Made by a program: the position numbers and the translations under genes. A stretch of 64,000 nt of DNA from a virus. Below, piece by piece: positions 1 to 64,000 of this stretch. How positions within the stretch are numbered: position 1 is the stretch's first letter; each line of letters starts with the position of its first letter. A model generated the notes under the pieces. That model worked only from the letters and a program-made list of their open reading frames with translations, made no database searches and was not told where the DNA came from. The stretch spans positions 62,001-126,000 of IMG/VR virus record IMGVR_UViG_3300047499_000113. One strand, given 5' to 3'.

Positions 1-1884
1 GGACAGCTGCGTTCCGGTCGTCGAAGTAGACCCGGGAACCTTATGCTGCTGATTCTGGTTGGGCGCTGACTGCGTAGATCCGAACGATTGGATAATCTTC
101 TGCAGGTTGTCGCCGTTGAGCTGCGACCGGAACACCATCACCACATTCGGGAACCCGAGCAACTGACCGCTCTTCGGGTCACGAATGGCAACGGGTTGCC
201 CTGCGGTAACCTGGTTTCCTTGCGTCTGTGCGAGACCAGAACTCGCCCCAGCCTGGTCGGGGAACGTGATGGAGTACGTGTTCTCCGTTCCTTGGACGGT
301 CTTGTTCGGGCTCGTCGTATTGAAATTCTTGACCGTGACCGACTTCGTGCCCGATTGCTTGATGACGCCGATGTTGTTCGGCGCAATGAACGGTTGGCGC
401 CTCGCGATGAGGGTCAGAGTGGTCGTAGCTTGGCCACCAACCGAGAACTGGTGCGCGATTCCCTGGATGTAAAAGAACGAGTTGTAGTAGGGAACCCAAA
501 CAGGGAATCCCAGGCGCAGTTCCGGGCGCATCGGGATGGTGATGGTCCCGTTCTGACGTTTGGCGTTGGTCCGGTCGAGATAGTCCATCAAGTGGAAGAA
601 GAGCTTGCGAGGGTCGCCAGCCCACTCAGTGGAGTAGTCGAGACGTCGGAAACCATAACGCCTCAGCAGGTGGAAATCGAAGACGCCGGTGCGCGGAGTC
701 GTGATTTCGTCGTTCAGACCCCAATCCATCACGCCACCGAACGCATTGCCGCTCGAGGTGATGTGCGTGTAGACTTCTTGCTCGGTGTCAGTCAGGCTGT
801 CGTCGATGATCTCGAAGTCGTTGATCCACGACACCGGCTTGTTCGGGATGACGTTCAGATTGTAGAACGGCGGCTTGAAGACGATGTCGCCACACGGGTC
901 GCAGAAGAACTCGTAAGCGATCTGGTCGCGAGCCTGGAGAGCGACGGAGAGTTTCGTCTGGATCTCGTTTTGGAACAACTCGACGTCGCCGGCTTTCACG
1001 AGTTCCTTCTTGAACGTCGCGATTTCTGACGGCTGAATGGTGAAAAGCTGCGTCTCCTGGTTTTGGTTGGCCAGCTTCTGCTCGTTCTGGAGCATCGGCT
1101 CAAAGAGTTGGACCGGGGAGACCGTGCCGCCGCCACCCGTGAACTGATACGATTGTCCCGAGGACCCGTAAAGGACGAGACTGTTCCAGATATTCGAGAA
1201 TTTGTACTGCCAATAGGTCATGATGTCTTTAGCGTAGGAGCCAATGACACCCTTCTCCGGACCTTTCTCGGGCAGGAATGAAGTGAAGGAGCCCGTACTG
1301 AGCGAGAAGTCGCCCATCGCCTCCTTCGCGAGCTGGATGATGGTCGTATAGGGGTTGAGCCCGGCGAACTGGTTTTGCCAGAGCTGGTAACCGCCGGCGC
1401 TCGATCCGAAGCTCTCGAGGAATGCAGGGTTGATGGTGACGTTGGTGACTTCCCACCAACGCAGAATATCCTTGCATTGGATCTGGATAGTCGTGCTTCC
1501 GCCCGACCAGTCCTTCGTCACGCTCGAGACGACACCCCAAAAGATGCGGTAATATTGGGGAAATCCGCCAATGAGGTAGTAGCCCTTGGCGTAGATTTCG
1601 ACCTCCATCATCGGAATGACGACGAACTGTCCGTTGACGTAGAACGTGTTGACGTCGTTGTCCGGGATGGTCAACGTGATGGTGGCCGAACCTGGCGGCG
1701 AATCGACGCTGGCCTCTGTGGAGATGCCCGTGATGTAGTCGTTGAAGTTGATCGGTTGTTGGCATTCGCCGCACGCGATGATGGACGTCTCGCCCTGGAG
1801 GGCGACATACACGTCCGGCGCGATCGTCACATACGGACGAGTATTGGGTGCCCACGTACCGCGGAAGCCAGAGATCCTAGGCAT
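1..1884 (-). CDS. baseplate hub protein (gpD/gp27-like), partial at left edge
   Basis: The frame is open from ATG at 1884 to the window edge (628 codons, no stop), so the C-terminus lies outside. The start overlaps the stop of the upstream gene in a TGATG. The N-terminus is beta-rich (PRISGFRGTW, then DVYVALQGETS), with a CGEC pair near residue 38 and later stretches such as ITLTIPDNDVNTFY, RIFWGVVSSVTKDWSGG and CKDILRWWEVTNV. A segment near residues 340-360 (AYEFFCDPCGDIVFKPP) precedes a long mixed domain that ends in a Gln/Ser/Thr-rich tail. Oligomeric hub proteins of contractile tails (phage late control gene D, T4 gp27) have this kind of layout and sit after the tape measure, as here. The family call rests on position and general character, not on an alignment. 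A structural baseplate role is likely and the exact name is inferred. Confidence 0.6.
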   Translation of the reverse strand, partial: MPRISGFRGTWAPNTRPYVTIAPDVYVALQGETSIIACGECQQPINFNDYITGISTEASVDSPPGSATITLTIPDNDVNTFYVNGQFVVIPMMEVEIYAKGYYLIGGFPQYYRIFWGVVSSVTKDWSGGSTTIQIQCKDILRWWEVTNVTINPAFLESFGSSAGGYQLWQNQFAGLNPYTTIIQLAKEAMGDFSLSTGSFTSFLPEKGPEKGVIGSYAKDIMTYWQYKFSNIWNSLVLYGSSGQSYQFTGGGGTVSPVQLFEPMLQNEQKLANQNQETQLFTIQPSEIATFKKELVKAGDVELFQNEIQTKLSVALQARDQIAYEFFCDPCGDIVFKPPFYNLNVIPNKPVSWINDFEIIDDSLTDTEQEVYTHITSSGNAFGGVMDWGLNDEITTPRTGVFDFHLLRRYGFRRLDYSTEWAGDPRKLFFHLMDYLDRTNAKRQNGTITIPMRPELRLGFPVWVPYYNSFFYIQGIAHQFSVGGQATTTLTLIARRQPFIAPNNIGVIKQSGTKSVTVKNFNTTSPNKTVQGTENTYSITFPDQAGASSGLAQTQGNQVTAGQPVAIRDPKSGQLLGFPNVVMVFRSQLNGDNLQKIIQSFGSTQSAPNQNQQHKVPGSTSTTGTQLS

Positions 1885-3479
1885 CAGAACCCCGGCCCAA
1901 AATTACCGCTGTTGGGGCTGTTGATGCCCGGCGGAACAGCTCCAGCCGGAGTGAACCCAGAGCCCGGTTGGCCGTACGTCGAGATGAAGGTGTCCGACAC
2001 CTGCGTCGTATCGACGTCGTAGCGCACGGTGAACTTCCACGTGTACGACAGGTTGTACGGCTTGTTGCCGTCATCGGTGACTTCGAACTCATCGAAGGAC
2101 CCGATGTACAGGTGGTTGTCGTAATAGATGTAGAGGCTGAGCGCGATGAGCGGTATGCCTTGATTGCCCTGTCCGAACGAATCGTCCGTGAAAACGTAGC
2201 CGTTGTTCTTGAAAATCGACACAAGCGACATCAAGTTCTGGTACGAGACGGTCTGGATGCGGTTGTATGCGACGAGTCCTCCACCAGCTCCGGGCTGGAA
2301 GGCATATTGGCCAGCAGTCACGCCCTTGGACTGGATGGTCATAGGCTTCTCGAGCCACATGTTCACGATGAAGCCGGAGCGCGTCTTGACCGGGTCCGTA
2401 GTCTGCTCGTAATTGCGAGTGAACTCTTGCGGGTTGACTAGCATCATCAGCGCGGGAGTCTGCTGAATGAGCGAGATCTGCGCGTTCAAGTAATTCGTCT
2501 GCGCTTGAACTGCGGCAACACGCTGTTGGTTGGCTATTTGGATGTTGCGACCAAGCTGGCCAGCCAACGGATCCTGCGTCGGATCCGTGACGTTCCCGTT
2601 GGTCATGATGGAGGTCGACGAAGTCAGGCTCCCCGGTGTGCCTCCGTCAGGGTTGTTGTTGGGAAGAGTCTGCGTGAGCGAGCCTTCCGGAGGAGCTTCC
2701 GGAGTGATCTTGCTCATGGACCCGGCAATCTGACCGATCGTGTTGGCGTACACGTCGTACTGCTCTTGCGTCACCGGGGTTCCGTTGGCATCCGTACGAC
2801 CGATGACGCCAAGGTAGCCGGCATTGATCAATGCCTGCTTGTACGTGTCAATTCCTCCTGCCGCAGCAGTCAGCGCACCGCTGTTCCGAAGGAACCCGGC
2901 CATCGCGTTGGCGCCCGACTGAGGATCCGAGTACACGGCGAAAGGGATCTTGTTGCCGCCCTGGATCATGTAGGGCTGCGTCGTGGTGTTCGGCTGGGTG
3001 ATATTGCCGAAGTTGTAGCCGTTGAACCCGCCGCCCTTGCCGCCAGAGCCCCAATAGTTGGTTTCGGTGGCACTCTGCGCGGCCACGATGTAGAGCGCAG
3101 GAGGCTGAACGCCGGCCTGCTGCAAGTAGTACAGAGCTTGCGCCGGCGTGAGCTTGGTCGGAACAGTCGGAACCTGACCGACTGATTTCGTTGGGCCGGA
3201 CCCCGAGCCGCCAGCTCCGTTGTTGACGGTGACAGTCGTGAGAGTCGTTCCCACCTGCTGAATTGGGACGAAATTCACCGACACATCAGGCGGGATGAAA
3301 CCCACGATGAAGGGTTTGGCCGGAGTGCGCGCCGCTGCGAGCGTCGCCAGGATGTCGCCCGACACCGAACTCAGATCCCAGCTACGCTCTCGAGTGAGAG
3401 CCGCCAGAGCGTCCATGATGTTGAACGCCGGAAATGAGATCTTCGAATAGACCTGGCTCGGAGTGAAGGGCTGCGTCAT
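1884..3479 (-). CDS. baseplate hub-type protein with peptidoglycan-hydrolase-like domain
   Basis: This 531 aa protein probably sits at the tail tip and cuts peptidoglycan during infection. Residues about 108-255 resemble the glucosaminidase/FlgJ-like muramidase fold: LTPAQALYYL, then AAQSATETNYWG with a candidate catalytic Glu at 139, NFGNITQ, and FAVYSDPQSGANAMAGFLRN, the usual shape of a wall-hydrolase substrate groove. A Gly/Ser/Pro linker precedes it. Residues about 345-495 match the small protein encoded just upstream (VNPQEFTR, FKNNGYVF, YIGSFDEFEVTDDG), so this is a hub-type domain carrying an inserted or added enzyme. The ATG overlaps the upstream stop by 4 bases (ATGA). The substrate bond is not determined; a transglycosylase is possible. 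Confidence 0.65.
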   Translation of the reverse strand: MTQPFTPSQVYSKISFPAFNIMDALAALTRERSWDLSSVSGDILATLAAARTPAKPFIVGFIPPDVSVNFVPIQQVGTTLTTVTVNNGAGGSGSGPTKSVGQVPTVPTKLTPAQALYYLQQAGVQPPALYIVAAQSATETNYWGSGGKGGGFNGYNFGNITQPNTTTQPYMIQGGNKIPFAVYSDPQSGANAMAGFLRNSGALTAAAGGIDTYKQALINAGYLGVIGRTDANGTPVTQEQYDVYANTIGQIAGSMSKITPEAPPEGSLTQTLPNNNPDGGTPGSLTSSTSIMTNGNVTDPTQDPLAGQLGRNIQIANQQRVAAVQAQTNYLNAQISLIQQTPALMMLVNPQEFTRNYEQTTDPVKTRSGFIVNMWLEKPMTIQSKGVTAGQYAFQPGAGGGLVAYNRIQTVSYQNLMSLVSIFKNNGYVFTDDSFGQGNQGIPLIALSLYIYYDNHLYIGSFDEFEVTDDGNKPYNLSYTWKFTVRYDVDTTQVSDTFISTYGQPGSGFTPAGAVPPGINSPNSGNFGPGF

Positions 3480-4228
3480 GTCGGCTTCAACAGCTCCGCT
3501 ATGGCGGCGTCAGTGGGGTTGTTGGATGGGTTGAAGGCTTGGTTCGAATTCGGCGAGCCGGCCGCCGGCGTGGCCGTGCCAGGGAAAAGTGGGGCTGGTG
3601 CTCCGACGTTGACTCCGCTCGAGCCAACAGCGGTCGGGAATCTGTAGAGCGTCTTCTCCACCATGAATTCCCAGTCCAGGCGAAACGACCAGGCGTGTTC
3701 ATCGTCTTCGGTCACTTCAAACGTGGTGAAGTAGCCAAGATAGATGCCGCGATCGTAGATGAGCATGATGCGCCCACGAATAGCGGGCTGCCCAGTGCCA
3801 TCGAACACCATGCCGTTGTTGTGGAAGAGGTCGAGCAGATCTTCCTGGCGTTCCCAGGCCATCGTTCCTTGACGTCCACGGGCCTTTCCGCCGACCTGTG
3901 TCGCATCGCTGCCGGCGCTCAATCCCGAAGACGGAGAATAGAAAGCGCCCGTTGTGTTACCACCCGAAAGCGAAGTCAATTCATTCGGCCAGCGGAATTC
4001 GATCCATCCGCCTCGAGTCGGAACGACCGTCTTGGACGCCCCCATTCGTTCCTCGAGTTGCTCGGGGTTCACGTGCAGCGCGAGCAGGTACGAGTAGAGC
4101 GGCTGGTTAGTTCCAGGCGCCACGACCTGAAAGAGAAACGGTCGTCCGCGTTTCGGGCTATATGCCTCCGGATCTGCATCCGAGGAACTCGGATTCGGAA
4201 CTTGGGGGAGACTAACCCGCGCAGGCAT
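3476..4228 (-). CDS. baseplate/tail-tip structural protein, paralogue of the downstream hub-lysozyme
   Basis: This 250 aa protein lies between the tape measure and the hub-lysozyme gene. Its core shares ordered motifs with the C-terminal domain of the next protein: LHVNPEQLEERM versus LVNPQEFTRNYE, TRGGWIEF versus TRSGFIVN, LFHNNGMVFD versus IFKNNGYVFT, and YLGYFTTFEVTEDDEHAW versus YIGSFDEFEVTDDGNKPY. The two genes therefore look like a duplication. The C-terminus (about residues 200-250) is Pro/Asn/Ser-rich and probably flexible. The start overlaps the tape measure stop in TGATG, and the stop overlaps the next ATG by 4 bases, which implies translational coupling. A LysM-like or baseplate-wedge role is possible; only the tail-tip location is well supported. 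Confidence 0.55.
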   Translation of the reverse strand: MPARVSLPQVPNPSSSDADPEAYSPKRGRPFLFQVVAPGTNQPLYSYLLALHVNPEQLEERMGASKTVVPTRGGWIEFRWPNELTSLSGGNTTGAFYSPSSGLSAGSDATQVGGKARGRQGTMAWERQEDLLDLFHNNGMVFDGTGQPAIRGRIMLIYDRGIYLGYFTTFEVTEDDEHAWSFRLDWEFMVEKTLYRFPTAVGSSGVNVGAPAPLFPGTATPAAGSPNSNQAFNPSNNPTDAAIAELLKPT

Positions 4229-7200
4229 CAGTCACTCCGTTGGAGGTTGGAGATGTGGTGAGCGATCTGGCTCGCAGGAACGCCTTGGGCGTAGATGGTG
4301 ACGTTGACGATCTTGCCTCCCACGCCGCCAGCGTTGGCCTTGGACACGACTTGCTCTCCAGCGTGGAGTTGAGCCATCATATCGTGAGGCACGTGGGTGA
4401 CGCCCGTGGCATACTGCTTCTCGCCACCGACGTTGAAGCCAACGAGATCGCTGAGCTTCCTGCCACCCTCCTGTCCTGCGAGCAGCAGTGCGTTGAGTCC
4501 TTGGGCGCCCGTCTGAGCGATATTCCATCCGCTGCCAGCCACAGCTTTGCGGAAGTCCGAGTCATCCCAAATCTTGGCATACCCGACGAGCTGCTCAAGC
4601 AAAGCGGGTCGTAGAGCGTCCAGAGATGCTTCCTTCAGGACGTTCCTGAATTTCGTGGTCATCCAGGATTGCTCGAAACGAATGCCCTTCTTGAGAAGAG
4701 ACAGCGTATCTGTCGCGGCTTCATACTGCTTGTCGGCCTGCTCGATGGCATCTTCCTGATTTTTGACCTGCTGGTCTGAGTTGTCGGCCTGCGTCTGTTG
4801 AGCCTCCGGCACAGCTTCCGCGGCCGGGGTCGCGCCCGAAGCAGCTGCCGCAGGCGGCACTCCGGGCGGAGCCTTGTTGCCTTCCGATACCTCATCAACC
4901 AATTGGCCCGCGAGCTTCTCCGCCCGATCGTCATGATCGGACTGAAGTTTGGCCATTTGTTCTTGCTTCTTCGCCGCACGCTCGGCCACTTTGCTAGGAG
5001 CATTCGGGACGTTGCCGCGACCGGCAGAGAATTTGGCAGTTTTGGCTTGATCCTTGGCGAGCCTAGCCAAAAGCTGGGCCGCCTTGTCTGGATCCAAGCC
5101 CTTGAGCATCTTGCTCGTGGTGACGCTGTCGTTTTCCTTCATCGCCTTGATGAAGTCACTCTCTTTCCCTCCAAACACTCCGGCGATGTCTTGGCTGACT
5201 TTCTTGTAGTAGTCAGCTTGAGCAGGGCTGTCCTTGACAGTGTGCAGCTGCTGCATGAGCAGGTCAGAGTTCGAATTCAAGAGGTCATTTGTCGTCGCAC
5301 CACGAGCGCCCGCGGCCTTCAACTCGGAGGCCATCTTGTTGTAGTAATCGAGCGCTTCCTTGTTGCCCGCCAATTCCTTTTTGGCGTTGTCATTCTCCTT
5401 GTCGACCGCCTTGCCGATCTCTTTCGAGTAAGTCCCACTCATCCATCCGGGCAGAGCGTCGTAGAGGCTGTTGAGCACTCCAAAGACGTCGTCCATGACA
5501 AAGTAGAGCTTCTCGAGAAGGTAGCCGAGAACGTTCTCGGTTTTGTCGCCAAGTGACTGAGTTGCGTCGATTAGATCAGCTGTGAGACCTTCAATCGACT
5601 CCTGCGCAGCCGCGGCGTCCTTCGCGTTCTGCTGCTGCTCCTCTATCTGCATCGTGGCAGCAGTCATGAGCGCTTTCTTGAGCTTCTCCGGGTTCTTCTT
5701 CTGCATCTCCTTGGTGGCCATCTCGAACTTATTCGAGTCGGTGAAAGGATCTGGCAGATTCAGGATCTTGGCCAAGTTGGCGTTGATGGACTTGCTGGAA
5801 GTACGACCAGACTCTTCTATGGCCGACTGATAGTCACCAAGAGAGTCCTGCATTCCGAGGATCGCCTTGTACTCCTCCTCAGATATGCCGAGTTGCTTGG
5901 CGACGTGCTCGCCTAGACCCGAGATGTCGCCACCGGTGAAGCGACCCGCGAGCTTTTGGAGAGCCTCCATGCGACCCATCAGACCCATCTCACGCATTCC
6001 AGAGGCTTGCTTGAGGACGCCGCCTCCCTGGAGCTGCTGATAGCGACCAAGACGATTCAGCTCTGAGATCTGAGTGCCGGTCGCGCCGCGGGCCATGGCC
6101 TTCGCGGCGAGATTTCGGAAAGCCTTGATGCTGTTCGGGCTCTTGAGCGCGGCGTCAATTTCTTTCGGAGAAAGAATATCTTTCAGACTGTCCTTCACTG
6201 CAGCGGACGCACGGCCGATGTCCTCGCGCATGATCTTGCCCATCTCGCCAGGACCGATGACGAGCGCCATCTTCAAGCGCTGCTTGAAGTCCATCTGATC
6301 GAAGCCCTTGCCCATCGCTGACATGAACCCCTTGACGGCACGGGGGTCCATCGTCTTGCTGAGCATCTTCATCACGCCGGTCAATTCCTCGATCCTGTTG
6401 GTGAACAGATCGAGGTTGGGAATGGCCTGATGGAAGATGTCCATAAACTTCTGTGTAGCCATGCCCGACTGGGAAGCTTGTTTGACGATGTCACCCATCG
6501 TCTTCTGAACGTCATCGGCGTTGACACCTACTTCGCTGACGAACTGACCCATCATGCCGGCAACGTCTTTGGCCTCCATCCCAAGAGCTTTGCCATAAAC
6601 TTGAGCATTTATCGCGAATTCGCTTAGACCCATACCTCGGAGTTGTACATCCATTTGGGCCAAAGACATTCCGGATTGCTTCGCAAAGGCGTTAACTGAC
6701 TCTAGGGCATCCTTGGAATTGAGCCCATACTTGAGCATCGCACCTGCCGCGTTGATAGCAGCGTTGCGAAGATTTTTGATTGCTTTCGAATACGTGCCAA
6801 TACTGCCGCCCATTTCTTGCGCCAGGCCAATGCCATCGGTAAGGCCCTTGTTAAGGTCCGCCATGTGCTGGCTGGCTGCAAGAATGAGCTTCACAAACGC
6901 CGTAAGTGCTGCTGCAGCAGCAGAAACCATAACCATGGATTCGCCAGCGGCAGCCATTTGAGAGGCGCCTGCCTCACCGCCAACGGATTCGGCCTTCGCA
7001 ATCCTGCCGCGAGCCATGGCTCCGCCGATGCCCTGAGCGAGAGTCGAAGCCATTCCCTTGAAATCGCCGCCCTTTACCTTCTTCAACATGTCGATCAGGG
7101 CGTCTTTGGGACTGTAGGAAGCCGCCTGCTTCAGATAAGCAGTGTTCTTCTGTTGCGCCTTGAGCCCTCGCTCAAGTTCATGGTTGTACTTCTTGGTTTT

Positions 7201-7608
7201 GTTCTTCTGGACCTCGATCTGCTTGTTCAGATCGGTGATCACCTTCATTTGCTTGGCGATCTGCTTGCCAATATCTTCTTTGGCTCCGCCCTTCGCCCCA
7301 CCGTACTGCTTGGCGAGCGTCTTGGCCTTCTTCTTCGCCTCTTCCAGTTCCTTGCCGAGGCCCCCGAGTTCCTTGTATGCCGACTTGGCTGCACTGGAGA
7401 GATTCTTGCCGAGAGAAGCCGCGCCGGAGGAGATCTTCTGCAGTTCTTTGACGTTGAGGCTGGCCGTTTTGGCGATACTCTTCCACGAGACGTCGAGCTT
7501 GCCGAGGTCATGCTCGAGCCGCTTGATGTCCTTGAGTAGGTTAGAGGTCCCCCTCTTGTCGAGTTCCGGTACTACTGGGACCCTGATTTTTATCTCTTCT
7601 TTGGCCAC
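4228..7608 (-). CDS. tail tape measure protein
   Basis: This 1126 aa protein sets tail length and is packed inside the tube. It has a basic helical N-terminal third with long coiled coil (residues about 20-160, Lys/Glu-rich). A hydrophobic Ala/Gly/Met segment follows (AAGESMVMVSAAAAALTAFV, near 215-240), typical of the membrane-active part of tape measures. A long helical middle comes next, then a Pro/Ala/Glu linker near 900-940. The C-terminus carries VPHDMMAQLHAGEQVVSK, a signature seen at the end of many tape measure proteins. The start is GTG with GAGG about 9 bases upstream. At about 0.15 nm per residue the tail would be roughly 170 nm (inference from known tape measures). It lies directly after the two probable chaperone genes, the standard order. 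Confidence 0.9.
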   Translation of the reverse strand: MAKEEIKIRVPVVPELDKRGTSNLLKDIKRLEHDLGKLDVSWKSIAKTASLNVKELQKISSGAASLGKNLSSAAKSAYKELGGLGKELEEAKKKAKTLAKQYGGAKGGAKEDIGKQIAKQMKVITDLNKQIEVQKNKTKKYNHELERGLKAQQKNTAYLKQAASYSPKDALIDMLKKVKGGDFKGMASTLAQGIGGAMARGRIAKAESVGGEAGASQMAAAGESMVMVSAAAAALTAFVKLILAASQHMADLNKGLTDGIGLAQEMGGSIGTYSKAIKNLRNAAINAAGAMLKYGLNSKDALESVNAFAKQSGMSLAQMDVQLRGMGLSEFAINAQVYGKALGMEAKDVAGMMGQFVSEVGVNADDVQKTMGDIVKQASQSGMATQKFMDIFHQAIPNLDLFTNRIEELTGVMKMLSKTMDPRAVKGFMSAMGKGFDQMDFKQRLKMALVIGPGEMGKIMREDIGRASAAVKDSLKDILSPKEIDAALKSPNSIKAFRNLAAKAMARGATGTQISELNRLGRYQQLQGGGVLKQASGMREMGLMGRMEALQKLAGRFTGGDISGLGEHVAKQLGISEEEYKAILGMQDSLGDYQSAIEESGRTSSKSINANLAKILNLPDPFTDSNKFEMATKEMQKKNPEKLKKALMTAATMQIEEQQQNAKDAAAAQESIEGLTADLIDATQSLGDKTENVLGYLLEKLYFVMDDVFGVLNSLYDALPGWMSGTYSKEIGKAVDKENDNAKKELAGNKEALDYYNKMASELKAAGARGATTNDLLNSNSDLLMQQLHTVKDSPAQADYYKKVSQDIAGVFGGKESDFIKAMKENDSVTTSKMLKGLDPDKAAQLLARLAKDQAKTAKFSAGRGNVPNAPSKVAERAAKKQEQMAKLQSDHDDRAEKLAGQLVDEVSEGNKAPPGVPPAAAASGATPAAEAVPEAQQTQADNSDQQVKNQEDAIEQADKQYEAATDTLSLLKKGIRFEQSWMTTKFRNVLKEASLDALRPALLEQLVGYAKIWDDSDFRKAVAGSGWNIAQTGAQGLNALLLAGQEGGRKLSDLVGFNVGGEKQYATGVTHVPHDMMAQLHAGEQVVSKANAGGVGGKIVNVTIYAQGVPASQIAHHISNLQRSD

Positions 7609-7618
7609 CGGCTAGACC

Positions 7619-8809
7619 TCACTTCTCAGGGTCATTGGAATTTTGTCTATCGGGCCGATGCTCCCGGGACGCCTTTTGGATCTGCTCCCATTGGAGCTGC
7701 TTCATGCGAGCGACGTAGGCATCTGCCTCCGCCTTACCTCCTAGGATGCGTGCACCACCGCCCGACGCGCCGGCGGTCTGGAATACTGAAGCGCGAGCCA
7801 TCAGGGACTTCTGGAACTGCTCCCGCTCGTCGCGCTGTTGCTGGACCTGGGCGAGCTTGGAGTTGATAACAAGGTCGTGGTAGTCCAGCTCGCCCGAAAG
7901 CGCGGCCGAGAGCTGCTGGGCCAGTTCCTCGGCAGTCTCCGCACGGAACCTCTTGGCTACATGTGCCATACGGCCGTCCGGGAGTTTCACCGGTGCGGGC
8001 TCTTCCGTCTCGTCAACATCCTTGCCGACTTTGCGGTTGAGGTAGGTGTAAAGGACCTTCATCTTGAGGTCCTCGCGGTCAGTACGCTCCCTCTCGCGCC
8101 GGATCTTGTCCTTCTCTTCGATGGCTCGAACACCCTTGCCGGCGAAGCAAGACCCGATGAACTTGGCGTTTTGCCAGTCCCGTTCCATCTCCTCGTTGCG
8201 GTCAATGATGTTGTTGAGCGCGATCCAAGTCTGCTGGCAGACATTCATCCCAAGTTCTTCAGTTCCGGGAATGCCGGTGCTGATTGGGTGATGAATTGGA
8301 TTGTCGCGAAGTTGAAACCAGCGGTATCGCGAACGATTCTCGTGGACGTACGCCTCCACGAGTGGCATCAGCAGCTGGGACTTCTCGTTGAGCGCCGTCA
8401 GGTTGGAAACTATTTCGTCCTGGACTTTCGCAGGGAGCTTGCTGATTGTTTTGATCAGCCGGTTGATGTGGCGCGGCCTCTGATAGATGGCGTTCTGCGC
8501 ATCGATCATGAAGATGCTGTATGCGATAAAACACGCGCGGAAGAAAGCGCGCTCCTCGTGCAGACCAGTCATGGACCGCATGAGCTGGATGTTGCGCAGC
8601 TCGTAGTGATTGAGCGTCTTGAAGACGAACGACTTTCCGGAAATAGCAGCCGGGCTCACCAGAAACCCGGTATAGAGGAAGGTCTCCAGTTCCTGCCAAA
8701 CCGATTCATCTACTTGCTTGTAGATCTCGGGTACTTTTATCTCAACGCGCTGATTCCCATGCCCGTTCGTCTGCCCGTTCTGCTGCGTGGGCTGGTCGGT
8801 CATGTTCAC
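7619..8809 (-). CDS. probable tail assembly chaperone
   Basis: This 396 aa protein is placed immediately upstream of the tape measure, where tail assembly chaperones normally lie. It is mainly helical with charged segments. The first 25 residues are Gln/Asn-rich and disordered, and the C-terminal 80 residues are Arg/Gln-rich (QVQQQRDEREQF, MKQLQWEQIQK). A central region (residues about 30-220) is globular, with VWQELETFLYTGFLVSP and MTGLHEERAFFRACFIAYS. The called start is GTG at 8809, overlapping the upstream stop by 4 bases; an ATG two codons later (8803) is equally possible. I see no clear slippery heptamer at the junction, so a gpG/gpGT-style frameshift is not supported. The function is inferred from gene order only. 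Confidence 0.45.
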   Translation of the reverse strand: MNMTDQPTQQNGQTNGHGNQRVEIKVPEIYKQVDESVWQELETFLYTGFLVSPAAISGKSFVFKTLNHYELRNIQLMRSMTGLHEERAFFRACFIAYSIFMIDAQNAIYQRPRHINRLIKTISKLPAKVQDEIVSNLTALNEKSQLLMPLVEAYVHENRSRYRWFQLRDNPIHHPISTGIPGTEELGMNVCQQTWIALNNIIDRNEEMERDWQNAKFIGSCFAGKGVRAIEEKDKIRRERERTDREDLKMKVLYTYLNRKVGKDVDETEEPAPVKLPDGRMAHVAKRFRAETAEELAQQLSAALSGELDYHDLVINSKLAQVQQQRDEREQFQKSLMARASVFQTAGASGGGARILGGKAEADAYVARMKQLQWEQIQKASREHRPDRQNSNDPEK

Positions 8810-9816
8810 CTACGCTGTTGCGAAAATCTCGGATTGGTATTGCCTTGGGGCTGGTCAATCTTGGGTCGAACAGGAGGTTCGCGGACTGCCGGGCGCTCGA
8901 TGACCTCGTTCTGCACGGACGGAGAAGCCACGTGTGGATTCTCTGGACTGCTCTCTCGCGGTCCCTGTCCCGGAGGCATTGGCCGTCGCAAATTGGCCGG
9001 CAGGGCCGCAGGCATACCCATCGTGGGCTGAGGAGGCGGTGAAGGAGGTGGGGGTTGGCGCGGGCCGCCCGGTTGCGGACCTTGGTGCACAGGAGCCGCC
9101 TGCATCGAAGGAGGTGCCGCGGCCTGCTGCTCCGGGGAGAGCGGCTTGAAAGGATCGAAGTCCTCTTGCTTGCCTTTGGTGCGGTTCTCTTCCGTGCCTT
9201 CGTCCTGAAGCCGCTCTTCTTCATCGAGCGCGCGAGCGATGTCCTCCGGCGTAGGCTCGATACCATCCTGCTCGGTGGCATGCTCTCCGGTCTTTTCCAC
9301 CATCTGCGGGAGGCCAAGTTGGGCTCGAAGCGTGGCCGCCTTGCGCTCCAGTTCGATGAGTTCGAGTCGCGGGTCCTTGGTGTTTTCGAACTTGACCTCT
9401 TTGAGACTCTCGCGCTGGAACGTCTCCATCAAGTCGGCGTAGACCTCGAACACGCTGTCGAGGTAGTCCGTGCTCCAGCCGCGCATCTTCTCGTAGAGAT
9501 ACTTCTCGAGCGCTACGTTCGTTGTCTTGCCATCACGCCCCTTGATTGGGAAGACTGGCTGGTTGGTTCCTCGGTGGTCGCGGAAGTCCAAGCCATTGAC
9601 ACCGACAATCGTGTTCGAGAGCGTGATTTTCTTGCTCTCTCCGACGATGTTGAGGCCGGGAGTGGCCTTCTCGAGCGTGGCCGTGACTTTCTCCTGTCCA
9701 TCGACGGACAATGGGGACAGCCAGATCTCGAGCTGGCCGATCTTGCGCTTCCAGAAGACGTCAGTGCCCACGTTCGTGAGCGTCCTGTCCAATTCGGCAA
9801 TGAACTCAGGTTCCAT
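8806..9816 (-). CDS. probable tail assembly chaperone or tail-tube-associated protein
   Basis: This 336 aa protein has a globular N-terminal half (residues about 1-180) with KIGQLEIWLSPLSVDGQEKV, FPIKGRDGK and YLYEKMRGWSTDYLDSVFEV. A long low-complexity C-terminal half follows, first acidic (EEERLQDEGTEENRTKG) and then Pro/Gln-rich (QPGGPRQPPPPSPPPQPT). An extended Pro-rich tail on a late protein between tube and tape measure fits a scaffold-like chaperone that recruits partners to the tape measure. GGAGAG lies 3 bases before the ATG. The 3' end overlaps the next gene by 4 bases. No family is recognised with certainty, and the assignment rests on position between the tube and tape measure genes. 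Confidence 0.45.
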   Translation of the reverse strand: MEPEFIAELDRTLTNVGTDVFWKRKIGQLEIWLSPLSVDGQEKVTATLEKATPGLNIVGESKKITLSNTIVGVNGLDFRDHRGTNQPVFPIKGRDGKTTNVALEKYLYEKMRGWSTDYLDSVFEVYADLMETFQRESLKEVKFENTKDPRLELIELERKAATLRAQLGLPQMVEKTGEHATEQDGIEPTPEDIARALDEEERLQDEGTEENRTKGKQEDFDPFKPLSPEQQAAAPPSMQAAPVHQGPQPGGPRQPPPPSPPPQPTMGMPAALPANLRRPMPPGQGPRESSPENPHVASPSVQNEVIERPAVREPPVRPKIDQPQGNTNPRFSQQRR

Positions 9817-9900
9817 GCGCTCTCCAGCGTCACACTACCGCTTAGACGCCCGCGCAAGCGGAGCGGAGAGATATGCAAGGATAGATACCCTAAATAGGCG

Positions 9901-9933
9901 GAAGCCCGGGAAGTGGCGAAACTCCCGGGCTTC
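9901..9933 (-). terminator. strong hairpin after the tail tube gene
   Basis: There is a perfect 11-bp inverted repeat, GAAGCCCGGGA at 9901-9911 and TCCCGGGCTTC at 9923-9933, with an 11-base loop. It begins 24 bases after the tail tube stop and lies upstream of the chaperone genes. There is no clear T-run on the minus-strand side, so it is either a weak or partial terminator or an RNA stabiliser that would let the tube be made in excess of the downstream proteins. The remaining gap (9817-9957) holds a second smaller inverted repeat, CCGCTT with AAGCGG, near 9838-9862. Confidence 0.6.
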
Positions 9934-9957
9934 GAGGTGAACTTGAAAAGCGACGAC

Positions 9958-10647
9958 TTAGAAGCCGAACGCCTGGCCGCCCTGCGCCGTGAAGAGGCGC
10001 GAGCCCTGACCGAGCAGCGGGTTGTTACCCGAGTCGAGCAGGTCGCCGTACGTGTCGGCGGACGTGCCGTAGAGCGTCGTTCCGTCAGTCACGTCCGTGC
10101 ACGTGGCCGATGCGTCCTCGATGACGATGGCCGAGTCGCTCGGGTACGAGGCCGACATGCTGTTGAGCCAGCACGCCTCGTAGTACGTGATGACGCAGAG
10201 CGTGCCCGGGTCGGTGCCCGGGGTCACGACGAGGATCTGGCTCTGGTCGAAGTTCGTGACCAGCTCGGAGAACACCAGCTCTTGGCGGATGTCGAATGGC
10301 CACTTGTGCTGACGAAGCGAACGGACCATGCCGTCGACGCCGCCCTTGTACCCCAGCTCCTGCACGATGCCCGCGGTGTAGAGGAGCGTGCGGTTCAGGG
10401 TGAGCGTCATCGGCTCGGTCACGTTCGGCACCAGCTCGGCGATCTTGTCACCGAAGCCAACGCCACGCACCGGATCGATACCGCGGCTTTCCGACCAGTC
10501 GAAGGTCGCCAGCACGCCGACTTGCTTCTGCGTCGGGGTACCGGTGGTGTACGGAGTCGACCACACACGGTTCTTCTGCGAGATGGCCACCCGGGTGTTG
10601 GGCGAACTACCTCGGCGGTAGATATATGTGTCGGAATTGCCGCGCAT
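9958..10647 (-). CDS. tail tube protein
   Basis: This 229 aa protein is probably the major subunit of the inner tail tube. Its size and composition suit a tube protein of the gp19/Hcp-like fold: beta-rich, with GVGFGDKIAELVPNVTEP, LTLNRTLLYTAGIVQEL and a central VRSLRQHKWPFDIRQEL. This last resembles the region in tube proteins where the subunit describes its own interaction loops. It is followed by YYEACWLNSMSASYPSD and a flexible Gly-rich C-terminus. It lies between the sheath region and the chaperone/tape measure genes. GAGG stands about 8 bases before the ATG, and a strong hairpin follows the gene. The call depends on gene order and fold-like character and no alignment was run. Confidence 0.65.
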   Translation of the reverse strand: MRGNSDTYIYRRGSSPNTRVAISQKNRVWSTPYTTGTPTQKQVGVLATFDWSESRGIDPVRGVGFGDKIAELVPNVTEPMTLTLNRTLLYTAGIVQELGYKGGVDGMVRSLRQHKWPFDIRQELVFSELVTNFDQSQILVVTPGTDPGTLCVITYYEACWLNSMSASYPSDSAIVIEDASATCTDVTDGTTLYGTSADTYGDLLDSGNNPLLGQGSRLFTAQGGQAFGF

Positions 10648-10707
10648 CTGCTTACCTCAGTCCTCCCTCGTCATAAACTCCTCATTGTTTATCTCAGAGG
10701 AAATATA

Positions 10708-11007
10708 ATGACTCCCCGTGAAGAGAACGCCCGGAAAGCGGCGCGGCGCCGATTTGAAGCCAGGAATCTTATCTTCCGCTTCAAGAAGAAGCACCCCAAT
10801 TGCAAAGACTGCGGCAATTCTTGGCATCCGTGTCAATTGGACTTTTACAGGCCAGAGGGCGGCCCGTCGCGAGCGATCTCCAGGCGTCTCTTACGCTCTC
10901 TCGAAGTCATTCAGCGCGACATGGAAGCGTGCGACTTGGTCTGTGCCAATTGTGGCCGCCTGCGCACGTGGCACGCGCAGAGGGCCAAGCGGGCAGGCCC
11001 GACGTAG
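10708..11007 (+). CDS. small HNH-type endonuclease-like protein
   Basis: This 99 aa protein is transcribed opposite to its neighbours. It contains NCKDCGNSWHPCQLDF, where an HNH family member would have its metal-binding pair and His, and then DLVCANCGRLRTWH, a CxxC near the C-terminus. The same DIVCANCHR/VRCANCHR element recurs in the HNH proteins at 12456 and 13526. The expected FDH is replaced by FYR, so it may be inactive or divergent. The ATG at 10708 has AGAGG at 10696-10700; longer frames that start upstream overlap the tail tube gene and were not used. It is more A-rich than the flanking tail genes. It is probably a free-standing mobile nuclease. Confidence 0.6.
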   Translation: MTPREENARKAARRRFEARNLIFRFKKKHPNCKDCGNSWHPCQLDFYRPEGGPSRAISRRLLRSLEVIQRDMEACDLVCANCGRLRTWHAQRAKRAGPT

Positions 11008-11038
11008 GTCGCTTCGGGAGCGTTGTAAGATATTCCCC

Positions 11039-11425
11039 ATGCGACAAGGATACGAAACTGCACCCGAGTGGCTCGAAAGAGTCTCCACCTCCGCCGAAAG
11101 CTCACAGACGCGTCAGCTCGCGCGTTTCGCCCTCGACCAGTGGAACAGTCTGCTGCAGTCGTGGGAAGTGCGCGGCGTCAAGACGCGCAGGTCTCTCTAC
11201 GACCTGCTGTCCGGCATCCTGCAGATCGCCCGCACGCTCAAGCACCACCAGTATATGACGCCCGTCATCTCTGGCAAGGATACCTTCTATTTCCCGGTGT
11301 TCGCAGAAGCGTGCGATTACCGCGGCAAGAATCGCCCGCACGACGCGGTAGTGACTGGACTACCGGTCCTGTCGCATCGTCGGCCCCAAACCAAGAAGTG
11401 GGGCAACACGATCCTCAAGACCTAG
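11039..11425 (+). CDS. hypothetical protein, 128 aa
   Basis: No family is recognised. The protein starts MRQGYETAPEWLERVS and continues with a helical region (TRQLARFALDQWNSLLQS, TRRSLYDLLSGILQIARTLK). A mixed region with YFPVFAEACDYRG comes next, and the C-terminus is basic (RRPQTKKWGNTILKT). It ends one base before the convergent gene at 11426 and follows the small HNH gene by 31 bases. The ATG at 11039 has only a weak upstream GGGAG, about 18 bases away, so the start is not certain. A longer frame beginning at 10718 overlaps the HNH gene and is not supported. Confidence 0.55.
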   Translation: MRQGYETAPEWLERVSTSAESSQTRQLARFALDQWNSLLQSWEVRGVKTRRSLYDLLSGILQIARTLKHHQYMTPVISGKDTFYFPVFAEACDYRGKNRPHDAVVTGLPVLSHRRPQTKKWGNTILKT

Positions 11426-12463
11426 TCACTCGACGACGTTGGCTTCCGCTTCGTAGCGGTCCAGCTCCACAGTCAGGCCGCGCATGAGCTGCTTGCGCAT
11501 GTCTTCCAGCTCGCGATGCTTTTGTGCCAGCTCTTGGAGAAAGAGCTGGACGTAGCGGTCCTGTACCTTGGGGTGCCTGTGCTCGATCTTCTCGCGCGTC
11601 TTGAGTAGGACGTCAGCAGCCTTCTCGAGCGCCTTGTCGATGGGAGGTAGCTTTCCGCGCGTCTTCTCGACAAAATCGACAATCGCCTTGTCGTATTCTT
11701 TGTCGTCGCCGTCGCGCTCGAGCTTCTCTTTCACCTGAGTCGTGATGTCCTGCTGGGCTTGCAGCCAACGCGCTGCGATGCGCGACGCCACCGACTTGTG
11801 AATCTGTCCGTCGTAGACGCCTATCGACTTCAGTAACTTCTCGTCGATGTCATTGCCGTGCATCCATTCGACGTTGTCCCCGTCACCATCCATCCAAACC
11901 GAAACGTCGACTCCACCGAGCGCCCCATGAAGAGCGTCGAGTACCTGCAGTCCCGTCATGACGGATGACGAAGTCAGTTTGGCCAGATCCTCTACAACGT
12001 CCTCGGTGAAAGGCACCAGAACGTAGGCGTCTCGACCCACACGGATCAGGTATTTCTGCGGATCGAGAGGATCTGGCGAAGGGCTGAATTTGCCGGCAGC
12101 CTCGGCTTCCTCGGCTCGGAGCCATCGGCTCGCGATGCGCGACGCCAATGTCACGCGGGTGGTAACGAGCGAACTCATGCTGTCCGTCCGAGGGTAACGC
12201 GCCCCGTGTCCTTGGAGCCAGGCGTCAGCAATCTTCGAGGCGGTGGTAGGCTCGGCCGGAGTACCCGTGCTCTTCTGTGCCCACTGGGTTTTGTCAGGCA
12301 TCTCGAACACGGTGCACCTGTATCCCTGAATAGTCAGATAGCCTGAGAATTTCGCCTCCTTCACTACTTCGGGAGGGAGCTTCTCAGGCTTCCAGGAGCC
12401 ATCAGGCTGCAGGCGAAATGCCACTCCCGGTTGCAGTCTGGGTTCTGAAGTCCCTTCAACCAT
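11426..12463 (-). CDS. hypothetical protein with three ASRIA-type helix repeats
   Basis: This 345 aa protein has no recognised enzymatic family. A short amphipathic element occurs three times: TASKIADAWL at residues 74-83, LASRIASRWL at 106-115 and VASRIAARWL at 225-234, each followed by a polar stretch. Globular parts lie between them (KYLIRVGRDAYVLVPF near 137-152 and a WMDGDGDNVEW segment near 190-200). The C-terminal 100 residues are a long charged helix (LKTREKIEHRHPKVQDRY, LQELAQKHRELEDMRKQL). Related elements stand at the N-termini of the proteins at 38032 and 39780, which suggests a shared targeting or processing signal (inference). The start overlaps the upstream HNH gene by 8 bases. 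Confidence 0.6.
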   Translation of the reverse strand: MVEGTSEPRLQPGVAFRLQPDGSWKPEKLPPEVVKEAKFSGYLTIQGYRCTVFEMPDKTQWAQKSTGTPAEPTTASKIADAWLQGHGARYPRTDSMSSLVTTRVTLASRIASRWLRAEEAEAAGKFSPSPDPLDPQKYLIRVGRDAYVLVPFTEDVVEDLAKLTSSSVMTGLQVLDALHGALGGVDVSVWMDGDGDNVEWMHGNDIDEKLLKSIGVYDGQIHKSVASRIAARWLQAQQDITTQVKEKLERDGDDKEYDKAIVDFVEKTRGKLPPIDKALEKAADVLLKTREKIEHRHPKVQDRYVQLFLQELAQKHRELEDMRKQLMRGLTVELDRYEAEANVVE

Positions 12464-12896
12464 TAGAGACCTCTGAGGTCAGATGCTGCCCTCGCCCATA
12501 GCTCCGAATGCGATGACAGTTTGCGCAAACAATATCACACTTGACGACCTCTGCCAGGATCCGGTCTCTACCCCATCGCTTGACACGGGGATGGGATAGA
12601 TTGATGATTTTATCCCCTCTATGATCAAAATCCATCACATAATGAGGAAACTCATTCCTGCAATCCGCGCAGGGCTTAGACTTCAGACTGCGAATAAATT
12701 CCGCAACATCTAGCCGACGAGCCTCTGCCTGGGCAAAGTACACAACTTTGTTTGCTTCGTAGTGGGATCTGCCGCTTTTCTTTCGGCATTCCACACAACG
12801 AGCCGACAGTCCATCCCGCTCGGACCAGTCAAAATGCTCTCGGTCAGCCGGTTTCGGTAGACCGCACTTGGTGCAAGTCTTGGAACCGGCTTCCAT
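12456..12896 (-). CDS. HNH endonuclease
   Basis: This 146 aa protein has an N-terminal zinc-finger pair (CTKCGLPKP and CVECRKK) followed by an HNH core: CADCRNEFPHYVMDFDHRGD, a spacer, then CDIVCANCHRIRSYGRG. The FDH supplies the expected His, and the two CxxC pairs bind the structural metal. It lies 3 bases downstream of the gene at 12900 and overlaps the next gene by 8 bases, so it is co-transcribed with minus-strand neighbours. Homologues of this layout are free-standing phage nucleases that cut unoccupied alleles. Its codon use is more AT-rich than the flanking genes, a sign of recent transfer. Confidence 0.8.
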   Translation of the reverse strand: MEAGSKTCTKCGLPKPADREHFDWSERDGLSARCVECRKKSGRSHYEANKVVYFAQAEARRLDVAEFIRSLKSKPCADCRNEFPHYVMDFDHRGDKIINLSHPRVKRWGRDRILAEVVKCDIVCANCHRIRSYGRGQHLTSEVSNG

Positions 12897-12899
12897 AGA

Positions 12900-13448
12900 T
12901 CACTTGCCCGACTCGACGTTTGTTTTATCGGAATGATGGCCCTTGCCACGACGGTCAAAGTAGTACGTTTTGTTAGAAGACTGGTCGCCGTAAAGGCCGT
13001 GGACCGCCTTCTCGATCTGCTCGAGCGGCTTGTCGAGGTCCTCCACCGTATCGACGCACTCGAAGACGCCGGCGGTCTTCTGGACGATGGTGGCGATCTT
13101 CGGGCGGAGGGCAGCGAACTGCGGGCGCTTGGAGATCTCGATGGCGCGCTGCAACCCGGCGAGGATGGACACGATCCTCGTGTAGTTGCGAGCGGCCGGC
13201 TCCGCGGCGCTCTTGAGCTTCTTGACCTGCTCGCCGATGAAGGAGATGTCGTCCTTCAGGGAGTTGTCGCCGTAGCTGCCGAACTCGCCCTTGTTCTTGT
13301 AGCCGGTCGGCTTCTCGATCTGGCCGAGCCACTGGACTTGGGCTTGGAGTTCGTCGCAGACGCGCTGGACCGCTTCCGACTGCGGATCGGTCTCGGCCAG
13401 GCGCCGGGCGGTAGCTTGGATGTTTCGGAGGCCGGTCTCGAAGTCCAT
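12900..13448 (-). CDS. hypothetical helical protein, 182 aa
   Basis: The protein is almost entirely helical, with repeated heptad-like spacing (LRNIQATARRLAE, VQRVCDELQAQVQWLGQIE, DISFIGEQVKKLKS, IVSILAGLQRAIEIS, TVEDLDKPLEQIEKAVHGL) and a basic His/Lys tail (FDRRGKGHHSDKTN). The ATG has GAGGAAC just upstream, which supports the start. No catalytic motif is visible. It precedes an HNH gene and lies in the accessory area between tail genes and the plus-strand operon. It could be a structural or regulatory helical bundle. Confidence 0.55.
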   Translation of the reverse strand: MDFETGLRNIQATARRLAETDPQSEAVQRVCDELQAQVQWLGQIEKPTGYKNKGEFGSYGDNSLKDDISFIGEQVKKLKSAAEPAARNYTRIVSILAGLQRAIEISKRPQFAALRPKIATIVQKTAGVFECVDTVEDLDKPLEQIEKAVHGLYGDQSSNKTYYFDRRGKGHHSDKTNVESGK

Positions 13449-13525
13449 TGAGTTCCTCGTTCTCTGTGGATCAATGAAAGTTTATGAAGTTGCCGTCGCG
13501 GGTCATGAAGTCGGTACAGTTCTTC

Positions 13526-13969
13526 ATGACCATCAAGCACTGCCCGAAATGCGATAAAGACAAGTCTTTGGAAGACGATTTTTACAAGAATCGGTCCAAG
13601 AAGGACGGGCATCAGGCCATATGCAAAGAGTGCGTGGGGAAGAATACGAATCGATACTATGTTCGAAATAGGTCCCGGTTGAAATCACAGATTGAGGAGA
13701 GTAGGCTCAAGCGGGCAAAAGAGAACAAAGAATATGTCCTATCTTACCTGCGTGAGCATTCGTGCGTCGATTGTGGTGAAGGAGACCCCGTAGTGCTCGA
13801 ATTCGACCACATAGGCAAGAAAACACGCAACATTGCAGCTATGATCACCCGAGGCAACTCCATTGAAACAATTCAGGCGGAGATAGCCCAGTGCCAGGTA
13901 CGATGCGCTAATTGCCACCGGCGGAAAACAGCCAAGGACAAAGGCTACTTCCGGCTATCAGCCGCGTAA
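13526..13969 (+). CDS. HNH endonuclease
   Basis: This 147 aa protein has an N-terminal zinc pair (CPKCDKDKSLEDDFYKN and CKECVGK), a basic helical linker rich in Arg/Lys, and an HNH core: CVDCGEGDPVVLEFDHIGKK, spacer, then CQVRCANCHRRKTAKDKG. Its layout matches the HNH protein at 12456, so the two are related mobile nucleases on opposite strands. ATG at 13526 is preferred because the protein then begins directly at the zinc-finger motif. Two upstream in-frame ATGs (13484, 13505) would add an unconserved leader. The last 12 bases overlap the 3' end of the AAA+ gene convergently. It is AT-rich compared with neighbours. Confidence 0.75.
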   Translation: MTIKHCPKCDKDKSLEDDFYKNRSKKDGHQAICKECVGKNTNRYYVRNRSRLKSQIEESRLKRAKENKEYVLSYLREHSCVDCGEGDPVVLEFDHIGKKTRNIAAMITRGNSIETIQAEIAQCQVRCANCHRRKTAKDKGYFRLSAA

Positions 13970-15502
13970 AGCCTTCTTTAGCGGGATTATGTCAGCAGAT
14001 TCTTCGGCAGCGGCAACTGCGTGAACCTCTGCCTCAATCGTGTGATGACGCTTTGCGCGTTTCCCAATAGCATAATTGCGCATGACCTGCTCGGCCGCTG
14101 CATTCAGGTTGTCCGAGCTGAACTGGCAGGCGGTCCCATTCGGGCCACACTTGCCCTCGGCGACCGCACGGATGACCGTGGTCTTGGCGAGCAGGCGGAT
14201 GTACGCGCCAGTCAAGCCTTCCGTCATGTTGATGACGGTGGACCAGGTGTCCTGCGACACTGACGGATCCGGCGTGGCGTGGTACTCCGACAGGAAGCAC
14301 TTGAGCATGTTCGAACGATCCTCGGCGTCGGGCAGAGGAATCTCGAACTTTACGTCGAAACGACCGGGACGGTTGACGAGCGCCTCGTCCATTGAGGCGA
14401 TGTCGTTGGTCGAAGCCATCACGACTACCCCGGCGTTCTCTTGAGCGCCGTCGAGGCAAGCCAAGAACTCGTTGAGGACGTGCGTGTCCGAGCCGTACAG
14501 ACCGCTGCTGCGGTCGCGACCGAAGAGGTCCATGTCCTCGATGAAGACGATGCATGGTGCCAGCAGTCGTGCGGCCTGAAAGAGCGAGGTGACGTCGCTC
14601 GAGCGCTCGATGCTCTTGCCCGTGCACCAGATAATCGTCATCTTGCCGACGACTTCGCAGGACACGGCACGGAAGATCTTGGTCTTCGCCATACCGGGCG
14701 GCGAAATGAGGATGACGTTGGAGTTGGGGCACATGCCGAGCCCCTGGAGCTGCTCGGAGTGCTGCAGGACTTCCACCGTGCTCTGACGGATTCCGTCCTT
14801 GAGCAGCGGCTTGAGGATGATGCCAGACCATGGAGTCGGCGTCACTTCCATGAAGTCCAGGTGGCCGCGCACGTACGAGAGGCACTGGCGGTGATAAATA
14901 TCGTTCGCCAGGAGCGACGCGTTCATGTCGGCAATGAACTGCTCGGCCGCACCCTGCTGAGTAGGCGCTGCCATGACCGAAATCGAGCAGCCCATGCTCT
15001 CGAAGCAGAAGTCTGCGGTCACTACCAGGTGCGCGCCCGTACCGATGTGCTCGACAAAGAAGTTGCCGAACACGGGCAGCGTGACTTTGGTGTTCGGAGC
15101 GATGGTGATCTGCTCCGACTGGATTCGATATTGGTAGCTGCCCTTGAGCATGTCCTTGAATTCGTACTGATCCAAGAACGGAACGACCTTGTAAGTCGCC
15201 TGCTCGCCCGCGAATAGCCTCGAGAACGCCCACGCATTCAGGTCCCGGAAAACGGGCGGGAATGCCTGATTGAGCGTGACAACGGTGTGCAGCTCGCAGC
15301 CGAGCCACAGCTCCCGGATGTGTGCGTGAGGGTCTGCCGGTGCCCAACGAATTGGCCGCCTGGCGGCCATGGCACGCTGGTCGAGCTTGGCGAAATACGA
15401 GTCGAGGAGATAGTTGACCGCACCCGACACGGGCCCGGGAACCGCGTAGTCCACTTCCGCCAGCCTTCCAAGATATGCGGCAGCGGATCTGAGGGTGCCC
15501 AT
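13958..15502 (-). CDS. AAA+ ATPase (FtsH/Cdc48-like core)
   Basis: This 514 aa protein has an N-terminal domain of about 230 residues that I do not recognise, then an AAA+ module. Walker A is SPPGMAKTK at residues 267-275, where the usual GTGK is replaced by GMAK with the Lys kept. Walker B is IVFIEDMD at 318-325. Sensor 1 is ASTND with Asn366, and the Arg-finger region is RPGRFD at 378-383. A C-terminal helical lid follows. The pattern is closest to membrane-protease/Cdc48-type unfoldases, so it may remodel host or phage proteins in the cytoplasm. No protease motif (HExxH) is present, so it is not FtsH itself. The start is ATG behind an A/G-rich stretch, and no partner gene is obvious. Confidence 0.8.
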   Translation of the reverse strand: MGTLRSAAAYLGRLAEVDYAVPGPVSGAVNYLLDSYFAKLDQRAMAARRPIRWAPADPHAHIRELWLGCELHTVVTLNQAFPPVFRDLNAWAFSRLFAGEQATYKVVPFLDQYEFKDMLKGSYQYRIQSEQITIAPNTKVTLPVFGNFFVEHIGTGAHLVVTADFCFESMGCSISVMAAPTQQGAAEQFIADMNASLLANDIYHRQCLSYVRGHLDFMEVTPTPWSGIILKPLLKDGIRQSTVEVLQHSEQLQGLGMCPNSNVILISPPGMAKTKIFRAVSCEVVGKMTIIWCTGKSIERSSDVTSLFQAARLLAPCIVFIEDMDLFGRDRSSGLYGSDTHVLNEFLACLDGAQENAGVVVMASTNDIASMDEALVNRPGRFDVKFEIPLPDAEDRSNMLKCFLSEYHATPDPSVSQDTWSTVINMTEGLTGAYIRLLAKTTVIRAVAEGKCGPNGTACQFSSDNLNAAAEQVMRNYAIGKRAKRHHTIEAEVHAVAAAEESADIIPLKKALRG

Positions 15503-15578
15503 ATCCCTATCCTACCAGAAGAAGCTTAGGAAGCGGTTCGGAAGTGGCCGAGGAAATCCCGTAGAAAGGTTCGAAGTA

Positions 15579-15896
15579 ATGGGCACATCATACGCGAAAG
15601 TGATCTCGAAGTTCTACCGGCTCCGGATGGCCGAACAGCTTCAGGACTTTCTCGACTCGTTGCCCGTGCGTGGCGTGCACGAATCGCACATGGGCGACAA
15701 CATCTACATGGCCAAGGGAGAACTGCGTGTAGGGCACACGTATTATCCAGTGGGCATACGGATCTGGCTCAAGGCCGGGCAAGTCGTTGCGCACATCGAG
15801 GCTCCGGATGTTCACCTGTCGGTCTTCGCCGAGCCGTTCGACCCGTTCAAAACGGCCGAGCTAGTGCGGCTCGCGGCAATGAAGGCTGCGTCCTAA
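15579..15896 (+). CDS. hypothetical protein, 105 aa
   Basis: The frame opens further upstream, but ATG at 15579 (GTSYAKVISKFYRLRMAEQ) has AAAGG about 10 bases before it and is the most natural start. The protein has an N-terminal helix, then a beta-rich domain (GDNIYMAKGELRVGHTYYPV, IRIWLKAGQVVAHIEAPD). It looks like a small cytoplasmic domain protein of unknown function. It diverges from the AAA+ gene, and its stop overlaps the minus-strand gene at 15893 by a few bases. Confidence 0.5.
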   Translation: MGTSYAKVISKFYRLRMAEQLQDFLDSLPVRGVHESHMGDNIYMAKGELRVGHTYYPVGIRIWLKAGQVVAHIEAPDVHLSVFAEPFDPFKTAELVRLAAMKAAS

Positions 15897-16147
15897 CTCT
15901 CCATCACGTGCGCAACCTGTACCTCTTCGCAGGAGTATCCTTCCGGAGAGTCTTCTTCGGAGTCTTCCTCGGGGACCAGGTCGCGGAGACGCCCGCTGTG
16001 GTCTAGGTCGTCGAGGAAGACCTTCTCCGCGGGGTCCAGTTGAAGCTTGCTTCCGAGCGCGGCGCCGCAGTTCCGACAGCCCCAAACGGGGAGTCCGCCA
16101 TCTGCAGGGCCCTCGGAGTAACCGCCGGACAAATACCAGTCGTGCAT
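15893..16147 (-). CDS. hypothetical protein ending in VAHVMES
   Basis: This 84 aa acidic protein has one CxxC (GCRNCGAALG), suggesting a small metal site, and an acidic stretch (DLVPEEDSEEDSPEG). Its last seven residues are VAHVMES, identical to those of the gene directly upstream. The start ATG overlaps that gene's stop in TGATG; a GTG one codon upstream is an alternative. The two genes therefore form a coupled pair that shares a C-terminal tag. The body of the protein is unlike its neighbour, so this is not a simple tandem duplication. Confidence 0.6.
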   Translation of the reverse strand: MHDWYLSGGYSEGPADGGLPVWGCRNCGAALGSKLQLDPAEKVFLDDLDHSGRLRDLVPEEDSEEDSPEGYSCEEVQVAHVMES

Positions 16148-16506
16148 CACGACTCCATTACGTGAGCAACTAGCTCGAGTTCGAAGATCTCCTTGATCTT
16201 CTCCTGCGAGAGGCCGCCACGTAGTGCCGCTCGAATGCCTTCGCGGAGCTGGACCTCCGGCCGTTCGAAGTTTTTCGGCGAAGAGGAGGCGTAGAAACTG
16301 TCAATTTTGACAGTCGGATTGGGCTCGACGAAGAAGTCGGGATTGCGGACGCGATCCTCCGCTGCCCAAGTACCCAAGTGCTCGTTCTTCCACTCCGGGC
16401 CAGTGGTAGGAATCTTCTTGGGCTCGGGCTTGATCGGAAACTCATGCCCACCGATTTTGACCTTCCCCTCGCGAGCTGCCTTACGAAGAATATCTCTATC
16501 GTCCAC
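16147..16506 (-). CDS. hypothetical protein ending in VAHVMES
   Basis: This 119 aa protein starts at GTG 16506 (DDRDILRKAAREGKVKIGG). It has a basic Pro/Lys-rich region (FPIKPEPKKIPTTGPEW), a short aromatic middle and a helical C-terminus (LREGIRAALRGGLSQEKI). Its end, VAHVMES, is the same as that of the next gene, but the codons differ (for example the final Ser is TCG here and AGT there), so the peptide appears conserved at protein level. No family is recognised. It runs divergently from the GIY-YIG gene, with about 24 bases between start codons. Confidence 0.6.
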   Translation of the reverse strand: MDDRDILRKAAREGKVKIGGHEFPIKPEPKKIPTTGPEWKNEHLGTWAAEDRVRNPDFFVEPNPTVKIDSFYASSSPKNFERPEVQLREGIRAALRGGLSQEKIKEIFELELVAHVMES

Positions 16507-16530
16507 TTCGAAACCGTACAGTCCCCTCGA

Positions 16531-16776
16531 TTGGAAAAGCCCTGGCTCGTCTACATCCTCAAGTGTTCCGATGGCTCTTACTACACGGGGATAACCAACG
16601 ACCTAGCCAAGAGAGTCGAAAAGCACAATTCGGGCAGAGGGGCTAAGTACACGCGGACTCGAACGCCCGTGATACTCATGTACGCCAAGCCCGTGGGCAC
16701 GATGGTTGATGCAATGAGAGAAGAGCGTCGCATCAAGAAGCTCACACGCGAGCAGAAAGAGAAGCTCTTCACCTGA
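16531..16776 (+). CDS. GIY-YIG nuclease-like protein (YhbQ/UPF0213 type)
   Basis: The core reads WLVYILKCSDGSYYTGITND, where VYI and YTGIT form the GIY-YIG pair, followed by RVEKHNSGRGAKYTRTR with the conserved Arg. An EER Glu then precedes a basic C-terminus. The length (81 aa) suits the single-domain family. There is no ATG before the domain: TTG at 16531 is the proposed start, just before LEKPW, because longer frames reach into the divergent gene. The product is a single catalytic domain without DNA-binding repeats. It may be mobile or a repair nuclease. Confidence 0.65.
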   Translation: MEKPWLVYILKCSDGSYYTGITNDLAKRVEKHNSGRGAKYTRTRTPVILMYAKPVGTMVDAMREERRIKKLTREQKEKLFT

Positions 16777-16779
16777 CGG

Positions 16780-16789
16780 AAATTGTAGC
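16780..16789 (+). promoter_or_regulatory. candidate promoter element AAATTGTAGC, copy 1
   Basis: The ten-base sequence AAATTGTAGC lies 25 bases before the start of the plus-strand gene at 16814. The identical ten bases occur at 18384-18393 before the next plus-strand gene. Between this copy and the ATG is GCCAGGATGTAGTATCTGTC. The repeat could be a phage promoter or an operator. No sigma-70 -10/-35 pair with normal spacing was found around it. Confidence 0.35.
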
Positions 16790-16813
16790 CGCCAGGATGT
16801 AGTATCTGTCGCG

Positions 16814-18385
16814 ATGTCTCGCGAATTCGAGAACGCGATGTGCGGCTACGCTGCCAGGAGTATCTTGAACGCGGACCGCCCGCTCGCGAGGCATGAGATC
16901 TTTCCCAAAGAAGGTATCTTTGCCGGGAGCCTGAGCAAGTCCTGGCAGAACCGCATTCTCGAGTGGTTCGTCAAAGACGGTCACGTCACAGAGCGAAAGC
17001 GCAACGGGGTCTTGCTTTACGAGGCCCGTAACAAAGCCGCGCTCGCGGACACTGCACGGGCCTGTCCGCCCATCGAGGAAGAAGAAGAGGAAGCGCCTAT
17101 GCGGACTGCAGGCTACAACAAGCAAGAATGGGACAAGTGGGCGAGGGTCACGGTTGCACTGCGTGCCCTCAAGCGGCTCCTGGCATCCCATCAGAGCGAC
17201 GGCGATTCGGCCAAGTGGCAGCCGCGGACCACACTCTTCATCGCCAAGAAGGGTGATAAGTTCCAGCAGCGCGCGGTCATGGACCCGAGCTGGCAGAAGG
17301 CGTTCCTCAACGAGTGCGTTGACAACGGCGTGCTCAAGATCAAGGACGAAGTCGGGATCCCGCTCTACGGGATCAAAAGCTTTGCCCGAGTCACCGGCAT
17401 CATCGAACAAAACAGCGAGCTTTGCGTACACACGCTCCTGTGGCCAGACACACCTTGCACCATCGACCACACGCGACTCCAGAACGACGAGGAGGAAGAG
17501 GAGTCAGAGGAGGAGACGGAAGAGTCGGAAGAGGAAGCTGGCGAGGATGAGGACGACAAGCCCGACGAGGACAAGGTCGAGGAGAAGATCCCTGAGGCTG
17601 CTGCGCAGCCTCAATTTCCCGCGCAGGTCCCGACCGTCGAACCCCACAAACCTGAGACGGACGAAGAGTCCAACGACAAAATGGGCGAATCGAACGAGGC
17701 ACTCGCTGCAATTCTCGACCTGGTGACGAGTGTGGCCGATAATCAATCCGCCGTCACGCGCACGATCGAAGCGAATAACCAGCTCCAAAGACGCCTCCTC
17801 GGCGAACTCGAACACCTGCATTCCAAGCTCGACAAGATCCACGACGAGAACGTGCACCTGCGCAAGGAGCACGAGGAGATGGGAGAGACGCTCGAGTCGA
17901 TGCAGGAGCAACTCAGCAAGGTCGCCAAGGCCATTAGCCCCGAGGAGTCTTCCATCAACGCCATTCGCAAGCGCCTGGGCGAACTGGAGAAGCTCTCGAA
18001 GGACCACGCCGACGCTCTGCACAGCAGCAACCAGCTGATGAAGGGAAGCCTGGCCGAGGCTGCAACAGCCATGGTCAACGCAGCGGCAAAGGCGTTCATC
18101 CAGACGGACCACTCGGCGGTGCTGATCAAGATGGAGACTGTCGAAGGCCATCTTGTCGAGGAACAGAGCCGCACGCAGCAGGTGCTGCGCGAAGTCTTCG
18201 AAGCGCTCGAGCGGGTGCGCGCCGAGTATAGGAGCAACACGCGGACGCCGGCCATCCTCGATCGCATGAACGCGATTGCCGAGGAGTTGCAACGGCTCCA
18301 GGGCCTTCTGCCGGGACTCAGCACCGATAATAGCGGCCTCAATCTCGTGAGCGACAAACTCGCCCGTGCGCAGGGTCGCCCGTAA
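16814..18385 (+). CDS. large acidic-linker/coiled-coil protein with winged-helix-like N-terminus
   Basis: This 523 aa protein begins with two short globular units (residues about 1-90 and 95-210) that resemble winged-helix folds (WQNRILEWFVKDGHVTERKR, WQKAFLNECVDNGVLKIKD, each a helix followed by a beta-wing-like stretch). A strongly acidic linker of Glu/Asp/Ser runs from about 225 to 300. A long coiled coil follows (residues about 300-500; LLGELEHLHSKLDKIHDENV, MEEQLSKVAKAI-like heptads). A similar order recurs in the gene at 19760. A DNA-binding, coiled-coil organiser is possible (KfrA-like architecture) but this is inference. It is the first gene of the plus-strand run and has an AAATTGTAGC element upstream. 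Confidence 0.6.
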   Translation: MSREFENAMCGYAARSILNADRPLARHEIFPKEGIFAGSLSKSWQNRILEWFVKDGHVTERKRNGVLLYEARNKAALADTARACPPIEEEEEEAPMRTAGYNKQEWDKWARVTVALRALKRLLASHQSDGDSAKWQPRTTLFIAKKGDKFQQRAVMDPSWQKAFLNECVDNGVLKIKDEVGIPLYGIKSFARVTGIIEQNSELCVHTLLWPDTPCTIDHTRLQNDEEEEESEEETEESEEEAGEDEDDKPDEDKVEEKIPEAAAQPQFPAQVPTVEPHKPETDEESNDKMGESNEALAAILDLVTSVADNQSAVTRTIEANNQLQRRLLGELEHLHSKLDKIHDENVHLRKEHEEMGETLESMQEQLSKVAKAISPEESSINAIRKRLGELEKLSKDHADALHSSNQLMKGSLAEAATAMVNAAAKAFIQTDHSAVLIKMETVEGHLVEEQSRTQQVLREVFEALERVRAEYRSNTRTPAILDRMNAIAEELQRLQGLLPGLSTDNSGLNLVSDKLARAQGRP

Positions 18386-18393
18386 ATTGTAGC
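18384..18393 (+). promoter_or_regulatory. candidate promoter element AAATTGTAGC, copy 2
   Basis: This is a second exact copy of the 10-mer found before 16814. It overlaps the stop of that gene and stands 36 bases before the ATG at 18429. The region between contains a short palindrome (GAGATCTC) beside a purine-rich ribosome binding site. Two identical copies in front of two genes suggest independent transcription starts within the operon. Confidence 0.35.
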
Positions 18394-18428
18394 AGTTGGT
18401 GAGTACCCTCTCGAGGTGAGAGATCTCG

Positions 18429-18836
18429 ATGAATCTCCGTGAAGCCATCCGCACAATCGTTCAGGAAGTCGCCGGCGAGGAGATTCGTCGCATAGTGCGA
18501 GAGGTCCTCCTCGAAGAGCTGATGGCAGGAGAGAGCCCCAGGACCGTCGCGGCCAAGAAAGCGGCGGCCACCAGGCGAGCGAATCTGGCCAGCAGGTCCG
18601 CTCCGACCGCGAGTCCGACCAAGATCCCGCATCTGGCTCGCAAGCACGGCGTGTCAGTCGGCCAGAAGTACAAGGGCAAGCATTGGGACCCCAAGACGAA
18701 GGACAGGGTCATCGAGGTGGCCAGGCTCGAGGACAAGGGAATCGTGCCCAAGATCTTGCAGTCGTCCTCCAAGCGCACCGCGGCCAAGCGGATCTCGTAC
18801 GCCCGGCTCATGCACTCGTACGACCGGGTGGAGTAA
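18429..18836 (+). CDS. basic hypothetical protein, 135 aa
   Basis: The N-terminal 30 residues form an amphipathic helix (NLREAIRTIVQEVAGEEIRR, then IVREVLLEEL) that resembles the start of the next protein. The middle is Ala/Lys/Arg-rich (AAKKAAATRRANLASRSA). The C-terminal half looks like a small basic domain (VGQKYKGKHWDPKTKDRVIE, KRTAAKRISYARLMHS). Its overall charge is strongly positive, which suits nucleic acid binding. The stop overlaps the next ATG (TAATG), so translation is coupled. No known family is recognised. Confidence 0.55.
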   Translation: MNLREAIRTIVQEVAGEEIRRIVREVLLEELMAGESPRTVAAKKAAATRRANLASRSAPTASPTKIPHLARKHGVSVGQKYKGKHWDPKTKDRVIEVARLEDKGIVPKILQSSSKRTAAKRISYARLMHSYDRVE

Positions 18837-19726
18837 TGACACTCCGGGCTTTGCTCCGAGAGGTGGTGAGGGTCGAAATCCGGAACATCGCGCGCGATAC
18901 AGTTCGCGAGATGAAGCCAGTGGCGAGGCCCTCAGTCGAGACGCGCGACAGGACGCCGGCCTACAAGGGAGACTCTCACGCCAAGAAGTCCGCCCGACTC
19001 CGCGTGTGGGAGCTGGTCCTCAAGACCATCGGCACCAAGGCGTTTCGCAAGGGCCTGCACTTGTTCCTTGCCTCCCGCGAGGGCGGGGATGCGTCTACCC
19101 TCCGAGGACTTGGCGTGCCGGACCAAGCCATGCTGGCTGTGGACCTCGACGCCAAGGCGCTTTCGGAGTTCCGCCGGCATTATCCTGACGTGCCATGCCG
19201 CCATCAGGACGTGGGGGACGTCCTGGACGAGTATCACCGCAAGCTCGAGTCCGTGTGGCTCGACTTCTCGTCACAGGTGACCGAGAACACCCTCAAAAGG
19301 GTCGGGCGTGCTGTGCAGGCTATTCGCCCAGGAGGCGTGCTCGCCTGCACGTTCGCCATCGGTCGCGAGAAGTGGTGGTACGGCGCCAGGGAAGACGACA
19401 CGCCGGGCACCAGCGAAGACAGACTCAATGTGCTGCAGGGGTTCCTGGCCGACCAGCTGCCGTACAGCCCGCGAGTGCTCGCCAGATTCGAGTACCAGAG
19501 CGAATCGATACGCGGACCGGGCGCCCTCATGGCTGTCATGGTCGTGCAGATGCAGGCCGGCAGGGACGCCAAGAACTCCCGGCTACAGGCGCTCGACTAC
19601 CATGACTTGCAAAGGGACGCTTTGCGCTACGTCGGCGATCCGAATCTGTGCTGGCTGCTCAACCTCACCGAGGACAAGGCAGAGAAGCTCCGCGCTCGCG
19701 TTCGCGAATATCCGCCACCTCCGTAA
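18836..19726 (+). CDS. methyltransferase-like protein (Rossmann fold)
   Basis: This 296 aa protein starts at ATG 18836, overlapping the previous stop. The N-terminal 25 residues (TLRALLREVVRVEIRNIARD) resemble those of the preceding protein. The middle looks like a class I SAM-dependent methyltransferase: MLAVDLDAKALSEFRRHYPD (acidic residue after strand 2), then CRHQDVGDVLDEYH and ESVWLDFSSQVTENTL, and IRPGGVLACTFAIGRE as the late strand. A glycine-rich motif I is not obvious and may be degenerate, so activity is uncertain. Substrate unknown. A C-terminal segment of about 80 residues is unassigned. Confidence 0.55.
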   Translation: MTLRALLREVVRVEIRNIARDTVREMKPVARPSVETRDRTPAYKGDSHAKKSARLRVWELVLKTIGTKAFRKGLHLFLASREGGDASTLRGLGVPDQAMLAVDLDAKALSEFRRHYPDVPCRHQDVGDVLDEYHRKLESVWLDFSSQVTENTLKRVGRAVQAIRPGGVLACTFAIGREKWWYGAREDDTPGTSEDRLNVLQGFLADQLPYSPRVLARFEYQSESIRGPGALMAVMVVQMQAGRDAKNSRLQALDYHDLQRDALRYVGDPNLCWLLNLTEDKAEKLRARVREYPPPP

Positions 19727-19759
19727 CTGGACGCGGCTCAGGTGTAAACGGGATAGCTC

Positions 19760-20749
19760 ATGGCGACACTAATCGACCGGCCGACCTTCGATGCTCGCAT
19801 TTGGCTGGTAGCCCGCGCGGTGCAAGCCGCTCTGCGAACGTCGAACGTCCCACAGAGGCTGGATTACTTCTTCCCCGTTCCTGGTGAGATGGGCTCGCTC
19901 TTCGACAAGGGCGCTCCGCAGCATATCATTCGGGAACTGAAGGACAAGAAGTGGCAGGGCAACTTCTTGCTGCTACTCTCCACTAGGGGAGCCGTGACAG
20001 TCAGCGGCAATTTCACCTCGGTCAAGAATAGGTATTTCTTCGAAAACCTCATCGAGGGCGTCAAAAAGCGTGGACCCGAGTACAACACTCTGTTGGACCT
20101 GGTCTGGCAAGCAAGCGGCGGCGAGGCTGGAGGGTGGAGAGCCTTGGTTGCAGAGAAGAACGAGACGACACCGAGTCCGCCGCCAGAGCCCGAGCCGGAA
20201 GTCGACACGGACAGGCCCGCCGAGATCGTCGTGGACGCACCTGCCACCATGGCAGAAGAGATCCCGACCAAAGCCCCGCGCACTACGGACCCGATGGAGG
20301 TCCTGCGTCACATCGAAGCGGTCGTCATGACCCTCCTCAACTACGAGGAGAAGATCGCCGACAACATCGTCTACGTGCGCGACGACGTCATCAAGCTGCA
20401 CTCGCGCAACGACAAGCTCAACGAGAAGATGCGCGCGCTCCACGAGCGTATCGCAGCGCTCGAGGAGAAACTGCAACTCCCCACGCCTCCCATGCCGCAG
20501 GAGGCCGCAGAGCCCGTGGTCGACCAGGAGCTGCGCGACCAGGTACAATCCGTAATTGTATCTGTAAATTCCATGAGCAGCGCGGTAAACACCATGAAGC
20601 AGGAAGTGCAGCAAGTGGTCGAATCCTCTCTCCACCAGTCGGCTTCGGACCGGGTCCAGCAGATCCAGTCGTCGCTGGCCCGCATTTCCAGCGAGTTCGG
20701 GGCACTGCGTGAGCTGGCGCTCGAGACCTTCTCGGAGGTCGGCCGATGA
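19760..20749 (+). CDS. globular plus Pro/Glu linker plus coiled-coil protein
   Basis: This 329 aa protein has a globular N-terminus (residues about 1-135; FDARIWLVARAVQAAL, KKWQGNFLLLLSTRGAVTVS, NRYFFENLIEGVKKRG). A Pro/Glu-rich linker (TPSPPPEPEPEVDTD) follows and then a coiled coil from about 180 to the end (NDKLNEKMRALHERIAALEE, VSVNSMSSAVNTMKQEV). The order matches the protein at 16814 (globular part, acidic or Pro/Glu linker, long coil), although the globular parts differ. The pair may work as partners. The stop overlaps the next start by 4 bases (ATGA). Confidence 0.55.
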   Translation: MATLIDRPTFDARIWLVARAVQAALRTSNVPQRLDYFFPVPGEMGSLFDKGAPQHIIRELKDKKWQGNFLLLLSTRGAVTVSGNFTSVKNRYFFENLIEGVKKRGPEYNTLLDLVWQASGGEAGGWRALVAEKNETTPSPPPEPEPEVDTDRPAEIVVDAPATMAEEIPTKAPRTTDPMEVLRHIEAVVMTLLNYEEKIADNIVYVRDDVIKLHSRNDKLNEKMRALHERIAALEEKLQLPTPPMPQEAAEPVVDQELRDQVQSVIVSVNSMSSAVNTMKQEVQQVVESSLHQSASDRVQQIQSSLARISSEFGALRELALETFSEVGR

Positions 20750-21714
20750 GTGATGTGGAACTCAAAGAGCTTCTCGCGCAGTACAAGGGCAGCTCTGCTC
20801 AGATGAGCGAGAAGGCCAAGGCCATCGCCGAGAACAACATCTGGAACGTGTGGCAGAACACCGCCGGGATGCCCAAGTACAAGGACCGTCGCCATTGGGC
20901 GGCGGCCACCTTCGGGGGCGCACCCGCCGAGTACGAGATCCGGTCGCAGCTCTTGCAGGCAGGACCGTGGGTCGAGCCCCTGTGGGCGATGATCGACGAT
21001 GGGATCTCCCGCAGCTCGGTGCGCAACCTCTTCCGGCAGGCCCGTACGTCGGCTATCAAGAAGAAGCTGCCTCCTGCCGAGGCTCTGAGCCTGGCCATCG
21101 ACGAGTACAACAAGACTGGCCATCAGGCGCACACGCCCGATGGCAGAGTCTACCGGCGCATGAGCCCGCTCGAGAAGCAGCGCTCGCAACCTCCGCCCTC
21201 CATGTCGGACGTCCCTACCGAGATGGATATGGACAGCTCGCAGAATCGGCGGTCCAAGCAGTTCCTGTCGCGCCTGACTGCGCTGGCCGACGAGTTCCTG
21301 CGAACTAGTGTCCCCGGTCTTTCAGGCATCGACGAGATGGGTGCCAAGATCGCGAAGGAAGAATTCGTGTCCTTCGTCCGGGAGGCGGCCGAAGACCTGC
21401 GCCGGCGCGTGTACGTTCTGCGTTCACAGATGAAGCGTGATCGCACCGCGGCATCGCGCGTGTCCCGAGAGGAGCTGCGGTATGCCTCGGAAATCCTGGG
21501 GATACCCATCGTATGGGGTCGTGACCTCGACCTGCGTAAGGCCAAGAAGATCATGCTCCAACGCTGCGCTCAGCTCCATCCCGACAAGGGAGCCACTACC
21601 GAGCAGCAGAAAGCCGAGTACAGCGCAGTCGTGGAGGCGTACAAGACCTGCGAACGCTACATGGAAGGACGCAAATCCCATGAGGATGGAGACCGAAGTC
21701 ATGAAGGCCAGTAG
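20746..21714 (+). CDS. J-domain protein (DnaJ-like, C-terminal)
   Basis: This 322 aa protein has a helical N-terminal region of about 240 residues, without a recognised family, and a J-domain-like C-terminus. LRKAKKIMLQRCAQLHPDKG carries the essential HPD at residues 278-280 on the loop after a basic helix II, followed by helix III (EYSAVVEAYKTCERYMEG). Canonical J-domains activate Hsp70 ATPases through HPD, so this protein may recruit the host DnaK to phage substrates (inference). In most J-proteins the domain is N-terminal; here it is at the C-terminus. A polar linker (PTEMDMDSSQNRRS) stands near 157-170. The ATG overlaps the previous stop. Confidence 0.75.
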   Translation: MSDVELKELLAQYKGSSAQMSEKAKAIAENNIWNVWQNTAGMPKYKDRRHWAAATFGGAPAEYEIRSQLLQAGPWVEPLWAMIDDGISRSSVRNLFRQARTSAIKKKLPPAEALSLAIDEYNKTGHQAHTPDGRVYRRMSPLEKQRSQPPPSMSDVPTEMDMDSSQNRRSKQFLSRLTALADEFLRTSVPGLSGIDEMGAKIAKEEFVSFVREAAEDLRRRVYVLRSQMKRDRTAASRVSREELRYASEILGIPIVWGRDLDLRKAKKIMLQRCAQLHPDKGATTEQQKAEYSAVVEAYKTCERYMEGRKSHEDGDRSHEGQ

Positions 21715-22279
21715 TCCGAAACTTCCCGCCGCCGGAGGGCCCCGTTCTTCCAGGACGAAGCCTCTCAGCTTCGACGACTTCACTCCCGACACGGAGATGA
21801 GCGAGAACCAACGAGCCGCCCAATTTCTCGACTGGTGCGCCCGCAATTTGCCGGGTCGGTACGTGCCGTACGTGTGGATCACCAAACACGCGTACGTCAA
21901 GTCGAAGGTTCCTCGGCTCGACAACATCGACGTGGAAGCTTTGCGCCGCAAGCGCATGGACTCCATCAAGAAGATCCTCTGGAGCGAGTATCACCGCCGC
22001 ACGGTGTCCGCTCCGCGTGATCAGGAGCCGGGCGTGCGGGCCACGACCGATTCGGATGACCTCGCCGGCACCGACTATTTGCGCCGCACGCGCCGCATCG
22101 CCAACGGCGTGAAGGCCGCGCAGGAGACGCGCGAGAAGATCGACGTCACCGAGATGCGCAACAAGGACCTGAAGGCGATGGTCGAGCGCACGGACCCGAT
22201 CATGAAGCAGCTCGGCAAGGCCGACTTGCTGAAGCGCCTGGAGCTGCCGCCCCGCCGGCCGGACGACGACGAGGACTGA
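21680..22279 (+). CDS. hypothetical protein, 199 aa
   Basis: There are three nearby in-frame ATGs (21680, 21686, 21701). 21680 has AAGGAC upstream and overlaps the J-domain gene by 35 bases; 21701 would give a 192 aa protein with a GGAG behind it. The first 40 residues are Pro/Ser/Arg-rich and disordered. Residues about 45-110 are aromatic and basic (AAQFLDWCARNLPGRYVPYV, DSIKKILWSEYHRRT). The C-terminus is charged and helical (MRNKDLKAMVERTDPIMKQL), ending in an acidic DDDED. No known family is recognised. Confidence 0.5.
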   Translation: MRMETEVMKASSPKLPAAGGPRSSRTKPLSFDDFTPDTEMSENQRAAQFLDWCARNLPGRYVPYVWITKHAYVKSKVPRLDNIDVEALRRKRMDSIKKILWSEYHRRTVSAPRDQEPGVRATTDSDDLAGTDYLRRTRRIANGVKAAQETREKIDVTEMRNKDLKAMVERTDPIMKQLGKADLLKRLELPPRRPDDDED

Positions 22280-22282
22280 TCC

Positions 22283-22654
22283 GTGCCGTCTGACAGGGTG
22301 ATCCGCTGGAAGCGGAAAGGGCGCCGGCCCTCCAAGACTGACGTCCACACCATCCTGCTCGACTTTCTCGGTGGAGCGGGGACTGTGGAGGTAGGCAAGG
22401 ACAGGTTCTACGTGCGACTCGAGGGTTCATGGTCGCACCCTCTGAGGCGGTTCCCGGAGTTCCTAACAAAGGCCATGCACGCGGTGGCTTCCAAGCCCGA
22501 CCCGCGCTTTCTCGAGCGCATCATTGAAGTGTGGAAGGACCGTAGTAGCCTGTACGTGATGACCCGCCAGCAAGACGATTTCACGAACGGGGTCGCCGAG
22601 CGCATCGTAGATGTCTTCGCCCGCGCGTACGAAGCCGAGAGGGAACCTCTCTGA
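22283..22654 (+). CDS. hypothetical protein, 123 aa
   Basis: The protein starts at GTG 22283, 4 bases after the previous stop. It is compact and basic: a Lys/Arg-rich start (RVIRWKRKGRRPSKTDVHT), a beta-rich middle (GTVEVGKDRFYVRLEGSW) and a helical C-terminus (PRFLERIIEVWKDRSSLYVM, RIVDVFARAYEAERE). The stop overlaps the next start in TGATG. No family is recognised. Confidence 0.5.
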   Translation: MPSDRVIRWKRKGRRPSKTDVHTILLDFLGGAGTVEVGKDRFYVRLEGSWSHPLRRFPEFLTKAMHAVASKPDPRFLERIIEVWKDRSSLYVMTRQQDDFTNGVAERIVDVFARAYEAEREPL

Positions 22655-22902
22655 TGAACACCATCCAGCTTCTGCAGATGTTCGCGCGGACAATGAAGGG
22701 GCGCGTTATCGCAAGCGGCAACAACTCCGTGGGATTCTCCATGGAGGGCGTTCTCTACAAGCTCACAGTAGATGGCGACAAGGTCATCCTGCACCAGCTC
22801 TCGGGCAAGGAGCGCGGCAAGCAGGCCGAAGTCTCTACGCTCAGCGAACTCGCTTCCAGTCAGTCCAACCTCGAGGAGAACTCCCATGCCCACATGTTCT
22901 GA
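22654..22902 (+). CDS. small hypothetical protein, 82 aa
   Basis: The protein has an N-terminal helix (TIQLLQMFARTMKGRVIA), then a beta-hairpin-like core (NNSVGFSMEGVLYKLTVDGD) and a Ser/Glu-rich tail. The start overlaps the stop of the previous gene in TGATG, so they are translationally coupled. It is followed by a still smaller ORF that begins inside its tail. The function is unknown; its size suits a phage regulatory or host-inhibitor protein, but nothing in it proves that. Confidence 0.5.
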   Translation: MNTIQLLQMFARTMKGRVIASGNNSVGFSMEGVLYKLTVDGDKVILHQLSGKERGKQAEVSTLSELASSQSNLEENSHAHMF

Positions 22903-22972
22903 TCCCGGATGCAGCTGCAACCGTCGTGACCGCTCCCGTCGCACCAACAGGAAGACCGACGCCTTCTTGTGA
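22886..22972 (+). CDS. very small Cys-containing peptide, 28 aa
   Basis: A short ORF begins at ATG 22886, 8 bases after a strong GAGGAG (22873-22878). It encodes MPTCSDPGCSCNRRDRS and a basic tail ending KTDAFL. Cys residues at positions 4, 9 and 11 and the Arg-rich end suggest a mini metal-binding or nucleic-acid-binding peptide. It overlaps the previous gene by 17 bases. It is well placed as the last member of the plus-strand run, but such a short ORF may be chance. Confidence 0.45.
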   Translation: MPTCSDPGCSCNRRDRSRRTNRKTDAFL

Positions 22973-23209
22973 GGTCAGGCCGACACCCTTCGCCGGCTCG
23001 CTAAGATCCCTGATCTTTCCGTTACTTTCGAAGATGGGTTTCATTGGTTCGAGATTGGTGGCTACAAGGCGCCCGGAGTCGTACTGCATGGTTGCGTGAG
23101 TATTCGCACCAGAGTTCAGAAGTGGAAACACCCGAACTCTGGTGCCAATTCACAAGCGTCGTCCTGAGTAGTCGAAGAGCCCGAGTTCTATACGTTCCGC
23201 GAGGGACGC
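22973..23209 (+). other. interval with an open frame but no start codon, and a long hairpin
   Basis: No complete gene is supported here. In the frame of the preceding small peptide, directly after its TGA, the reading frame stays open for about 65 codons (22973-23167) and looks protein-like (FEDGFHWFEIGGYKAPGVVL), but it has no start codon. It may be the remains of a longer gene, a readthrough extension, or chance. The stretch also holds the inverted repeat at 23106-23145. Confidence 0.35.
23106..23145 (+). terminator. 12-bp perfect inverted repeat, likely terminator or RNA hairpin
   Basis: GCACCAGAGTTC at 23106-23117 pairs with GAACTCTGGTGC at 23134-23145 around a 16-base loop. It lies beyond the plus-strand run ending at 22972. 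No T-run follows on either strand, so factor-independent termination is not certain. A small gene with its own ribosome binding site starts 64 bases later. Confidence 0.45.
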
Positions 23210-23416
23210 ATGTGGATCTGCGCCTGGCGTCGGTTTGATGTGGTGTCGCAAGGTCGCACCGAAAAGATCGCGTGCGAGCGAATGCTTCGAACCGTGGCAG
23301 CCTACACCATCGATTGCGCGAAGGATGGAACGCTCAAGCTCGGCACTGTCAAGAAACCCACCAAGGCACTTCTAGAGCGCCGGCGCCGCGCCCACCTGGC
23401 GACACACGGAAACTAA
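23210..23416 (+). CDS. small basic hypothetical protein, 68 aa
   Basis: ATG at 23210 stands 3 bases after GAGGGACGC, a good ribosome binding site. The protein is basic (WICAWRRFDVVSQGRTEKIA, KKPTKALLERRRRAHLATHG) with two Cys in the first 25 residues. It converges with the exported-protein gene at 23437, with 20 bases between the stops. No family is recognised. Confidence 0.5.
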   Translation: MWICAWRRFDVVSQGRTEKIACERMLRTVAAYTIDCAKDGTLKLGTVKKPTKALLERRRRAHLATHGN

Positions 23417-23436
23417 AGTGTGACGAAGACCTAGGG

Positions 23437-24135
23437 CTAGGCCAGATTAGCTACGGCGCCGCCCTTGAACAAAACCCATTCACCCTTTTCGTCCAAGACA
23501 TGGAGCCGTCCGTCGTTGAACGGTGGTTCGCCTTTGTAGTAGAACTGGATTCGGAACCCTCGGAGAGTGTCATAACCTTCTGGATGACCGGCTTTCTTTG
23601 AGTGGAACTTGCGAATGGCAATCGCACGCTTCAGCACAGGCCAACGGTTTGGAGCTGAAGAGCGCCAATTACCAACGAACAAGTCTTGGGCTCGGATGAG
23701 CAACACATTGCCAGGCTCATTGTTGCAGCATTTGGGGTCTTTGCAAGTACCCCAATTCGATCCGTCTTGGCGTTCGAGACGGATTTCAATGGATCGATCT
23801 AAATCGGGCTCGCCATTCTTGAGTGCGGACTGGATGACCGTACGCAGTTTGGCGATGATCGGGTCTCCTGGCACATAGCAAATCTCACTCGCTTGGATCC
23901 ATGAGTCATCCAAGTCTTCGGGCTGCACCGCGAAGCTGATGTTCATGAGAATCCATTGGTCAGGCTGGAACTCGGCCGTGTAACCTTCTGGCGCTAGGAT
24001 CGAATTGATCTTGCGCGATTCTGAAAACGTAACGATGTTATCCCAGTTATCCGCAACCGGCGCGGCTTTCGCCTTGCGGCTGAAGAGCACGAGAGGGAGA
24101 GCCAGGAGAGACCGAAGGAGACTGCGCCTGCGCAT
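23437..24135 (-). CDS. exported protein with N-terminal signal peptide
   Basis: This 232 aa protein begins with a textbook Sec-type signal: basic MRRRSLLRS, a hydrophobic LLALPLVLF core, then SRKAKA before AP, giving a likely signal peptidase I site (AKA/AP near residue 24). The mature part is beta-rich with a CKDPKCCNNEPG cysteine cluster near 130-140, which could form disulphides outside the cytoplasm. Phage proteins exported to the periplasm or envelope usually act in superinfection exclusion, lysis control or host surface change (inference). No lysis enzyme motif is present. It is a single minus-strand gene between plus-strand genes and needs its own promoter. Confidence 0.65.
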   Translation of the reverse strand: MRRRSLLRSLLALPLVLFSRKAKAAPVADNWDNIVTFSESRKINSILAPEGYTAEFQPDQWILMNISFAVQPEDLDDSWIQASEICYVPGDPIIAKLRTVIQSALKNGEPDLDRSIEIRLERQDGSNWGTCKDPKCCNNEPGNVLLIRAQDLFVGNWRSSAPNRWPVLKRAIAIRKFHSKKAGHPEGYDTLRGFRIQFYYKGEPPFNDGRLHVLDEKGEWVLFKGGAVANLA

Positions 24136-24267
24136 ACAGATACGTTACGCATTCATTAGATATTTGGAGTACAAAAAACCACCTTCGTGAGGATACTCAC
24201 AGCCAAGCGGATAGTAGTATCATCAAACTCCAGCATTTGGATATACCAGCCAAATGTACTCTTGCAT

Positions 24268-24825
24268 ATGGAAACTCGAGTCTGTCGTCTGTGTGGTGGT
24301 GATCCGAAGCCTCTTACAGAATTCTACGAGAACCGCGTAACTCGTGGTGACAAAGTCTATGTCACACATAGAACCGAATGCAGAGGGTGCACAGATGAGC
24401 GCACTCGCGAATACCACCAGAAGAATCGCGACCGCGTGATCCTGAACAACTGCCGTAAGGCAGACAAACTTCTCGGACTGAAAACCACAATCACACGTGA
24501 AGAAATCAGAGAGCTTATCTCTAAGCCATGTGAATACTGCGAGACTCCGGAAGAAAAGATGGGCGTTGATCGTAAGGATAACTCACGAGGTCATATGCCG
24601 GACAACACAGTTCCATGTTGCTTGAGATGCAACGCACTCAAGCGAGACATGCCGTGGGAAGCATGGATATTCCTCGTTCCAAAGATCCGAGAAGCCATGC
24701 AGTTAGGATTGTTCGGTGACTGGATCGGTCACAATCGCGGAAGTAACGAGATCGGCAAGCGCAAAGCCGCCAGTCCGGCATTCCGTGATATGCGGCTCCG
24801 GGAAAATCGCGATGGACGGTCCTAA
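24268..24825 (+). CDS. HNH homing-type endonuclease
   Basis: This 185 aa protein has an N-terminal CxxC finger (CRLCGGDPKPLTEFYEN and CRGCTDERT), a basic linker, and an HNH core: CEYCETPEEKMGVDRKDNSR, then CCLRCNALKRDMPWEAW. The GVDRKDNSRGH segment holds the catalytic Asp/Arg/Asn variant of the motif, seen in some phage HNH proteins in which DH becomes DR. ATG at 24268 begins exactly at the finger. It ends 4 bases before the 3' end of the tail sheath gene, convergently, which is a typical place for a free-standing mobile nuclease. It is distinctly AT-rich. Confidence 0.75.
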   Translation: METRVCRLCGGDPKPLTEFYENRVTRGDKVYVTHRTECRGCTDERTREYHQKNRDRVILNNCRKADKLLGLKTTITREEIRELISKPCEYCETPEEKMGVDRKDNSRGHMPDNTVPCCLRCNALKRDMPWEAWIFLVPKIREAMQLGLFGDWIGHNRGSNEIGKRKAASPAFRDMRLRENRDGRS

Positions 24826-24829
24826 ATCA

Positions 24830-27800
24830 CTATTGGCTAACGCGGATCTGCAAGGTTGCCACTATATACTCTAGTGGGAACACCGGCACGTAGATCGCGT
24901 CGACCAGAACGATCGTCGGATCGTTCGGCGAGGTGGCCACCGAGATTCCGGAGACCGACTGCACGATCTGCTTGTCGATGAGCTGCCCGAACATACCAAC
25001 CACCTGGTTGTTGATGTTCGTCAGCGTCGCGTTGGTCAGCTTGTTCCCGATGAAGGGATCAAGCGTGTTGCGCATCGTCTGCTGCACGTACTGGATGGTC
25101 AGCGTGACAGACGGGGTCCGCGTGATGACCGTATCCAGGCGCGTGGTCAGACCTTGGCGGATTCGCAGGCCGGACAGCACCTGCTCGATGATGGTGACGC
25201 CTGCGACGGCGACTTGGTTGGCAACCGTGGGGTCGAGCACCGTGCCGAGCGACGTGAAGCCCTGGATCTGGCGCCGCGTGAGCGGAGTCGCCACGTCGAT
25301 CGCCGGGTTGCACGTGGAGCCCGAGACGGCCGCTGCCATGAACGAACCGTCGATGAGCTGCTCGAGCGAGTTGCCGTTCGTGTCGGTCACCGTCACGACG
25401 AACGAGTCGGGGTAGACCACGATCATCAGCTCCGAGGAGAGCCCCTGAGCGATGGCCTGGACACCGAGCGCCGTCGTGCCGACTGCGACACCCACCACGC
25501 CCATGCGCTCGCCCTCTTGACGGGGGCTGCTCATGAAGACGCAGTGCTGGTTGAGGTACGTCATCACCGAGGGATCGGTCGTCAGCGGCGTGATGACGTC
25601 CGCCTTGACCTGACCCGAGATGGGCTTGCGCAGAGTGTCGATTGCCGCCGTGTAGGTGGCATCCGAAGCCTGCGACTGGCCCGGTGCACGCAGCACCTGC
25701 TCGAGTCCGACGATGACCGCGCCGTTGAGCAGCGCGAGCGAAGCCGCCAGCGACAGCGGGTTGTCCGGCGTCGGCGTTCCGAAGTTCATCTGAATCGTCT
25801 TCAGGTCTCGGAACAGTGCCGGCGCCAGATCCGTCTTGCCGTACTGATACGAGATGTAGTAGACGTCTCCGATGGACGGCTGGAAACCCTTGTGCGGGTA
25901 CGTCGACACGATGCCGGTGGTGCCCGGCGCCATGTTGATCGTGTTGTACACGAAGAGTTCGACGCCGGGGATTGCCTTGGTCGAGATGGCAGCGTCGCAC
26001 GTGAAGATGGAGTTAACCACCAGCGTGAAGCTGCCGCCGTTGTCGTAGTCGCCAGCGGAGGCCGGCAGCACCGTGAAGCGCAGACCGGTCGTCGCGTCCG
26101 TGTACGTCTGGCCGGGGAAGCCGTAGCCGTGAGAGCCGCTGCTTCCGGCCGAGGACGAGACCTGGAAGCCCGCCATCGAGTTCTCGCCGATGCCGCCGCT
26201 CATGCCCGGGACGATGCCGAGGCCAGCATCCGGGACGAATGCCGAGTTGGCGATGTTCGTGAAGGCGATGGTCGAGGCCGAGCCCACAGATCGGGAATCG
26301 ATCTCGAGGTAGTTGCCGAGACCCTGGACATTCAGGAAGTAGGCAACTGCCAGAGCACCGAATCCGGTGTTGTTGTTGAGCGCCGTGGAGATGAGGGCTG
26401 CCGTGGGCTGCGTACGGGCTGCCGAGACACCCGACGTGAAGCCGAGCGGCATGTTGCCCGTGCTCGCCTGCAGAACCGCAAGCTGCGACTGAACCGTGTT
26501 GATCCTCGAGGTGAGGACCAGCTCTCCCACGTACTGACCCACGCCCGCCGACGCCACGAGATTCGCCAGGACCGTGTTGGACGAGTCGACACCGTCATTG
26601 GTGCCGTGGACGCTGTAGAGGCCCGCCGTCTGGTTGCGGTGCAGGTTGAATGCACCGGAAGTGGTCGAGTACGCGATGGCGCTGACCAGCGGAGCGAGGG
26701 TCCCGAAGGCCGCCGTCGCATTGGCTTGCGTGATCGTGTTGACCGTGTCGTTGACGACGTGGACACCGGACGCGATGAAGTGCGCGTTGAGCGTCGTCTT
26801 CAGGGCGTTGGCGAGGTTTGCACCGGTCGTGTACGGACCGCCGACAGGATCCGAATCCACAGGCACTGCGTTGAGTGCCGTGTAGTTCGTGATGTCGTTG
26901 ATCTCGTGGTGGACCGCGACACCGCCGTTGTTGTAGTGGGCCAGAACCTCGGTGCGGATCTGGTTGAGCAGCGTCGAAACCGTCGTGTCGTCCACCACCG
27001 ATCCGCCGCCGGCGTAGGGGCCACCAGCCGCAGAGGCGTAGTTGACGGTGAAGGTTCCGGACCCGCCAGTCGTGATGAGCCACGCCTGGTTGTTGATGGC
27101 CGGGTATGTCGAGCCAGTGATGTAGACGTACGAGCCCGTTGCGAAGGCGTAGGCCGACGTCGTGGTCACGGTGAAGGAGACGCCCGCCACCACCGTGATG
27201 CCGGTGATCGGACCACCCGCCTCGTTGGCGTCGGTCACGACGTTCACGTAGTCGGGGTAGCCGTGCACTCCCTGCTGCGAGAGGTGGCGGTTGTACGCCT
27301 CCTGGAGAGCGTGAGCCAGCGTGATTGCCGTCTGCAGATTGGTCGCAGTCGGCGTGGTCACGACGTTCGTCGCATCCGACAGCTGGTGGGTCTGCACCGA
27401 GATGGCGCCGCCGCTCACGTAGCCAGTCTGGTAGGCCGAGAACTGGAGCGTGAAGTGCGTGCCGTCGACGACAGTGACGAGCCAGATGTCGTTGAGCGCC
27501 TGAACTCCCACCGCGCCCGTGATCTTGATCAGAGCGTTGGTCGTCAGGCCGTGCGCCGTGTTGGTCTGGATTTCGAAGAGACCGCCACTGTTCGTGACGG
27601 CCGCGATGCCGCCGCCGACTGGGTTGTTCTCTCCGAGGTGGACGTTGTAATGGGTCGCCAGGTCGTTGACCAGGGCGATGGCGGTCGGAAGATCGACTGC
27701 CGCAGCCAGGGGCTCGTAAGCCGCCGTGACATCACCACCGCTCGTGTACGCGCCGGTGAACACCGACCCGTTGAGCGTGAAGTGGGTCGCGTCGAGCATC

Positions 27801-30649
27801 GTCACGGTCCACGACTGGTTGATCGCCGCGGTCATGCCACCCGTGCCGGTGACACCCGTGATGGCGACCACAGTGCCGGTGCCGAAGGGGCACGGCGTCG
27901 TGGTCTGCACCTCGAAGAGACCGCCATTGTTCGTGACGGTCGTGACCGCGAGCGCAGTCGGGCCGTCCGCGTACAGGTGGTAACCCGTCGGGTATACCGA
28001 CCCAACGTGCGCGTTGTACTGCGTGCGGATGTTGTTGACGACCGTGATGAGGCTGGCCGTCATCGCCGCCACGTCAGTCGGAGACGCGACCGAGAGGAAC
28101 GCGTCGTTGATGGCCGTGACCACGTCGTTCAGAGGAACGGCGGGGCCGGACGGCAGAGTGACGCCGAACTGCTGGCCGTCGACCGACAGCTGGAGGCTGT
28201 CGTTGACGCCTTGCGAGATGTTGTAGGGCGCGATGGCCGTACCGACGAGCTGGGCCGGCTGGTTCAAAGCGTTGTACGAGCCCACCGAGGTGTTGTTGCT
28301 CTGCAGGCCGACCTTCGGAGCGCCGTTGGACTGTCCCGCGCCGACCGGCGTGATGACAGTGGCGTTCGAGATGAGGCCGGAGAGCGCCGAGCTGTTGACG
28401 TTGCGGCCCTTGATCTGCAGGATCGCCTCGGTGCCGCCCGCGAATGAGGTGGCCGACACGAGGTTGTTCGGTGCCGTGCTGAAGAAGGTGCCGGTTCCGT
28501 CCTTGTGAGTCTGGACGTCAGCATCGATCGCCGTGTTGAGCGCGGACACCACGCCGGCCATCGTCGTGATCCCGACCATGGGGACCGCAGCGATGTTGAT
28601 GCCGTCGATGTTGAGCGCGATGTAGTCGGTCGATGCGAAGACCAACGCGTTGGGGTTGGCGACGGGCTGACCGAGGAGCAGAGCCGGGAAGGCAGTGCCC
28701 AGGTTGACCGTGACCGGCGCGTTGCCGTCGATGACCACCCCGCCGAAGTTCTGGCTGAAGGTGTACAGGTCGTACGGCTCGGGATTGGCGTTGGTGAACG
28801 AGGCGCCGTACGCGGGGTCCAGCGAGTCGAGGAACTGGACGGTCACCGTCTCCGGGACCGGGCTTCCTGCGCCCGTGAGGAACGCATCCGGGTTGTTCTG
28901 CACGCCGCTCGGCCACTGGACCTGCTTGGACAGACCCGAGACCGTGCCGAACGTCACGTTGAAGAGGTTGCCGCCGGTTGCCGCCGACGACACGGTGTAC
29001 TGGCCCACTCCGCTCGGACCCACGGTCTGCACCGAGAAGGTGAAGACGTCCTCGCCGATGCGGTTGTACCAGAAGGTCGCGAACGCCTGGTAGTCGGCCG
29101 GGACCGGATTGGCCAGGGTCACGATGTTGGTCGAAGAATCGACCGCGTTGACCTGAACCGGAGGATGCGCCTGCGCGTCACGCCAGCTCTTGCCGACGTA
29201 GACGATGACGAGATCCGGACGGTTGGTCGGAAGGTCGATGCGGCCGTTGGTGATCGTCTGGTAGAGCGACTGACCCAGCGGCGTGTCGCGGCCGTTGCCA
29301 GTCGTCGGCGACAGCGGCATCACGAACTTGGTAGTGCTGACCTGGTTGGTCGTCGGGTCGGTGTAGCGGGCGAGCGGAGCCGCGAAGATGCGGTTGTCGA
29401 CCAGAAGGCCCGTGATGACCGTCGAGTCGAAGTTCGCCGTGCCCGTCGTGTTGCCAGCCGCCACCGTGAAGGCGGTGCCCCACTGGATGGTGGACTGCTC
29501 GCCGTTGTTGACGATGACGAAGTCCGGGCCGTTCACGAAGTCGGTGCGGCCGGGGCCAATACCGCAGTTGGTGACCGACAGGACGTTGCTGTTGGGCAGG
29601 TAGTCGAACGTGTCCTGCCACGTGTTGAAGTAGTACGTGATGGCGACGATCGACCCAGGCTTCGGGGCGAAGGGCAGCGTCACGGTCTGGTGCTGTCCGT
29701 CGACAGCTGCGGCGAGAACCTGCTGGTTGTTGACCAGCACGGTGACCTTCGAGGGGTCGGTGGTCGTGATGCCGCCGCCCGAACCATCGACGATCGGTCC
29801 GTTGTAGACGCGGAACGCATTGTTGCGGCCCGTGGTTTGTCCCGGGTTGAAGCCGAGGGCGCCGTTGGCGTTGCCCGAGCCCACCAGGATGTTGCCCTGC
29901 GACACCAGCTGAACGTGGTTCAGGCCCTGGTTGTCGACGTGCACCGACGCCGTGAGGTCCGTGACGTTTGCCGCGTTGATGTCGTTGGCGATGTCCGAGG
30001 CGGCGCGCGTGGCGCCGGCCGTCAGCTTGATGGCGACGGTGTTCGTGTCATCGACCGTCAGTTGCAGCGTGTCGTTGACGCCGAGGATGATGTTGTAGGT
30101 CTCGGCCTTGGGCGCCACGAGGATGCCCGGAGTCGGCGTGACTTGCGGCGAGACGTTGTCGGTGATCCGAGTGTCGCCACGGTGGAAGTAGTAGTTGACC
30201 GCGACGATGTCAGTCGGCTGCGGCGGGATGAGCAGCTGGATGATGCCGTTCTGTCCGTCGACGGCCGAAACCACTGCTTGGCTGCCGTTGACCGTGACCG
30301 ACACCTTCGTGGTGTCGTAGGTGACCTTGCCCACGCCCGATCCATCGACGATCGGGTAGTTGCGCACCTTGAACTTCGTGATCGTCCCGTTGGCGTTGCC
30401 GAGCACGGGCTGCGCGTTCGTTCCGCTGACCACGAAACGGCCAGTGGGATCCTCGCCGTACACCGGCGTGTCAGCGACGCTGCTGGAGCCGCGAATCAGC
30501 TCGAAGTTCGTCTGCGTCAGGCTCTCCTGCGCGACTCCGATCAGAACTGGGACCCGCAACCCGCCGAGGATCTGGTTCAGCACCGGCTCGGCCAGCGTTT
30601 GCACGTAAACGCCGGGGGGCGCGTAGGTCGAGAAAGGTCCGATGCCCAT
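24830..30649 (-). CDS. tail sheath protein, exceptionally large
   Basis: At 1939 aa it is two to four times the usual sheath length. The N-terminus (GPFSTYAPPGVYVQTLAEPV) and the C-terminal 250 residues (GERMGVVGVAVG, LRIRQGLTTRLDTVITRTPS, VQQTMRNTLDPFIGNKL, VDAIYVPVFPLEYIVATLQI) carry the conserved sheath handshake and polymerisation core. Between them lie about 1500 residues of inserted beta domains in several repeated types: residues about 90-166 and 278-350; 185-213 and 808-835; and a W/THF/SGG unit at about 926-975, 1040-1082 and 1175-1217. These probably decorate the outside of the tail. ATG follows GGGAG. An HNH gene adjoins the 3' end, and an inverted repeat lies upstream. Confidence 0.9.
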   Translation of the reverse strand: MGIGPFSTYAPPGVYVQTLAEPVLNQILGGLRVPVLIGVAQESLTQTNFELIRGSSSVADTPVYGEDPTGRFVVSGTNAQPVLGNANGTITKFKVRNYPIVDGSGVGKVTYDTTKVSVTVNGSQAVVSAVDGQNGIIQLLIPPQPTDIVAVNYYFHRGDTRITDNVSPQVTPTPGILVAPKAETYNIILGVNDTLQLTVDDTNTVAIKLTAGATRAASDIANDINAANVTDLTASVHVDNQGLNHVQLVSQGNILVGSGNANGALGFNPGQTTGRNNAFRVYNGPIVDGSGGGITTTDPSKVTVLVNNQQVLAAAVDGQHQTVTLPFAPKPGSIVAITYYFNTWQDTFDYLPNSNVLSVTNCGIGPGRTDFVNGPDFVIVNNGEQSTIQWGTAFTVAAGNTTGTANFDSTVITGLLVDNRIFAAPLARYTDPTTNQVSTTKFVMPLSPTTGNGRDTPLGQSLYQTITNGRIDLPTNRPDLVIVYVGKSWRDAQAHPPVQVNAVDSSTNIVTLANPVPADYQAFATFWYNRIGEDVFTFSVQTVGPSGVGQYTVSSAATGGNLFNVTFGTVSGLSKQVQWPSGVQNNPDAFLTGAGSPVPETVTVQFLDSLDPAYGASFTNANPEPYDLYTFSQNFGGVVIDGNAPVTVNLGTAFPALLLGQPVANPNALVFASTDYIALNIDGINIAAVPMVGITTMAGVVSALNTAIDADVQTHKDGTGTFFSTAPNNLVSATSFAGGTEAILQIKGRNVNSSALSGLISNATVITPVGAGQSNGAPKVGLQSNNTSVGSYNALNQPAQLVGTAIAPYNISQGVNDSLQLSVDGQQFGVTLPSGPAVPLNDVVTAINDAFLSVASPTDVAAMTASLITVVNNIRTQYNAHVGSVYPTGYHLYADGPTALAVTTVTNNGGLFEVQTTTPCPFGTGTVVAITGVTGTGGMTAAINQSWTVTMLDATHFTLNGSVFTGAYTSGGDVTAAYEPLAAAVDLPTAIALVNDLATHYNVHLGENNPVGGGIAAVTNSGGLFEIQTNTAHGLTTNALIKITGAVGVQALNDIWLVTVVDGTHFTLQFSAYQTGYVSGGAISVQTHQLSDATNVVTTPTATNLQTAITLAHALQEAYNRHLSQQGVHGYPDYVNVVTDANEAGGPITGITVVAGVSFTVTTTSAYAFATGSYVYITGSTYPAINNQAWLITTGGSGTFTVNYASAAGGPYAGGGSVVDDTTVSTLLNQIRTEVLAHYNNGGVAVHHEINDITNYTALNAVPVDSDPVGGPYTTGANLANALKTTLNAHFIASGVHVVNDTVNTITQANATAAFGTLAPLVSAIAYSTTSGAFNLHRNQTAGLYSVHGTNDGVDSSNTVLANLVASAGVGQYVGELVLTSRINTVQSQLAVLQASTGNMPLGFTSGVSAARTQPTAALISTALNNNTGFGALAVAYFLNVQGLGNYLEIDSRSVGSASTIAFTNIANSAFVPDAGLGIVPGMSGGIGENSMAGFQVSSSAGSSGSHGYGFPGQTYTDATTGLRFTVLPASAGDYDNGGSFTLVVNSIFTCDAAISTKAIPGVELFVYNTINMAPGTTGIVSTYPHKGFQPSIGDVYYISYQYGKTDLAPALFRDLKTIQMNFGTPTPDNPLSLAASLALLNGAVIVGLEQVLRAPGQSQASDATYTAAIDTLRKPISGQVKADVITPLTTDPSVMTYLNQHCVFMSSPRQEGERMGVVGVAVGTTALGVQAIAQGLSSELMIVVYPDSFVVTVTDTNGNSLEQLIDGSFMAAAVSGSTCNPAIDVATPLTRRQIQGFTSLGTVLDPTVANQVAVAGVTIIEQVLSGLRIRQGLTTRLDTVITRTPSVTLTIQYVQQTMRNTLDPFIGNKLTNATLTNINNQVVGMFGQLIDKQIVQSVSGISVATSPNDPTIVLVDAIYVPVFPLEYIVATLQIRVSQ
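26997..27870 (-). repeat. three divergent repeat units inside the sheath insertion
   Basis: Three protein repeats of about 45-50 residues lie in the sheath insertion. Each runs from an ITG start through an N..W.VT or N.AWLIT motif and a THF/GTF strand to a Y.SGG or YAGGG turn. They are coded at about 27723-27870, 27403-27530 and 26997-27125. Their DNA sequences have diverged well beyond simple slippage repeats, so they are old domain duplications. Each is probably an immunoglobulin-like or beta-sandwich surface module (inference). Confidence 0.6.
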
Positions 30650-30699
30650 CTTAGCTCCCTTGGTCGAGCAGAAGTCTAAATATGCGTATTGGTATCGGC

Positions 30700-30762
30700 G
30701 GGCGACGTGGTCTGCGTATCGAGATTGGTATGCGTATCCGAGCTGGGCTCCAAACGTCGCCC
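30700..30762. promoter_or_regulatory. inverted repeat and direct repeats upstream of the sheath gene
   Basis: The 145-base gap before the sheath contains a 9-bp inverted repeat, GGGCGACGT at 30700-30708 and ACGTCGCCC at 30754-30762. Between and beside the arms are three copies of GCGTAT, two within TATGCGTAT. Together they form the only long non-coding stretch in this part of the late block and are a good candidate for the sheath promoter or for an mRNA leader structure. No standard -10/-35 pair is evident. Confidence 0.4.
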
Positions 30763-30794
30763 ATCATGAAAGCTCGAATATCAAAATTTCGTGA

Positions 30795-31244
30795 TCAGTC
30801 GCCAGCTTTACGCTTTTCGACCAAGTAGCGGGCGACTCCCATCTCACGGACCTTGAGACTCTCACCATCCGCAGGCCGGAAGGTGTTCTTGTCTTTGCCA
30901 GGCTCCTTCGCGATGGCAGCGGCGCCAGTCTCGCGCCGCACCTTGTCACGTTCCGCCTGTTCTCCGTTGATTCGGTTCCAGCGCTTGGCTGCACTCCGGC
31001 CAACAGCTTTATCTAGGGAGGGGTAGTCGAGATCATGCACGCCCGACTGGCCGTGCACTCCACTCTCTCCTCTCACACCACCCTTGAAGCTAAAGTTGGT
31101 GAGAGAGACTCCAGCCCGCGGTGCCAATTGGCCACATCCGGGACATGGATGGGCATTCTCGTACTGCTTGATATCGTCCTGGTTGACGAGGGTCTCCTCG
31201 AACTCCGCGTTGCAGGGCTCGCAGCGATACTCAAAAATCGGCAC
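30795..31244 (-). CDS. FmdB-like zinc-ribbon protein
   Basis: This 149 aa protein starts with PIFEYRCEPCNAEFEE and has a second pair CPGCGQLAPRAG, the CxxC...CxxC zinc ribbon of the FmdB family, often found as a small protein in phage structural blocks. The remainder (residues about 60-149) is basic and polar with a Gly/Val/His-rich segment (GGVRGESGVHGQSGVHD) and a charged helical end. The start codon is GTG at 31244, directly after the mobile NUMOD3 ORF. The role is unknown; a transcription-related or assembly role has been proposed for the family. It precedes the sheath promoter region. Confidence 0.65.
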   Translation of the reverse strand: MPIFEYRCEPCNAEFEETLVNQDDIKQYENAHPCPGCGQLAPRAGVSLTNFSFKGGVRGESGVHGQSGVHDLDYPSLDKAVGRSAAKRWNRINGEQAERDKVRRETGAAAIAKEPGKDKNTFRPADGESLKVREMGVARYLVEKRKAGD

Positions 31245-31247
31245 AGT

Positions 31248-31799
31248 TCACAATACCTTATGAGAGTCTCGTCGCTGTTTGTTGCGTGCGTCAACGCAAA
31301 GCTTGCACTCAATTCTCGGAGCGTCTAAATGAGTCCTGCCAACATAGCACTCATTGAGTGGAATTAAGCCATGTTTCTTACAAATCTTTTGAGTGGATGT
31401 GTAACTTATTTTCTTCGCACGAAATTCGGGGTCTTTCCATTTATCAAGCAGCGCTGATGAGATGTTAGCCGTCACTTTGGTGCGGTAGTTAGCATCGTTC
31501 CAGTTTTTCCTGCTCGATTCCGAAAGTAATGTTTGCATGTCAGGATGCAACATTTTTTCTATAATTTTCGGCAAAGCTTTCGCAATCGCTATGGGACTCA
31601 GGGGCTTTCCAAGCCTTGATCGAGCAATCGCTGCACAATGTTCTGGACTAAGTTTCACACCCTTGTGTGACGCAGACACTTTGGCTCGCCAAGCAGGATC
31701 TCGAGCGCGCTTCCTGGAAGCGGAAGTACATTTATCACGAAAATCGGGATCATCCCACGGGTTCTTCGTTGGGTGTGGAACATGAAGACCCCCACGCAT
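31248..31799 (-). CDS. NUMOD3-repeat DNA-binding part of a split homing endonuclease
   Basis: This 183 aa product is basic and full of NUMOD3-like repeats, each a helix around a Trp/Asp-Pro-X-Phe/Arg pattern: NPWDDPDFRDKCTSASRKRA, KGVKLSPEHCAAIARSRLGK, KNWNDANYRTKV, DKWKDPEFRAKK. It ends with a Cys/His-containing region (CKKHGLIPLNECYVGRTH, then CKLCVDARNK), a small zinc-finger candidate. NUMOD3 motifs bind DNA in phage homing endonucleases. The upstream GIY-YIG domain (31831-32097) lies one reading frame away and ends in FF at a run of seven T; removal of one T joins them into a continuous protein. It is very AT-rich. Confidence 0.7.
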   Translation of the reverse strand: MRGGLHVPHPTKNPWDDPDFRDKCTSASRKRARDPAWRAKVSASHKGVKLSPEHCAAIARSRLGKPLSPIAIAKALPKIIEKMLHPDMQTLLSESSRKNWNDANYRTKVTANISSALLDKWKDPEFRAKKISYTSTQKICKKHGLIPLNECYVGRTHLDAPRIECKLCVDARNKQRRDSHKVL

Positions 31800-31830
31800 G
31801 ATGTTGAATCCAATCTCTGGATTCCGAGTG

Positions 31831-32097
31831 TTAAAAAAATTCGATCCAACATTCTTCTGCTAGATTCGCAACTTCGATATTTTGACAAGTCTCTAGGACT
31901 TCGTGGGAGAAGGCGTCCGGTCCATATTTGCGAATAGCATTCGGAAAGTGCCAACGTCCGCCCTTACTTCTCAGGGCAGTCGAGACATGGTCTTTCCATC
32001 GCTTCTCCATTGTCCGAGAAGTGATACCAATGTAACGACGACCAGAGTCAGTATGTGTATGACAGTAAATTGTCCAGACGGATTTTGATGATGCCAT
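31831..32097 (-). CDS. GIY-YIG nuclease domain of a split homing endonuclease
   Basis: This 88 aa product contains WTIYCHTHTDSGRRYIGITS, the GIY (IYC) and YIG motifs, then RWKDHVSTALRSKGGRW and YGPDAFSHEVLE with the conserved Glu region. It stops in EECWIEFF followed by TAA. Beyond the stop, in the next frame, the sequence continues as NTRNPEIGFNIMRGG, the normal continuation of a GIY-YIG domain, so the ORF is interrupted by a single-base shift. The first 127 bases overlap the 3' end of the structural gene at 31971. It is AT-rich compared with that neighbour. It is either a disrupted mobile gene or one needing slippage. Confidence 0.75.
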   Translation of the reverse strand: MASSKSVWTIYCHTHTDSGRRYIGITSRTMEKRWKDHVSTALRSKGGRWHFPNAIRKYGPDAFSHEVLETCQNIEVANLAEECWIEFF

Positions 32098-33353
32098 TGA
32101 ATAACACTACCAATTAGTAGCGTTATAAACGGACTCAAAACACGCTCGTAGGTCAGCTTCTTGCCAATCTTGACCGGCACCCCATTGATCCCAAGCTCGG
32201 TGGCCAACTGGAGCAAATCGTAGGAGGCTGCGCCCGAGAGGAAACCAAGGGTGTTGGCCTGCGATTCGGACGTGAGGTCCGTGCGGTTGATGACGATCGG
32301 CAACGGGACCCAGGTCTCCCAGTCCACGCGCAGCGAAAGGGTGACCGCGCTCTCGTAGTAGTAGTCGTCGATCTCGGCGTTGTAGACCTCTTCACTCTCG
32401 CCGCCGGGAGTGATGTCGAGAAGCTCAAGTCCCTCGAACCCGAGGACGTTCTGCCGCTCGAGGAACTTCTCGACCACGTAGTCACTCATGCGCTCTCTGT
32501 CGGTCGCATCACGAGCGAACACGATGAGGCTGAAAGTGACCTCGAACTTGCCACCGTAAACTTCGGCCACCTCGCCGCGAGTTCCGGTGACGACGATGGC
32601 CATTTGGTCGCCCTTCTGCACGCGGTCTCCGAACGCCAGAACAGCGCCGGGGATAGACTGAATATCCGTCCAATCGCGGTAGAAGTCGTAGGGACCCTGC
32701 TGAGGCAGCTGGTACCTGTAGTTGGCGAAAATGGAATCGCCGGCGGGAGTCGGCTGCAGGAACGTAACGACGGTGGTGTTATCCTCGGCCTCGTAGTTGA
32801 CCGAGTAGTCGACCCCAGGAACGAGGACGCGTCTGTTGTTGAGCGACAGACGCAGCGAGCCCGGATACACGTTCTCGTGAGAAAGCTGAGCGTATTGATC
32901 CGCCGAGTTCGTGAAGTAGATGAGCGGCTCGTTTAGGACCGTGATGATCGGGTCTACGATGAACTTTCCCGGCTTCTGGCGAGCGTCGTCTGGAAGCTCC
33001 TGCACCGTGACGATGTAGACGCCAGGCGGAGTCGGGAAGACACTTCTGTCCGGGTTGACTTCCTCGAGAATGGTGAAATTCTCGCGGGTCCACTCGAGTG
33101 AAGTGCCCGGGAAGTTCTTGACTGGCGCGAGCATCACGAATGACGACAGACGGCCGACGTAGTTGTCCGCGCTCAGGCGAACACGGTCAGCCGTCGTGTT
33201 ATCAACGATAATGCCGCGCTGGGGCCGCTGCTCAAACGAGAACTTGTTCTGGACGTTCTCGGAGTCCTCTCGATACCTCGGGTGATCGTAGAGGATCTGC
33301 TTGAGTTCGTGGATGACCCGCTCTTTCGTGGCGTTGGTGAGCCAATTCTTCAC
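31971..33353 (-). CDS. tail terminator/neck-type structural protein, 3' end altered
   Basis: This 460 aa protein is beta-rich, with an N-terminal part (NWLTNATKERVIHELKQILY), a mid domain (LNNRRVLVPGVDYSVNYEA, VVTFLQPTPAGDSIFANYRY) and a region resembling sheath-terminator or tail-completion proteins (AFGDRVQKGDQMAIVVTGTR, EVYGGKFEVTFSLIVFARD, LGFEGLELLDITPGGES). The sequence after about residue 415 (KKLTYERVLSPFI onwards) becomes hydrophobic and unlike the rest, and is coded in the AT-rich area of the homing endonuclease, so the original C-terminus has probably been replaced. The exact role is inferred from gene order next to the sheath. Confidence 0.55.
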   Translation of the reverse strand: MKNWLTNATKERVIHELKQILYDHPRYREDSENVQNKFSFEQRPQRGIIVDNTTADRVRLSADNYVGRLSSFVMLAPVKNFPGTSLEWTRENFTILEEVNPDRSVFPTPPGVYIVTVQELPDDARQKPGKFIVDPIITVLNEPLIYFTNSADQYAQLSHENVYPGSLRLSLNNRRVLVPGVDYSVNYEAEDNTTVVTFLQPTPAGDSIFANYRYQLPQQGPYDFYRDWTDIQSIPGAVLAFGDRVQKGDQMAIVVTGTRGEVAEVYGGKFEVTFSLIVFARDATDRERMSDYVVEKFLERQNVLGFEGLELLDITPGGESEEVYNAEIDDYYYESAVTLSLRVDWETWVPLPIVINRTDLTSESQANTLGFLSGAASYDLLQLATELGINGVPVKIGKKLTYERVLSPFITLLIGSVIQWHHQNPSGQFTVIHILTLVVVTLVSLLGQWRSDGKTMSRLP

Positions 33354-33377
33354 AGCGGGCCTCCACCCGAGCCCAGG

Positions 33378-33629
33378 TCAGACTCCTTTGAACGGATCCG
33401 GTTCCGTTGCAGGCTCGGGAGCCGGGAGAGTCGTGCGCTCGGAATCGTCGACTTCGACCTTTGCCTTCTTCGCTTTGGACTTCGGCGTAGCGGCCGGGGT
33501 GGGAGGGGGAGGAGGTGCAGCGCCCTTGTCCGCCTTCTGGGCCTTGTGCAGGTCCGGATAGCAGAATTCGATGACGTCGGCTTCGGTCAACAACGTCCGC
33601 GGGAACATCGCGCCTTTGATGTGTGCCAT
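33378..33629 (-). CDS. small hypothetical protein with Pro-rich centre, 83 aa
   Basis: It starts MAHIKGAMFPRTLLTEADVI with GGAGAG 3 bases before the ATG, the same spacing used for the chaperone gene at 8806. The centre is a Pro/Ala/Lys-rich disordered stretch (APPPPPTPAATPKSKAKKAK) and the end is acidic (PEPATEPDPF). It lies between the structural gene at 31971 and the actin-like gene. No function is recognised; it may be an adaptor peptide for the neck proteins. Confidence 0.5.
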   Translation of the reverse strand: MAHIKGAMFPRTLLTEADVIEFCYPDLHKAQKADKGAAPPPPPTPAATPKSKAKKAKVEVDDSERTTLPAPEPATEPDPFKGV

Positions 33630-33653
33630 GCGCTCTCCTATGCCATAAAGGTC

Positions 33654-34661
33654 TCAGTCGTCCATCTGAGACAGCATCAGGAGACCAGTCGCGACGGCCG
33701 TCATCGGGTCGATCGCGCCACGCACCTCCGAGATCTGGATGGGGAACTTGGCGCGATGAAGCTCGAAGCGCTCCTTGAACTTGTCGAGGAAGCCGCCGGC
33801 GAGCGAGGTCCCGCCCGACACGATGATGGGGATGGGCTTCGGGACGAGAAGCTCGTTCTTGGCCTTCGCGAAGCGCTTGCTGAACTCGTCGATGGTGTAA
33901 TCGATGAGTGTCTGGACGAAGAGCGCGATGGCCTCTTCCTCGCGCGTCTTGGGCTTGGTGATGTCGATGCCGCCTTCCTTGACGGCGCACATCTTGGCCG
34001 CCGTCGAGTTGACAGCTTTGGCCGCACCACCATCGATCCAGTCACCACCCTTGCCGAGAGAAAACTCGAGGGCGCTCATGGCGTTGTACGCCAGACACAC
34101 GTTTGTCATGCCCGAGCCATACGAGATGCCGAGTCCGGAGAAGCTCTCCTTCGTGCAATCCGCATAGATGATGGCGAGCGCTTCGTTGACGGGCTCTGCC
34201 TGATACCCGAGTTCGCCCAGGATCTTGCCGAGGATTGCCCGGTGGTAGGTCACGTCCGACCCCACGACGTCGACCGCCGGCGCCGGGATGGAGTAGCAGC
34301 ACTTCTCCTTGGGCATGCGAGGCTCGCCCAAGATCTGCTTCATCATCAGACCGATGACCTGCTGCGCGTCGATTTCGCCCGAGGCGATCACGCCCTGGGA
34401 CATGGGACGACGAGCCTCCCTGTTGAACAGGTTGGCCGTCTCGAGGGCTTTGTCACCGATGACTAGGAGCTTGCCGTCGACCTCCACGTAGTCGGTGTTG
34501 GAGATCTTGAGCATCCGCTTGGTGTCGAGCGGAAGGTCCAAGAAGGCGTCGCGGACCCGGGAGTGCACGATCTTCTTGGCACTGCGCCGCGCGGCCACGA
34601 AATTCATCGTGCCGCAGTCGAGTCCTACCCCCGCGTCTTCAGGCTTCTTGGTGTCGGTCAT
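33654..34661 (-). CDS. actin-like ATPase (ParM/MreB/Hsp70 superfamily)
   Basis: This 335 aa protein contains all five actin-fold motifs in order: phosphate-1 GLDCGTMNF at residues 13-21, connect-1 EPVNEALAIIYA at 156-167, phosphate-2 LGISYGSGMTNV at 177-188, adenosine IIVSGGTSLAGGF at 279-291, and connect-2 DPMTAVATGLLM at 318-329. It should bind ATP and may form filaments in the infected cell. ATG at 34661 follows GGAG and is preferred over a start 9 codons upstream. The gene stands inside the late neck/tail block, not in a partition locus, and no ParR-like adaptor or centromere repeat is evident next to it. Roles in positioning, packaging or maturation are inferences. Confidence 0.8.
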   Translation of the reverse strand: MTDTKKPEDAGVGLDCGTMNFVAARRSAKKIVHSRVRDAFLDLPLDTKRMLKISNTDYVEVDGKLLVIGDKALETANLFNREARRPMSQGVIASGEIDAQQVIGLMMKQILGEPRMPKEKCCYSIPAPAVDVVGSDVTYHRAILGKILGELGYQAEPVNEALAIIYADCTKESFSGLGISYGSGMTNVCLAYNAMSALEFSLGKGGDWIDGGAAKAVNSTAAKMCAVKEGGIDITKPKTREEEAIALFVQTLIDYTIDEFSKRFAKAKNELLVPKPIPIIVSGGTSLAGGFLDKFKERFELHRAKFPIQISEVRGAIDPMTAVATGLLMLSQMDD

Positions 34662-34694
34662 GGGTCTGCGTCTCCGTATCCAGGACAATACAGC

Positions 34695-35048
34695 TCAGTA
34701 CCACCTGGGCAGTATATCTTTGGATTCCGGAACAGGAGCAGAATCCTGTCGTTCACGCAAGTCGTCGAAGGTAGCCAGGAGCTGCTCGAGGACGACTATC
34801 TCCGCGCGCAGCCGCTTGTTCACGAACTCGTCGAAGTGAGCCAGTGCCTCCGGGTGGTTCAGAAGGTCGACACCACCGCGGCCGGAGTATAGGTCACCCT
34901 TCGCATACTGCTCGAGACGGCCCAGGGCGGTCAGCACCAGGGCCGCCACCCGCTGAGCAAGAGCGTCCCCACTATCCACCAGGTCCTGCCTGCCGCACTC
35001 CAGCAGGAAGTCCCTTGCTTCGTTGGACCAGAAGGATTGGCGGGGCAT
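34695..35048 (-). CDS. hypothetical helical protein, 117 aa
   Basis: The protein is helical (SNEARDFLLECGRQDLVDSG, LAQRVAALVLTALGRLEQYA, FVNKRLRAEIVVLEQLLATF) with a polar C-terminus. Its start overlaps the previous stop in TAATG, so it is translated with the gene at 35048. It ends 34 bases before the actin-like gene. No known family is recognised. It is small enough to be a head-tail joining or adaptor protein and it lies in that block. Confidence 0.5.
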   Translation of the reverse strand: MPRQSFWSNEARDFLLECGRQDLVDSGDALAQRVAALVLTALGRLEQYAKGDLYSGRGGVDLLNHPEALAHFDEFVNKRLRAEIVVLEQLLATFDDLRERQDSAPVPESKDILPRWY

Positions 35049-35596
35049 TACTTCTTGCGCGCTTTCTTGAGGGCCTCGAGTCCGGCGTCGAAGTCTTCCG
35101 TGTCAGCTTCCGAGGTTTGGACGTTGAGTTTGACCTCGGCGGATTCTGGCACTATCTGCTTCGGTATGAACATCGGCTCATCAGAAGGCTTGCTGACTGC
35201 CTGCGCGGCTTGACCGGGAAGAGCAGAGGCCGTCTGATAGATGACTTGCGGGGTAGGCGCCCGTTGAAGAGCGGCAGCCATACTATCGAGTTTCGCCATG
35301 ATGCTTTGGAGCATGGCGGATTCCACGGGCGGCGCCGGCGGAGGAATTGTGGGGTGCGAGGGAGCAGCCGAGAAAGGCCACACTGGGATGGGCGGTTTCG
35401 GCGGAACTGGGGCGGGAGCGCGCTGCTCTATGGTTATCCACTTCTTGCGTTCGTACTCTCGAACCTGGCGCGACGACATGAAGGTCTGCTCGGGCAAGAG
35501 CTTCGAGCTGGATGCACCGCCAGCACCATCGAGCCGCACACCAATGTCCTCGATGGTCAGGCTCGAAGGCAATCGGTTCGTCACCAAGTACATCAT
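35048..35596 (-). CDS. hypothetical virion-block protein, 182 aa
   Basis: The N-terminal 55 residues look like a small globular domain (YLVTNRLPSSLTIEDIGVRL, EQTFMSSRQVREYERKKWIT). A Pro-rich linker (PAPVPPKPPIPVWPFSAAPS) follows and then a polar, mostly disordered C-terminal half with one helix (SAMLQSIMAKLDSMAAALQR). The ATG overlaps the previous stop by 4 bases. It may be a minor structural or scaffolding-type protein. No known family is recognised. Confidence 0.5.
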   Translation of the reverse strand: MMYLVTNRLPSSLTIEDIGVRLDGAGGASSSKLLPEQTFMSSRQVREYERKKWITIEQRAPAPVPPKPPIPVWPFSAAPSHPTIPPPAPPVESAMLQSIMAKLDSMAAALQRAPTPQVIYQTASALPGQAAQAVSKPSDEPMFIPKQIVPESAEVKLNVQTSEADTEDFDAGLEALKKARKK

Positions 35597-36291
35597 GTGG
35601 ATATGTAGTTCTTGAGAATCTTCTCTATCTGCGGTGCGAACTTCTCCAACACTACTTGCCGCAGCTCATCCATGAACCTCTTCATGATGCCCTGGAACTT
35701 GCCCTGCGGAAAGTGGATGTCGCCCGATTTGGCCACCCGAGTCTGGCGTTCGAAAGTGACCGAGAGCCGACCCTCTCGGTTGATGTTCATGTCGCGCGGC
35801 GCGCTCATGGCGAGCCTATGGTTCATCTTGCGCTCTTCAGGACCTTTGAACGCGTTGCGCGGTCCATATTTGCTACTGTTGGGACCCCACTGGCGCAAGT
35901 TGGACCGGGTCCGATTGGGCCTGTTGAGCGCACTTGGAACAGGCCGCCTCTTATCCTTCATCCGCGCGACGCGGTTGAAGCCTCCGCGGGCGATAACCTG
36001 GTAGGTCCTGTCGGCCGCTTCTTCGTACGCTTCGGCGGCTCGAGCTGCCGATTCCTCGAGCTTCTTGACGTCGATGTCGACCGCCTCGAGCTGAAGAAGG
36101 ATTTCGAACACGATGCCCTCGGCGCCAACGTGCGAGAACACCTCGTAGTCCTTGAGCATCGGCTTTTGCGGGAAGCCAGCCTCGTCGAGCACTTTCTTCA
36201 GTGCCATCAGGCCGTCTTTGGCAATCTCGTCCTTGACTGCCTCAGTGGCCCTCTCGAGTTGTGCCACCAGGCTGGTCGCGATGCTGGCCAC
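35593..36291 (-). CDS. probable neck/head-tail connector protein, 232 aa
   Basis: The start is GTG at 36291, 2 bases after the end of the upstream gene. The N-terminal half is a long helical region (TSLVAQLERATEAVKDEIAK, KLEESAARAAEAYEEAADRT). The middle is basic and Arg/Asn-rich (MKDKRRPVPSALNRPNRTRS). The C-terminal third carries MSAPRDMNINREGRLSVTFE and ends helical. A compact protein of this size at this position resembles minor neck or tail-completion proteins, but no signature residue proves it. Confidence 0.4.
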   Translation of the reverse strand: MASIATSLVAQLERATEAVKDEIAKDGLMALKKVLDEAGFPQKPMLKDYEVFSHVGAEGIVFEILLQLEAVDIDVKKLEESAARAAEAYEEAADRTYQVIARGGFNRVARMKDKRRPVPSALNRPNRTRSNLRQWGPNSSKYGPRNAFKGPEERKMNHRLAMSAPRDMNINREGRLSVTFERQTRVAKSGDIHFPQGKFQGIMKRFMDELRQVVLEKFAPQIEKILKNYIST

Positions 36292-36293
36292 GA

Positions 36294-37625
36294 TTACCTA
36301 CGGTTCGTGTTCTCTGCAGTCGGCGAGTTACCGCGATACTGACGCTCGGCCGGAATGGTCTCGCGGTCAGTGAGCATCGGGAATGCTTTACCCTTGCCCG
36401 GAACGATGTACCGAGTCTGCGGTGCGACGAGGAGTTCCGTCTGAATGACGGGAACTTTGTACCGAATATCGGCTGTGTCGAGGTGCGACGTCGTGAAGAA
36501 CTGCTGGAGCTGCATGCCACGAATGCTCGGCATGCGCACCGGGCCGATTCCGTACCTGTCGCCGTTGAGCTTCACGAAGAAATCGCGCTGGGTCAGCAGC
36601 GGGCTCGGACCAGTCCACGTGTCGTACGGGTGCTGGACCGTGCGACCTCGATTGCCCTGCGAAATGGAGCGTTCCCCATCTTCCGGAGCGATGAGGATGT
36701 CGTACGGACCGTCGTATCCTCCGATGATGCTCGTGCCGTAGCACGTGAGGCAGGAAGCGTCGGGCTGCTTGCGAGAATAGTCGTAGCAGCCGCACTTCGG
36801 GCCGACCAGCTTCATCTTGAAGAGTTTGACCGGCTCGCCACCGTTGCCCAGCATCCAGCGGTTACGGCGGATGGCTTCACGCCAAATCCAGTCCAGGCTC
36901 TCTATCTGACGATTGTTGGCCTCGGCCGCGCGGTCCAGCGAGGTCTCGATGAGCGCGCCGGTGTTCCTGTCGACGGCGACCGTCGTGATCCGGTAATAAG
37001 TCTTCTGGTCCAGCTCCGAGGGGACCTCACGCTCGAGGTAGTAGCGGTACGTCGCCAGGACGAGGTCAGTCGGATTCTGAGGCAGGACGGGCGGAGACTG
37101 CACCTGCGAAGCCACGTCGAAGGTCACGGTCCGGCGAAGCTCGACCTCTCCCATCTTGGCGTTGATGCTCTCGACGAACGCCGGGATGCCGTTGACTGTG
37201 ACGTAGACGTTGAGGTTCGTACAATTCGGGCTGTGAGCCGACGTCGTGTCGAGGATTATCGGCTTGTTCTCCGTTTGGAAGATCCAGCGGCCATCCGGGT
37301 CCGTGTCACCGCGCGCGATGAAGCGCTGGGTGACATTCTCGTTCATGGCGACCCGGATGAGGAGTCGGTCGCGATAGAAGTCCCCGCCAATGGGCAAGGC
37401 ATTGAGCCGGACGTAGGGCCCATACTCGGAGTCGAAGCTCCGGTAGACGTTGACGCCCACGATGTCGAACTGCGTGTTGGCTGGAATCTCTGTCGGACTC
37501 GTCCACCTCAAGTCCGTGACATGCAGTTCGAACCCGCTTGAACACATGATGTTCAGCGGTGGCAGAGGCAGCGCCGGATACTGAAGCTCGAGCGTGCCTA
37601 TTGGGCGATCGGGCGGGAAGGGCAT
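36294..37625 (-). CDS. virion structural protein with Cys cluster (neck region)
   Basis: This 443 aa protein is beta-rich (LHVTDLRWTSPTEIPANTQF, GVNVYRSFDSEYGPYVRLNA, LIRVAMNENVTQRFIARGDT) with a conserved-looking metal cluster at about residues 275-300, KCGCYDYSRK then CLTCYGTSIIGGYDGP. Cys-rich 'CxC...CxxCYGT' elements of this kind occur in structural proteins of large myophages that sit near the head-tail joint (from recollection, not searched). The C-terminus contains PVIQTELLVAPQTRYIVPG. ATG at 37625 follows GAAGGGAC. It is co-transcribed with the neck-type genes on both sides. Confidence 0.5.
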   Translation of the reverse strand: MPFPPDRPIGTLELQYPALPLPPLNIMCSSGFELHVTDLRWTSPTEIPANTQFDIVGVNVYRSFDSEYGPYVRLNALPIGGDFYRDRLLIRVAMNENVTQRFIARGDTDPDGRWIFQTENKPIILDTTSAHSPNCTNLNVYVTVNGIPAFVESINAKMGEVELRRTVTFDVASQVQSPPVLPQNPTDLVLATYRYYLEREVPSELDQKTYYRITTVAVDRNTGALIETSLDRAAEANNRQIESLDWIWREAIRRNRWMLGNGGEPVKLFKMKLVGPKCGCYDYSRKQPDASCLTCYGTSIIGGYDGPYDILIAPEDGERSISQGNRGRTVQHPYDTWTGPSPLLTQRDFFVKLNGDRYGIGPVRMPSIRGMQLQQFFTTSHLDTADIRYKVPVIQTELLVAPQTRYIVPGKGKAFPMLTDRETIPAERQYRGNSPTAENTNRR

Positions 37626-37646
37626 GTCCCTTCCTTCGATACCCGA

Positions 37647-38012
37647 TTAGGAGGTTGGCGACTCGCCAGCCGGGGGCGCAGGAGCAGCTTGCGGGACGGG
37701 CGGCGGAGGGGCTCCGTTCGCCGGCGGAGCCATCGGGTTGGGCACGCAGACGATGTCCACCAGGCCCTCCTTGGTCTCCTTGTTCATGCTAATGCGGATG
37801 TCCTGGATGGTGTTCTCGTCGACACCCGCTTCCTTGTACGCCTTGCTCAGGAGCTGATTGCGGGCCGTTGTGATGGCCTCGAACTGTGCCATGGCTTGCT
37901 TGTGCTGCATTTCCAGGTTGCAAGCCTGGATGGCCCAATGCTGGGCGGACGACTCGAGCTTGGCGAGACTCTGAAGCTCTTCGGCCGAGAGCTTCGCTTG
38001 GCGGTGGATCAT
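37647..38012 (-). CDS. hypothetical helical protein with Pro-rich tail, 121 aa
   Basis: ATG at 38012 begins MIHRQAKLSAEELQSLAKLE. A GTG 20 codons upstream (38072) would overlap the previous gene and was not used. The first 75 residues are helical (WAIQACNLEMQHKQAMAQFE, LLSKAYKEAGVDENTIQDIR). A short conserved-looking segment follows (ISMNKETKEGLVDIVCVPNP), and the last 35 residues are Pro/Ala-rich and disordered. No family is recognised; it could be an assembly factor. Confidence 0.5.
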   Translation of the reverse strand: MIHRQAKLSAEELQSLAKLESSAQHWAIQACNLEMQHKQAMAQFEAITTARNQLLSKAYKEAGVDENTIQDIRISMNKETKEGLVDIVCVPNPMAPPANGAPPPPVPQAAPAPPAGESPTS

Positions 38013-38031
38013 GCCGCACAGTACCGAGCGA

Positions 38032-38358
38032 CTATTCTTCCTGTTCGCCCTGCTCGTCTTCGCCGAAGTCACCCTGGTCGTTGATGGCTACCTCGAGCTT
38101 CAGAGGCTTGACAAGCACGCGGCCCGGTTCCAAGCGCAGTTCCCGGGATACCACCTTGATGGCCGCCTCGAGCGCGCTCATGACCTCGGACTCGAGCTTT
38201 TTGACCAGAACATCCTTGGCGACCTGTCCCTCGAACTCTGCGCTGAAGGCTATCTCCGTCCGGACGCTGTACTCGGTCGCCGGGTGCTCCAGGCTCTCGT
38301 GGGTAGAGGCCGCAACGCGAGCAGCGATGGACTCGAGTCTCATATTCTGGGCACGCAT
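38032..38358 (-). CDS. hypothetical protein starting with an AARVA-type helix
   Basis: This 108 aa protein has ATG at 38358 (MRAQNMRLESIAARVAAS) or 38343. The element SIAARVAAS matches SLAARVASR at the start of the protein at 39780 and the ASRIASRW units of the protein at 11426. The rest is compact and charged: EYSVRTEIAFSAEFEGQVAK, VKKLESEVMSALEAAIKVVS, then LEPGRVLVKPLKLEVAINDQ, with an acidic tail. The function is unknown. It diverges from the PHD-finger gene, about 33 bases separating their starts. Confidence 0.5.
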   Translation of the reverse strand: MRAQNMRLESIAARVAASTHESLEHPATEYSVRTEIAFSAEFEGQVAKDVLVKKLESEVMSALEAAIKVVSRELRLEPGRVLVKPLKLEVAINDQGDFGEDEQGEQEE

Positions 38359-38390
38359 GAAAATTCTGGAGGCTTGGTTGTAACCTGGGT

Positions 38391-38957
38391 GTGGGTCGGG
38401 CCCGGTTTCCTCATCCCTGCGTCTGCAAGGTCTGCGACAAGGAAGTTCCATACAAGGAACGCAAACGCTGTCACAAGTGCGGCGATTGGGTCCACAACTT
38501 TTGCGGCAACGTGGACAGCCGTCATCCCGAAAAGCGGACTCTTTGCTTCGGCTGCCTGCCTCCATGTTCGAACATGGAACTCATCGATGCGCAGATGCAG
38601 GATCTCGACACCAATTGGGAGCCCGAGGCGTACAAGTCCGGGGCTATCTTCCTTGCGTCGCTGCACTGCGGGCCAGACGAGCAGAAAATCGCCGAGCTGA
38701 CTGGCTACCTGCCGGACGAAGTCCGACTCCGAGGCGACAGACTTCGAGCGAACAAGCTCTGGTTCGACGACAAGGTTGCCATTCCAGGACCAGTCCCGGA
38801 AGGTGACGGTCGAGCCGCGAGCATCGCGCTTCTCATGGCCGTCCTGTGCGCGGACGGGATGATTCAGCGCTCAGATACCGAGGAAGCGGCGGGGAGTAAG
38901 GGCGCCGCGGCCGACGCTGGGACCAAACGAGCTGCGGATGCCGACACCGAAGCGTGA
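38391..38957 (+). CDS. PHD-finger protein (C4HC3 zinc finger)
   Basis: This 188 aa protein starts at GTG 38391. Residues about 12-55 give Cys spacing C-x2-C-x11-C-x2-C-x4-H-x2-C-x13-C-x2-C, exactly the C4HC3 PHD pattern, with the typical CHKCGDWVHNFC centre (Trp two residues before the His). PHD fingers read histone tails in eukaryotes and are very unusual in tailed phages. The following 100 residues are helical (AEQKIAELTGYLPDEV-like region, VAIPGPVPEGDGRAASIALL), and the C-terminus is Ala/Glu/Asp/Lys-rich and disordered. The last 87 bases overlap the 3' end of the convergent structural gene at 38871. The partner and target are unknown. Confidence 0.7.
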   Translation: MGRARFPHPCVCKVCDKEVPYKERKRCHKCGDWVHNFCGNVDSRHPEKRTLCFGCLPPCSNMELIDAQMQDLDTNWEPEAYKSGAIFLASLHCGPDEQKIAELTGYLPDEVRLRGDRLRANKLWFDDKVAIPGPVPEGDGRAASIALLMAVLCADGMIQRSDTEEAAGSKGAAADAGTKRAADADTEA

Positions 38958-39770
38958 CTGACGCAAACCGCGAATGATCTTCACGGTCTCCTTCGCGGCT
39001 GTCACGAAGTCGGTGAAACGCTGCTGGGCGTCGTTGGCCATGCCCTGGTACTTGGCGCTCTTCTCCAAGTCGAGCGACACACCGCCGATGGTGTATCCGA
39101 ACTCGTCGAGGATCCAGTTCAAGGACACGGCGTTGACCGCGTGCACCATAGCGCCTGTGAAGAGCAGAGTGCGCCAGTCGCGGTGCTCCGAGATGAGCTG
39201 GTCGAGCGTCTGGTAGAACGTCTGCGGCGGGTACATGTTGATGGAGTCGTTGGACATCCGCAGGAACTCGAGCAGTTCCGCGTCCTCCCAAATGTAGCCG
39301 AACACACGCGTGAACTCGTTGACCGATTCTTCGCCCGCCGGCGGCACGAAGTGGTAGTTGCGCGCCGGGTTGTTGTCGCGGAGCATGATGCGCATGCCGC
39401 GAATGAGGTCGTACTCGATGGGCGTGATCCCAGGAAGGGTCACGACCTGCGTCGCGTTATCGACGATCGAGAACTCCTGGACCGTCTGGACTTGAGGCGA
39501 GTTGACGAACTGCCTGAAGTACCAGCGAATGCGATAGTTGCCGATATTGGCGTCGAGCGGGATGACGAAACAAGCGAAGTATTCACCCGTTGCCGGATTG
39601 CGCGGATGACGATTCGCTGGCGGGAGGATGACCTCGAGTCCCGTCGTGAAATCGTAGACGCTGTAGGTGATCTCGGCCGCGTTGGTGGGCGAGCCGTCCT
39701 TCGACTTCAGGAAGATGTTGAGGCCATTCGCGCGCCCCAACTCCTGACCCCGCCGGAATGTGGTCGCCAT
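38871..39770 (-). CDS. virion structural protein of the neck/tail block, 299 aa
   Basis: The first 110 residues form a beta-rich domain (ATTFRRGQELGRANGLNIFL, GEYFACFVIPLDANIGNYRI). A central element GMRIMLRDNNPARNYHFVPP follows, similar to structural proteins of large myophages in general character. The C-terminal half is helical and mixed (AELLEFLRMSNDSINMYPPQ, AKYQGMANDAQQRFTDFVTA). It is late-transcribed with the other structural genes. ATG at 39770 is a clear start. The exact virion location is unknown; a head-tail connector or neck location is inferred from gene order. Confidence 0.5.
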   Translation of the reverse strand: MATTFRRGQELGRANGLNIFLKSKDGSPTNAAEITYSVYDFTTGLEVILPPANRHPRNPATGEYFACFVIPLDANIGNYRIRWYFRQFVNSPQVQTVQEFSIVDNATQVVTLPGITPIEYDLIRGMRIMLRDNNPARNYHFVPPAGEESVNEFTRVFGYIWEDAELLEFLRMSNDSINMYPPQTFYQTLDQLISEHRDWRTLLFTGAMVHAVNAVSLNWILDEFGYTIGGVSLDLEKSAKYQGMANDAQQRFTDFVTAAKETVKIIRGLRQSRFGVGIRSSFGPSVGRGALTPRRFLGI

Positions 39771-39779
39771 GAAGGCACC

Positions 39780-40463
39780 TTACTCTTTGACGTGCGGCGT
39801 ATGGCCTTCGTTGTATTGGTTCCAGCTGAGTGCCTCGGCCCGCTCCTTCGAGAAGCCGTGGTCCTTGACCATCTTCTCGACGACGCCACCCCAGCCCGGA
39901 GGAGACTTGGCCGTCTCCTGCTGCTGACCCTGGTGTTCGCCCTCGTTCAGATGGACCTCGGGAATGGGCTCGTCGCCCTCCGCGTCCTCGAGGGTCATCT
40001 TCCAGTCAGCTTGCTGCTGACCCTGCTGCTCTTGCTGCCCAGTGGTCTCCATCGCAGCGATGATGGACTGCAGGTCGGACAGTACGACCTCGAGCTGAGG
40101 TTTCGTCGAGTTGGCAAGACGCGCGGCGACGAGCCGGATGTCGTGTGCGATGTCGTTGGGCGTAACTGCGCCCTTCTTCATGTGCTTGAACTTCTCGACC
40201 TGCTTGAGGCGCTCCTCGGCCTTGCCGTGCGAGGGATAGCAACCACCACTCCAGTCCGGGTTTTTCTCGGACTTGACGCAGTAGCCCTTGCCCTTCTCGT
40301 GCTTGATGTAGCCAACCTGCTCCTGCTGGCCCTGCTGTTCCTGCTGCGAAACAACCGCGGGCGGAGCATCCGCGGGCAGACCTTCAGATTGCTGCTGAGC
40401 GCAGACGGAACGCGATGCTACCCGGGCGGCCAGAGAGAGCAGACTCATATCTCTGGTCGACAT
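39780..40463 (-). CDS. hypothetical protein with AARVA-type helix and Cys/Trp motif
   Basis: The start is ATG 40463 or 40448 (MSLLSLAARVASRSV); the latter places the AARVA helix first, as in the protein at 38032. A Gln/Glu-rich low-complexity stretch follows, then a small domain HEKGKGYCVKSEKNPDWSGG and CYPSHGKAEERLKQVEKFKH, a Cys/Trp pattern I have seen described in phage head-maturation-related proteins (from recollection). A second Gln-rich stretch follows. The end is GFSKERAEALSWNQYNEGHT, an SPARC-like or prohead-associated short module (inference). It diverges from the ligase gene, with 21 bases between the starts. Confidence 0.5.
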   Translation of the reverse strand: MSTRDMSLLSLAARVASRSVCAQQQSEGLPADAPPAVVSQQEQQGQQEQVGYIKHEKGKGYCVKSEKNPDWSGGCYPSHGKAEERLKQVEKFKHMKKGAVTPNDIAHDIRLVAARLANSTKPQLEVVLSDLQSIIAAMETTGQQEQQGQQQADWKMTLEDAEGDEPIPEVHLNEGEHQGQQQETAKSPPGWGGVVEKMVKDHGFSKERAEALSWNQYNEGHTPHVKE

Positions 40464-40484
40464 AAAAGGTATAGTCGAGAGGCC

Positions 40485-41294
40485 ATGCTCAGAGGACTGC
40501 GCAAGCTCGCCATTTCCTTCCGCTGGATGAGCGAGAACTCGGACCGGATACAAGTGCAGCCGCAGATTGTATGGACCAGGCGCTCTGCAGTCACAGAGAA
40601 GCCGAAAGCACGGCCCGTAAGTCCGAGGCCACATCGTGTAGCCCGGTCTATGACGATGACCGCGCAGCTGCCCTGGAAGTTTCCGTTCAAGCCAGTGCGG
40701 GCGCCATGGTCAGTCTTCCAGACGTTGACACTCTCCAACTACTTCATGGAGAAGAAGTTCGACGGCTGGCGAGCCATCGTGCAGGTCGGCGCGAACAACA
40801 TCGTGACGCTCTGGACCCGCGAGAAGCGGCTGATCACGATGCCGGACAACTTGAACAAGCAGCTCGCATTGCTCCAGATGCCGGAAGGCACTCTTCTGGA
40901 CGGCGAGATTTGGAACATGTCCAAGCGCGGCGCCTGGAAGCACAATCGCTCGGCCGTGTGCGCCCTGACGCTTTGGGACGCCATCCGGGTCGACACGCGA
41001 GACTTCTCAGGCGAGCCCATCGAGAAGCGGCGGGAGGCCCTGGAGAAGCTGCTCGAGGGCAAGGACACGCCCGACATCAAGGCGACGGAGCTTCTGGCGG
41101 CCGACGAGACTATCGCGCGTCAGATCGACGCGGAAGCCCGGTCATTTCGCGAGGGCTCGCAGGCTCGATCCGGTTTCATTCACGGCGTGGTTTTGAAGCG
41201 GCGTGGGTCGCCGCGACGAGACAACGCCGTTCGGTGTGTCGAGCACGCCGATTGGATCAAGATTGTCTTCGACGGCATGCAGAGCGGCCTCTGA
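40485..41294 (+). CDS. minimal ATP-dependent DNA ligase-like protein
   Basis: This 269 aa protein has the nucleotidyltransferase motifs: motif I KFDGWR with the adenylated Lys91, motif III LLDGEIW at residues 137-143, motif IV region GVVLKRRGSPRR at 234-245, and WIKI (motif V-like) at 257-260. The preceding 60 residues are basic and may be disordered. There is no OB-fold C-terminal domain, and the protein ends soon after motif V, so it is either a minimal ligase, a ligase-like adenylyltransferase or a truncated one. ATG 40485 has GAGAGG behind it. The last 153 bases overlap the 3' end of the convergent UDP-glucose dehydrogenase gene. Confidence 0.75.
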   Translation: MLRGLRKLAISFRWMSENSDRIQVQPQIVWTRRSAVTEKPKARPVSPRPHRVARSMTMTAQLPWKFPFKPVRAPWSVFQTLTLSNYFMEKKFDGWRAIVQVGANNIVTLWTREKRLITMPDNLNKQLALLQMPEGTLLDGEIWNMSKRGAWKHNRSAVCALTLWDAIRVDTRDFSGEPIEKRREALEKLLEGKDTPDIKATELLAADETIARQIDAEARSFREGSQARSGFIHGVVLKRRGSPRRDNAVRCVEHADWIKIVFDGMQSGL

Positions 41295-42608
41295 TTCTGG
41301 CTGATACTTCCGGACGATCCCGAACAGCTTGACGCCGGCTGCGTCAAAATCGCGCTCGTCCCAAACGTTGCGGCCATCGAAGGCCACCAGGTCCCGGGAT
41401 AGGCGCTTGAGATGCTGCACGTCAGGATTGCGATACTGACGCCACTCGGTGCAAAGGACGATGGCGTCCGCACCAAGGACAGACTCGTACATTTCGCTCG
41501 CGATGCTCACGCGATTGCCGTATCTCTCGTGCACCCGCTGCAAAGCTTGCGGGTCATGCACGATGACGTCGGCTCCGGCCGCGAGCATATCGTCGATGAA
41601 ATCGACAGCAGGAGACTCGCGGATGTCGTCGGTCTCCGCTTTGAACGCGGCACCCCACACGCAGATCTTCTTGCCATGCAGATTGCCGTAGAACTTGGAC
41701 ACGAGCTGGCCGAGCAGGTGTCGCTGGACGTTGTTGGCGTTGTTCGCTGCGTTGACCACGAGAAGATCCTGCCCGACCATCTCCGCCATGTGACGCAGAG
41801 CCATCACATCTTTGGGAAGACAGGAGCCGCCGTACCCGGGCCCGGGGTACAGGTACTGGTGTCCGATACGGGGATCGGCGCCCATCCCGCGACGCACGAA
41901 GTCGATGTCCGCCCCAAGAGCGGTAGCGAGTCTGGCCAGCTCGTTTATGTACGAAATGCGCGTCGCAAGAAACGCATTCGAGGCGTACTTCACGAGTTCG
42001 GAGGACGCCGGATCCATGACGAGCGTCTTGCCCGAGGCCATCGGCCGATAGAGCCGCATGAGGGCGTCTCTTGCGCCGGCGCAGGTGGTTCCAATGACCA
42101 CTCGGTCGGGCCGCATGAAGTCTTCGACCGCCGTACCCTCGCGGAGGAACTCCGGATTGGAGGCCACGCAGCAGTGCTTGTCGAAGTACGACGAGATGAT
42201 CTTGCCGACTGCGTGCGTCGTCCCGACCGGCACTGTGCTCTTGACCACGACAACCTTGTGGGGCTGCTTGGTCTCGCGCAAGACTTCTCCGATCGTGCGC
42301 GCCGTGGCCATCACACTCGATAGGTCGGCCGACCCGTCCGAAGCCTGCGGCGTGCCGACAGTGATGAAGACGACGTCGGCCTGAACGATCGATTGATGAA
42401 CATCAGTCGTGAAGGACAGCCGACCCTCGCCCATGTTGCTGGCGAGCAGGTCGTCCAGGCCGGGCTCGTAGATCGGCGACTTGATGCGGTTGAGCTGGGA
42501 GATCTTGGTCGCGTCGGTGTCCGCGCAAACCACTTCGTTCCCGAACTGCGCGAATCCCGTGCCCGAAACCAAACCAACGTATCCCGCCCCGATCATCGCC
42601 AGCTTCAT
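41142..42608 (-). CDS. ugd: UDP-glucose 6-dehydrogenase
   Basis: This 488 aa enzyme oxidises UDP-glucose to UDP-glucuronate with NAD+ (EC 1.1.1.22). Seen directly: Rossmann GAGYVGLVSG at residues 8-17, SNPEFLREGTA with the substrate loop (150-160), and GPGYGGSCLPKD with the catalytic Cys263, followed by VVNAANNANNVQRH and the C-terminal domain. The last 45-50 residues (after FGIVRKYQPESEAA) extend beyond the usual end and are coded in the overlap with the ligase gene. In this gene block it would supply the substrate of the UDP-xylose synthase at 48459. ATG follows GGTGG. This is high confidence by motif. Confidence 0.92.
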   Translation of the reverse strand: MKLAMIGAGYVGLVSGTGFAQFGNEVVCADTDATKISQLNRIKSPIYEPGLDDLLASNMGEGRLSFTTDVHQSIVQADVVFITVGTPQASDGSADLSSVMATARTIGEVLRETKQPHKVVVVKSTVPVGTTHAVGKIISSYFDKHCCVASNPEFLREGTAVEDFMRPDRVVIGTTCAGARDALMRLYRPMASGKTLVMDPASSELVKYASNAFLATRISYINELARLATALGADIDFVRRGMGADPRIGHQYLYPGPGYGGSCLPKDVMALRHMAEMVGQDLLVVNAANNANNVQRHLLGQLVSKFYGNLHGKKICVWGAAFKAETDDIRESPAVDFIDDMLAAGADVIVHDPQALQRVHERYGNRVSIASEMYESVLGADAIVLCTEWRQYRNPDVQHLKRLSRDLVAFDGRNVWDERDFDAAGVKLFGIVRKYQPESEAALHAVEDNLDPIGVLDTPNGVVSSRRPTPLQNHAVNETGSSLRALAK

Positions 42609-42627
42609 CTGCCACCTGTCTGCAACG

Positions 42628-44184
42628 TTACTCGGCGACGGCCTCGGCCATTGGGGGGCTCCTTCTCAGGATAAAATGAGGAAGGTCGCTCTGGCCCATG
42701 GAGTGCTCGTAACGCATGGCCGCCTTGCCTGGATTGAACGGAATACCGAGCTTCTCGCGCACGGAGTTCTCGACCCAATTGCGCATCTTCACCAGCTCTT
42801 CACCGCTCAGGTGATCGGTGAAGACGTACGAGTGGTACCCGCCGTTGGGGTCGCCCTTGTAATATTCGGCCACTTTCGTGAAGTCCACGTCGTAGGCATG
42901 CAGCCTATCACCGGACTTCTTACATGTGTACGTCCAAACGTCCTCGAGCGTCGGGTGCTCGATGGCCTCGTCGTAATACGGGGTGCCGGGGTAGGTCGTG
43001 ATGACCGTGCAGTCGAAATCGTCTGGCTTGACCTGCAAGAGCCAATCATGTACCGCGGTGATCGTTTCCTCGGACTCTCCGGGATGACCCACCGACATCA
43101 GGGCCTTGACCTTGAGCCCATGGCGGCGAGCGATTTCGAGGACGCGCGTGTTGTCGTCGATAGTCGCTTTCTTGTTGATGTTCTGCAGGATGCGCGGAGA
43201 AGCCGCCTCGAATCCGCAGAGAAGCCAGCGGAAGCCAGCGCGGTACATGGCCGCAGCCTGTTCGTCCGTGAAAAGCTCCGACTTAACAAACCCGCGGAGT
43301 CGAAACTCGGCGCCTACTTCGGACTGCAAATCCGACAGTGCATTCATCAGCTCGACGATGCTCGGGTTGACGTTCAGTTCGTCATCGTAGAACATGAACC
43401 CGCGGAATCCGTAGTTGCGATGAAGCATCGCCACTTCGCGCACGATAGACTGCGTCGTGCGAGTGCGGATCATGCGCAGGGACTTGGAATTGCGGCCACC
43501 GCAGAACCCGCATCCGAATGGGCAGCCGAGCTGCGCGATGAGACTCGTGGCCTTCTCGCCATCGATGGTGTAATTGTATGAGCTGACGTCGACGAGATGC
43601 CGTGCCGGGTAGGGCGATGCATCGTAGGAAACGTCCGTCATGAACAGCCCGCTTCGAGGGTCGTCACCGTCGATGATGCGAGGAGCGTCGGGTTTGAGAG
43701 CAGCGAATACGGCAGCCTCACCATCACCCGAGACAAGAACGTCGAAATTCTGCAGCAAGCGGTCGAGTGCGGCGTGGGCACGGCCAGTGCGACCTGCCTT
43801 CTTCTCGAGCTTGACGGCCGAATGCACAAGTGTGACGTGCGGGCCGCCGATGATGATCTTCATGTCCGGTCGGACGGCTCGGATGCGCTCAGCCACCTTC
43901 ACCGCGGCCGGCAATTGCGGTGTGGTCGTAGTCAGGGCTGCGACCCGAGCCCGGGATTTCTTGGCGTACTCGTCGACGACATCGAGATAGTTCTCGATGC
44001 CCGACAAATCGAGGAGTTCGACCTCGTGACCCGCACGCTCAAGAACAGCGGCCACCTTGAGGATGCCGAGACTCATGAATACCCGCTCGTCGAGCAAAAA
44101 CACCGAGGGCGGTGTGATCATCAGGACCGGCTCCGGCGATCCCCTATCCTTGCCGACAAGCCTCCCGAGCGGAATGATATTCAC
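42628..44184 (-). CDS. radical SAM enzyme with B12-binding-like N-terminal domain
   Basis: This 518 aa protein has a GTG start. Residues about 15-190 look like the cobalamin-binding fold of this class (RVFMSLGILKVAAVLERAGH, KIIIGGPHVTLV, GDGEAAVFA). The radical SAM cluster motif CPFGCGFC (Cys221, 225 and 228) binds the 4Fe-4S cluster. A typical barrel follows (VMFYDDEL-like ENVNPS region, GFRWLLCGFEAASP, VKALMSVGHPGESEE). It ends in a C-terminal domain with a CKKSGDRLHAYDVDFTKVAE segment. Family members methylate or rearrange sugars, lipids or antibiotics. Here a sugar or surface-glycan modification is inferred from neighbouring genes. Its substrate is unknown. Confidence 0.8.
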   Translation of the reverse strand: MNIIPLGRLVGKDRGSPEPVLMITPPSVFLLDERVFMSLGILKVAAVLERAGHEVELLDLSGIENYLDVVDEYAKKSRARVAALTTTTPQLPAAVKVAERIRAVRPDMKIIIGGPHVTLVHSAVKLEKKAGRTGRAHAALDRLLQNFDVLVSGDGEAAVFAALKPDAPRIIDGDDPRSGLFMTDVSYDASPYPARHLVDVSSYNYTIDGEKATSLIAQLGCPFGCGFCGGRNSKSLRMIRTRTTQSIVREVAMLHRNYGFRGFMFYDDELNVNPSIVELMNALSDLQSEVGAEFRLRGFVKSELFTDEQAAAMYRAGFRWLLCGFEAASPRILQNINKKATIDDNTRVLEIARRHGLKVKALMSVGHPGESEETITAVHDWLLQVKPDDFDCTVITTYPGTPYYDEAIEHPTLEDVWTYTCKKSGDRLHAYDVDFTKVAEYYKGDPNGGYHSYVFTDHLSGEELVKMRNWVENSVREKLGIPFNPGKAAMRYEHSMGQSDLPHFILRRSPPMAEAVAE

Positions 44185-44221
44185 CCCGAAAAAGCCTGAT
44201 TAGAACTCTGTATAGTCCTCC

Positions 44222-44923
44222 ATGATCGGGACAGAGATTCGACGTGGGTCTTTTGCCGGTAAAGAGTTCAGCTTCGTGTACTGGAGCGAGCAGACAGGAC
44301 TCGACCCGGACAGGTCCAATGACACATGGTGGGTGTTCGAGGACGAAAAAGAGGTCCGCGAACGTCACTGGCATTTCCAGCCGGGTGACGTTGTCATAGA
44401 CGTGGGTTCGAACTGCGGAGGATATACCCTGACTGCAGCCGTCCAGGGCGCGGAGGTATGGGCTTTCGAGCCCTACAAGCTCTGCTCGAATTGCCTCGCA
44501 GCCAACGTCGCCATCAACCCCGATTTCAACATTCACATCATGCGGGTCGGAGCCTCAGACAAAGAAGAGGAGATCACGGGAATCGATGTATTCGGTCCTC
44601 GACTTGCCGGTTCGAATTCTTTCCCTGGGTATCACGAGCCGCTCAAGCTAGTCCCGCTCGACAGCGTCTTGGGGAATCTGGACAAGGTCGACATGATCAA
44701 GGTCGACATCGAGGGGCACGAGGCTAAGATGTTGCGAGGGGCGGCCGAGCTGATAAAGCGGTGCAAGCCCCGGATGCTCATCGAGGAGCACATCTTCCGC
44801 GACCCATCACTCAGCCAGCAATGTCAGGAGATCATCGAATCATGGAATCTCGGCTACAAAGTCGAGCGGGTTCCACGCGGAGCGGTGATCCACGCGTTCT
44901 GGACTACCGCGGGCCCCTTGTGA
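44222..44923 (+). CDS. FkbM-family methyltransferase
   Basis: This 233 aa protein has the FkbM signature: VVIDVGSNCGGYTLTAAVQG as SAM-binding motif I, AEVWAFEPYKLCSNCLAANV, and VDMIKVDIEGHEAKMLRGAA for the later motifs. FkbM enzymes O-methylate sugars and other small hydroxyls. It is read on the plus strand, 37 bases from the GTG of the radical SAM gene, so both could share a divergent promoter region. The 3' end overlaps a small minus-strand gene by 20 bases. It fits the nucleotide-sugar block as a sugar-decorating enzyme (inference). Confidence 0.85.
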   Translation: MIGTEIRRGSFAGKEFSFVYWSEQTGLDPDRSNDTWWVFEDEKEVRERHWHFQPGDVVIDVGSNCGGYTLTAAVQGAEVWAFEPYKLCSNCLAANVAINPDFNIHIMRVGASDKEEEITGIDVFGPRLAGSNSFPGYHEPLKLVPLDSVLGNLDKVDMIKVDIEGHEAKMLRGAAELIKRCKPRMLIEEHIFRDPSLSQQCQEIIESWNLGYKVERVPRGAVIHAFWTTAGPL

Positions 44924-45062
44924 TCGGATTACCGCATTCCTCACAGCATCCTTCGAGACCGTCGTCGTCTTCGTCGTCTTGAGACACGATCTCGACCAGA
45001 ACCGGATTGCATCGATCCGCTGACGGTCCGTCGATCGGTCGCAGGCATACTGTCTTGTTCAT
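44904..45062 (-). CDS. small zinc-binding-type protein, 52 aa
   Basis: This ORF is shorter than most, but it is coupled to the glycosyltransferase gene by an ATGA overlap. It reads MNKTVCLRPIDGPSADRCNP, an acidic stretch, then CCEECGNPITRGPR. Four or five Cys, including CCEEC, suggest a mini zinc-binding fold. The acidic centre and basic tail are unlike random sequence. Its stop lies in the 3' end of the convergent FkbM gene. The function is unknown. Confidence 0.6.
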   Translation of the reverse strand: MNKTVCLRPIDGPSADRCNPVLVEIVSQDDEDDDGLEGCCEECGNPITRGPR

Positions 45063-46192
45063 TGGCTAGCCTTCTTGGCTTTGACGTCCTGAATGATGCG
45101 CTCGAGTTCGACGCAGAGAACTCGATAGTCGTACTTCTTGGCGCGTTCACGGCCAAGATCCCACCACTTCTTGTGCTCTTGCTCGTCCTTCAAGAGCTTG
45201 ATGACCAAGTCGGCCCACTCGTGACCGTGATGGCTCGCCGGCGCATTGACCATCGGGCATGCACCCTCATAGATTTCTGGAAGCGCATCCGCTCGAGAGA
45301 TGACCGGCACTGCGCCTGAAGCGCAGCCCTCGATGATGGCTACTCCATACCCTTCCGTGTATTGGAAGGGATCGCACGGATAGGCCAGAACCATTGCCTC
45401 GCTGTACTCGAGCGCGAGCTGGTCCCGGGAAATGGATCCGATGTGAATGACACCCGGCAAGTCGAGCCTGTCGCGCACGAACATTGCTCGACGACCGTGC
45501 TCACGCAGATTGGCCTGAGGCGCACTAATCAGCCCGGGGATGCTCTCGAACCAATGGGCCATCGAGTGATAAAACACTCGAAGCTCGGCATGGGGAACAG
45601 CCTCGCGAATGCGTGGCCACTGGTCAAGGACCAGGTGGAGTCCGCGATCGGGCGACGATGTGTAAATGCAACGACCCGGCACCTTCGGAGCCATATCGTA
45701 GACGGTGGGGTCGCACCCGTTGTACATGGTGTACCACGGGATGTGGGCCGGCGGGCCCATCGTCTTCAATCGCTCACCGAGCGACGTCGAAGCCGGGCCG
45801 AACGCATCCACCCAAGCATACTCGTGCCCTTTGACATACGAAAAGTCGTTGAACTGCATGTCACAGATTCGTACGACTTTCGGGCTGACAATACCGAGCG
45901 CCGCGGGCTCGTTCCAAGTCAACGCAGCATCCCAGGTCTCGTCGATGCATCCGCGCTCAGGATATGGGCGGACTTTGACCTGGCCCCACATCATCGTTTG
46001 GGGATTTTCCGCACAGAAGACAGTCACGTCATGGCCTCGAGCAGCCATGAATTTCGCGTACGACAGGAACGAGCCATCCGTGCCCGTCAGGCCGCGGGGG
46101 TCCTGATTGATACGCGTGAAGTCGAAGGGCCGAGGACCCTGAGGCGACGTTGTGCCTGCGCTGATGGGGCCGAAAAGGAACCCGAGTTTCAT
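45059..46192 (-). CDS. GT-B glycosyltransferase (GT4-like)
   Basis: This 377 aa enzyme has a Rossmann-type start (KLGFLFGPISAGTTSPQGPR, DPRGLTGTDGSFLSYAKFMA, RGHDVTVFCAEN) for the acceptor domain. The donor domain has YTSSPDRGLHLVLDQWPRI, AELRVFYHSMAHWF, and a C-terminal EGYGVAIIEGCASGAVPVIS, the EX7E-type nucleotide-sugar binding region (E...E). The SSPDRGL element recurs in the other GT-B domains of this block, so they are paralogues. The donor is unknown; UDP-xylose or UDP-glucuronate from the neighbouring enzymes is plausible. The ATG overlaps the upstream stop by 4 bases. Confidence 0.85.
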   Translation of the reverse strand: MKLGFLFGPISAGTTSPQGPRPFDFTRINQDPRGLTGTDGSFLSYAKFMAARGHDVTVFCAENPQTMMWGQVKVRPYPERGCIDETWDAALTWNEPAALGIVSPKVVRICDMQFNDFSYVKGHEYAWVDAFGPASTSLGERLKTMGPPAHIPWYTMYNGCDPTVYDMAPKVPGRCIYTSSPDRGLHLVLDQWPRIREAVPHAELRVFYHSMAHWFESIPGLISAPQANLREHGRRAMFVRDRLDLPGVIHIGSISRDQLALEYSEAMVLAYPCDPFQYTEGYGVAIIEGCASGAVPVISRADALPEIYEGACPMVNAPASHHGHEWADLVIKLLKDEQEHKKWWDLGRERAKKYDYRVLCVELERIIQDVKAKKASQ

Positions 46193-48459
46193 GTGAGCCC
46201 CATGAGCAAGCGGACCTGCTTCGAGATCTCTGCCCAGTTGTGGGTCTTGCCCATCTCTCGCCCCCTGGCCTGAGCCACTTTGTAGACTTCGTTATCAGTC
46301 AAGAACCTGAGCAGGTTGTCGAAGTAGTGGTCCTTATTCTTCGCGTACGGTGCCGGAGTCGTCGGCACGAAGTTCCCGTAGATCTCGCCCAGCGCATCCG
46401 AACCACAGATTACCGGGAGGCATCCGGACACGGCGCCTTCGAGAGTTGTGCAAGAGAACCCTTCGGTAAACCGCACCGGGTCGCATGTGTAAGCGAGGAT
46501 TCGTGATTCGGACAGAACCTTCACCATTTGGCAGCGAGACACGCTCTTGTGATGGAAGAGCCCACGGCCCTGGAGCTGGCTGACCGCCATGTTGATGTAT
46601 TTGTACCTGTTGGCCAGTTCCTTCTCACCCAGCTGTTCGTAGATCTGAACGGCGTTGTCCTGGATGTGATAATAGACGTGGCATTCCACGTCGGGGACAC
46701 GCTTCTTCAGGCGCGGGAAAAGTTCCAGGAGCCAGTGAAGACCACGATCAGGACTTGAGGCATACACCAGCTTGTGGTTATTCCTCGGGAACTCGTAGTA
46801 AACTGATGGGTCGCATCCATTGGGTAGAATCCGCCAGTCCTTGAACTGGCTGAACTGCGACAGATGCTTCTGGTGCGCGTGCGACAGGGCGGTCACGATG
46901 TCCGTATACTGCTCCCATCCATGGCAGTATCCGAAATCGTTGACTTGCTGATTGAAAATACGCAGCGGCCCCTTATTCATATGTTGGAAGCCACCGGGGT
47001 GAATGGTCGCGAAGGCCGCGTACCAATCCTGTTTCGCTTCCTGCTGCCAGCGGTCCCACCTGGCGAACTGAATGCCATGAGCCGAGAAGTTCTGGCTGAA
47101 GTTCGAGTACATGGTCACATCGTGACCCTGTCTCCCCATTTCAATGGCCTGCATCAAGTTCGTGATCTCGGAACCTGTCAGTCCCCGAGGGTCTGTGAAC
47201 AGGACTTCTGGATTGATTGGTCGAACCGCCGCCCACGGGTCGAGCAAGAAAGCGATCTTCTTGCGTGACGATGACGTGGGAGCTGGCTTTGGGTCCGGTG
47301 CATCGCTCGGCTGGTAGCCAGGGACATCATTCGAGGGCTGGGGCGGGGGCTCGGGCGGTGGCGTAGTCGTGACAATCGGGACGAATCCGGTGTTCTGGCA
47401 GATGATGTCGCTCAGGACCTTTCCGGCTTTTTCGTACGTATATTGCTTGGCCAGTTCTCGGCCGAGCGCCGAGTAATGCTTGGACACATCACTGTCTTGC
47501 AGGACTTTCACTACCGCATCGGTAAACGGAGCCAGGCTCTTCTCAGCCGGACCGGGGACCATGTAGACATGGTCCTTGTAGATGGATTCCAGTGCATCCT
47601 GCGGGGTCAGGACGACGGGAATACCGATCTTGCAGCATTCCATGATGCTGACGGAAAATGTCTCGCACGGGGAAACGACCGAGCAGGGAAAGGCGAATAC
47701 ACTGGCTGCCGACAGCTCCTTCAGAACCTCGGTGCGAGGAAGGTTGGCCATCAGGGTGACGCCACCAGCCTTCTGAGCAAGTTCCAGGTTCTGCTTGAGA
47801 GCGCGGACTCGCCTGCTGATCTCGGAGTTCTCGATGCCGCGACGGTCCACGTGTGCGTAGAGCTTATCGAGGTCGCTGATCACGTGGAGAGTGGCGTGCG
47901 GGACTCGAGCCTTGATTTCTGGCCACATCTGCGCAAGAAGATGCAGGCCGCGCCCTGCTGACGTGTGATAGACGACGCGCCCAGAGACTGGGTTCCAATC
48001 CGGGACAGCCTCTACCGCGTTCGGAAGGACACGCCAATCCGCCCATGGAGCCCAGAATGCCTTCAGAGTCTCCAATGCTGCCTGGCTCGGCGCGGTATTG
48101 ACATCCGTGTGTTCGAATGCAGCCAGACCCTCAATGAGGTAGCTGTGGTGAGATGCAATCCGGAGACAGCCCCACCTGCCGCGAAGAGGCCGGGCGTCAT
48201 ACTGCGCCCACATGACGTTCGGGTGCCCATGCTTGTCTAGTTGATCAAGCGGAAAGTATTGGACGTTGTTGATCGAAGCGGGTGTCCGAAAGAGCGAAAA
48301 CGCCCGAACCTGGTGCCCGTACTTCGGCAGCTCTTTGACCAAATTGAGGAACGCAGCGCGACACCCACCACCCACGCTGTCAGACAGCGGGTTCAGCACG
48401 TCCATCGTGTATCCGCTGGCAGCGTCGGGTGACAGAATTGCGTGAACGATGGAGCCCAT
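46189..48459 (-). CDS. two-domain GT-B glycosyltransferase fusion
   Basis: This 756 aa protein consists of two complete GT-B units joined by a Pro-rich linker (TTTPPPEPPPQPSNDVPG near residues 395-410). Unit 1 has YHTSAGRGLHLLAQMWPEI and ETFSVSIMECCKIGIPVVL. Unit 2 has FTDPRGLTGSEITNLMQAIE, YASSPDRGLHWLLELFPRL and FSCTTLEGAVSGCLPVI. The second unit is closely related to the single-domain enzyme at 45059. Two catalytic units on one chain could add two sugars in sequence. The ATG overlaps the UDP-xylose synthase stop in TGATG, which implies a coupled operon. A longer frame starting 36 codons upstream overlaps that gene and was not used. Confidence 0.85.
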   Translation of the reverse strand: MGSIVHAILSPDAASGYTMDVLNPLSDSVGGGCRAAFLNLVKELPKYGHQVRAFSLFRTPASINNVQYFPLDQLDKHGHPNVMWAQYDARPLRGRWGCLRIASHHSYLIEGLAAFEHTDVNTAPSQAALETLKAFWAPWADWRVLPNAVEAVPDWNPVSGRVVYHTSAGRGLHLLAQMWPEIKARVPHATLHVISDLDKLYAHVDRRGIENSEISRRVRALKQNLELAQKAGGVTLMANLPRTEVLKELSAASVFAFPCSVVSPCETFSVSIMECCKIGIPVVLTPQDALESIYKDHVYMVPGPAEKSLAPFTDAVVKVLQDSDVSKHYSALGRELAKQYTYEKAGKVLSDIICQNTGFVPIVTTTPPPEPPPQPSNDVPGYQPSDAPDPKPAPTSSSRKKIAFLLDPWAAVRPINPEVLFTDPRGLTGSEITNLMQAIEMGRQGHDVTMYSNFSQNFSAHGIQFARWDRWQQEAKQDWYAAFATIHPGGFQHMNKGPLRIFNQQVNDFGYCHGWEQYTDIVTALSHAHQKHLSQFSQFKDWRILPNGCDPSVYYEFPRNNHKLVYASSPDRGLHWLLELFPRLKKRVPDVECHVYYHIQDNAVQIYEQLGEKELANRYKYINMAVSQLQGRGLFHHKSVSRCQMVKVLSESRILAYTCDPVRFTEGFSCTTLEGAVSGCLPVICGSDALGEIYGNFVPTTPAPYAKNKDHYFDNLLRFLTDNEVYKVAQARGREMGKTHNWAEISKQVRLLMGLT

Positions 48460-49427
48460 CAGATTCCCCTCTTGAGATACCAGGCAATCGTCTTGGCGAT
48501 GCCCTGATCGTACGGCACTTTCGGTTCCCAGCCCAAGAATTTCTTGGCGAGCGCGATGTCCGGGCAACGCTGCTTCGGATCATCCGTGGGCAATGGCTTC
48601 ATGACGATGTCGCCCTCTCCGCCGAAAGCGGAGATGACATCCATGGCCACACTCTTGATGGTACGCTCGTCGGGGTTGCCGATGTTGACCACCGGGATGC
48701 GCTGATGGAGTGTGTCCACATCGACGTTCTTGATGGCTCGGAAGTTGACCTCCATGAGCTTCACGAGTGCATCGACGGTATCCGAGACGTAGCAGAAGCT
48801 CCTGGTCTGGCTTCCGTCGCCGTAGACCGTCAGCGGCTCTTTCTGCATGGCCTGCAGGATGAAGTTCGGAATGAGCCGGCCGTCACGGAAAGCCATCCGT
48901 GGACCGTAGGTGTTGAAGAGTCGCGCGATGCGAACGTCGGTGCCGTACTGGTTGGCCCAGGCGACCGCGAGACTCTCGCCGATGCGCTTGCCCTCGTCAT
49001 AGCAGGCACGCGGCCCGAGCGGATTGACGTGACCCCAGTAGCTCTCCTTCTGCGGATGCACCTCGGGGTCGCCGTAGACTTCGGAAGTCGACGTGATGAG
49101 GAGACGTGCCCGGGTGTTGCGCGCGCACTCGAGCGCGTTGCGCGTGCCCATCATCGCAGTCTCGATGGTCCGCACCGGGTTGCGTTGGTAGTGCACCGGG
49201 CTCGCAGGGCAGGCCAGATGGTAAATCTGGTCACACTCGATGTGCCACGGGTCGCAGACGTCGTGCCGGTAGAACTCGAAGTCCCGATGGTCGAACAGGT
49301 GAGCGATGTTCTCCCGGTGAGAGGTGAACATATTGTCGATGCAGACGACCTCGTGTTTCTGCGCGAGCAGAAATTCGCAGAGGTGACTTCCGATGAAACC
49401 CGCGCCTCCTGTGACAATTATGCGCAT
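48459..49427 (-). CDS. UDP-glucuronate decarboxylase (UDP-xylose synthase)
   Basis: This 322 aa enzyme is an NAD-dependent SDR that converts UDP-glucuronate to UDP-xylose (EC 4.1.1.35). Seen directly: GGAGFIGSHL at residues 7-16, HLACPASPVHYQRNPVRTIE, the catalytic STSEVYGDP at about 113-121, YDEGKR with Tyr143 and Lys147, and RLFNTYGPRMAFRDGRLIPN. The HLACPASPVHY motif and YWGHVNPLGPRACYDEGKR separate this subfamily from ordinary epimerases. It pairs with the dehydrogenase at 41142 to make a two-step UDP-xylose route. Its ATG overlaps the 3' end of the endonuclease VII gene by 10 bases. High confidence. Confidence 0.92.
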   Translation of the reverse strand: MRIIVTGGAGFIGSHLCEFLLAQKHEVVCIDNMFTSHRENIAHLFDHRDFEFYRHDVCDPWHIECDQIYHLACPASPVHYQRNPVRTIETAMMGTRNALECARNTRARLLITSTSEVYGDPEVHPQKESYWGHVNPLGPRACYDEGKRIGESLAVAWANQYGTDVRIARLFNTYGPRMAFRDGRLIPNFILQAMQKEPLTVYGDGSQTRSFCYVSDTVDALVKLMEVNFRAIKNVDVDTLHQRIPVVNIGNPDERTIKSVAMDVISAFGGEGDIVMKPLPTDDPKQRCPDIALAKKFLGWEPKVPYDQGIAKTIAWYLKRGI

Positions 49428-49912
49428 ATGAACTTCTCCAGATACCTAATAGCGGCTTTGAGAAGCTGGATGTTATCCAGAAAGCGCGCAAGTCCATTAT
49501 TGCATCTATCGCAGAGGAGACCTCGAATGATCTGAGTCAGATGATCATGATCCACGCTTAGACGCTTGAATTTCGTGCACTTTCGTTCGCAGATTGCACA
49601 TACACCATTCTGAGCTGCGAGCATCTGCTCATATTCTTCAACAGTGAGATTTCGACGCTGAAGGCTCCGAACTAACGGATAGTTAGGATGCTTCTCCTTC
49701 CAACGGAGATCTGCTTGTTTTTTATCCTCTGGGTCTCGAGCTGCTCTCCTAGCCTTCACTCTCTCAGGATGTCGTTTCTGATAATTCTCGACATTCACAC
49801 GTTGTTTGTCGAGATGGAACCCGCACTTCCAGGGAGTGAGACCTTTGGCTTTGCGATCGCGACAATCTTCGCATGGAGCATTTGTTGGTCTTGTAATTTC
49901 GAAAACGCTCAT
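49418..49912 (-). CDS. recombination endonuclease VII-like protein
   Basis: This 164 aa protein has ATG at 49912 overlapping the glycosyltransferase stop by 4 bases. An N-terminal CEDCRDRKA finger precedes a basic helical linker (EDKKQADLRWKEKHPNYPLV), then the endonuclease VII core: QNGVCAICERKCTKFKRL, SVDHDHLTQIIRGLLCDRCN and a C-terminal helix. T4 gp49 (EndoVII) resolves Holliday junctions before packaging. The CxxC/DHDH/CxxCN zinc-dependent centre is intact. Many phages carry such genes as mobile elements; here it sits between glycosylation genes. Confidence 0.8.
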   Translation of the reverse strand: MSVFEITRPTNAPCEDCRDRKAKGLTPWKCGFHLDKQRVNVENYQKRHPERVKARRAARDPEDKKQADLRWKEKHPNYPLVRSLQRRNLTVEEYEQMLAAQNGVCAICERKCTKFKRLSVDHDHLTQIIRGLLCDRCNNGLARFLDNIQLLKAAIRYLEKFICA

Positions 49913-52347
49913 TGTGCAGCCGCCTGGTATTCGGGGAGTTCCAGATCTGAGTCCACGCCTTGGAGAAGCATTTCTTCCCAATCTTTGGCGAGGTCATCCC
50001 AGCCAAAGTGCTCGGTGGCGTAAAGCTGTAGCTCGAGCCTATCCGCGTCGCCATCCTTCAGCAGAGCCGCCACAGTCGCATCGAGGAACCGGTTTTGGAA
50101 GTCAGCGTTCTTCCAATCGCCATGGACCATGGTGCCGCGATCGCCGACCGTCTCGTTGAGTGCGGCGAGTGGAGTAGTCACCATGCGGAGACCGGCGGCC
50201 TGCGCCTCCATGGCTGTGATGCACGAGGTTTCGGAGAACCAAGTCGGGTAGGCCCAGACTCCGCTCTTGAGCATCTCGCGCGCAAGCTCTTCTTGCGACA
50301 CGCGACCGTGGTAGAAAACGCCCTGATTCTTGAATTTTTCGATTGAATTCTTTAGGCTGATGATGGTCAGGCGCTGCGCATTATCGGCGCAGGCTTCCCA
50401 AGTCTGGAAACCGTAGTAGATGTGCAGCTCAGCGTCGGGCACACGCTCACGCAGTCGCGGCCAGATGTCGAAGAGCGCGTCGAGCCCGCGATCTGGACTC
50501 GAGGAATAGACGATTCGATGCGGACTGCGCTCGTGCTTCTGATCGAAGCGCGACAAATCGATGCCGTTTCTCGTCTTCTGCACCTTCTGCGGAGGCAGCC
50601 AGTTGTACCTCGACAACAGATTCTGGCGGTGCCAGTCAGAGAGCGCGAGGATACGGTCGATCTTGCCAGCGCGCTCTTGGTTCAGAGAGTCGCCGCAGTG
50701 GATGTCGTGCACCCAAAGAACTGAGTGCTTCCATCTGACGTTGTGGTGGGCGTCGACAGCCTCAGGGCGCCGCGACGTGATGAGTACGTCGCACGACAGG
50801 TCCTTGTACTTGTTGACGTCGAGATACTGCACTCCGTCGAACGTGTACTCGAGCGTTTTGTTGCTATTGCGCGGGCTGCAGTCGCCGAAGACGCGCACGC
50901 GGTGGCCTCGCGCCGCAAGGCGACGACCCATTTCGATGACGGCGGTCTCGGATCCTCCGATGCCATTGAGCTTGGCCGTTTCCGGGTTCCAAGCCTCGAC
51001 GCCGCGGCCGACATAGAAGACGATGTCGAGCTTTCCGTCCGGTGCTTGCGATTGTTCGACAGGCTTCGGGCCCTGAGGCGCCGGGATCTTGTTCTCCCGC
51101 TGCGTGGCTTCGAGAAAGTCGCGGACTTCCTTCGTAATCTTGCCGAGTTCGACAAGTCGATTGAGCTTCTGCTTGTATTCCTCGACCGCGTCGTACTCTT
51201 CGAAGACGCGCTTGTTGAGATTGAGCTGCTCGTCGTTCGGAAAGACTTGGAGAGCCTTCTTGATGCTCTCGACTGCACCCTTCGTGTCGCCTATCTTGCT
51301 CAGCGCCAGGTTGTAATACCTGTGGATCTCGAAGTTGCGCTCGAGCGGGTTCACGAAGAGAGTCGTTGCAGTCGGAGGCTTGTCCAGGCCCATGCGCGCG
51401 TAATGCACGCACCGCTGCCACCAGCGATGAGCGTTGTTGCCTCGCTGGGCCATGAAGTAGCAACCCTTGGCGACGGTGAAGTAGCCTTCACCCCAGTCCT
51501 CGCGAATGAGGATAGCCTTGAATCCCCACTCAATCGCTTTCTCGTATTCGGCTCGGTTCATGTAGTGGTTGGCGACGAGCTGCGCTGCCTGCCAGCGCTC
51601 GTCGTCCCAACCGGACTTGTCCATGTACAGAGCCAGCCACTTGATGGCCTCGTCGATGAGGCCGTTGTTGCCGCACTCCATCCCGAGGTAGTAGAGGTGC
51701 CGAGCGTCCTTGTCTCCACAAACCTCGTACTGCTTGCGGAGAATGCGCAGATTCCGGCCCGGCTCCATCTTCTTGTGGGCCGCGTTCCGGTGGTGGACGA
51801 TCTTCACCCGGTTGGTGTGCTGGCGGACGTCTGCGCCGAGCGGGCAAAGGACTTCGTGCACCCACCCGCGCCACTCGAAATGCTGCCGCGGGGTCACGAG
51901 CCTCTCGCGCTCGTGGACCATGTTCACGTTTCCCGCGTGGTCCCGGCTGTACTCGTACGGCATCATGACCAGCGACGGCTGGCCGTTGCGCGCCCGGTCA
52001 TATTCCTCGACGAGACTCCCTAGATTCTCGGCGCCGACCACCTCGTCGTCGCCGTCTATCCACATCACCCAAGGCTGCTTGGCGTGGCTGAAAGCACGGT
52101 TCCGGGCCTGATCGAAACGTAGAATCAGACCATTCGGATTCTCGGGCGTCCTCGTTGCCGGGGCATTGCACTCCGTATACGTCTCGACAAAATCCGCGTA
52201 CTTGCGCGCGATTTCGACCGAGTTGTCTTCGGAGCCCGTGTCGACGACGATCAGCTCGGCGACGTGCGGGCGGATTGACTTGAGGCAGTTCTCGAGTTGG
52301 CCGTGCTCATCGCGAACGATGAGGCACACGGAGATGGGAGCCACCAT
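49909..52347 (-). CDS. GT2 + TPR-like + GT-B glycosyltransferase fusion
   Basis: This 812 aa protein has ATG at 52347. The N-terminal domain (residues about 1-200) is a GT-A/GT2 fold: ISVCLIVRDEHGQLENCLKS, LIVVDTGSEDNS, then MWIDGDDEVVG with the metal-binding DxD. A helical repeat region (about 210-400; RHLYYLGMECGNNGLIDEAI, NRAEYEKAIEWGFKAILI, KGAVESIKKALQVFPNDEQL) looks like TPRs. The C-terminal part is a GT-B unit (VFYVGRGVEAWNPETAKLN, YSSSPDRGLDALFDIWPRL, FSETSCITAMEAQAAGLRMV). Two transferases and a TPR scaffold in one chain suggest processing of a protein acceptor, as in TPR-containing O-glycosyltransferases (inference). Confidence 0.8.
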   Translation of the reverse strand: MVAPISVCLIVRDEHGQLENCLKSIRPHVAELIVVDTGSEDNSVEIARKYADFVETYTECNAPATRTPENPNGLILRFDQARNRAFSHAKQPWVMWIDGDDEVVGAENLGSLVEEYDRARNGQPSLVMMPYEYSRDHAGNVNMVHERERLVTPRQHFEWRGWVHEVLCPLGADVRQHTNRVKIVHHRNAAHKKMEPGRNLRILRKQYEVCGDKDARHLYYLGMECGNNGLIDEAIKWLALYMDKSGWDDERWQAAQLVANHYMNRAEYEKAIEWGFKAILIREDWGEGYFTVAKGCYFMAQRGNNAHRWWQRCVHYARMGLDKPPTATTLFVNPLERNFEIHRYYNLALSKIGDTKGAVESIKKALQVFPNDEQLNLNKRVFEEYDAVEEYKQKLNRLVELGKITKEVRDFLEATQRENKIPAPQGPKPVEQSQAPDGKLDIVFYVGRGVEAWNPETAKLNGIGGSETAVIEMGRRLAARGHRVRVFGDCSPRNSNKTLEYTFDGVQYLDVNKYKDLSCDVLITSRRPEAVDAHHNVRWKHSVLWVHDIHCGDSLNQERAGKIDRILALSDWHRQNLLSRYNWLPPQKVQKTRNGIDLSRFDQKHERSPHRIVYSSSPDRGLDALFDIWPRLRERVPDAELHIYYGFQTWEACADNAQRLTIISLKNSIEKFKNQGVFYHGRVSQEELAREMLKSGVWAYPTWFSETSCITAMEAQAAGLRMVTTPLAALNETVGDRGTMVHGDWKNADFQNRFLDATVAALLKDGDADRLELQLYATEHFGWDDLAKDWEEMLLQGVDSDLELPEYQAAAQ

Positions 52348-52410
52348 GCGGTCTTGGTCTCTGTATGCGTGTGGACCGGCGAACCTGCCGGTCAATCACA
52401 CGTTACCGAG

Positions 52411-52737
52411 TTAGACTAGCGTGGCGAAAAACTCCATGTCCGAAATCGCCCGGTTGATGGTCATGATGGGAGCAGATTGGTCGAAGACCTTCAGTTGCGC
52501 CTTGTGAGGCGAATGGCTGTTGTGGGCTTCGACCCATTTCTGCATACCATCCATGGTCCCGTGCGTGAAGACGTGCACGCGATTCTGCTGATCCGGGATT
52601 CGGCACCAAGCGACGACGACCTGCTCAGACGAATGGGTAAGTTCCGAGACGGTCTGTTTCTCACCCTTCTCGTCCGTCTTGTCGACGTCGTTGAAGAGAT
52701 GGAACTTTCCGCCTTCTTGCTTGTAGAACGAACCCAT
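52411..52737 (-). CDS. hypothetical protein, 108 aa
   Basis: The protein starts MGSFYKQEGGKFHLFNDVDK and is mixed alpha/beta (SEQVVVAWCRIPDQQNRVHV, MDGMQKWVEAHNSHSPHKAQ), with no family recognised. The next upstream gene (52750) ends 12 bases before its start. It lies between the tail-fibre genes and the glycosyltransferases. The function is unknown. Confidence 0.5.
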   Translation of the reverse strand: MGSFYKQEGGKFHLFNDVDKTDEKGEKQTVSELTHSSEQVVVAWCRIPDQQNRVHVFTHGTMDGMQKWVEAHNSHSPHKAQLKVFDQSAPIMTINRAISDMEFFATLV

Positions 52738-52749
52738 TCGCCACCCTAC

Positions 52750-53673
52750 TCAGGTCATCTGGGAATACGAGGCGTACGCGTCGATGCACTGGCCGCGGAA
52801 GCTCATGTTGGTCCACGGCGTGGTTTGCGACGTGTACGCGTTGGAGATTGCCGTGTGAGCGGTCTCCATCGTCGCGAGAGCGCCTGGAGCTCCAGTCCAG
52901 TAGGACTCGTTACCAAGGCCCGAATCAGTCTCTGATCCGCAGAACAGGCCAAAATCACGCGCCGAGGCCGTCACGCTCGCGTAGTTGTACCAGAACGCGA
53001 ACTCATTGATCTGCGTTGTCGAGTTGTTGGAGTAACACCCGACCGCAACGAAGTCCGCGTTATCAATGAGGTTCAGACCCTCGAGCTGGCTCGCCTTGCC
53101 GTTGTAGGAGAAAGAGAGCGCTGCAGAGGACGGATCTGCGAGCCACTCGGTGGCGAAACATCCGACCGGGATGTGAAGCACGCGACGAGCAGCCTGCATC
53201 AGGTCACACAGACCGATCGGGTCCGCAGTCGTGTACCCGGTGACCGAGTAGTATTCGACGTCGAAAATGAGCCCGTCGAAGCCACCAGCCTCGTTCGTGA
53301 TGGAGCCGGTCTGCGCAATGGCGTTGAACTGCGCGATGTTCTTGATGATGTTGGAAGCCACCCAGCCCTGCTGCTGACCCCACGTGGTGTCGCCGGCGAG
53401 GGCGTAGACGCGGATACCGGAAGCGTGGCACCAGTGAATGAACTTCGCCATTTGCTGCTGGTTGGCCACACTCCAGTTCGAGCCACCGATATACTCCCAC
53501 ATGTCGAGGAAGATGAGGTTGACCCCCTTCGACGAGCACCAGTTCAACACGCTCTGGATGTTGGCGTCGCTCCCGATGACGCCCGAGCTACCTGTAGCAG
53601 GAACCCACAGAAACATGGCTCGGTCCATGTTCGAATTCGGAGGTGTCGGGACTGTAACGGCGGTGATCGTCAT
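52750..53673 (-). CDS. TIM-barrel-like glycosidase or lectin-type tail protein
   Basis: This 307 aa protein has ATG at 53673 (MTITAVTVPTPPNSNMDRAM). The fold looks like a TIM barrel of the sugar-active kind: MFLWVPATGSSG, NLIFLDMWEYIG, RVYALAGDTTW, FDGLIFDVEYYSVTGY with acidic residues (D..D.E) at the end of a strand where the catalytic pair would be, HIPVGCFATEWLAD and FVAVGCYSN. The sequence is Ser/Thr/Asn-rich, as in secreted or virion surface enzymes. It lies among fibre genes, so a polysaccharide-degrading or binding tail component is proposed. No exact GH family can be named without a search. Confidence 0.5.
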   Translation of the reverse strand: MTITAVTVPTPPNSNMDRAMFLWVPATGSSGVIGSDANIQSVLNWCSSKGVNLIFLDMWEYIGGSNWSVANQQQMAKFIHWCHASGIRVYALAGDTTWGQQQGWVASNIIKNIAQFNAIAQTGSITNEAGGFDGLIFDVEYYSVTGYTTADPIGLCDLMQAARRVLHIPVGCFATEWLADPSSAALSFSYNGKASQLEGLNLIDNADFVAVGCYSNNSTTQINEFAFWYNYASVTASARDFGLFCGSETDSGLGNESYWTGAPGALATMETAHTAISNAYTSQTTPWTNMSFRGQCIDAYASYSQMT

Positions 53674-53722
53674 ATGTTTCGTCTCCTGAATCATCTAGCA
53701 ATGATGGAAGATGATAGACGAT

Positions 53723-54481
53723 CTAGAATTGGACATATTCGAACGTCGCGTAGGCTGTTGATACCGTTGCCGCGCCAGGCTTCTCGTTGACGAAGATGAA
53801 GTCAGGGCCAAGCACCGGGATCGCCGTCCCGAAGGGCACAAGCACTTCGCCAGGACCCCCGTGCGGGAAAAAGCCGCCCATATTGAGCTGCGGGAGATTG
53901 GTCGCGAGTGGATTTTGCTGGTGCATCAAATTAGTCGCACCTCCAGCCGCCGTCGCTCCGGCGTAGATGTCGAGGATGTAACAGGTCACACCTGTTGGCA
54001 CATAGTGCTGTGCCCAGAATGTCTGGTTGTCGGTCGCCGCAATAGATCCCCAAGCGCCTCCGGTACCGCCCGTGTTAACATCGATGCTAATAGTGCCGAC
54101 GTTGCCACCAGTCGTCCCCGTCATTGTGACCAACATGGCCTCGATGAACGCGATGGTGGTGCTCACGGTATTCACGGCCGTCGTGCCATTCATCGTCACG
54201 ACTTCTTGATTGAGCGTAAAGGTTGTATCGAGGTAGCTGACCGTGACCTGTTGGGCTCCCGTCCCCGCCGAGGCATCGTTCACACTCGAAGAGACAAGGC
54301 TGCGTTGGGCGTTGGCCCCCTGAGGCGCGTATACCGTGGCGCGAACGACCTTCCCACCCGTACCGGACGTGCCGACGTAACCAACGGCAACACCTCGAGT
54401 CGCACTCGGGGGCAGTCCGCCAATCCTGGCAAGATCGAGAGTTGTGAGCGCTTGCGTGCCGTCGAGTAGTCCAAGACCCAT
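53723..54481 (-). CDS. fibre/baseplate structural protein, paralogue of the next upstream gene
   Basis: This 252 aa protein carries a domain of about 130 residues that also occurs in the C-terminal half of the protein at 54484: DASAGTGAQQVTVSYLD, EVVTMNGTTAVNTVSTT, FIEAMLVTMTGTTGGNVGTI, then TDNQTFWAQHYVPTGVTCYI. It is beta-rich and Gly/Thr/Ala-rich, and its last residues resemble those of the paralogue (FEYVQF here, FDWVEF there). Domains of this composition form trimeric adhesion or baseplate parts in phages. ATG at 54481 is clear. The exact attachment point is unknown. Confidence 0.55.
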   Translation of the reverse strand: MGLGLLDGTQALTTLDLARIGGLPPSATRGVAVGYVGTSGTGGKVVRATVYAPQGANAQRSLVSSSVNDASAGTGAQQVTVSYLDTTFTLNQEVVTMNGTTAVNTVSTTIAFIEAMLVTMTGTTGGNVGTISIDVNTGGTGGAWGSIAATDNQTFWAQHYVPTGVTCYILDIYAGATAAGGATNLMHQQNPLATNLPQLNMGGFFPHGGPGEVLVPFGTAIPVLGPDFIFVNEKPGAATVSTAYATFEYVQF

Positions 54482-54483
54482 GT

Positions 54484-55920
54484 TTAGAACTCCACCCAGT
54501 CGAAAGATGCATCAATTAGATTTCCCGAAGTGCTCGCCCTGTAGAACCGAATGCGCGCCGGACCCGCAATGACAGAAGTTGGTTCTGTCGAGCGAGCATA
54601 TCCTCCATAGCGAGCCCCTGGGCCAACATGAAGCGTGGTCTCGGCGGGTCCGGTTGCGATTGGATTGATGACGCGAAGGAGTGTCGTGAATGAACTCTCA
54701 ACTCCCGTGTTATCCCACTGAATGCCGACGATGTAGCAGGTCTTTCCGGTCTGAACGTAATGCATCCCCAAGAACGTCTGATTGTCACCACCTGCGATGA
54801 TCGAGCCAGTGCCGATAGTCGTGATCGTCCCGCCGCCACCCGCGTTGTTCACGTAGAGCGTGATGACCCCTGCGTTCACCCCACCGCTACCAGCCCTCGT
54901 CACTATAAGGCTCTCGATGAATCGGTAGCTGTTCACCGTTGCCACTGCTGTCGTGCCGTTCATGGACACAACTTCAGTGAGTCGGTTCATGTTTCCGTCG
55001 AATCCGACTACCGTGACTTGCTGAGCGCCCGTGCCCGCTGAGGCATCACTCGCACTCGCCGATTTGAGGGATCGAATTGCAGCGGAAGTCTGCTCTGTAT
55101 ATGCAGTCGCAGACAATTGTCCCGCAGAACCCGAAGAATTGAAACCAACCGTGTGGCCGACGTATGCACCAGAAATCCTTGCGACTGCCGCCGCGTAGGC
55201 AAAATTTCCAGTTAGAGCGAGACCATTAACGTCGGTAATAATAGAGCGCAGAGTGTTGGAAGCGTCGATACCTCCAACCATGGCGGCTGTAGGTGGCATG
55301 GCGCCAGTAACGCCAATTGGACCATCGAACAGAGTGGATGGATCTCTAACTTGGCTCGCCCGCATCGCACAGTTCGCCGAGCCTGAAGTGAACGCAGAAA
55401 CTCTGACGCGAGCGTGCGATGCGCCACCTGCACCGACGATCGTTTTACCTGTAGTTCCATTCGCCGAAGAGAATACGATAGTCGAAGCTTTGGAACCTGT
55501 CGCCGGATCGTCAAAAAATGACGTGTTCCAAGTAGTTCCACCATCAAAGGAGATTTCGGGAACGATCGTGCCGATGAGTGTACCTGAAAGAAGCTGGAAT
55601 CCAACGCTCTGCGATCCCGCGAGTGCCACCTGAACCGCTGCATTCAACGCATTCAGAAGCCCAGAGCCTGTTGTATCAGGAATTTGAGTGGAAAGAACTC
55701 CACCTGTGGGGCCGCCAGCGGCACCAAGTCCGACCACGGTCGCATTGAGGTTCGCTGCGGTCGGCTGCGTGACTTGAATGGGTCCCGTCACGCCAACTGG
55801 CATCATGCCGTTTTGGCCCTGCACAGTCATCACCCCGCCCGTGGGCGAGGGGAATCCGGGGGTCCCCTGGCTCGTATCGACGAAGATCGGGGCGGGAGCA
55901 GCTACTATCACCGCGGGCAC
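54484..55920 (-). CDS. fibre/baseplate structural protein, 478 aa
   Basis: It starts at GTG 55920. The N-terminal 200 residues contain a Gly/Thr/Pro-rich segment with collagen-like traces (GVTGPIQVTQPTAANLNATV), then ATGSKASTIVFSSANGTTGK. A second domain (ITGNFAYAAAVARISGAYVG) precedes the shared C-terminal module DASAGTGAQQVTVVGFD and EVVSMNGTTAVATVNSY. The module is duplicated in the protein at 53723. Composition and position suggest a tail-fibre-associated or baseplate spike component that is exported only as part of the virion (no signal peptide). Its start overlaps the endonuclease gene at 55908 by 13 bases. Confidence 0.55.
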   Translation of the reverse strand: MPAVIVAAPAPIFVDTSQGTPGFPSPTGGVMTVQGQNGMMPVGVTGPIQVTQPTAANLNATVVGLGAAGGPTGGVLSTQIPDTTGSGLLNALNAAVQVALAGSQSVGFQLLSGTLIGTIVPEISFDGGTTWNTSFFDDPATGSKASTIVFSSANGTTGKTIVGAGGASHARVRVSAFTSGSANCAMRASQVRDPSTLFDGPIGVTGAMPPTAAMVGGIDASNTLRSIITDVNGLALTGNFAYAAAVARISGAYVGHTVGFNSSGSAGQLSATAYTEQTSAAIRSLKSASASDASAGTGAQQVTVVGFDGNMNRLTEVVSMNGTTAVATVNSYRFIESLIVTRAGSGGVNAGVITLYVNNAGGGGTITTIGTGSIIAGGDNQTFLGMHYVQTGKTCYIVGIQWDNTGVESSFTTLLRVINPIATGPAETTLHVGPGARYGGYARSTEPTSVIAGPARIRFYRASTSGNLIDASFDWVEF

Positions 55921-56345
55921 TTTGACTTCTCCAGATACTCGGCGGCCATCCGCAACTGAATGGAACTGTCTTTCATCAGCTCAAGAGCCCTATTGCAATC
56001 TGTGCATAGAAGACCACGGATCACGTTTGTCTTGTGATCGCGGTCCACGGAAAGACGGATGACTTTGCCGTTTATCGTGCGCACTTCCTTCTCGCGACAT
56101 ATGGCACAGACTCCATTCTGTTCAACGAGAATTTGATCATAGTCTTCAGGAGGGATGCCGTAATCGTTCTTGAGGTTTCGTCGACGGACGCTCTCAGAGT
56201 GGAGAGGATCTAACCCATCGCGTTCGCGCCGAGTCGCAACACTTCTTTTTTTGCTGGCGGCATACGCTTCTGGATTCAGTTCACGGCTTTTCTTACTCCG
56301 TTCTATAGATGCTGCCTTCCTTTTCTGGGGGTCTTTGTACGGCAT
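55908..56345 (-). CDS. endonuclease VII-like protein
   Basis: This 145 aa protein has ATG at 56345, overlapping the collagen-like gene's stop in TAATG. A basic N-terminus (KDPQKRKAASIERSKKSREL) leads to the core QNGVCAICREKEVRT, LSVDRDHKTNVIRGLLCTDC and a C-terminal helix. Relative to the protein at 49418 the first His of DHDH is Arg (DRDH), so activity may be altered. It is the second EndoVII-type gene of the window. It is inserted between two structural genes and is AT-rich, a sign of mobility. Confidence 0.75.
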   Translation of the reverse strand: MPYKDPQKRKAASIERSKKSRELNPEAYAASKKRSVATRRERDGLDPLHSESVRRRNLKNDYGIPPEDYDQILVEQNGVCAICREKEVRTINGKVIRLSVDRDHKTNVIRGLLCTDCNRALELMKDSSIQLRMAAEYLEKSKCPR

Positions 56346-59300
56346 TAGATATTCCTGACTTCGGTGTACGAAATGAGCGTGTTACCTGAGTAGGTATATG
56401 TGATCGTCACTTGTCCAATGACGGTGACGCCATCAGAAGCATAGGTTTTGCGAACTTCCTGCGTGACTCGAGAACCCGAGTAGGTGTAGTCGATGGATTT
56501 GAGGAGGGTGCTCGTAGCGTGATTCGTCCAAGTCTCTCGATAGACCTTGCTCCCAGAGTAAGTCGCTGCGTAATCGTTGGTGACCTCGACGGGATCGTTG
56601 CAAGCGAGCAGGAAGTCATTGTAGCTAGGACCGGTGACTGACGGACCGGTTGCTCCTTGCGGTCCAGTTGCACCGGTGCTTCCAACAGGACCCGTTGCTC
56701 CCTGGGGGCCAGTTTGCCCTTGTGGCCCTGTTGCTCCTTGAGGCCCCGTAGCGCCAGTGCGACCAGCGGCTCCAGTTGGTCCTGTCGCGCCTTGCGGTCC
56801 CGTCGACCCGGTGACACCTGGTGAACCTTGAGCACCTTGCGGACCGGTCGATCCGGTAACACCTGGCGAGCCTTGAGTCCCCTGCGGACCGGTAGCTCCA
56901 GTTGATCCGGCGGGGCCGGTGGCGCCTTGTGGTCCTGTGGCACCCGTCGGTCCAATTTGGCCAGTAGGTCCTTGCGATCCGACCGGTCCCGTAGCACCTT
57001 GAGGACCTGTTGCTCCAGGAGATCCTTGCTGCCCTTGTGGACCTGTAGCGCCTGGAGATCCCTGTGCACCCTGGGGCCCTATCGGTCCTGTCGGCCCAGT
57101 GGCCCCGGTAACTCCGGGAGAACCCTGCAGCCCTTGTGGTCCTGTAGCGCCGGTAACACCAGGTGAACCCTGAGGGCCTTGCGGCCCGGTAGATCCTGTA
57201 CTTCCGACAGGGCCTGTCTGTCCTTGAGGCCCGGTTGCTCCCGTAGCGCCAATTGGTCCGGTCGGACCTTGTGGCCCAGTAGCCCCCGTGATTCCAGGTG
57301 AACCCTGCTGCCCTTGTGGACCTGTAGCGCCAGTGCGACCAGCGGCTCCAGTTGGTCCTGTCGCGCCTTGCGGTCCGGTCGCTCCTGTAGCTCCAATGGG
57401 GCCGGTCGCACCCTGAGGACCAATGGGACCAGTCGATCCTTGAGGACCCGTGGCTCCGGTGCTACCAATAGGACCAGTGGAACCCGTGACTCCGGGGCTC
57501 CCTTGGGATCCTTGAGGTCCGGTGGCGCCGGTAGATCCAATGGGCCCAGTTGCACCTTGTGGTCCTGTAGCGCCGGTAACACCAGGTGAACCCTGAGGAC
57601 CTTGCGGCCCAGTCGACCCAGTGACTCCGGGTGAACCTTGAGGTCCCTGTGGACCTGTAGCGCCGGTGCTCCCGATAGGACCAGTCGCTCCTTGCGGACC
57701 GGTGGGTCCAGTCGCACCGATCTGTCCAGTTGGACCATGCGGACCGGTCGCGCCAGTGCTTCCAATCGGGCCAGTCGACCCAGTTACTCCAGGCGAACCT
57801 TGTGCGCCTTGAGGACCGGTGGCACCAGTTGAACCAACCGGGCCCGTAGCACCCTGCGGTCCGGTGCTTCCCGTTACCCCTGGACTACCCTGCTGACCTT
57901 GCGGACCGGTGGGGCCAGTGGCACCAGTAGAACCGACCGGACCCGTGGCACCCTGCGGTCCAGTGGAACCCGTACTACCGATTTGTCCAGTTGGGCCCTG
58001 GGGTCCTGTAGTTCCGGTTACCCCCGGGGATCCCTGAGGACCAATAGGACCGGTTGGGCCCGTATTTCCTGTGACTCCGGGTGAACCCTGCGGGCCTTGG
58101 GGTCCAGTTGCTCCTGTGGATCCTATGGGGCCAGTTGAACCTTGCGGTCCTGTGGCTCCGGTGCTCCCAATTGGGCCAGTCGATCCTTGTGGTCCAGTTG
58201 CTCCTGTGACTCCCGGCGACCCCTGCGAACCTTGAGGGCCAGTGGCACCCGTGACCCCTGGGCTGCCCTGTTGACCTTGGGGGCCTGTAGCGCCAGTGCT
58301 GCCAATCGGACCAGTTTGTCCCTGAGGACCGGTAGGACCGGTAGGACCCGTAACTCCTGGCGATCCCTGCGAACCTTGCGGGCCCGTTGAACCAGTGACC
58401 CCGGTGACTCCAGGAGATCCTTGCTGACCCTGAGGTCCAATGGCGCCAGTGCTGCCTACAGGACCAGTCGGACCGGTTGCACCCGTCGAACCGATCGGGC
58501 CGGTTTGCCCCTGTGGACCGGTGGCGCCCGTAGACCCTATCGGGCCAGTTGAGCCCTGAGGCCCTGTGGCGCCCTTTACGCCAGGGGACCCTTGGGGGCC
58601 TGTACTTCCGGTTGAGCCTTGCGGTCCAGTCGACCCAGTAACTCCCGGACTTCCTTGTTGTCCTTGAGGTCCGGTTGACCCCGTGACGCCAGGAGAGCCC
58701 TGCTGACCTTGCGGGCCGGTCGCACCGGTAGACCCGATCGGGCCGGTTGGACCTTGGGGACCGGTTGCGCCAGTGCTACCCACAGGACCGGTCGAGCCCT
58801 GAGCACCTGTCGCTCCTGTGACTCCTGGCGATCCTTGTGTTCCCTGAGGTCCGGTAGCACCGGTCGGTCCGACATCGCCAGTCGGTCCCTGAGGTCCTGT
58901 GGAACCTGTGACTCCCGGTGATCCTTGAGGTCCTTGCGGTCCTGTCGATCCGGTTGGGCCCTGTGGACCAGTCGATCCAGTTTGGCCCTGAGGACCTGTG
59001 CTGCCAGTGACACCAGGCGATCCCTGAGCGCCTTGGGGGCCCGTTGGACCCGTGACGCCTGGCGATCCTTGAGTTCCTTGCGGACCAGTTGCACCTGTGG
59101 AACCGATCTGGCCGGTTGGTCCTTGCGGGCCGGTCGACCCCGTAGACCCTATTGGTCCGGTCGCTCCCGTGATGCCTGGTGAGCCTTGAGGTCCTGTGGC
59201 GCCAGTGACCCCGTCAGCACCAGTAGCACCCTGCGGTCCGGTCGCTCCTATAACGCCAGGAGATCCCTGCGGTCCAATAGAACCAGTCGCACCTGTGACA

Positions 59301-61048
59301 CCCGGTGAACCTTGGGAGCCTTGCGGGCCTGTGCTTCCGGTCGGTCCAACATCTCCGGTCGCACCTTGGGGCCCAGTCGCTCCCGTCGATCCAACAGGCC
59401 CGGTCTCTCCCTGTGGGCCAGTTGAACCTGTAGGTCCGATGTTTCCCGTAGGTCCTTGGGGCCCGGTGCTACCGGTGACACCGGGAGATCCCTGGGGGCC
59501 AGTCGCGCCAATCGGACCGGTCTGGCCCTGGGGACCAGTTGCGCCAGTAACACCCGGAGACCCTTGCGGGCCAGTAGACCCCGTAATCCCAGGGCTTCCC
59601 TGCGGGCCAGTGGCACCTGTAACCCCGGGAGATCCCTGACTACCCTGCGGGCCTGTAGCGCCGGTGGCCCCGTCCGGCCCTGTAGCTCCAGTGGAACCAA
59701 TTGGCCCGGTAGAACCCTGAGGGCCAGTGCTGCCGGTAACTCCTGGTGACCCTTGAGTGCCCTGCGGGCCAGTGGCACCTGTAACCCCGGGAGATCCCTG
59801 TTCACCTTGCGGGCCGGTCGCTCCCGTGGCTCCGACGTCACCCGTAGGACCCTGAGGTCCAGTTGCGCCAGTCGATCCTTGCTGTCCAGTCGGCCCTTGG
59901 GGACCTGTAGACCCCGTTACTCCGGGAGAACCTTGATCCCCTTGAGGGCCAGTTGCTCCCGTTGGTCCGATGCTGCCAGTCGATCCCTGGGGGCCAGTTG
60001 CTCCCGTGACTCCTGGGCTGCCCTGATCGCCCTGAGGACCTGTAGAACCGGTCGGTCCAATAGAGCCCGTTGATCCTTGCGGACCCGTGGCTCCAGTTGC
60101 TCCTTGGGGCCCAGTTGCACCGGTAGAACCAACAGGTCCCGTGGACCCGGTGACTCCTGGAGAGCCTTGGCTGCCTTGCGGTCCTGTAGCTCCAGTGGCA
60201 CCATCTACGCCAGTTGCGCCTTGAGGGCCCGTGGTACCTTGAGGACCGGTCGAGCCCGTGACACCAGGGGAACCCTGCTGGCCCTGAGGACCCGTGGACC
60301 CCGTGACACCCGGCGAGCCTTGATCTCCCTGTGGACCGGTTGCCCCTGTAGCACCTTGGGGACCTTGCGGGCCTGTAGCGCCAGTGGAACCGACTTCTCC
60401 AGTCGGCCCTTGCGCTCCGGTTGAGCCAGTTACGCCTGGCGATCCTTGCTGTCCTTGCGGTCCTGTGGCGCCCGTAGCCCCGTCGACACCCGTCGCACCC
60501 TGGGGACCCGTTGCGCCTGTGGAGCCGACTGGTCCGGTTTCTCCTTGCGGGCCAGTAGAACCGGTGACGCCAGGGGTCCCCTGATCACCCTGAGGTCCCG
60601 TCGCGCCTGGAGAACCCTGCTGCCCTTGCGGACCGGTCGGACCAGTAACTCCATCATTGCCTTGAGGCCCGGTCGGACCAGTAACTCCCGGAGAACCCTG
60701 CGGGCCTTGGGGACCGGTCGGTCCAGTCGCGCTGAGAGGCCCTGTAACTCCAGAGGGGCTGAGTGAATAAATCTGACCGGTGTCAGTGATGTAGAGGTCC
60801 CAAGGCAGACCGCTCGGAGTGAGGATTTGGAGAGGCGGAGCTAGTCCGGTCGGCGACAAACCCGTGTACGGCACGAAACCGACATAGCTCATCGCCAGAT
60901 CGAGATCTGGCTTCAGCGAGTCATCGTCGAGATAGATATCGACGTAGATCGTCGCATTCGAGACACCAGTGATCACCGCGCCCGCGTCGATGACATTCTC
61001 GAGCGCAGTCTGATTGATCGGGTTGGACTGGTATCTATAGATGCCCAT
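56345..61048 (-). CDS. giant collagen-like tail fibre protein
   Basis: This 1567 aa protein has an N-terminal globular domain (residues about 1-100; [40 protein letters not shown]), then about 1360 residues of continuous Gly-X-Y triplets ([22 protein letters not shown]) and a C-terminal domain of about 98 residues ([38 protein letters not shown]) likely to trimerise. Collagen-like repeats form stiff triple helices. Thr at Y positions is abundant and is known in bacterial collagen-like proteins to be O-glycosylated. The ATG overlaps the stop of the next fibre gene (TAATG). It is probably a very long tail fibre or head fibre. Confidence 0.85.
56640..60730 (-). repeat. Gly-X-Y collagen-like coding repeat, tract 1
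   Basis: This is continuous 9-base periodicity, a Gly codon every third codon. The encoded repeat is extremely regular at amino-acid level (for example GATGPQG and GSPGVTG), while DNA copies vary at nearly all third positions. In the Gly codon, GGT, GGA, GGC and GGG are mixed. Long perfect DNA repeats are not seen, so the tract should be less prone to slippage than a simple repeat. It is the largest repetitive element in the window. Confidence 0.85.
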
Positions 61049-64000
61049 TACACGAGCTCAACGGTCACAACGACCTGGCTAACAGCAGGGGAAACGCTGG
61101 CTGTTTTTGTGGCCTGAATCGTCACTTGATCGCCGGCGTTGACGTTGACGGTGTGAAGCGTGTCCTGGCCAGTCGTCACGTTGCCGGCAACAGTCGCGGA
61201 GAGACTCGTGGTTGTGCCATTGACCTCCACCGTGTAAGTGATGGTGTTTGTAGAAGTGCTCGGCGAATTCTGCATCACGTAGAGATGCTGCAGAGTGCCG
61301 CTCCTCGTCACGCGCAAGCGATAGATATCTGAAGTTGCAGCGAGGCTCGAGACGTAGCCTGGATAGAGCCAGCGCGTTGCAGTCGTCGTCGCCATGCTGT
61401 CGGCGGCGAAGACGAGAATGGTGCCCGCGCCCGGACCTCGAGGTCCGGTGGGTCCGGTTACACCCGTGGGACCAGCCGGGCCAGTTGGACCAGTTGCACC
61501 TTGAGGCCCGGTCGGTCCCGTGGCTCCGATCGGTCCCGTGGCTCCTGTAGTGCCGAATGGTCCGGTGGGCCCAGTGAAGCCCGTAACGCCTGGCGATCCT
61601 TGCGGACCGATCGGACCTGTGGGCCCGGTGACACCGGTCACTCCGGGGCTGCCCTGCGGCCCAATCGGTCCAGTTGGACCAGTTGCACCCTGAGGTCCTG
61701 TTGCGCCGGTGACCCCCGGCGATCCTTGCGGACCGACAGGACCAGTCGGACCAGTGAATCCAGTTACTCCCGGGCTGCCATGCGGCCCGATCGGACCGGT
61801 GGGTCCAGTGACACCCGTTGCTCCCTGAGGCCCGGTGGGTCCAGTTGCGCCTTGCGGGCCAGTTGCACCCGTGACACCATTGGCCCCGGTCGGTCCTTGC
61901 GGGCCAGTGAATCCAGTGACGCCCGGCGATCCTTGAGGCCCGGTCGCGCCAGTGGGGCCAATGTCGCCGGTCGGGCCCTGAGGACCCGTAGCCCCCGTGA
62001 CTCCCGGAGAGCCTTGTGGTCCGATCGGACCCGTAGGTCCGGTTGCACCCGTGACCCCAGGAGAGCCTTGCGACCCGACCGGGCCGGTAGCACCTGTTGG
62101 TCCTATGTCACCAGTCGGTCCTTGAGGACCCGTGGCCCCTGTGACGCCAGGTGAGCCCTGCTCACCTTGGGGTCCAGTTGGACCCGTGGCTCCAGTGACT
62201 CCATCAGCACCGGTAGCCCCTTGCGGACCGGTTGCACCCGTCGGCCCGATATCGCCAGTCGGACCTTGAGGACCTGTAGCGCCAGTAACTCCAGGAGATC
62301 CCTGATCGCCTTGCGGACCGGTTGCACCCGTGACGCCGGGAGAACCTTGCGGCCCGATGGGGCCTGTAGCACCGGTGACGCCAGGTGAGCCCTGCGGTCC
62401 TGTGGCGCCGGTTGCTCCGTCAGCTCCCGTTGCTCCTTGCGGCCCAGTTGCCCCGGTAACACCCGGTGAGCCTTGAGGACCTGTTGCTCCTGTAACGCCA
62501 TCTACTCCGGTGGCTCCTTGAGGCCCGGTAGCACCGGTTGGGCCAATTTCTCCAGTTGGACCCTGCGGCCCAGTGGCGCCAGTCACCCCCGGTGAGCCCT
62601 GATCGCCTTGCGGACCTGTCGGTCCAGTGGTGCCTGTCACACCATCGGCGCCAGTGGCTCCTTGTGGTCCGGTAGCGCCCGTGACTCCAGGAGACCCTTG
62701 TTCACCTTGCGGGCCGGTCGCGCCCGTAGCACCGTCCGCTCCGGTCGCTCCTCGAGGACCGGTGGCGCCAGTCACACCATCAAAGCCAGTAGCACCCTGC
62801 GGACCAGTCGCTCCGGTAACTCCCGGGCTGCCCTGATCGCCTTGCGTACCAGTTGCTCCCGTGGGCCCAATGTCTCCCGTGGGCCCTTGCGGTCCAGTCG
62901 CTCCTGTAACGCCCGGCGAACCCTGCGGACCGAAGTCTCCAGTCGGGCCCTGAGGCCCGGTGGCTCCAGTTACACCATCTGCACCGGTCGGGCCCTGCGG
63001 ACCTGTGGCGCCCGTGGGACCGATATCGCCAGTTGGACCTTGTGGGCCGGTGGCTCCAGTGACTCCGGGTGACCCCTGCTCCCCTTGAGGCCCTGTCGCG
63101 CCCGTGACTCCATCAGCGCCCGTAGGACCCTGAGGACCAGTTGCTCCAGTCGGTCCAACATCACCAGTAGGACCCTGGGGACCTGTCGCGCCCGTAACTC
63201 CGGGTGAACCCTGATCACCTTGTGGACCCGTAGCACCCGTGACGCCATCAACTCCGGTAGCCCCTTGAGGTCCGGTGGCGCCGGTAACTCCATCGACACC
63301 TGTCGCGCCCTGAGGGCCTGTCGCCCCGGTAACGCCCGGCGAGCCTTGGTCTCCTTGCGGGCCGGTGGCTCCAGTAACTCCTGGGCTACCTTGATCGCCC
63401 TGCGGGCCCGTGGGACCGGTCGCGCCTGTGACACCGTCATTGCCCTGTGGTCCAGTGGCGCCCGTGGGTCCGATGTCACCAGTAGGCCCTTGAGGTCCTG
63501 TCGCGCCCGTAACTCCAGGAGATCCCTGGTCTCCCTGAGGACCCGTAGCGCCGGTCGCGCCATCAGGTCCAGTTGCACCCGTAAAGCCATCGGCACCAGT
63601 CGGTCCCTGTGGGCCAGTAGCTCCGGTGACTCCATCGGCACCCGTAGCCCCTTGTGGGCCGGTGGCTCCGGTGATACCCGGCGAGCCTTGATCACCTTGA
63701 GGCCCAGTTGGACCGGTGGCACCCGTGGCTCCGTCTGGACCCGTGGCTCCTGTGACTCCTGGAGATCCTTGATCGCCCTGGGGTCCAGTCGCTCCCGTAA
63801 CTCCGGGGGAACCCTGCGGTCCAGTCGCTCCTGTGGGACCAATATCACCAGTTGGTCCTTGGGGTCCTGTGGAGCCAGTAACCCCATCAGCTCCCGTCGC
63901 ACCTTGCGGTCCAGTTGCTCCGGTGACTCCGGGTGAACCTTGATCGCCTTGCGGACCTGTCGGACCGGTTGCCCCATCAGGTCCTGTGGCTCCCGTCACT
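61048..64000 (-). CDS. second giant collagen-like fibre protein, partial at right edge
   Basis: The ORF runs off the right edge, so its N-terminus is missing. At least 983 residues are present: about 860 of Gly-X-Y repeat rich in GATGPQG, GPTGATG and GSPGVTG, and a C-terminal domain of about 125 residues ([80 protein letters not shown]) that is beta-rich and resembles trimerisation heads of bacterial collagen-like proteins. Its stop overlaps the next gene's start (TAATG). It and the next gene form a fibre pair in tandem. Confidence 0.85.
61436..64000 (-). repeat. Gly-X-Y collagen-like coding repeat, tract 2
   Basis: This is a second continuous Gly-X-Y tract of over 2.5 kb with the same triplets as tract 1 ([23 protein letters not shown]) and scrambled synonymous codons. 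It differs from tract 1 in having more GADGVTG and GDIGPTG units. It extends beyond the window edge. Confidence 0.85.

Follow-up and report, generated by a model that had tools for sequence, protein, structure and literature searches.

In vivo, volactin of Haloferax assembles into dynamic, cell-bridging filaments (PMC10869688). AlpC, an actin-like protein of prophage CGP3, tethers prophage DNA together with AlpA (PMC4446434), and in jumbo phages that form a nucleus, capsids are transported by PhuZ (PMC9067925). What is known of filament use in jumbo phages mostly concerns PhuZ, which is a tubulin. Among the papers found that mention volactin, none deals with phages going by its title or abstract, and no paper was found that describes the phage actin gene family reported here.

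We analysed a stretch of 64,000 nucleotides (the window), taken from a virus record of 240,015 bases (IMGVR_UViG_3300047499_000113, positions 62,001 to 126,000). The rest of the record was examined in stretches. The window contains an actin gene (33654–34661, minus strand) which, going by its sequence, belongs to the phage branch of the Volactin family.

Identity, fold and nucleotide-binding motifs of the actin

The ORF, on the minus strand, starts with an ATG at 34661, ends with a stop at 33654 and encodes 335 aa. The sole alternative start is a TTG nine codons upstream. In the Pfam search, the protein matched Volactin (PF25216) with E=2.4e-73 and 247.9 bits (curated cut-off: 35 bits). The match comprised residues 12–328 and profile positions 3–318 of 321, meaning that it was full-length. 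MreB profiles stayed below their cut-offs: Pfam MreB_Mbl matched weakly with 16.1 bits (cut-off 27) and NCBIfam MreB with 15.1 (cut-off 365.75). There was no match to the PHROG profiles.

The AlphaFold2 model, computed with an alignment of 15 relatives, showed an actin fold (mean pLDDT 90.2, pTM 0.89). A structure search had been proposed in the initial annotation and was run with Foldseek against the PDB. MreB, MamK and BeeR came out on top (E 1.8e-14 to 1e-12, TM 0.58–0.70), and EutJ was also among the structural matches. In the sequence-profile search, MamK ranked first (1.3e-5), followed by MreB. ParM was absent among the listed fold and profile matches. In a viral structure library, nothing close to the model was found, only distant Hsp70s and Gp506 of phage G (10% identity).

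The initial annotation had called the gene an actin-like ATPase, and the real 335-aa ORF, the PF25216 match and the confident predicted fold bear this out. It had also raised an Hsp70-like fold with chaperone activity only. A reading as an Hsp70 chaperone is unlikely, given the length of the protein and MreB and MamK as the best fold matches; a single actin fold extends up to the C-terminus, with no substrate-binding domain after it.

All five actin-fold motifs had been reported as present, which was right for four of them. Phosphate 1 (LDCGTMN), connect 1 (NEA) and the adenosine motif (SGGTS) were found, and connect 2 was recognisable. Phosphate 2 (GISYGSGMTN) is present without the usual Asp: the Asp of DxGxGT is replaced by Ser180, which aligns with the Asp of VDIGxGTT in MreB and MamK (profile alignment). 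Ser180 is invariant in 80 of 80 phage rows, in 14 of 14 archaeal rows and also in the actin of the phage LR756511. The connect-1 Glu160 is invariant as well, and 47 positions are conserved in both phage and archaeal Volactin members. As the Ser is found throughout the Volactin relatives, it is a family trait and no defect of the window gene. It also means that ATP hydrolysis may differ from that of canonical actins.

In one relative (L016:6-2054), the actin gene is split in frame by an intein at the GKGGDWID motif (Intein_splicing, LAGLIDADG_3), and close to the C-terminus the frame also contains one stop codon. Further Intein/LAGLIDADG matches were found in the virus record of the window (L103:15222-19304 and L101:15529-18330). 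They fall in a class II ribonucleotide reductase and in a protein with a head-protease match.

Gene neighbourhood and partner gene

The neighbours listed next are all on the minus strand. Farthest upstream among them is a 443-aa minor tail or neck protein with a conserved Cys cluster (36294–37625), which matched Tunturi_5 gp322, 'minor tail protein' (hhalign probability 99.9, E=8e-35). It is followed by a fast-evolving 232-aa neck-region protein (35593–36291) and by a 182-aa protein (35048–35596), the proposed partner or adaptor, which was characterised by family alignment, model and profile search. Between partner and actin lies a 117-aa protein (34695–35048) that is found in a subset of the clade only (tblastn matches in L003, L015, L031, L036 and L047).

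Downstream of the actin are a variable, Pro-rich protein of 83 aa (33378–33629) and a 460-aa protein of the tail terminator family (31971–33353), which matched Tunturi_5 gp324, 'tail terminator' (hhalign probability 98.2, E=3.5e-14). An FmdB-type zinc-ribbon protein of 149 aa (30795–31244; TIGR02605, E=5e-10) is conserved between the terminator and the sheath. The giant tail sheath itself comprises 1939 aa (24830–30649; phrog_2839 tail sheath, E=2e-25) and resembles the sheaths of Tunturi_5 and phage G. Known sheath families match only the C-terminal part of this protein, whose relatives have 1428–2488 aa. PDB profile searches with two neighbours of the actin gave no usable match. In locus L036 (2071 onward), the actin ORF has 441 aa and is continuous with a sequence like the Pro-rich downstream protein, which means that the two are naturally fused or that a stop codon was lost.

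The location in a structural block, also stated in the initial annotation, was confirmed. The block is on the minus strand, with the sheath in the window and the terminase, portal and head-protease match elsewhere in the record (~160–173 kb, minus strand like the tail genes of the window). The structural block further includes a gene of the UDP-glucose dehydrogenase family and glycosyltransferases (window 41142–52395).

Many unrelated small proteins begin with a common peptide, approximately L-x-x-IAxRVA(A). Per residue, motifs of this type turned up ~17 times as often at N-termini as in the interior of ORFs (22 of 1352 ORFs). Sites were found in the window near 38343 and 40448 (minus strand), elsewhere in the record (L097, L101, L104 and L105) and in loci such as L003, L007, L013 and L040. 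The N-terminal peptide could be a sorting or capsid-targeting signal.

Synteny was examined in 62 non-duplicate related loci (GC 0.37–0.67). The order actin, tail terminator, sheath was kept in all 58 loci that hold the other two genes, and the 443-aa gene was upstream of the actin on the same strand in all 50 loci holding it. The actin was more conserved than the terminase in 17 of 17 phages with a terminase match. It was also more conserved than the 443-aa gene (50 of 50), the terminator (59 of 60), the zinc-ribbon gene (53 of 53) and the sheath (55 of 58). Only w38871, the most conserved structural gene, was on par with it; as the BLAST identities refer to unequal alignment lengths, small differences in conservation carry little weight.

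The partner family adjoins the actin, directly or almost directly upstream, nearly everywhere. By profile, it was found next to the actin in 12 of 12 searched clade records with actin, and Tunturi_5, phage G and LR756511 gave no match to it. An alignment of 32 members revealed a low overall identity, with two fixed ends and a variable linker. The N-terminal domain has ~60 aa and the motif I-x-DLG-x-x-L, and the C-terminal tail is basic (consensus DPxFIPSxIVP...ALKKLRKK). In the window partner, this tail reads DEPMFIPKQIVP...ALKKARKK, with a helix at residues 167–181 and a linker helix at residues 93–112. The model had a pLDDT of ~98 for residues 1–60, and its last helix was fairly confident.

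The fold search with the partner model against the PDB returned nothing below E=0.3, and its N-terminal domain is without known relatives. Searches against Pfam, PHROG and PDB gave no match to a DNA-binding family, an unrecognised DNA-binding fold being possible. No iteron array of the parC or alpS kind was present in the 3.1 kb around the pair (34600–37700), which hold two-copy, chance-like repeats only. The initial annotation had described the actin as lacking a partition partner and had suggested looking for a nearby adaptor gene with a DNA-binding domain. It was correct in that there is no adaptor of the ParR or AlpA type and no recognised DNA-binding domain nearby. What the search found instead is a conserved, linked partner gene of a non-ParR kind.

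Distribution, phylogeny and host

The source virus belongs to a clade of huge contractile-tail phages with contigs of up to 618,736 bases. Its replication genes are bacterial in type: a DnaB-like helicase, subunits of the DNA polymerase III clamp loader, and RecD2. Because of these genes, and because the nearest isolate, Tunturi_5, infects an acidobacterium, the host is taken to be bacterial; an archaeal virus is rejected on the same grounds. A tubulin of the PhuZ type (PF00091) was not matched in 21 records.

One profile scan of IMG/VR yielded 277 stretches encoding relatives of the actin, of which the best 80 were fetched. In INPHARED, only two records matched the actin, both from uncultured huge phages, and phage G had no Volactin match. 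Members on haloarchaeal plasmids share 35–37% identity with the phage actin over 96% of its length. The Volactin cut-off was passed by 14 of 145 genomes sampled from the phylum of one Thermoplasmatota genome. For bacteria, the sampling for PF25216 covered control genomes and one pattern scan.

In a tree of 79 proteins, 64 phage rows formed one clade with a support of 100/100, whose branch has a length of 3.18 changes per site. The range of Volactin is widened beyond haloarchaea and Thermoplasmatota to a clade of huge phages, in which it is a fixed and slowly evolving late gene. The actin of LR756511 (595 kb; L094:12001-13002) stood apart from the other proteins on a very long branch, and its placement in this tree is unsure. 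It is a second, very divergent phage volactin without neck-tail neighbours or partner and is possibly an independent acquisition.

One contig in the Thermoplasmatota phylum set (G034:C18, L129) encodes an actin of the phage clade, the tail of the partner and a peptidoglycan amidase that includes a peptidoglycan-binding domain. The C-terminal tail of the partner ends just before the actin, and the genes downstream of the actin differ. Genome G034 counts among the 14 of 145 genomes through this contig, which is probably a piece of phage DNA that ended up in an archaeal bin.

Tunturi_5 (PP885688; 309 kb, Acidobacteriota host; PMC11924767) served as a natural comparison with an empty site. Like the clade, and in the same order, it has a minor tail protein, gp323, a tail terminator, a small Cys-containing protein and a tail sheath, including homologues of the 443-aa gene, the terminator and the sheath. 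Unlike the clade, it has neither actin nor partner: gp323 and gp324 are separated by a spacer of just 22 bases, and the whole genome gave no Volactin match. As the same neck-tail module exists minus both genes, actin and partner together resemble a cassette of two genes. The huge phages may have acquired this cassette, or Tunturi_5 may have lost it. Tunturi_5 makes contractile tails, of which both the extended and the contracted state have been observed (PMC11924767). The cassette is therefore no basic need of this tail type.

Proposed role and comparison with known systems

The reading we put forward, and to which we give an even chance, is that actin filaments made late in infection are tethered by the partner to virion parts and move or hold particles. 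Judging from the gene position, the actin would be expressed together with the neck and tail proteins. It would then assemble into ATP-dependent filaments. The partner would act as an adaptor: with one end it would dock on the neck, the tail or the capsid of the virion, and with its other end it would bind the filament, most simply through the conserved C-terminal helix. Within the host cell, the filaments would transport, gather or keep in place heads, tails or complete particles. Two fixed ends with a variable stretch between them would suit a tether, and which end binds what is a guess from conservation. The family, a fold near the filament formers MreB and MamK, the fixed position, the conservation and the linked partner argue for this reading. 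On the other side, the linkage to tail genes also fits a non-filament assembly factor, and the divergent volactin of LR756511 occurs without the partner or this gene order.

The main rival, which we consider rather unlikely, is a non-polymerising actin-fold ATPase that aids the assembly of neck and tail or stays in the virion. Actin-fold members of the FtsA, EutJ and chaperone types work without dynamic filaments. In its favour are the strict linkage to the tail terminator and sheath, a conservation matching that of w38871, the structural match to EutJ and the unusual phosphate-2 Ser. However, the top fold and profile matches, MreB and MamK, form filaments, and an archaeal member of the family polymerises in vivo (PMC10869688). 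Moreover, the tail module of Tunturi_5 has no actin, which makes the gene dispensable for this tail type.

A filament that positions or segregates DNA, as in ParM/ParR or AlpC/AlpA, and is merely sited among late genes is improbable. The partner contains no recognised DNA-binding domain and the pair has no iteron array, and a ParM- or AlpC-type partition system is set aside for want of both. MamK and MreB rank first, with ParM absent among the listed matches, and the position in the late block is conserved. These points outweigh the basic C-terminal tail of the partner, the co-transcription of AlpC with a partner gene and the ties of phage AlpC (PMC4446434) and archaeal salactin (PMC10746226) to DNA. 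Least probable of all is a filament aimed at the host, which would alter the shape of the infected cell or disturb the MreB of the host. Haloferax volactin influences cell shape (PMC10869688), and the fold is MreB-like, but the strict linkage to neck and tail genes would be left without a reason, and placement among early genes would be expected rather than a partner in the structural block. Overall, a late, assembly-linked role is favoured over plasmid-like segregation. The initial annotation had leaned the same way, and its view is now better supported by the position kept in 58 of 58 loci and by the lack of a recognised DNA-binding adaptor and of iterons. What it missed are the Volactin membership, the conservation across the clade of huge phages and the linked partner gene.

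Regarding the late filament reading, PhuZ is a proposed analogue by task only, as a filament that moves capsids; PhuZ is a tubulin, whereas the fold here is that of actin. With slightly under even confidence, we see the cassette as a Volactin-family actin with a new type of adaptor that shifts or arranges virion parts as particles assemble, the actin counterpart to capsid trafficking by PhuZ. Two proteins would allow a direct test of actin-driven virion assembly in phages. MreB and MamK are the best structural and profile matches of the phage actin, which differs from them in falling under the curated MreB cut-offs and in its phosphate-2 Ser. AlpC of prophage CGP3 is likewise an actin-like protein that is encoded by a phage and has a linked partner gene. 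However, AlpC is related to ParM, early and linked to DNA through AlpA and the alpS repeats (PMC4446434), whereas the phage actin is in a late block and has no recognised DNA-binding adaptor or repeats. Volactin of Haloferax volcanii (HVO_2015) shares PF25216 and the motifs DxGTMN, NE(A/G), SxGxGMTN, GGDWID and KE with the phage actin, other haloarchaeal members having stood in for HVO_2015 in the motif and identity comparison. Unlike Haloferax volactin, the phage actin is encoded by a phage, lies in a tail gene block, has a partner gene and forms a separate clade. Here, a known actin family is present in a new phage form, together with a new linked partner.

What the first reader, a model, noticed from the sequence alone, without database searches (positions are those of the whole stretch)
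41142..64000. Possible phage-encoded glycosylation system for its own collagen-like fibres
Seen: UDP-glucose dehydrogenase and UDP-xylose synthase (a complete two-step route to UDP-xylose), three glycosyltransferase proteins with five catalytic-type domains, an FkbM methyltransferase and a radical SAM enzyme, in one block close to two giant Thr-rich Gly-X-Y fibre genes. Known: bacterial collagen-like proteins such as BclA are O-glycosylated on Thr of their GPT repeats, and FkbM enzymes methylate sugars. Inferred: the phage makes UDP-xylose and builds xylose-containing glycans on its fibres, possibly to stabilise them, mask them from host defences or tune adhesion. The alternative is that the genes modify host surface glycans.
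Basis: partly seen in the sequence, partly recalled or inferred. Interest (0 to 1): 0.85.

Follow-up and report, generated by a model that had tools for sequence, protein, structure and literature searches.

The report
Phage genes that sugar-coat collagen fibres
A very large bacterial virus carries giant collagen-like fibre genes next to a set of sugar-attaching enzymes, and in its relatives the two are gained or lost together, so the virus probably coats its own collagen fibres with sugars; no sugar has yet been measured.

Summary
The window lies in a 240-kb virus record (G000). It encodes two giant Thr-rich Gly-X-Y proteins (1567 and 2295 aa), a UDP-glucose dehydrogenase, a UDP-xylose synthase, three glycosyltransferase proteins with five catalytic-type domains, a B12-radical-SAM enzyme and an FkbM methyltransferase (the last on the opposite strand). 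The 812-aa GT2-TPR-GT4 protein is closest among solved structures to protein/peptide glycosyltransferases (GmaR, SunS/ThuS), by sequence and by fold. In 15 of 15 jumbo-phage records carrying this enzyme there is collagen, immediately upstream in most. Records anchored on neighbouring genes but lacking the giant collagen at this site also lack the enzyme. The genome has no detected thymidylate-synthase-type hydroxymethylase and no tyrosine integrase, which weakens DNA glycosylation and lysogenic conversion. Best reading: cytoplasmic O-glycosylation (Thr/Ser) of the phage's own collagen fibres, xylose-containing in this phage. New combination of known kinds.

The parts
61048..64000 (-). Giant collagen-like protein 2 (C-terminal 983 aa here; full gene G000:123048-129935, 2295 aa, 716 Gly-X-Y triplets, Thr in 53% of Y positions)
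56345..61048 (-). Giant collagen-like protein 1 (1567 aa, 454 Gly-X-Y triplets, Thr in 50% of Y positions); start overlaps the stop of protein 2 by one base
55908..56345 (-). Recombination endonuclease VII-like gene between collagen and sugar block (probably incidental)
   Evidence: Pfam PF02945 1e-18
53723..55920 (-). Two related proteins (252 and 478 aa, phrog_8198, function unknown) between collagen and GTs; homologues in the same place in G021, G022, G003
52750..53694 (-). 307-314 aa protein without a family match; homologue (55%) just before the GT in G022
49909..52347 (-). GT2-TPR-GT4 bifunctional glycosyltransferase (812 aa), the conserved core enzyme; proposed protein-initiating transferase
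48459..49427 (-). UDP-xylose synthase (UDP-glucuronate decarboxylase)
46189..48459 (-). Double GT4 glycosyltransferase (756 aa), proposed chain extension
45059..46192 (-). GT4 glycosyltransferase (377 aa), proposed chain extension
44222..44923 (+). FkbM-family methyltransferase; opposite strand, only sporadically present in relatives' blocks
42628..44184 (-). B12-binding radical SAM protein; 66-74% identical homologue next to the GTs in G004, G012, G020, G021, weaker (30-31%) in G008, G022, G035
41142..42608 (-). UDP-glucose 6-dehydrogenase; in the block only in G000, G019 (47%), G021 (65%), weakly in G016
38871..39770 (-). Conserved 299-aa gene (g70) marking the far end of the variable locus; used as an unbiased anchor

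Best explanation
A lytic-type jumbo phage encodes its own cytoplasmic protein-glycosylation pathway for its giant collagen-like fibres. Proposed steps: (1) UGDH and UXS turn host UDP-glucose into UDP-xylose (enzymes identified by sequence). (2) The GT2 domain of the GT2-TPR-GT4 protein, with the TPR as substrate-binding platform, puts the first sugar on Thr/Ser of the unfolded Gly-X-Thr chains (type of enzyme supported; target and residue inferred). (3) Its GT4 domain and the other GT4 proteins extend the glycan with xylose and/or other sugars (inferred). (4) The radical SAM protein and the FkbM enzyme modify sugars or residues (inferred, weak). (5) The glycosylated chains trimerise into long virion fibres, where the sugar hydrates and stabilises the hydroxyproline-free triple helix, protects it from proteases, or sets its adhesion (inferred).
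For: Closest solved sequences to the GT2-TPR profile, apart from plain TPR proteins, are GmaR (Listeria flagellin GlcNAc transferase, 1e-34), SunS and its homologue 7msk (6e-15 or better); other GT2 enzymes appear only at 1e-4. AlphaFold model pLDDT 91, pTM 0.84; Foldseek PDB top six are SunS/ThuS at 1e-13 to 5e-16, the next at 4e-7. GmaR also joins GT2 and TPR, and its TPR is proposed to recognise flagellin (PMC9638930); FlmG binds flagellin through its TPR (PMC7591256). Genomic linkage: 15 of 15 records with this enzyme have collagen; at the level of 10 or more collagen matches it is 13 of 15 (the other two are cut by the contig edge) against 2 of 23 without the enzyme (Fisher 1.7e-6; 9e-6 with duplicates and short contigs removed). 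In the 13 blocks checked gene by gene the collagen ends 16 bp to 11 kb upstream on the same strand although the enzymes are only 38-65% identical to one another. Anchoring on g85: 13 of 15 loci have a giant collagen starting within about 100 bp, and every one whose contig continues (11) has the GT; G010 and G025, which have g85 and g70 but no giant collagen there, lack it in the whole record. Distant homologues in two podovirus-like contigs without collagen sit directly behind a major-capsid-type gene, again in a structural cluster. No thymidylate-synthase-type hydroxymethylase and no tyrosine integrase in the record.
Against: No biochemical evidence of any kind. The records are related, so counts are not independent events; conserved synteny alone could explain part. 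Thr-rich collagens also occur in relatives where no such GT was found (G007, G001, both partial contigs), so Thr content does not discriminate, and Thr in Y is common in bacterial collagens generally (PMC8968730). G039 has the GT about 19 kb from its giant collagen. The two collagen-free podovirus-like homologues show that the enzyme is not collagen-specific as a family. The 240-kb record may be incomplete.
Confidence: 0.72

Rival explanations
1. The block remodels the host surface glycan (O-antigen or capsule) during infection, for example to stop superinfection, and sits near fibre genes because host-recognition modules collect there.
For: This is the usual reading for phage GT clusters near tail fibres, for example in pelagimyophages (PMC7029224). 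GT4 domains are closest to generic sugar and lipid transferases (PimA, MshA types). The sugar-nucleotide genes vary between phages as in O-antigen loci.
Against: The most conserved enzyme is GmaR/SunS-like, not an LPS or undecaprenyl type. No integrase was found. The GT is present only in records that also have collagen.
Confidence: 0.13
2. The enzymes glycosylate virion proteins other than the collagens (the small proteins between collagen and GT, or the capsid), and the collagen linkage is only neighbourhood.
For: Podovirus-like homologues lie next to a major capsid-type gene with no collagen. Genes 53723-55920 and 52750-53694 lie between collagen and GT and recur in G022 and in part in G021.
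Against: The intervening genes are not constant between members, while collagen is. In G008 and G019 the GT follows the collagen directly (16 and 70 bp).
Confidence: 0.1
3. The GTs glycosylate hypermodified phage DNA.
For: Phage glycosyltransferases have been reported to do this (cited in PMC12619734).
Against: No thymidylate-synthase-type hydroxymethylase in the record (other modification routes were not searched). The GT2-TPR part resembles peptide transferases, and all hits of the two GT families in this genome lie in this one block beside the fibres.
Confidence: 0.03

Closest known systems
GmaR (Listeria flagellin O-GlcNAc transferase) and SunS/ThuS (peptide S-glycosyltransferases)
   Same: GT2 domain followed by TPR or TPR-like helices; best sequence (1e-34, 2e-18) and fold matches
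   Different: Here a GT4 domain is fused behind the TPR and the enzyme is phage-encoded next to collagen genes; donor and acceptor unknown; an anti-repressor domain as in GmaR was not looked for
BclA-type glycosylated bacterial collagens (Bacillus exosporium)
   Same: Gly-X-Y protein; BclA is known to be glycosylated (PMC8968730)
   Different: Phage-encoded, giant, and the C-terminal 130 aa have no solved relative by sequence, so no BclA-like C-terminal domain was shown
Virion glycosylation by mycobacteriophages (Freeman et al. 2023, as cited in PMC12619734)
   Same: Glycans on virion proteins of a phage
   Different: There capsid and tail-tube subunits; here proposed collagen fibres, another enzyme architecture and an own sugar-nucleotide supply
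Mimivirus collagen hydroxylation and glycosylation
   Same: A large virus that modifies its own collagen (PMC9546862, PMC8968730)
   Different: Mimivirus acts on hydroxylysine with other enzymes in a eukaryotic host; here Lys and Arg are nearly absent from the repeats (about 0.01 per triplet) and Thr/Ser are the candidate sites
FlmG of Caulobacter (flagellin O-glycosylation)
   Same: TPR binds the protein substrate, GT-B domain transfers sugar in the cytoplasm (PMC7591256)
   Different: TPR first and GT-B only; no GT2 domain

Membership tests
Collagen-like proteins (Pfam PF01391) | Long uninterrupted Gly-X-Y repeats | tested here: met
   Pfam 4e-204 and 3e-130; 454 and 716 triplets
Collagen-like proteins (Pfam PF01391) | Forms a triple helix | not testable with these tools
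   needs circular dichroism or electron microscopy
BclA-type exosporium collagen | BclA-like C-terminal trimerisation domain | tested here: inconclusive
   PDB sequence search of the last 130 aa: nothing better than E 0.4; fold comparison not done
GmaR/SunS-like protein glycosyltransferases | GT2 domain closest to GmaR/SunS with DxD | tested here: met
GmaR/SunS-like protein glycosyltransferases | TPR or helical domain behind GT2 | tested here: met
   TPR profile hits and helical repeats in the model
GmaR/SunS-like protein glycosyltransferases | Transfers sugar to a protein | not testable with these tools
   needs an assay
UDP-xylose synthase | Closer to UXS than to other SDR sugar enzymes, catalytic segments kept | tested here: met
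   human UXS1 at 2e-110 versus 9e-36 for the next; STSE and YxxxK segments aligned; conserved in the relatives aligned
UDP-glucose dehydrogenase | Three UGDH domains and GGSCLPKD active-site motif | tested here: met
Phage virion-glycosylation systems | Glycan on virion proteins | not testable with these tools
   uncultured virus
Phage DNA-glycosylation systems | Base-hydroxymethylating enzyme (thymidylate-synthase family) in the genome | tested here: not met
   PF00303 absent from the 240-kb record; other routes not searched

The most novel reading that the evidence does not exclude
A family of jumbo phages builds giant glycosylated collagen fibres with an all-phage pathway: a dedicated GT2-TPR-GT4 initiating transferase, swappable sugar-nucleotide and extending enzymes, and in this member xylose, so that sugar replaces hydroxyproline as the stabiliser or shield of viral collagen and the sugar type is an evolving trait of the fibre.
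Probability: 0.45. Interest if true: 0.85.

Novelty: new variant of a known kind. Interest (0 to 1): 0.74.

Why it matters
Phage virion glycosylation and collagen glycosylation are each known, but a phage-encoded route for collagen fibres was not found in the library searched. If true it gives a clear test of how bacterial-type collagens are stabilised without hydroxyproline, identifies the target of a class of phage glycosyltransferases that are usually assigned to host LPS or DNA, and supplies a compact enzyme set for making glycosylated collagen in bacteria. The 2295-aa fibre would be about 0.6 micrometre if fully extended (716 triplets, 0.286 nm per residue; own arithmetic and general knowledge).

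Tried and rejected
BLAST of the block against named phages gave only short pieces. The first 812-aa model from 5 sequences was poor (pTM 0.47) and was not used; the GT2-TPR part with 13 sequences was good. Thr content as a discriminator between phages with and without GTs failed. PHROGs gave no names for the flanking structural genes; I had first taken gene 36294-37625 for the major capsid protein and dropped this: its Tunturi_5 homologue is annotated 'minor tail protein' beside the tail terminator and sheath. A 2OG-oxygenase (possible prolyl hydroxylase) was sought in 23 records and found only in G005/G006. GT4 domains gave no specific substrate hint.

Full report
What is there. The window is G000:62001-126000 of a 240,015-bp virus record. 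From the collagens (61048 and beyond) down to 41142 nearly all genes run on the minus strand with small gaps or overlaps: two giant collagen-like proteins, an endonuclease VII-like gene, two related proteins of phrog_8198, a 314-aa protein of unknown family, a 108-aa protein, the GT2-TPR-GT4 protein, UXS, a double GT4, a single GT4, then FkbM on the other strand, the B12-radical SAM protein and UGDH. The second collagen continues past the window end; the whole gene is 2295 aa. Both repeat regions have Pro as main X and Thr in half of the Y positions, and almost no Lys or Arg.

The key enzyme. The 812-aa protein has a GT2 domain, a helical TPR part and a GT4 domain. By sequence its GT2-TPR part is closest among solved structures to GmaR, which puts GlcNAc on Listeria flagellin, and to the peptide S-glycosyltransferases SunS and its homologue; the next GT2 enzymes appear only at E 1e-4. 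A confident model has SunS and ThuS as its first six fold neighbours. The combination GT2 plus TPR is the GmaR layout (PMC9638930), and in FlmG a TPR domain is what binds the flagellin (PMC7591256). This makes a protein the most likely acceptor. In the library of viral models similar folds also occur in giant viruses and other tailed phages.

Linkage to collagen. Relatives were found with anchors that do not depend on collagen: gene 36294-37625, the GT itself and the conserved flanking genes g70 and g85. All 15 records with the GT2-TPR-GT4 protein have collagen. In 13 of them the block was checked gene by gene and the collagen ends 16 bp to 11.3 kb upstream on the same strand; G035 has it about 5 kb upstream by coordinates, and G039 about 19 kb away on the other side. 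The 13 enzymes are 38-65% identical to each other, so these are distinct viruses. Of 23 records without the enzyme, two have 10 or more collagen matches: G007, a 134-kb fragment with collagen at another site, and G038, whose contig ends inside the collagen (Fisher 1.7e-6, or 9e-6 after removing duplicates and short contigs). These counts are not independent because the phages are related.

Joint presence at one locus. g85 lies directly before the collagen and g71/g70 behind the sugar block. In 13 of 15 g85 loci a giant collagen starts within about 100 bp. All 11 whose contig continues have the GT. In G010 and G025 g85 is followed by g70 (G025 also g71) with no giant collagen between, and the GT is absent from the whole record. 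Distant g70-anchored records G026-G034 have neither. G005 and G006, with only small collagens, have other GT2 and epimerase genes beside them, including a 359-aa gene with a weak match to the same GT profile (2e-13), and a 2OG-oxygenase.

Sugar supply. UXS at 50% identity or more is in the block of 8 of 14 inspected members (G000, G004, G008, G012, G019, G021, G022, G035); UGDH in three (G000, G019, G021), weakly in G016. Others have other epimerases or none seen within reach. The radical SAM protein is 66-74% conserved in G004, G012, G020 and G021. Where UGDH is missing the host would have to supply UDP-glucuronate (inference).

Alternatives. Host-surface modification is the standard reading for such clusters (PMC7029224) but does not explain the protein-type transferase or the coupling to collagen. 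DNA glycosylation is unlikely without a base hydroxymethylase, though other routes were not searched. Another virion protein as target remains open: two distant homologues, in a spring podovirus record and in a 68-kb contig filed under Patescibacteria that carries phage genes, lie close behind a capsid-type gene with no collagen in the stretch read. This still points to virion glycosylation.

Status of each step. Shown by sequence: the enzymes, their motifs, the collagens, the conserved linkage. Supported: protein-type transferase. Inferred: that collagen is the acceptor, that Thr/Ser are the sites, that xylose is in the glycan, and what the sugar does. That the collagens are virion fibres is itself inferred from their place among conserved structural-type genes. 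Comparison with the literature is limited to the open-licence library; no report of a phage collagen-glycosylation system was found there.

Noticed in passing
L053 and L052 (G016:199684-211566): A relative encodes a 3960-aa collagen-like protein with 1189 Gly-X-Y triplets, about 1 micrometre if fully extended; unusually long for any collagen-like protein known to me.
   Followed up: partly
L058:1992-2765 (G005:166992-167765) and the same in G006: A 2OG-Fe(II) oxygenase (superfamily that includes prolyl hydroxylases) lies near small collagen genes and unrelated GT2/epimerase genes; possible hydroxylation route in another branch.
   Followed up: partly
L083:774-7307 (MW202524.1) and L079:8777-13272: Podovirus-like contigs carry a distant GT2-TPR-GT4 homologue close behind a major-capsid-type gene; L079 is filed as a Patescibacteria genome but looks like a phage contig.
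   Followed up: partly
window 24830-30649: A 1939-aa tail-sheath protein (phrog_2839 match at its C-terminus), far longer than usual sheath proteins.
   Followed up: no
window 52750-53694: A 307-314 aa protein with no family match, hydrolase-like by eye, sits between collagen and GT genes; a 55% homologue is in the same place in L075.
   Followed up: no
G000:40170-41795 and 135124-136176 (L011, L013): Two further, smaller collagen-like proteins (73 and 40 triplets) elsewhere in the same record; the first lies in a conserved position also in GT-free G001 and G007.
   Followed up: partly
window 36294-37625; LR745208.1, PP885688.1, JN638751.1: This conserved gene has distant homologues in Tunturiibacter phage Tunturi_5 and Bacillus phage G, a hint that the group is distantly related to known jumbo-phage lineages.
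   Followed up: no
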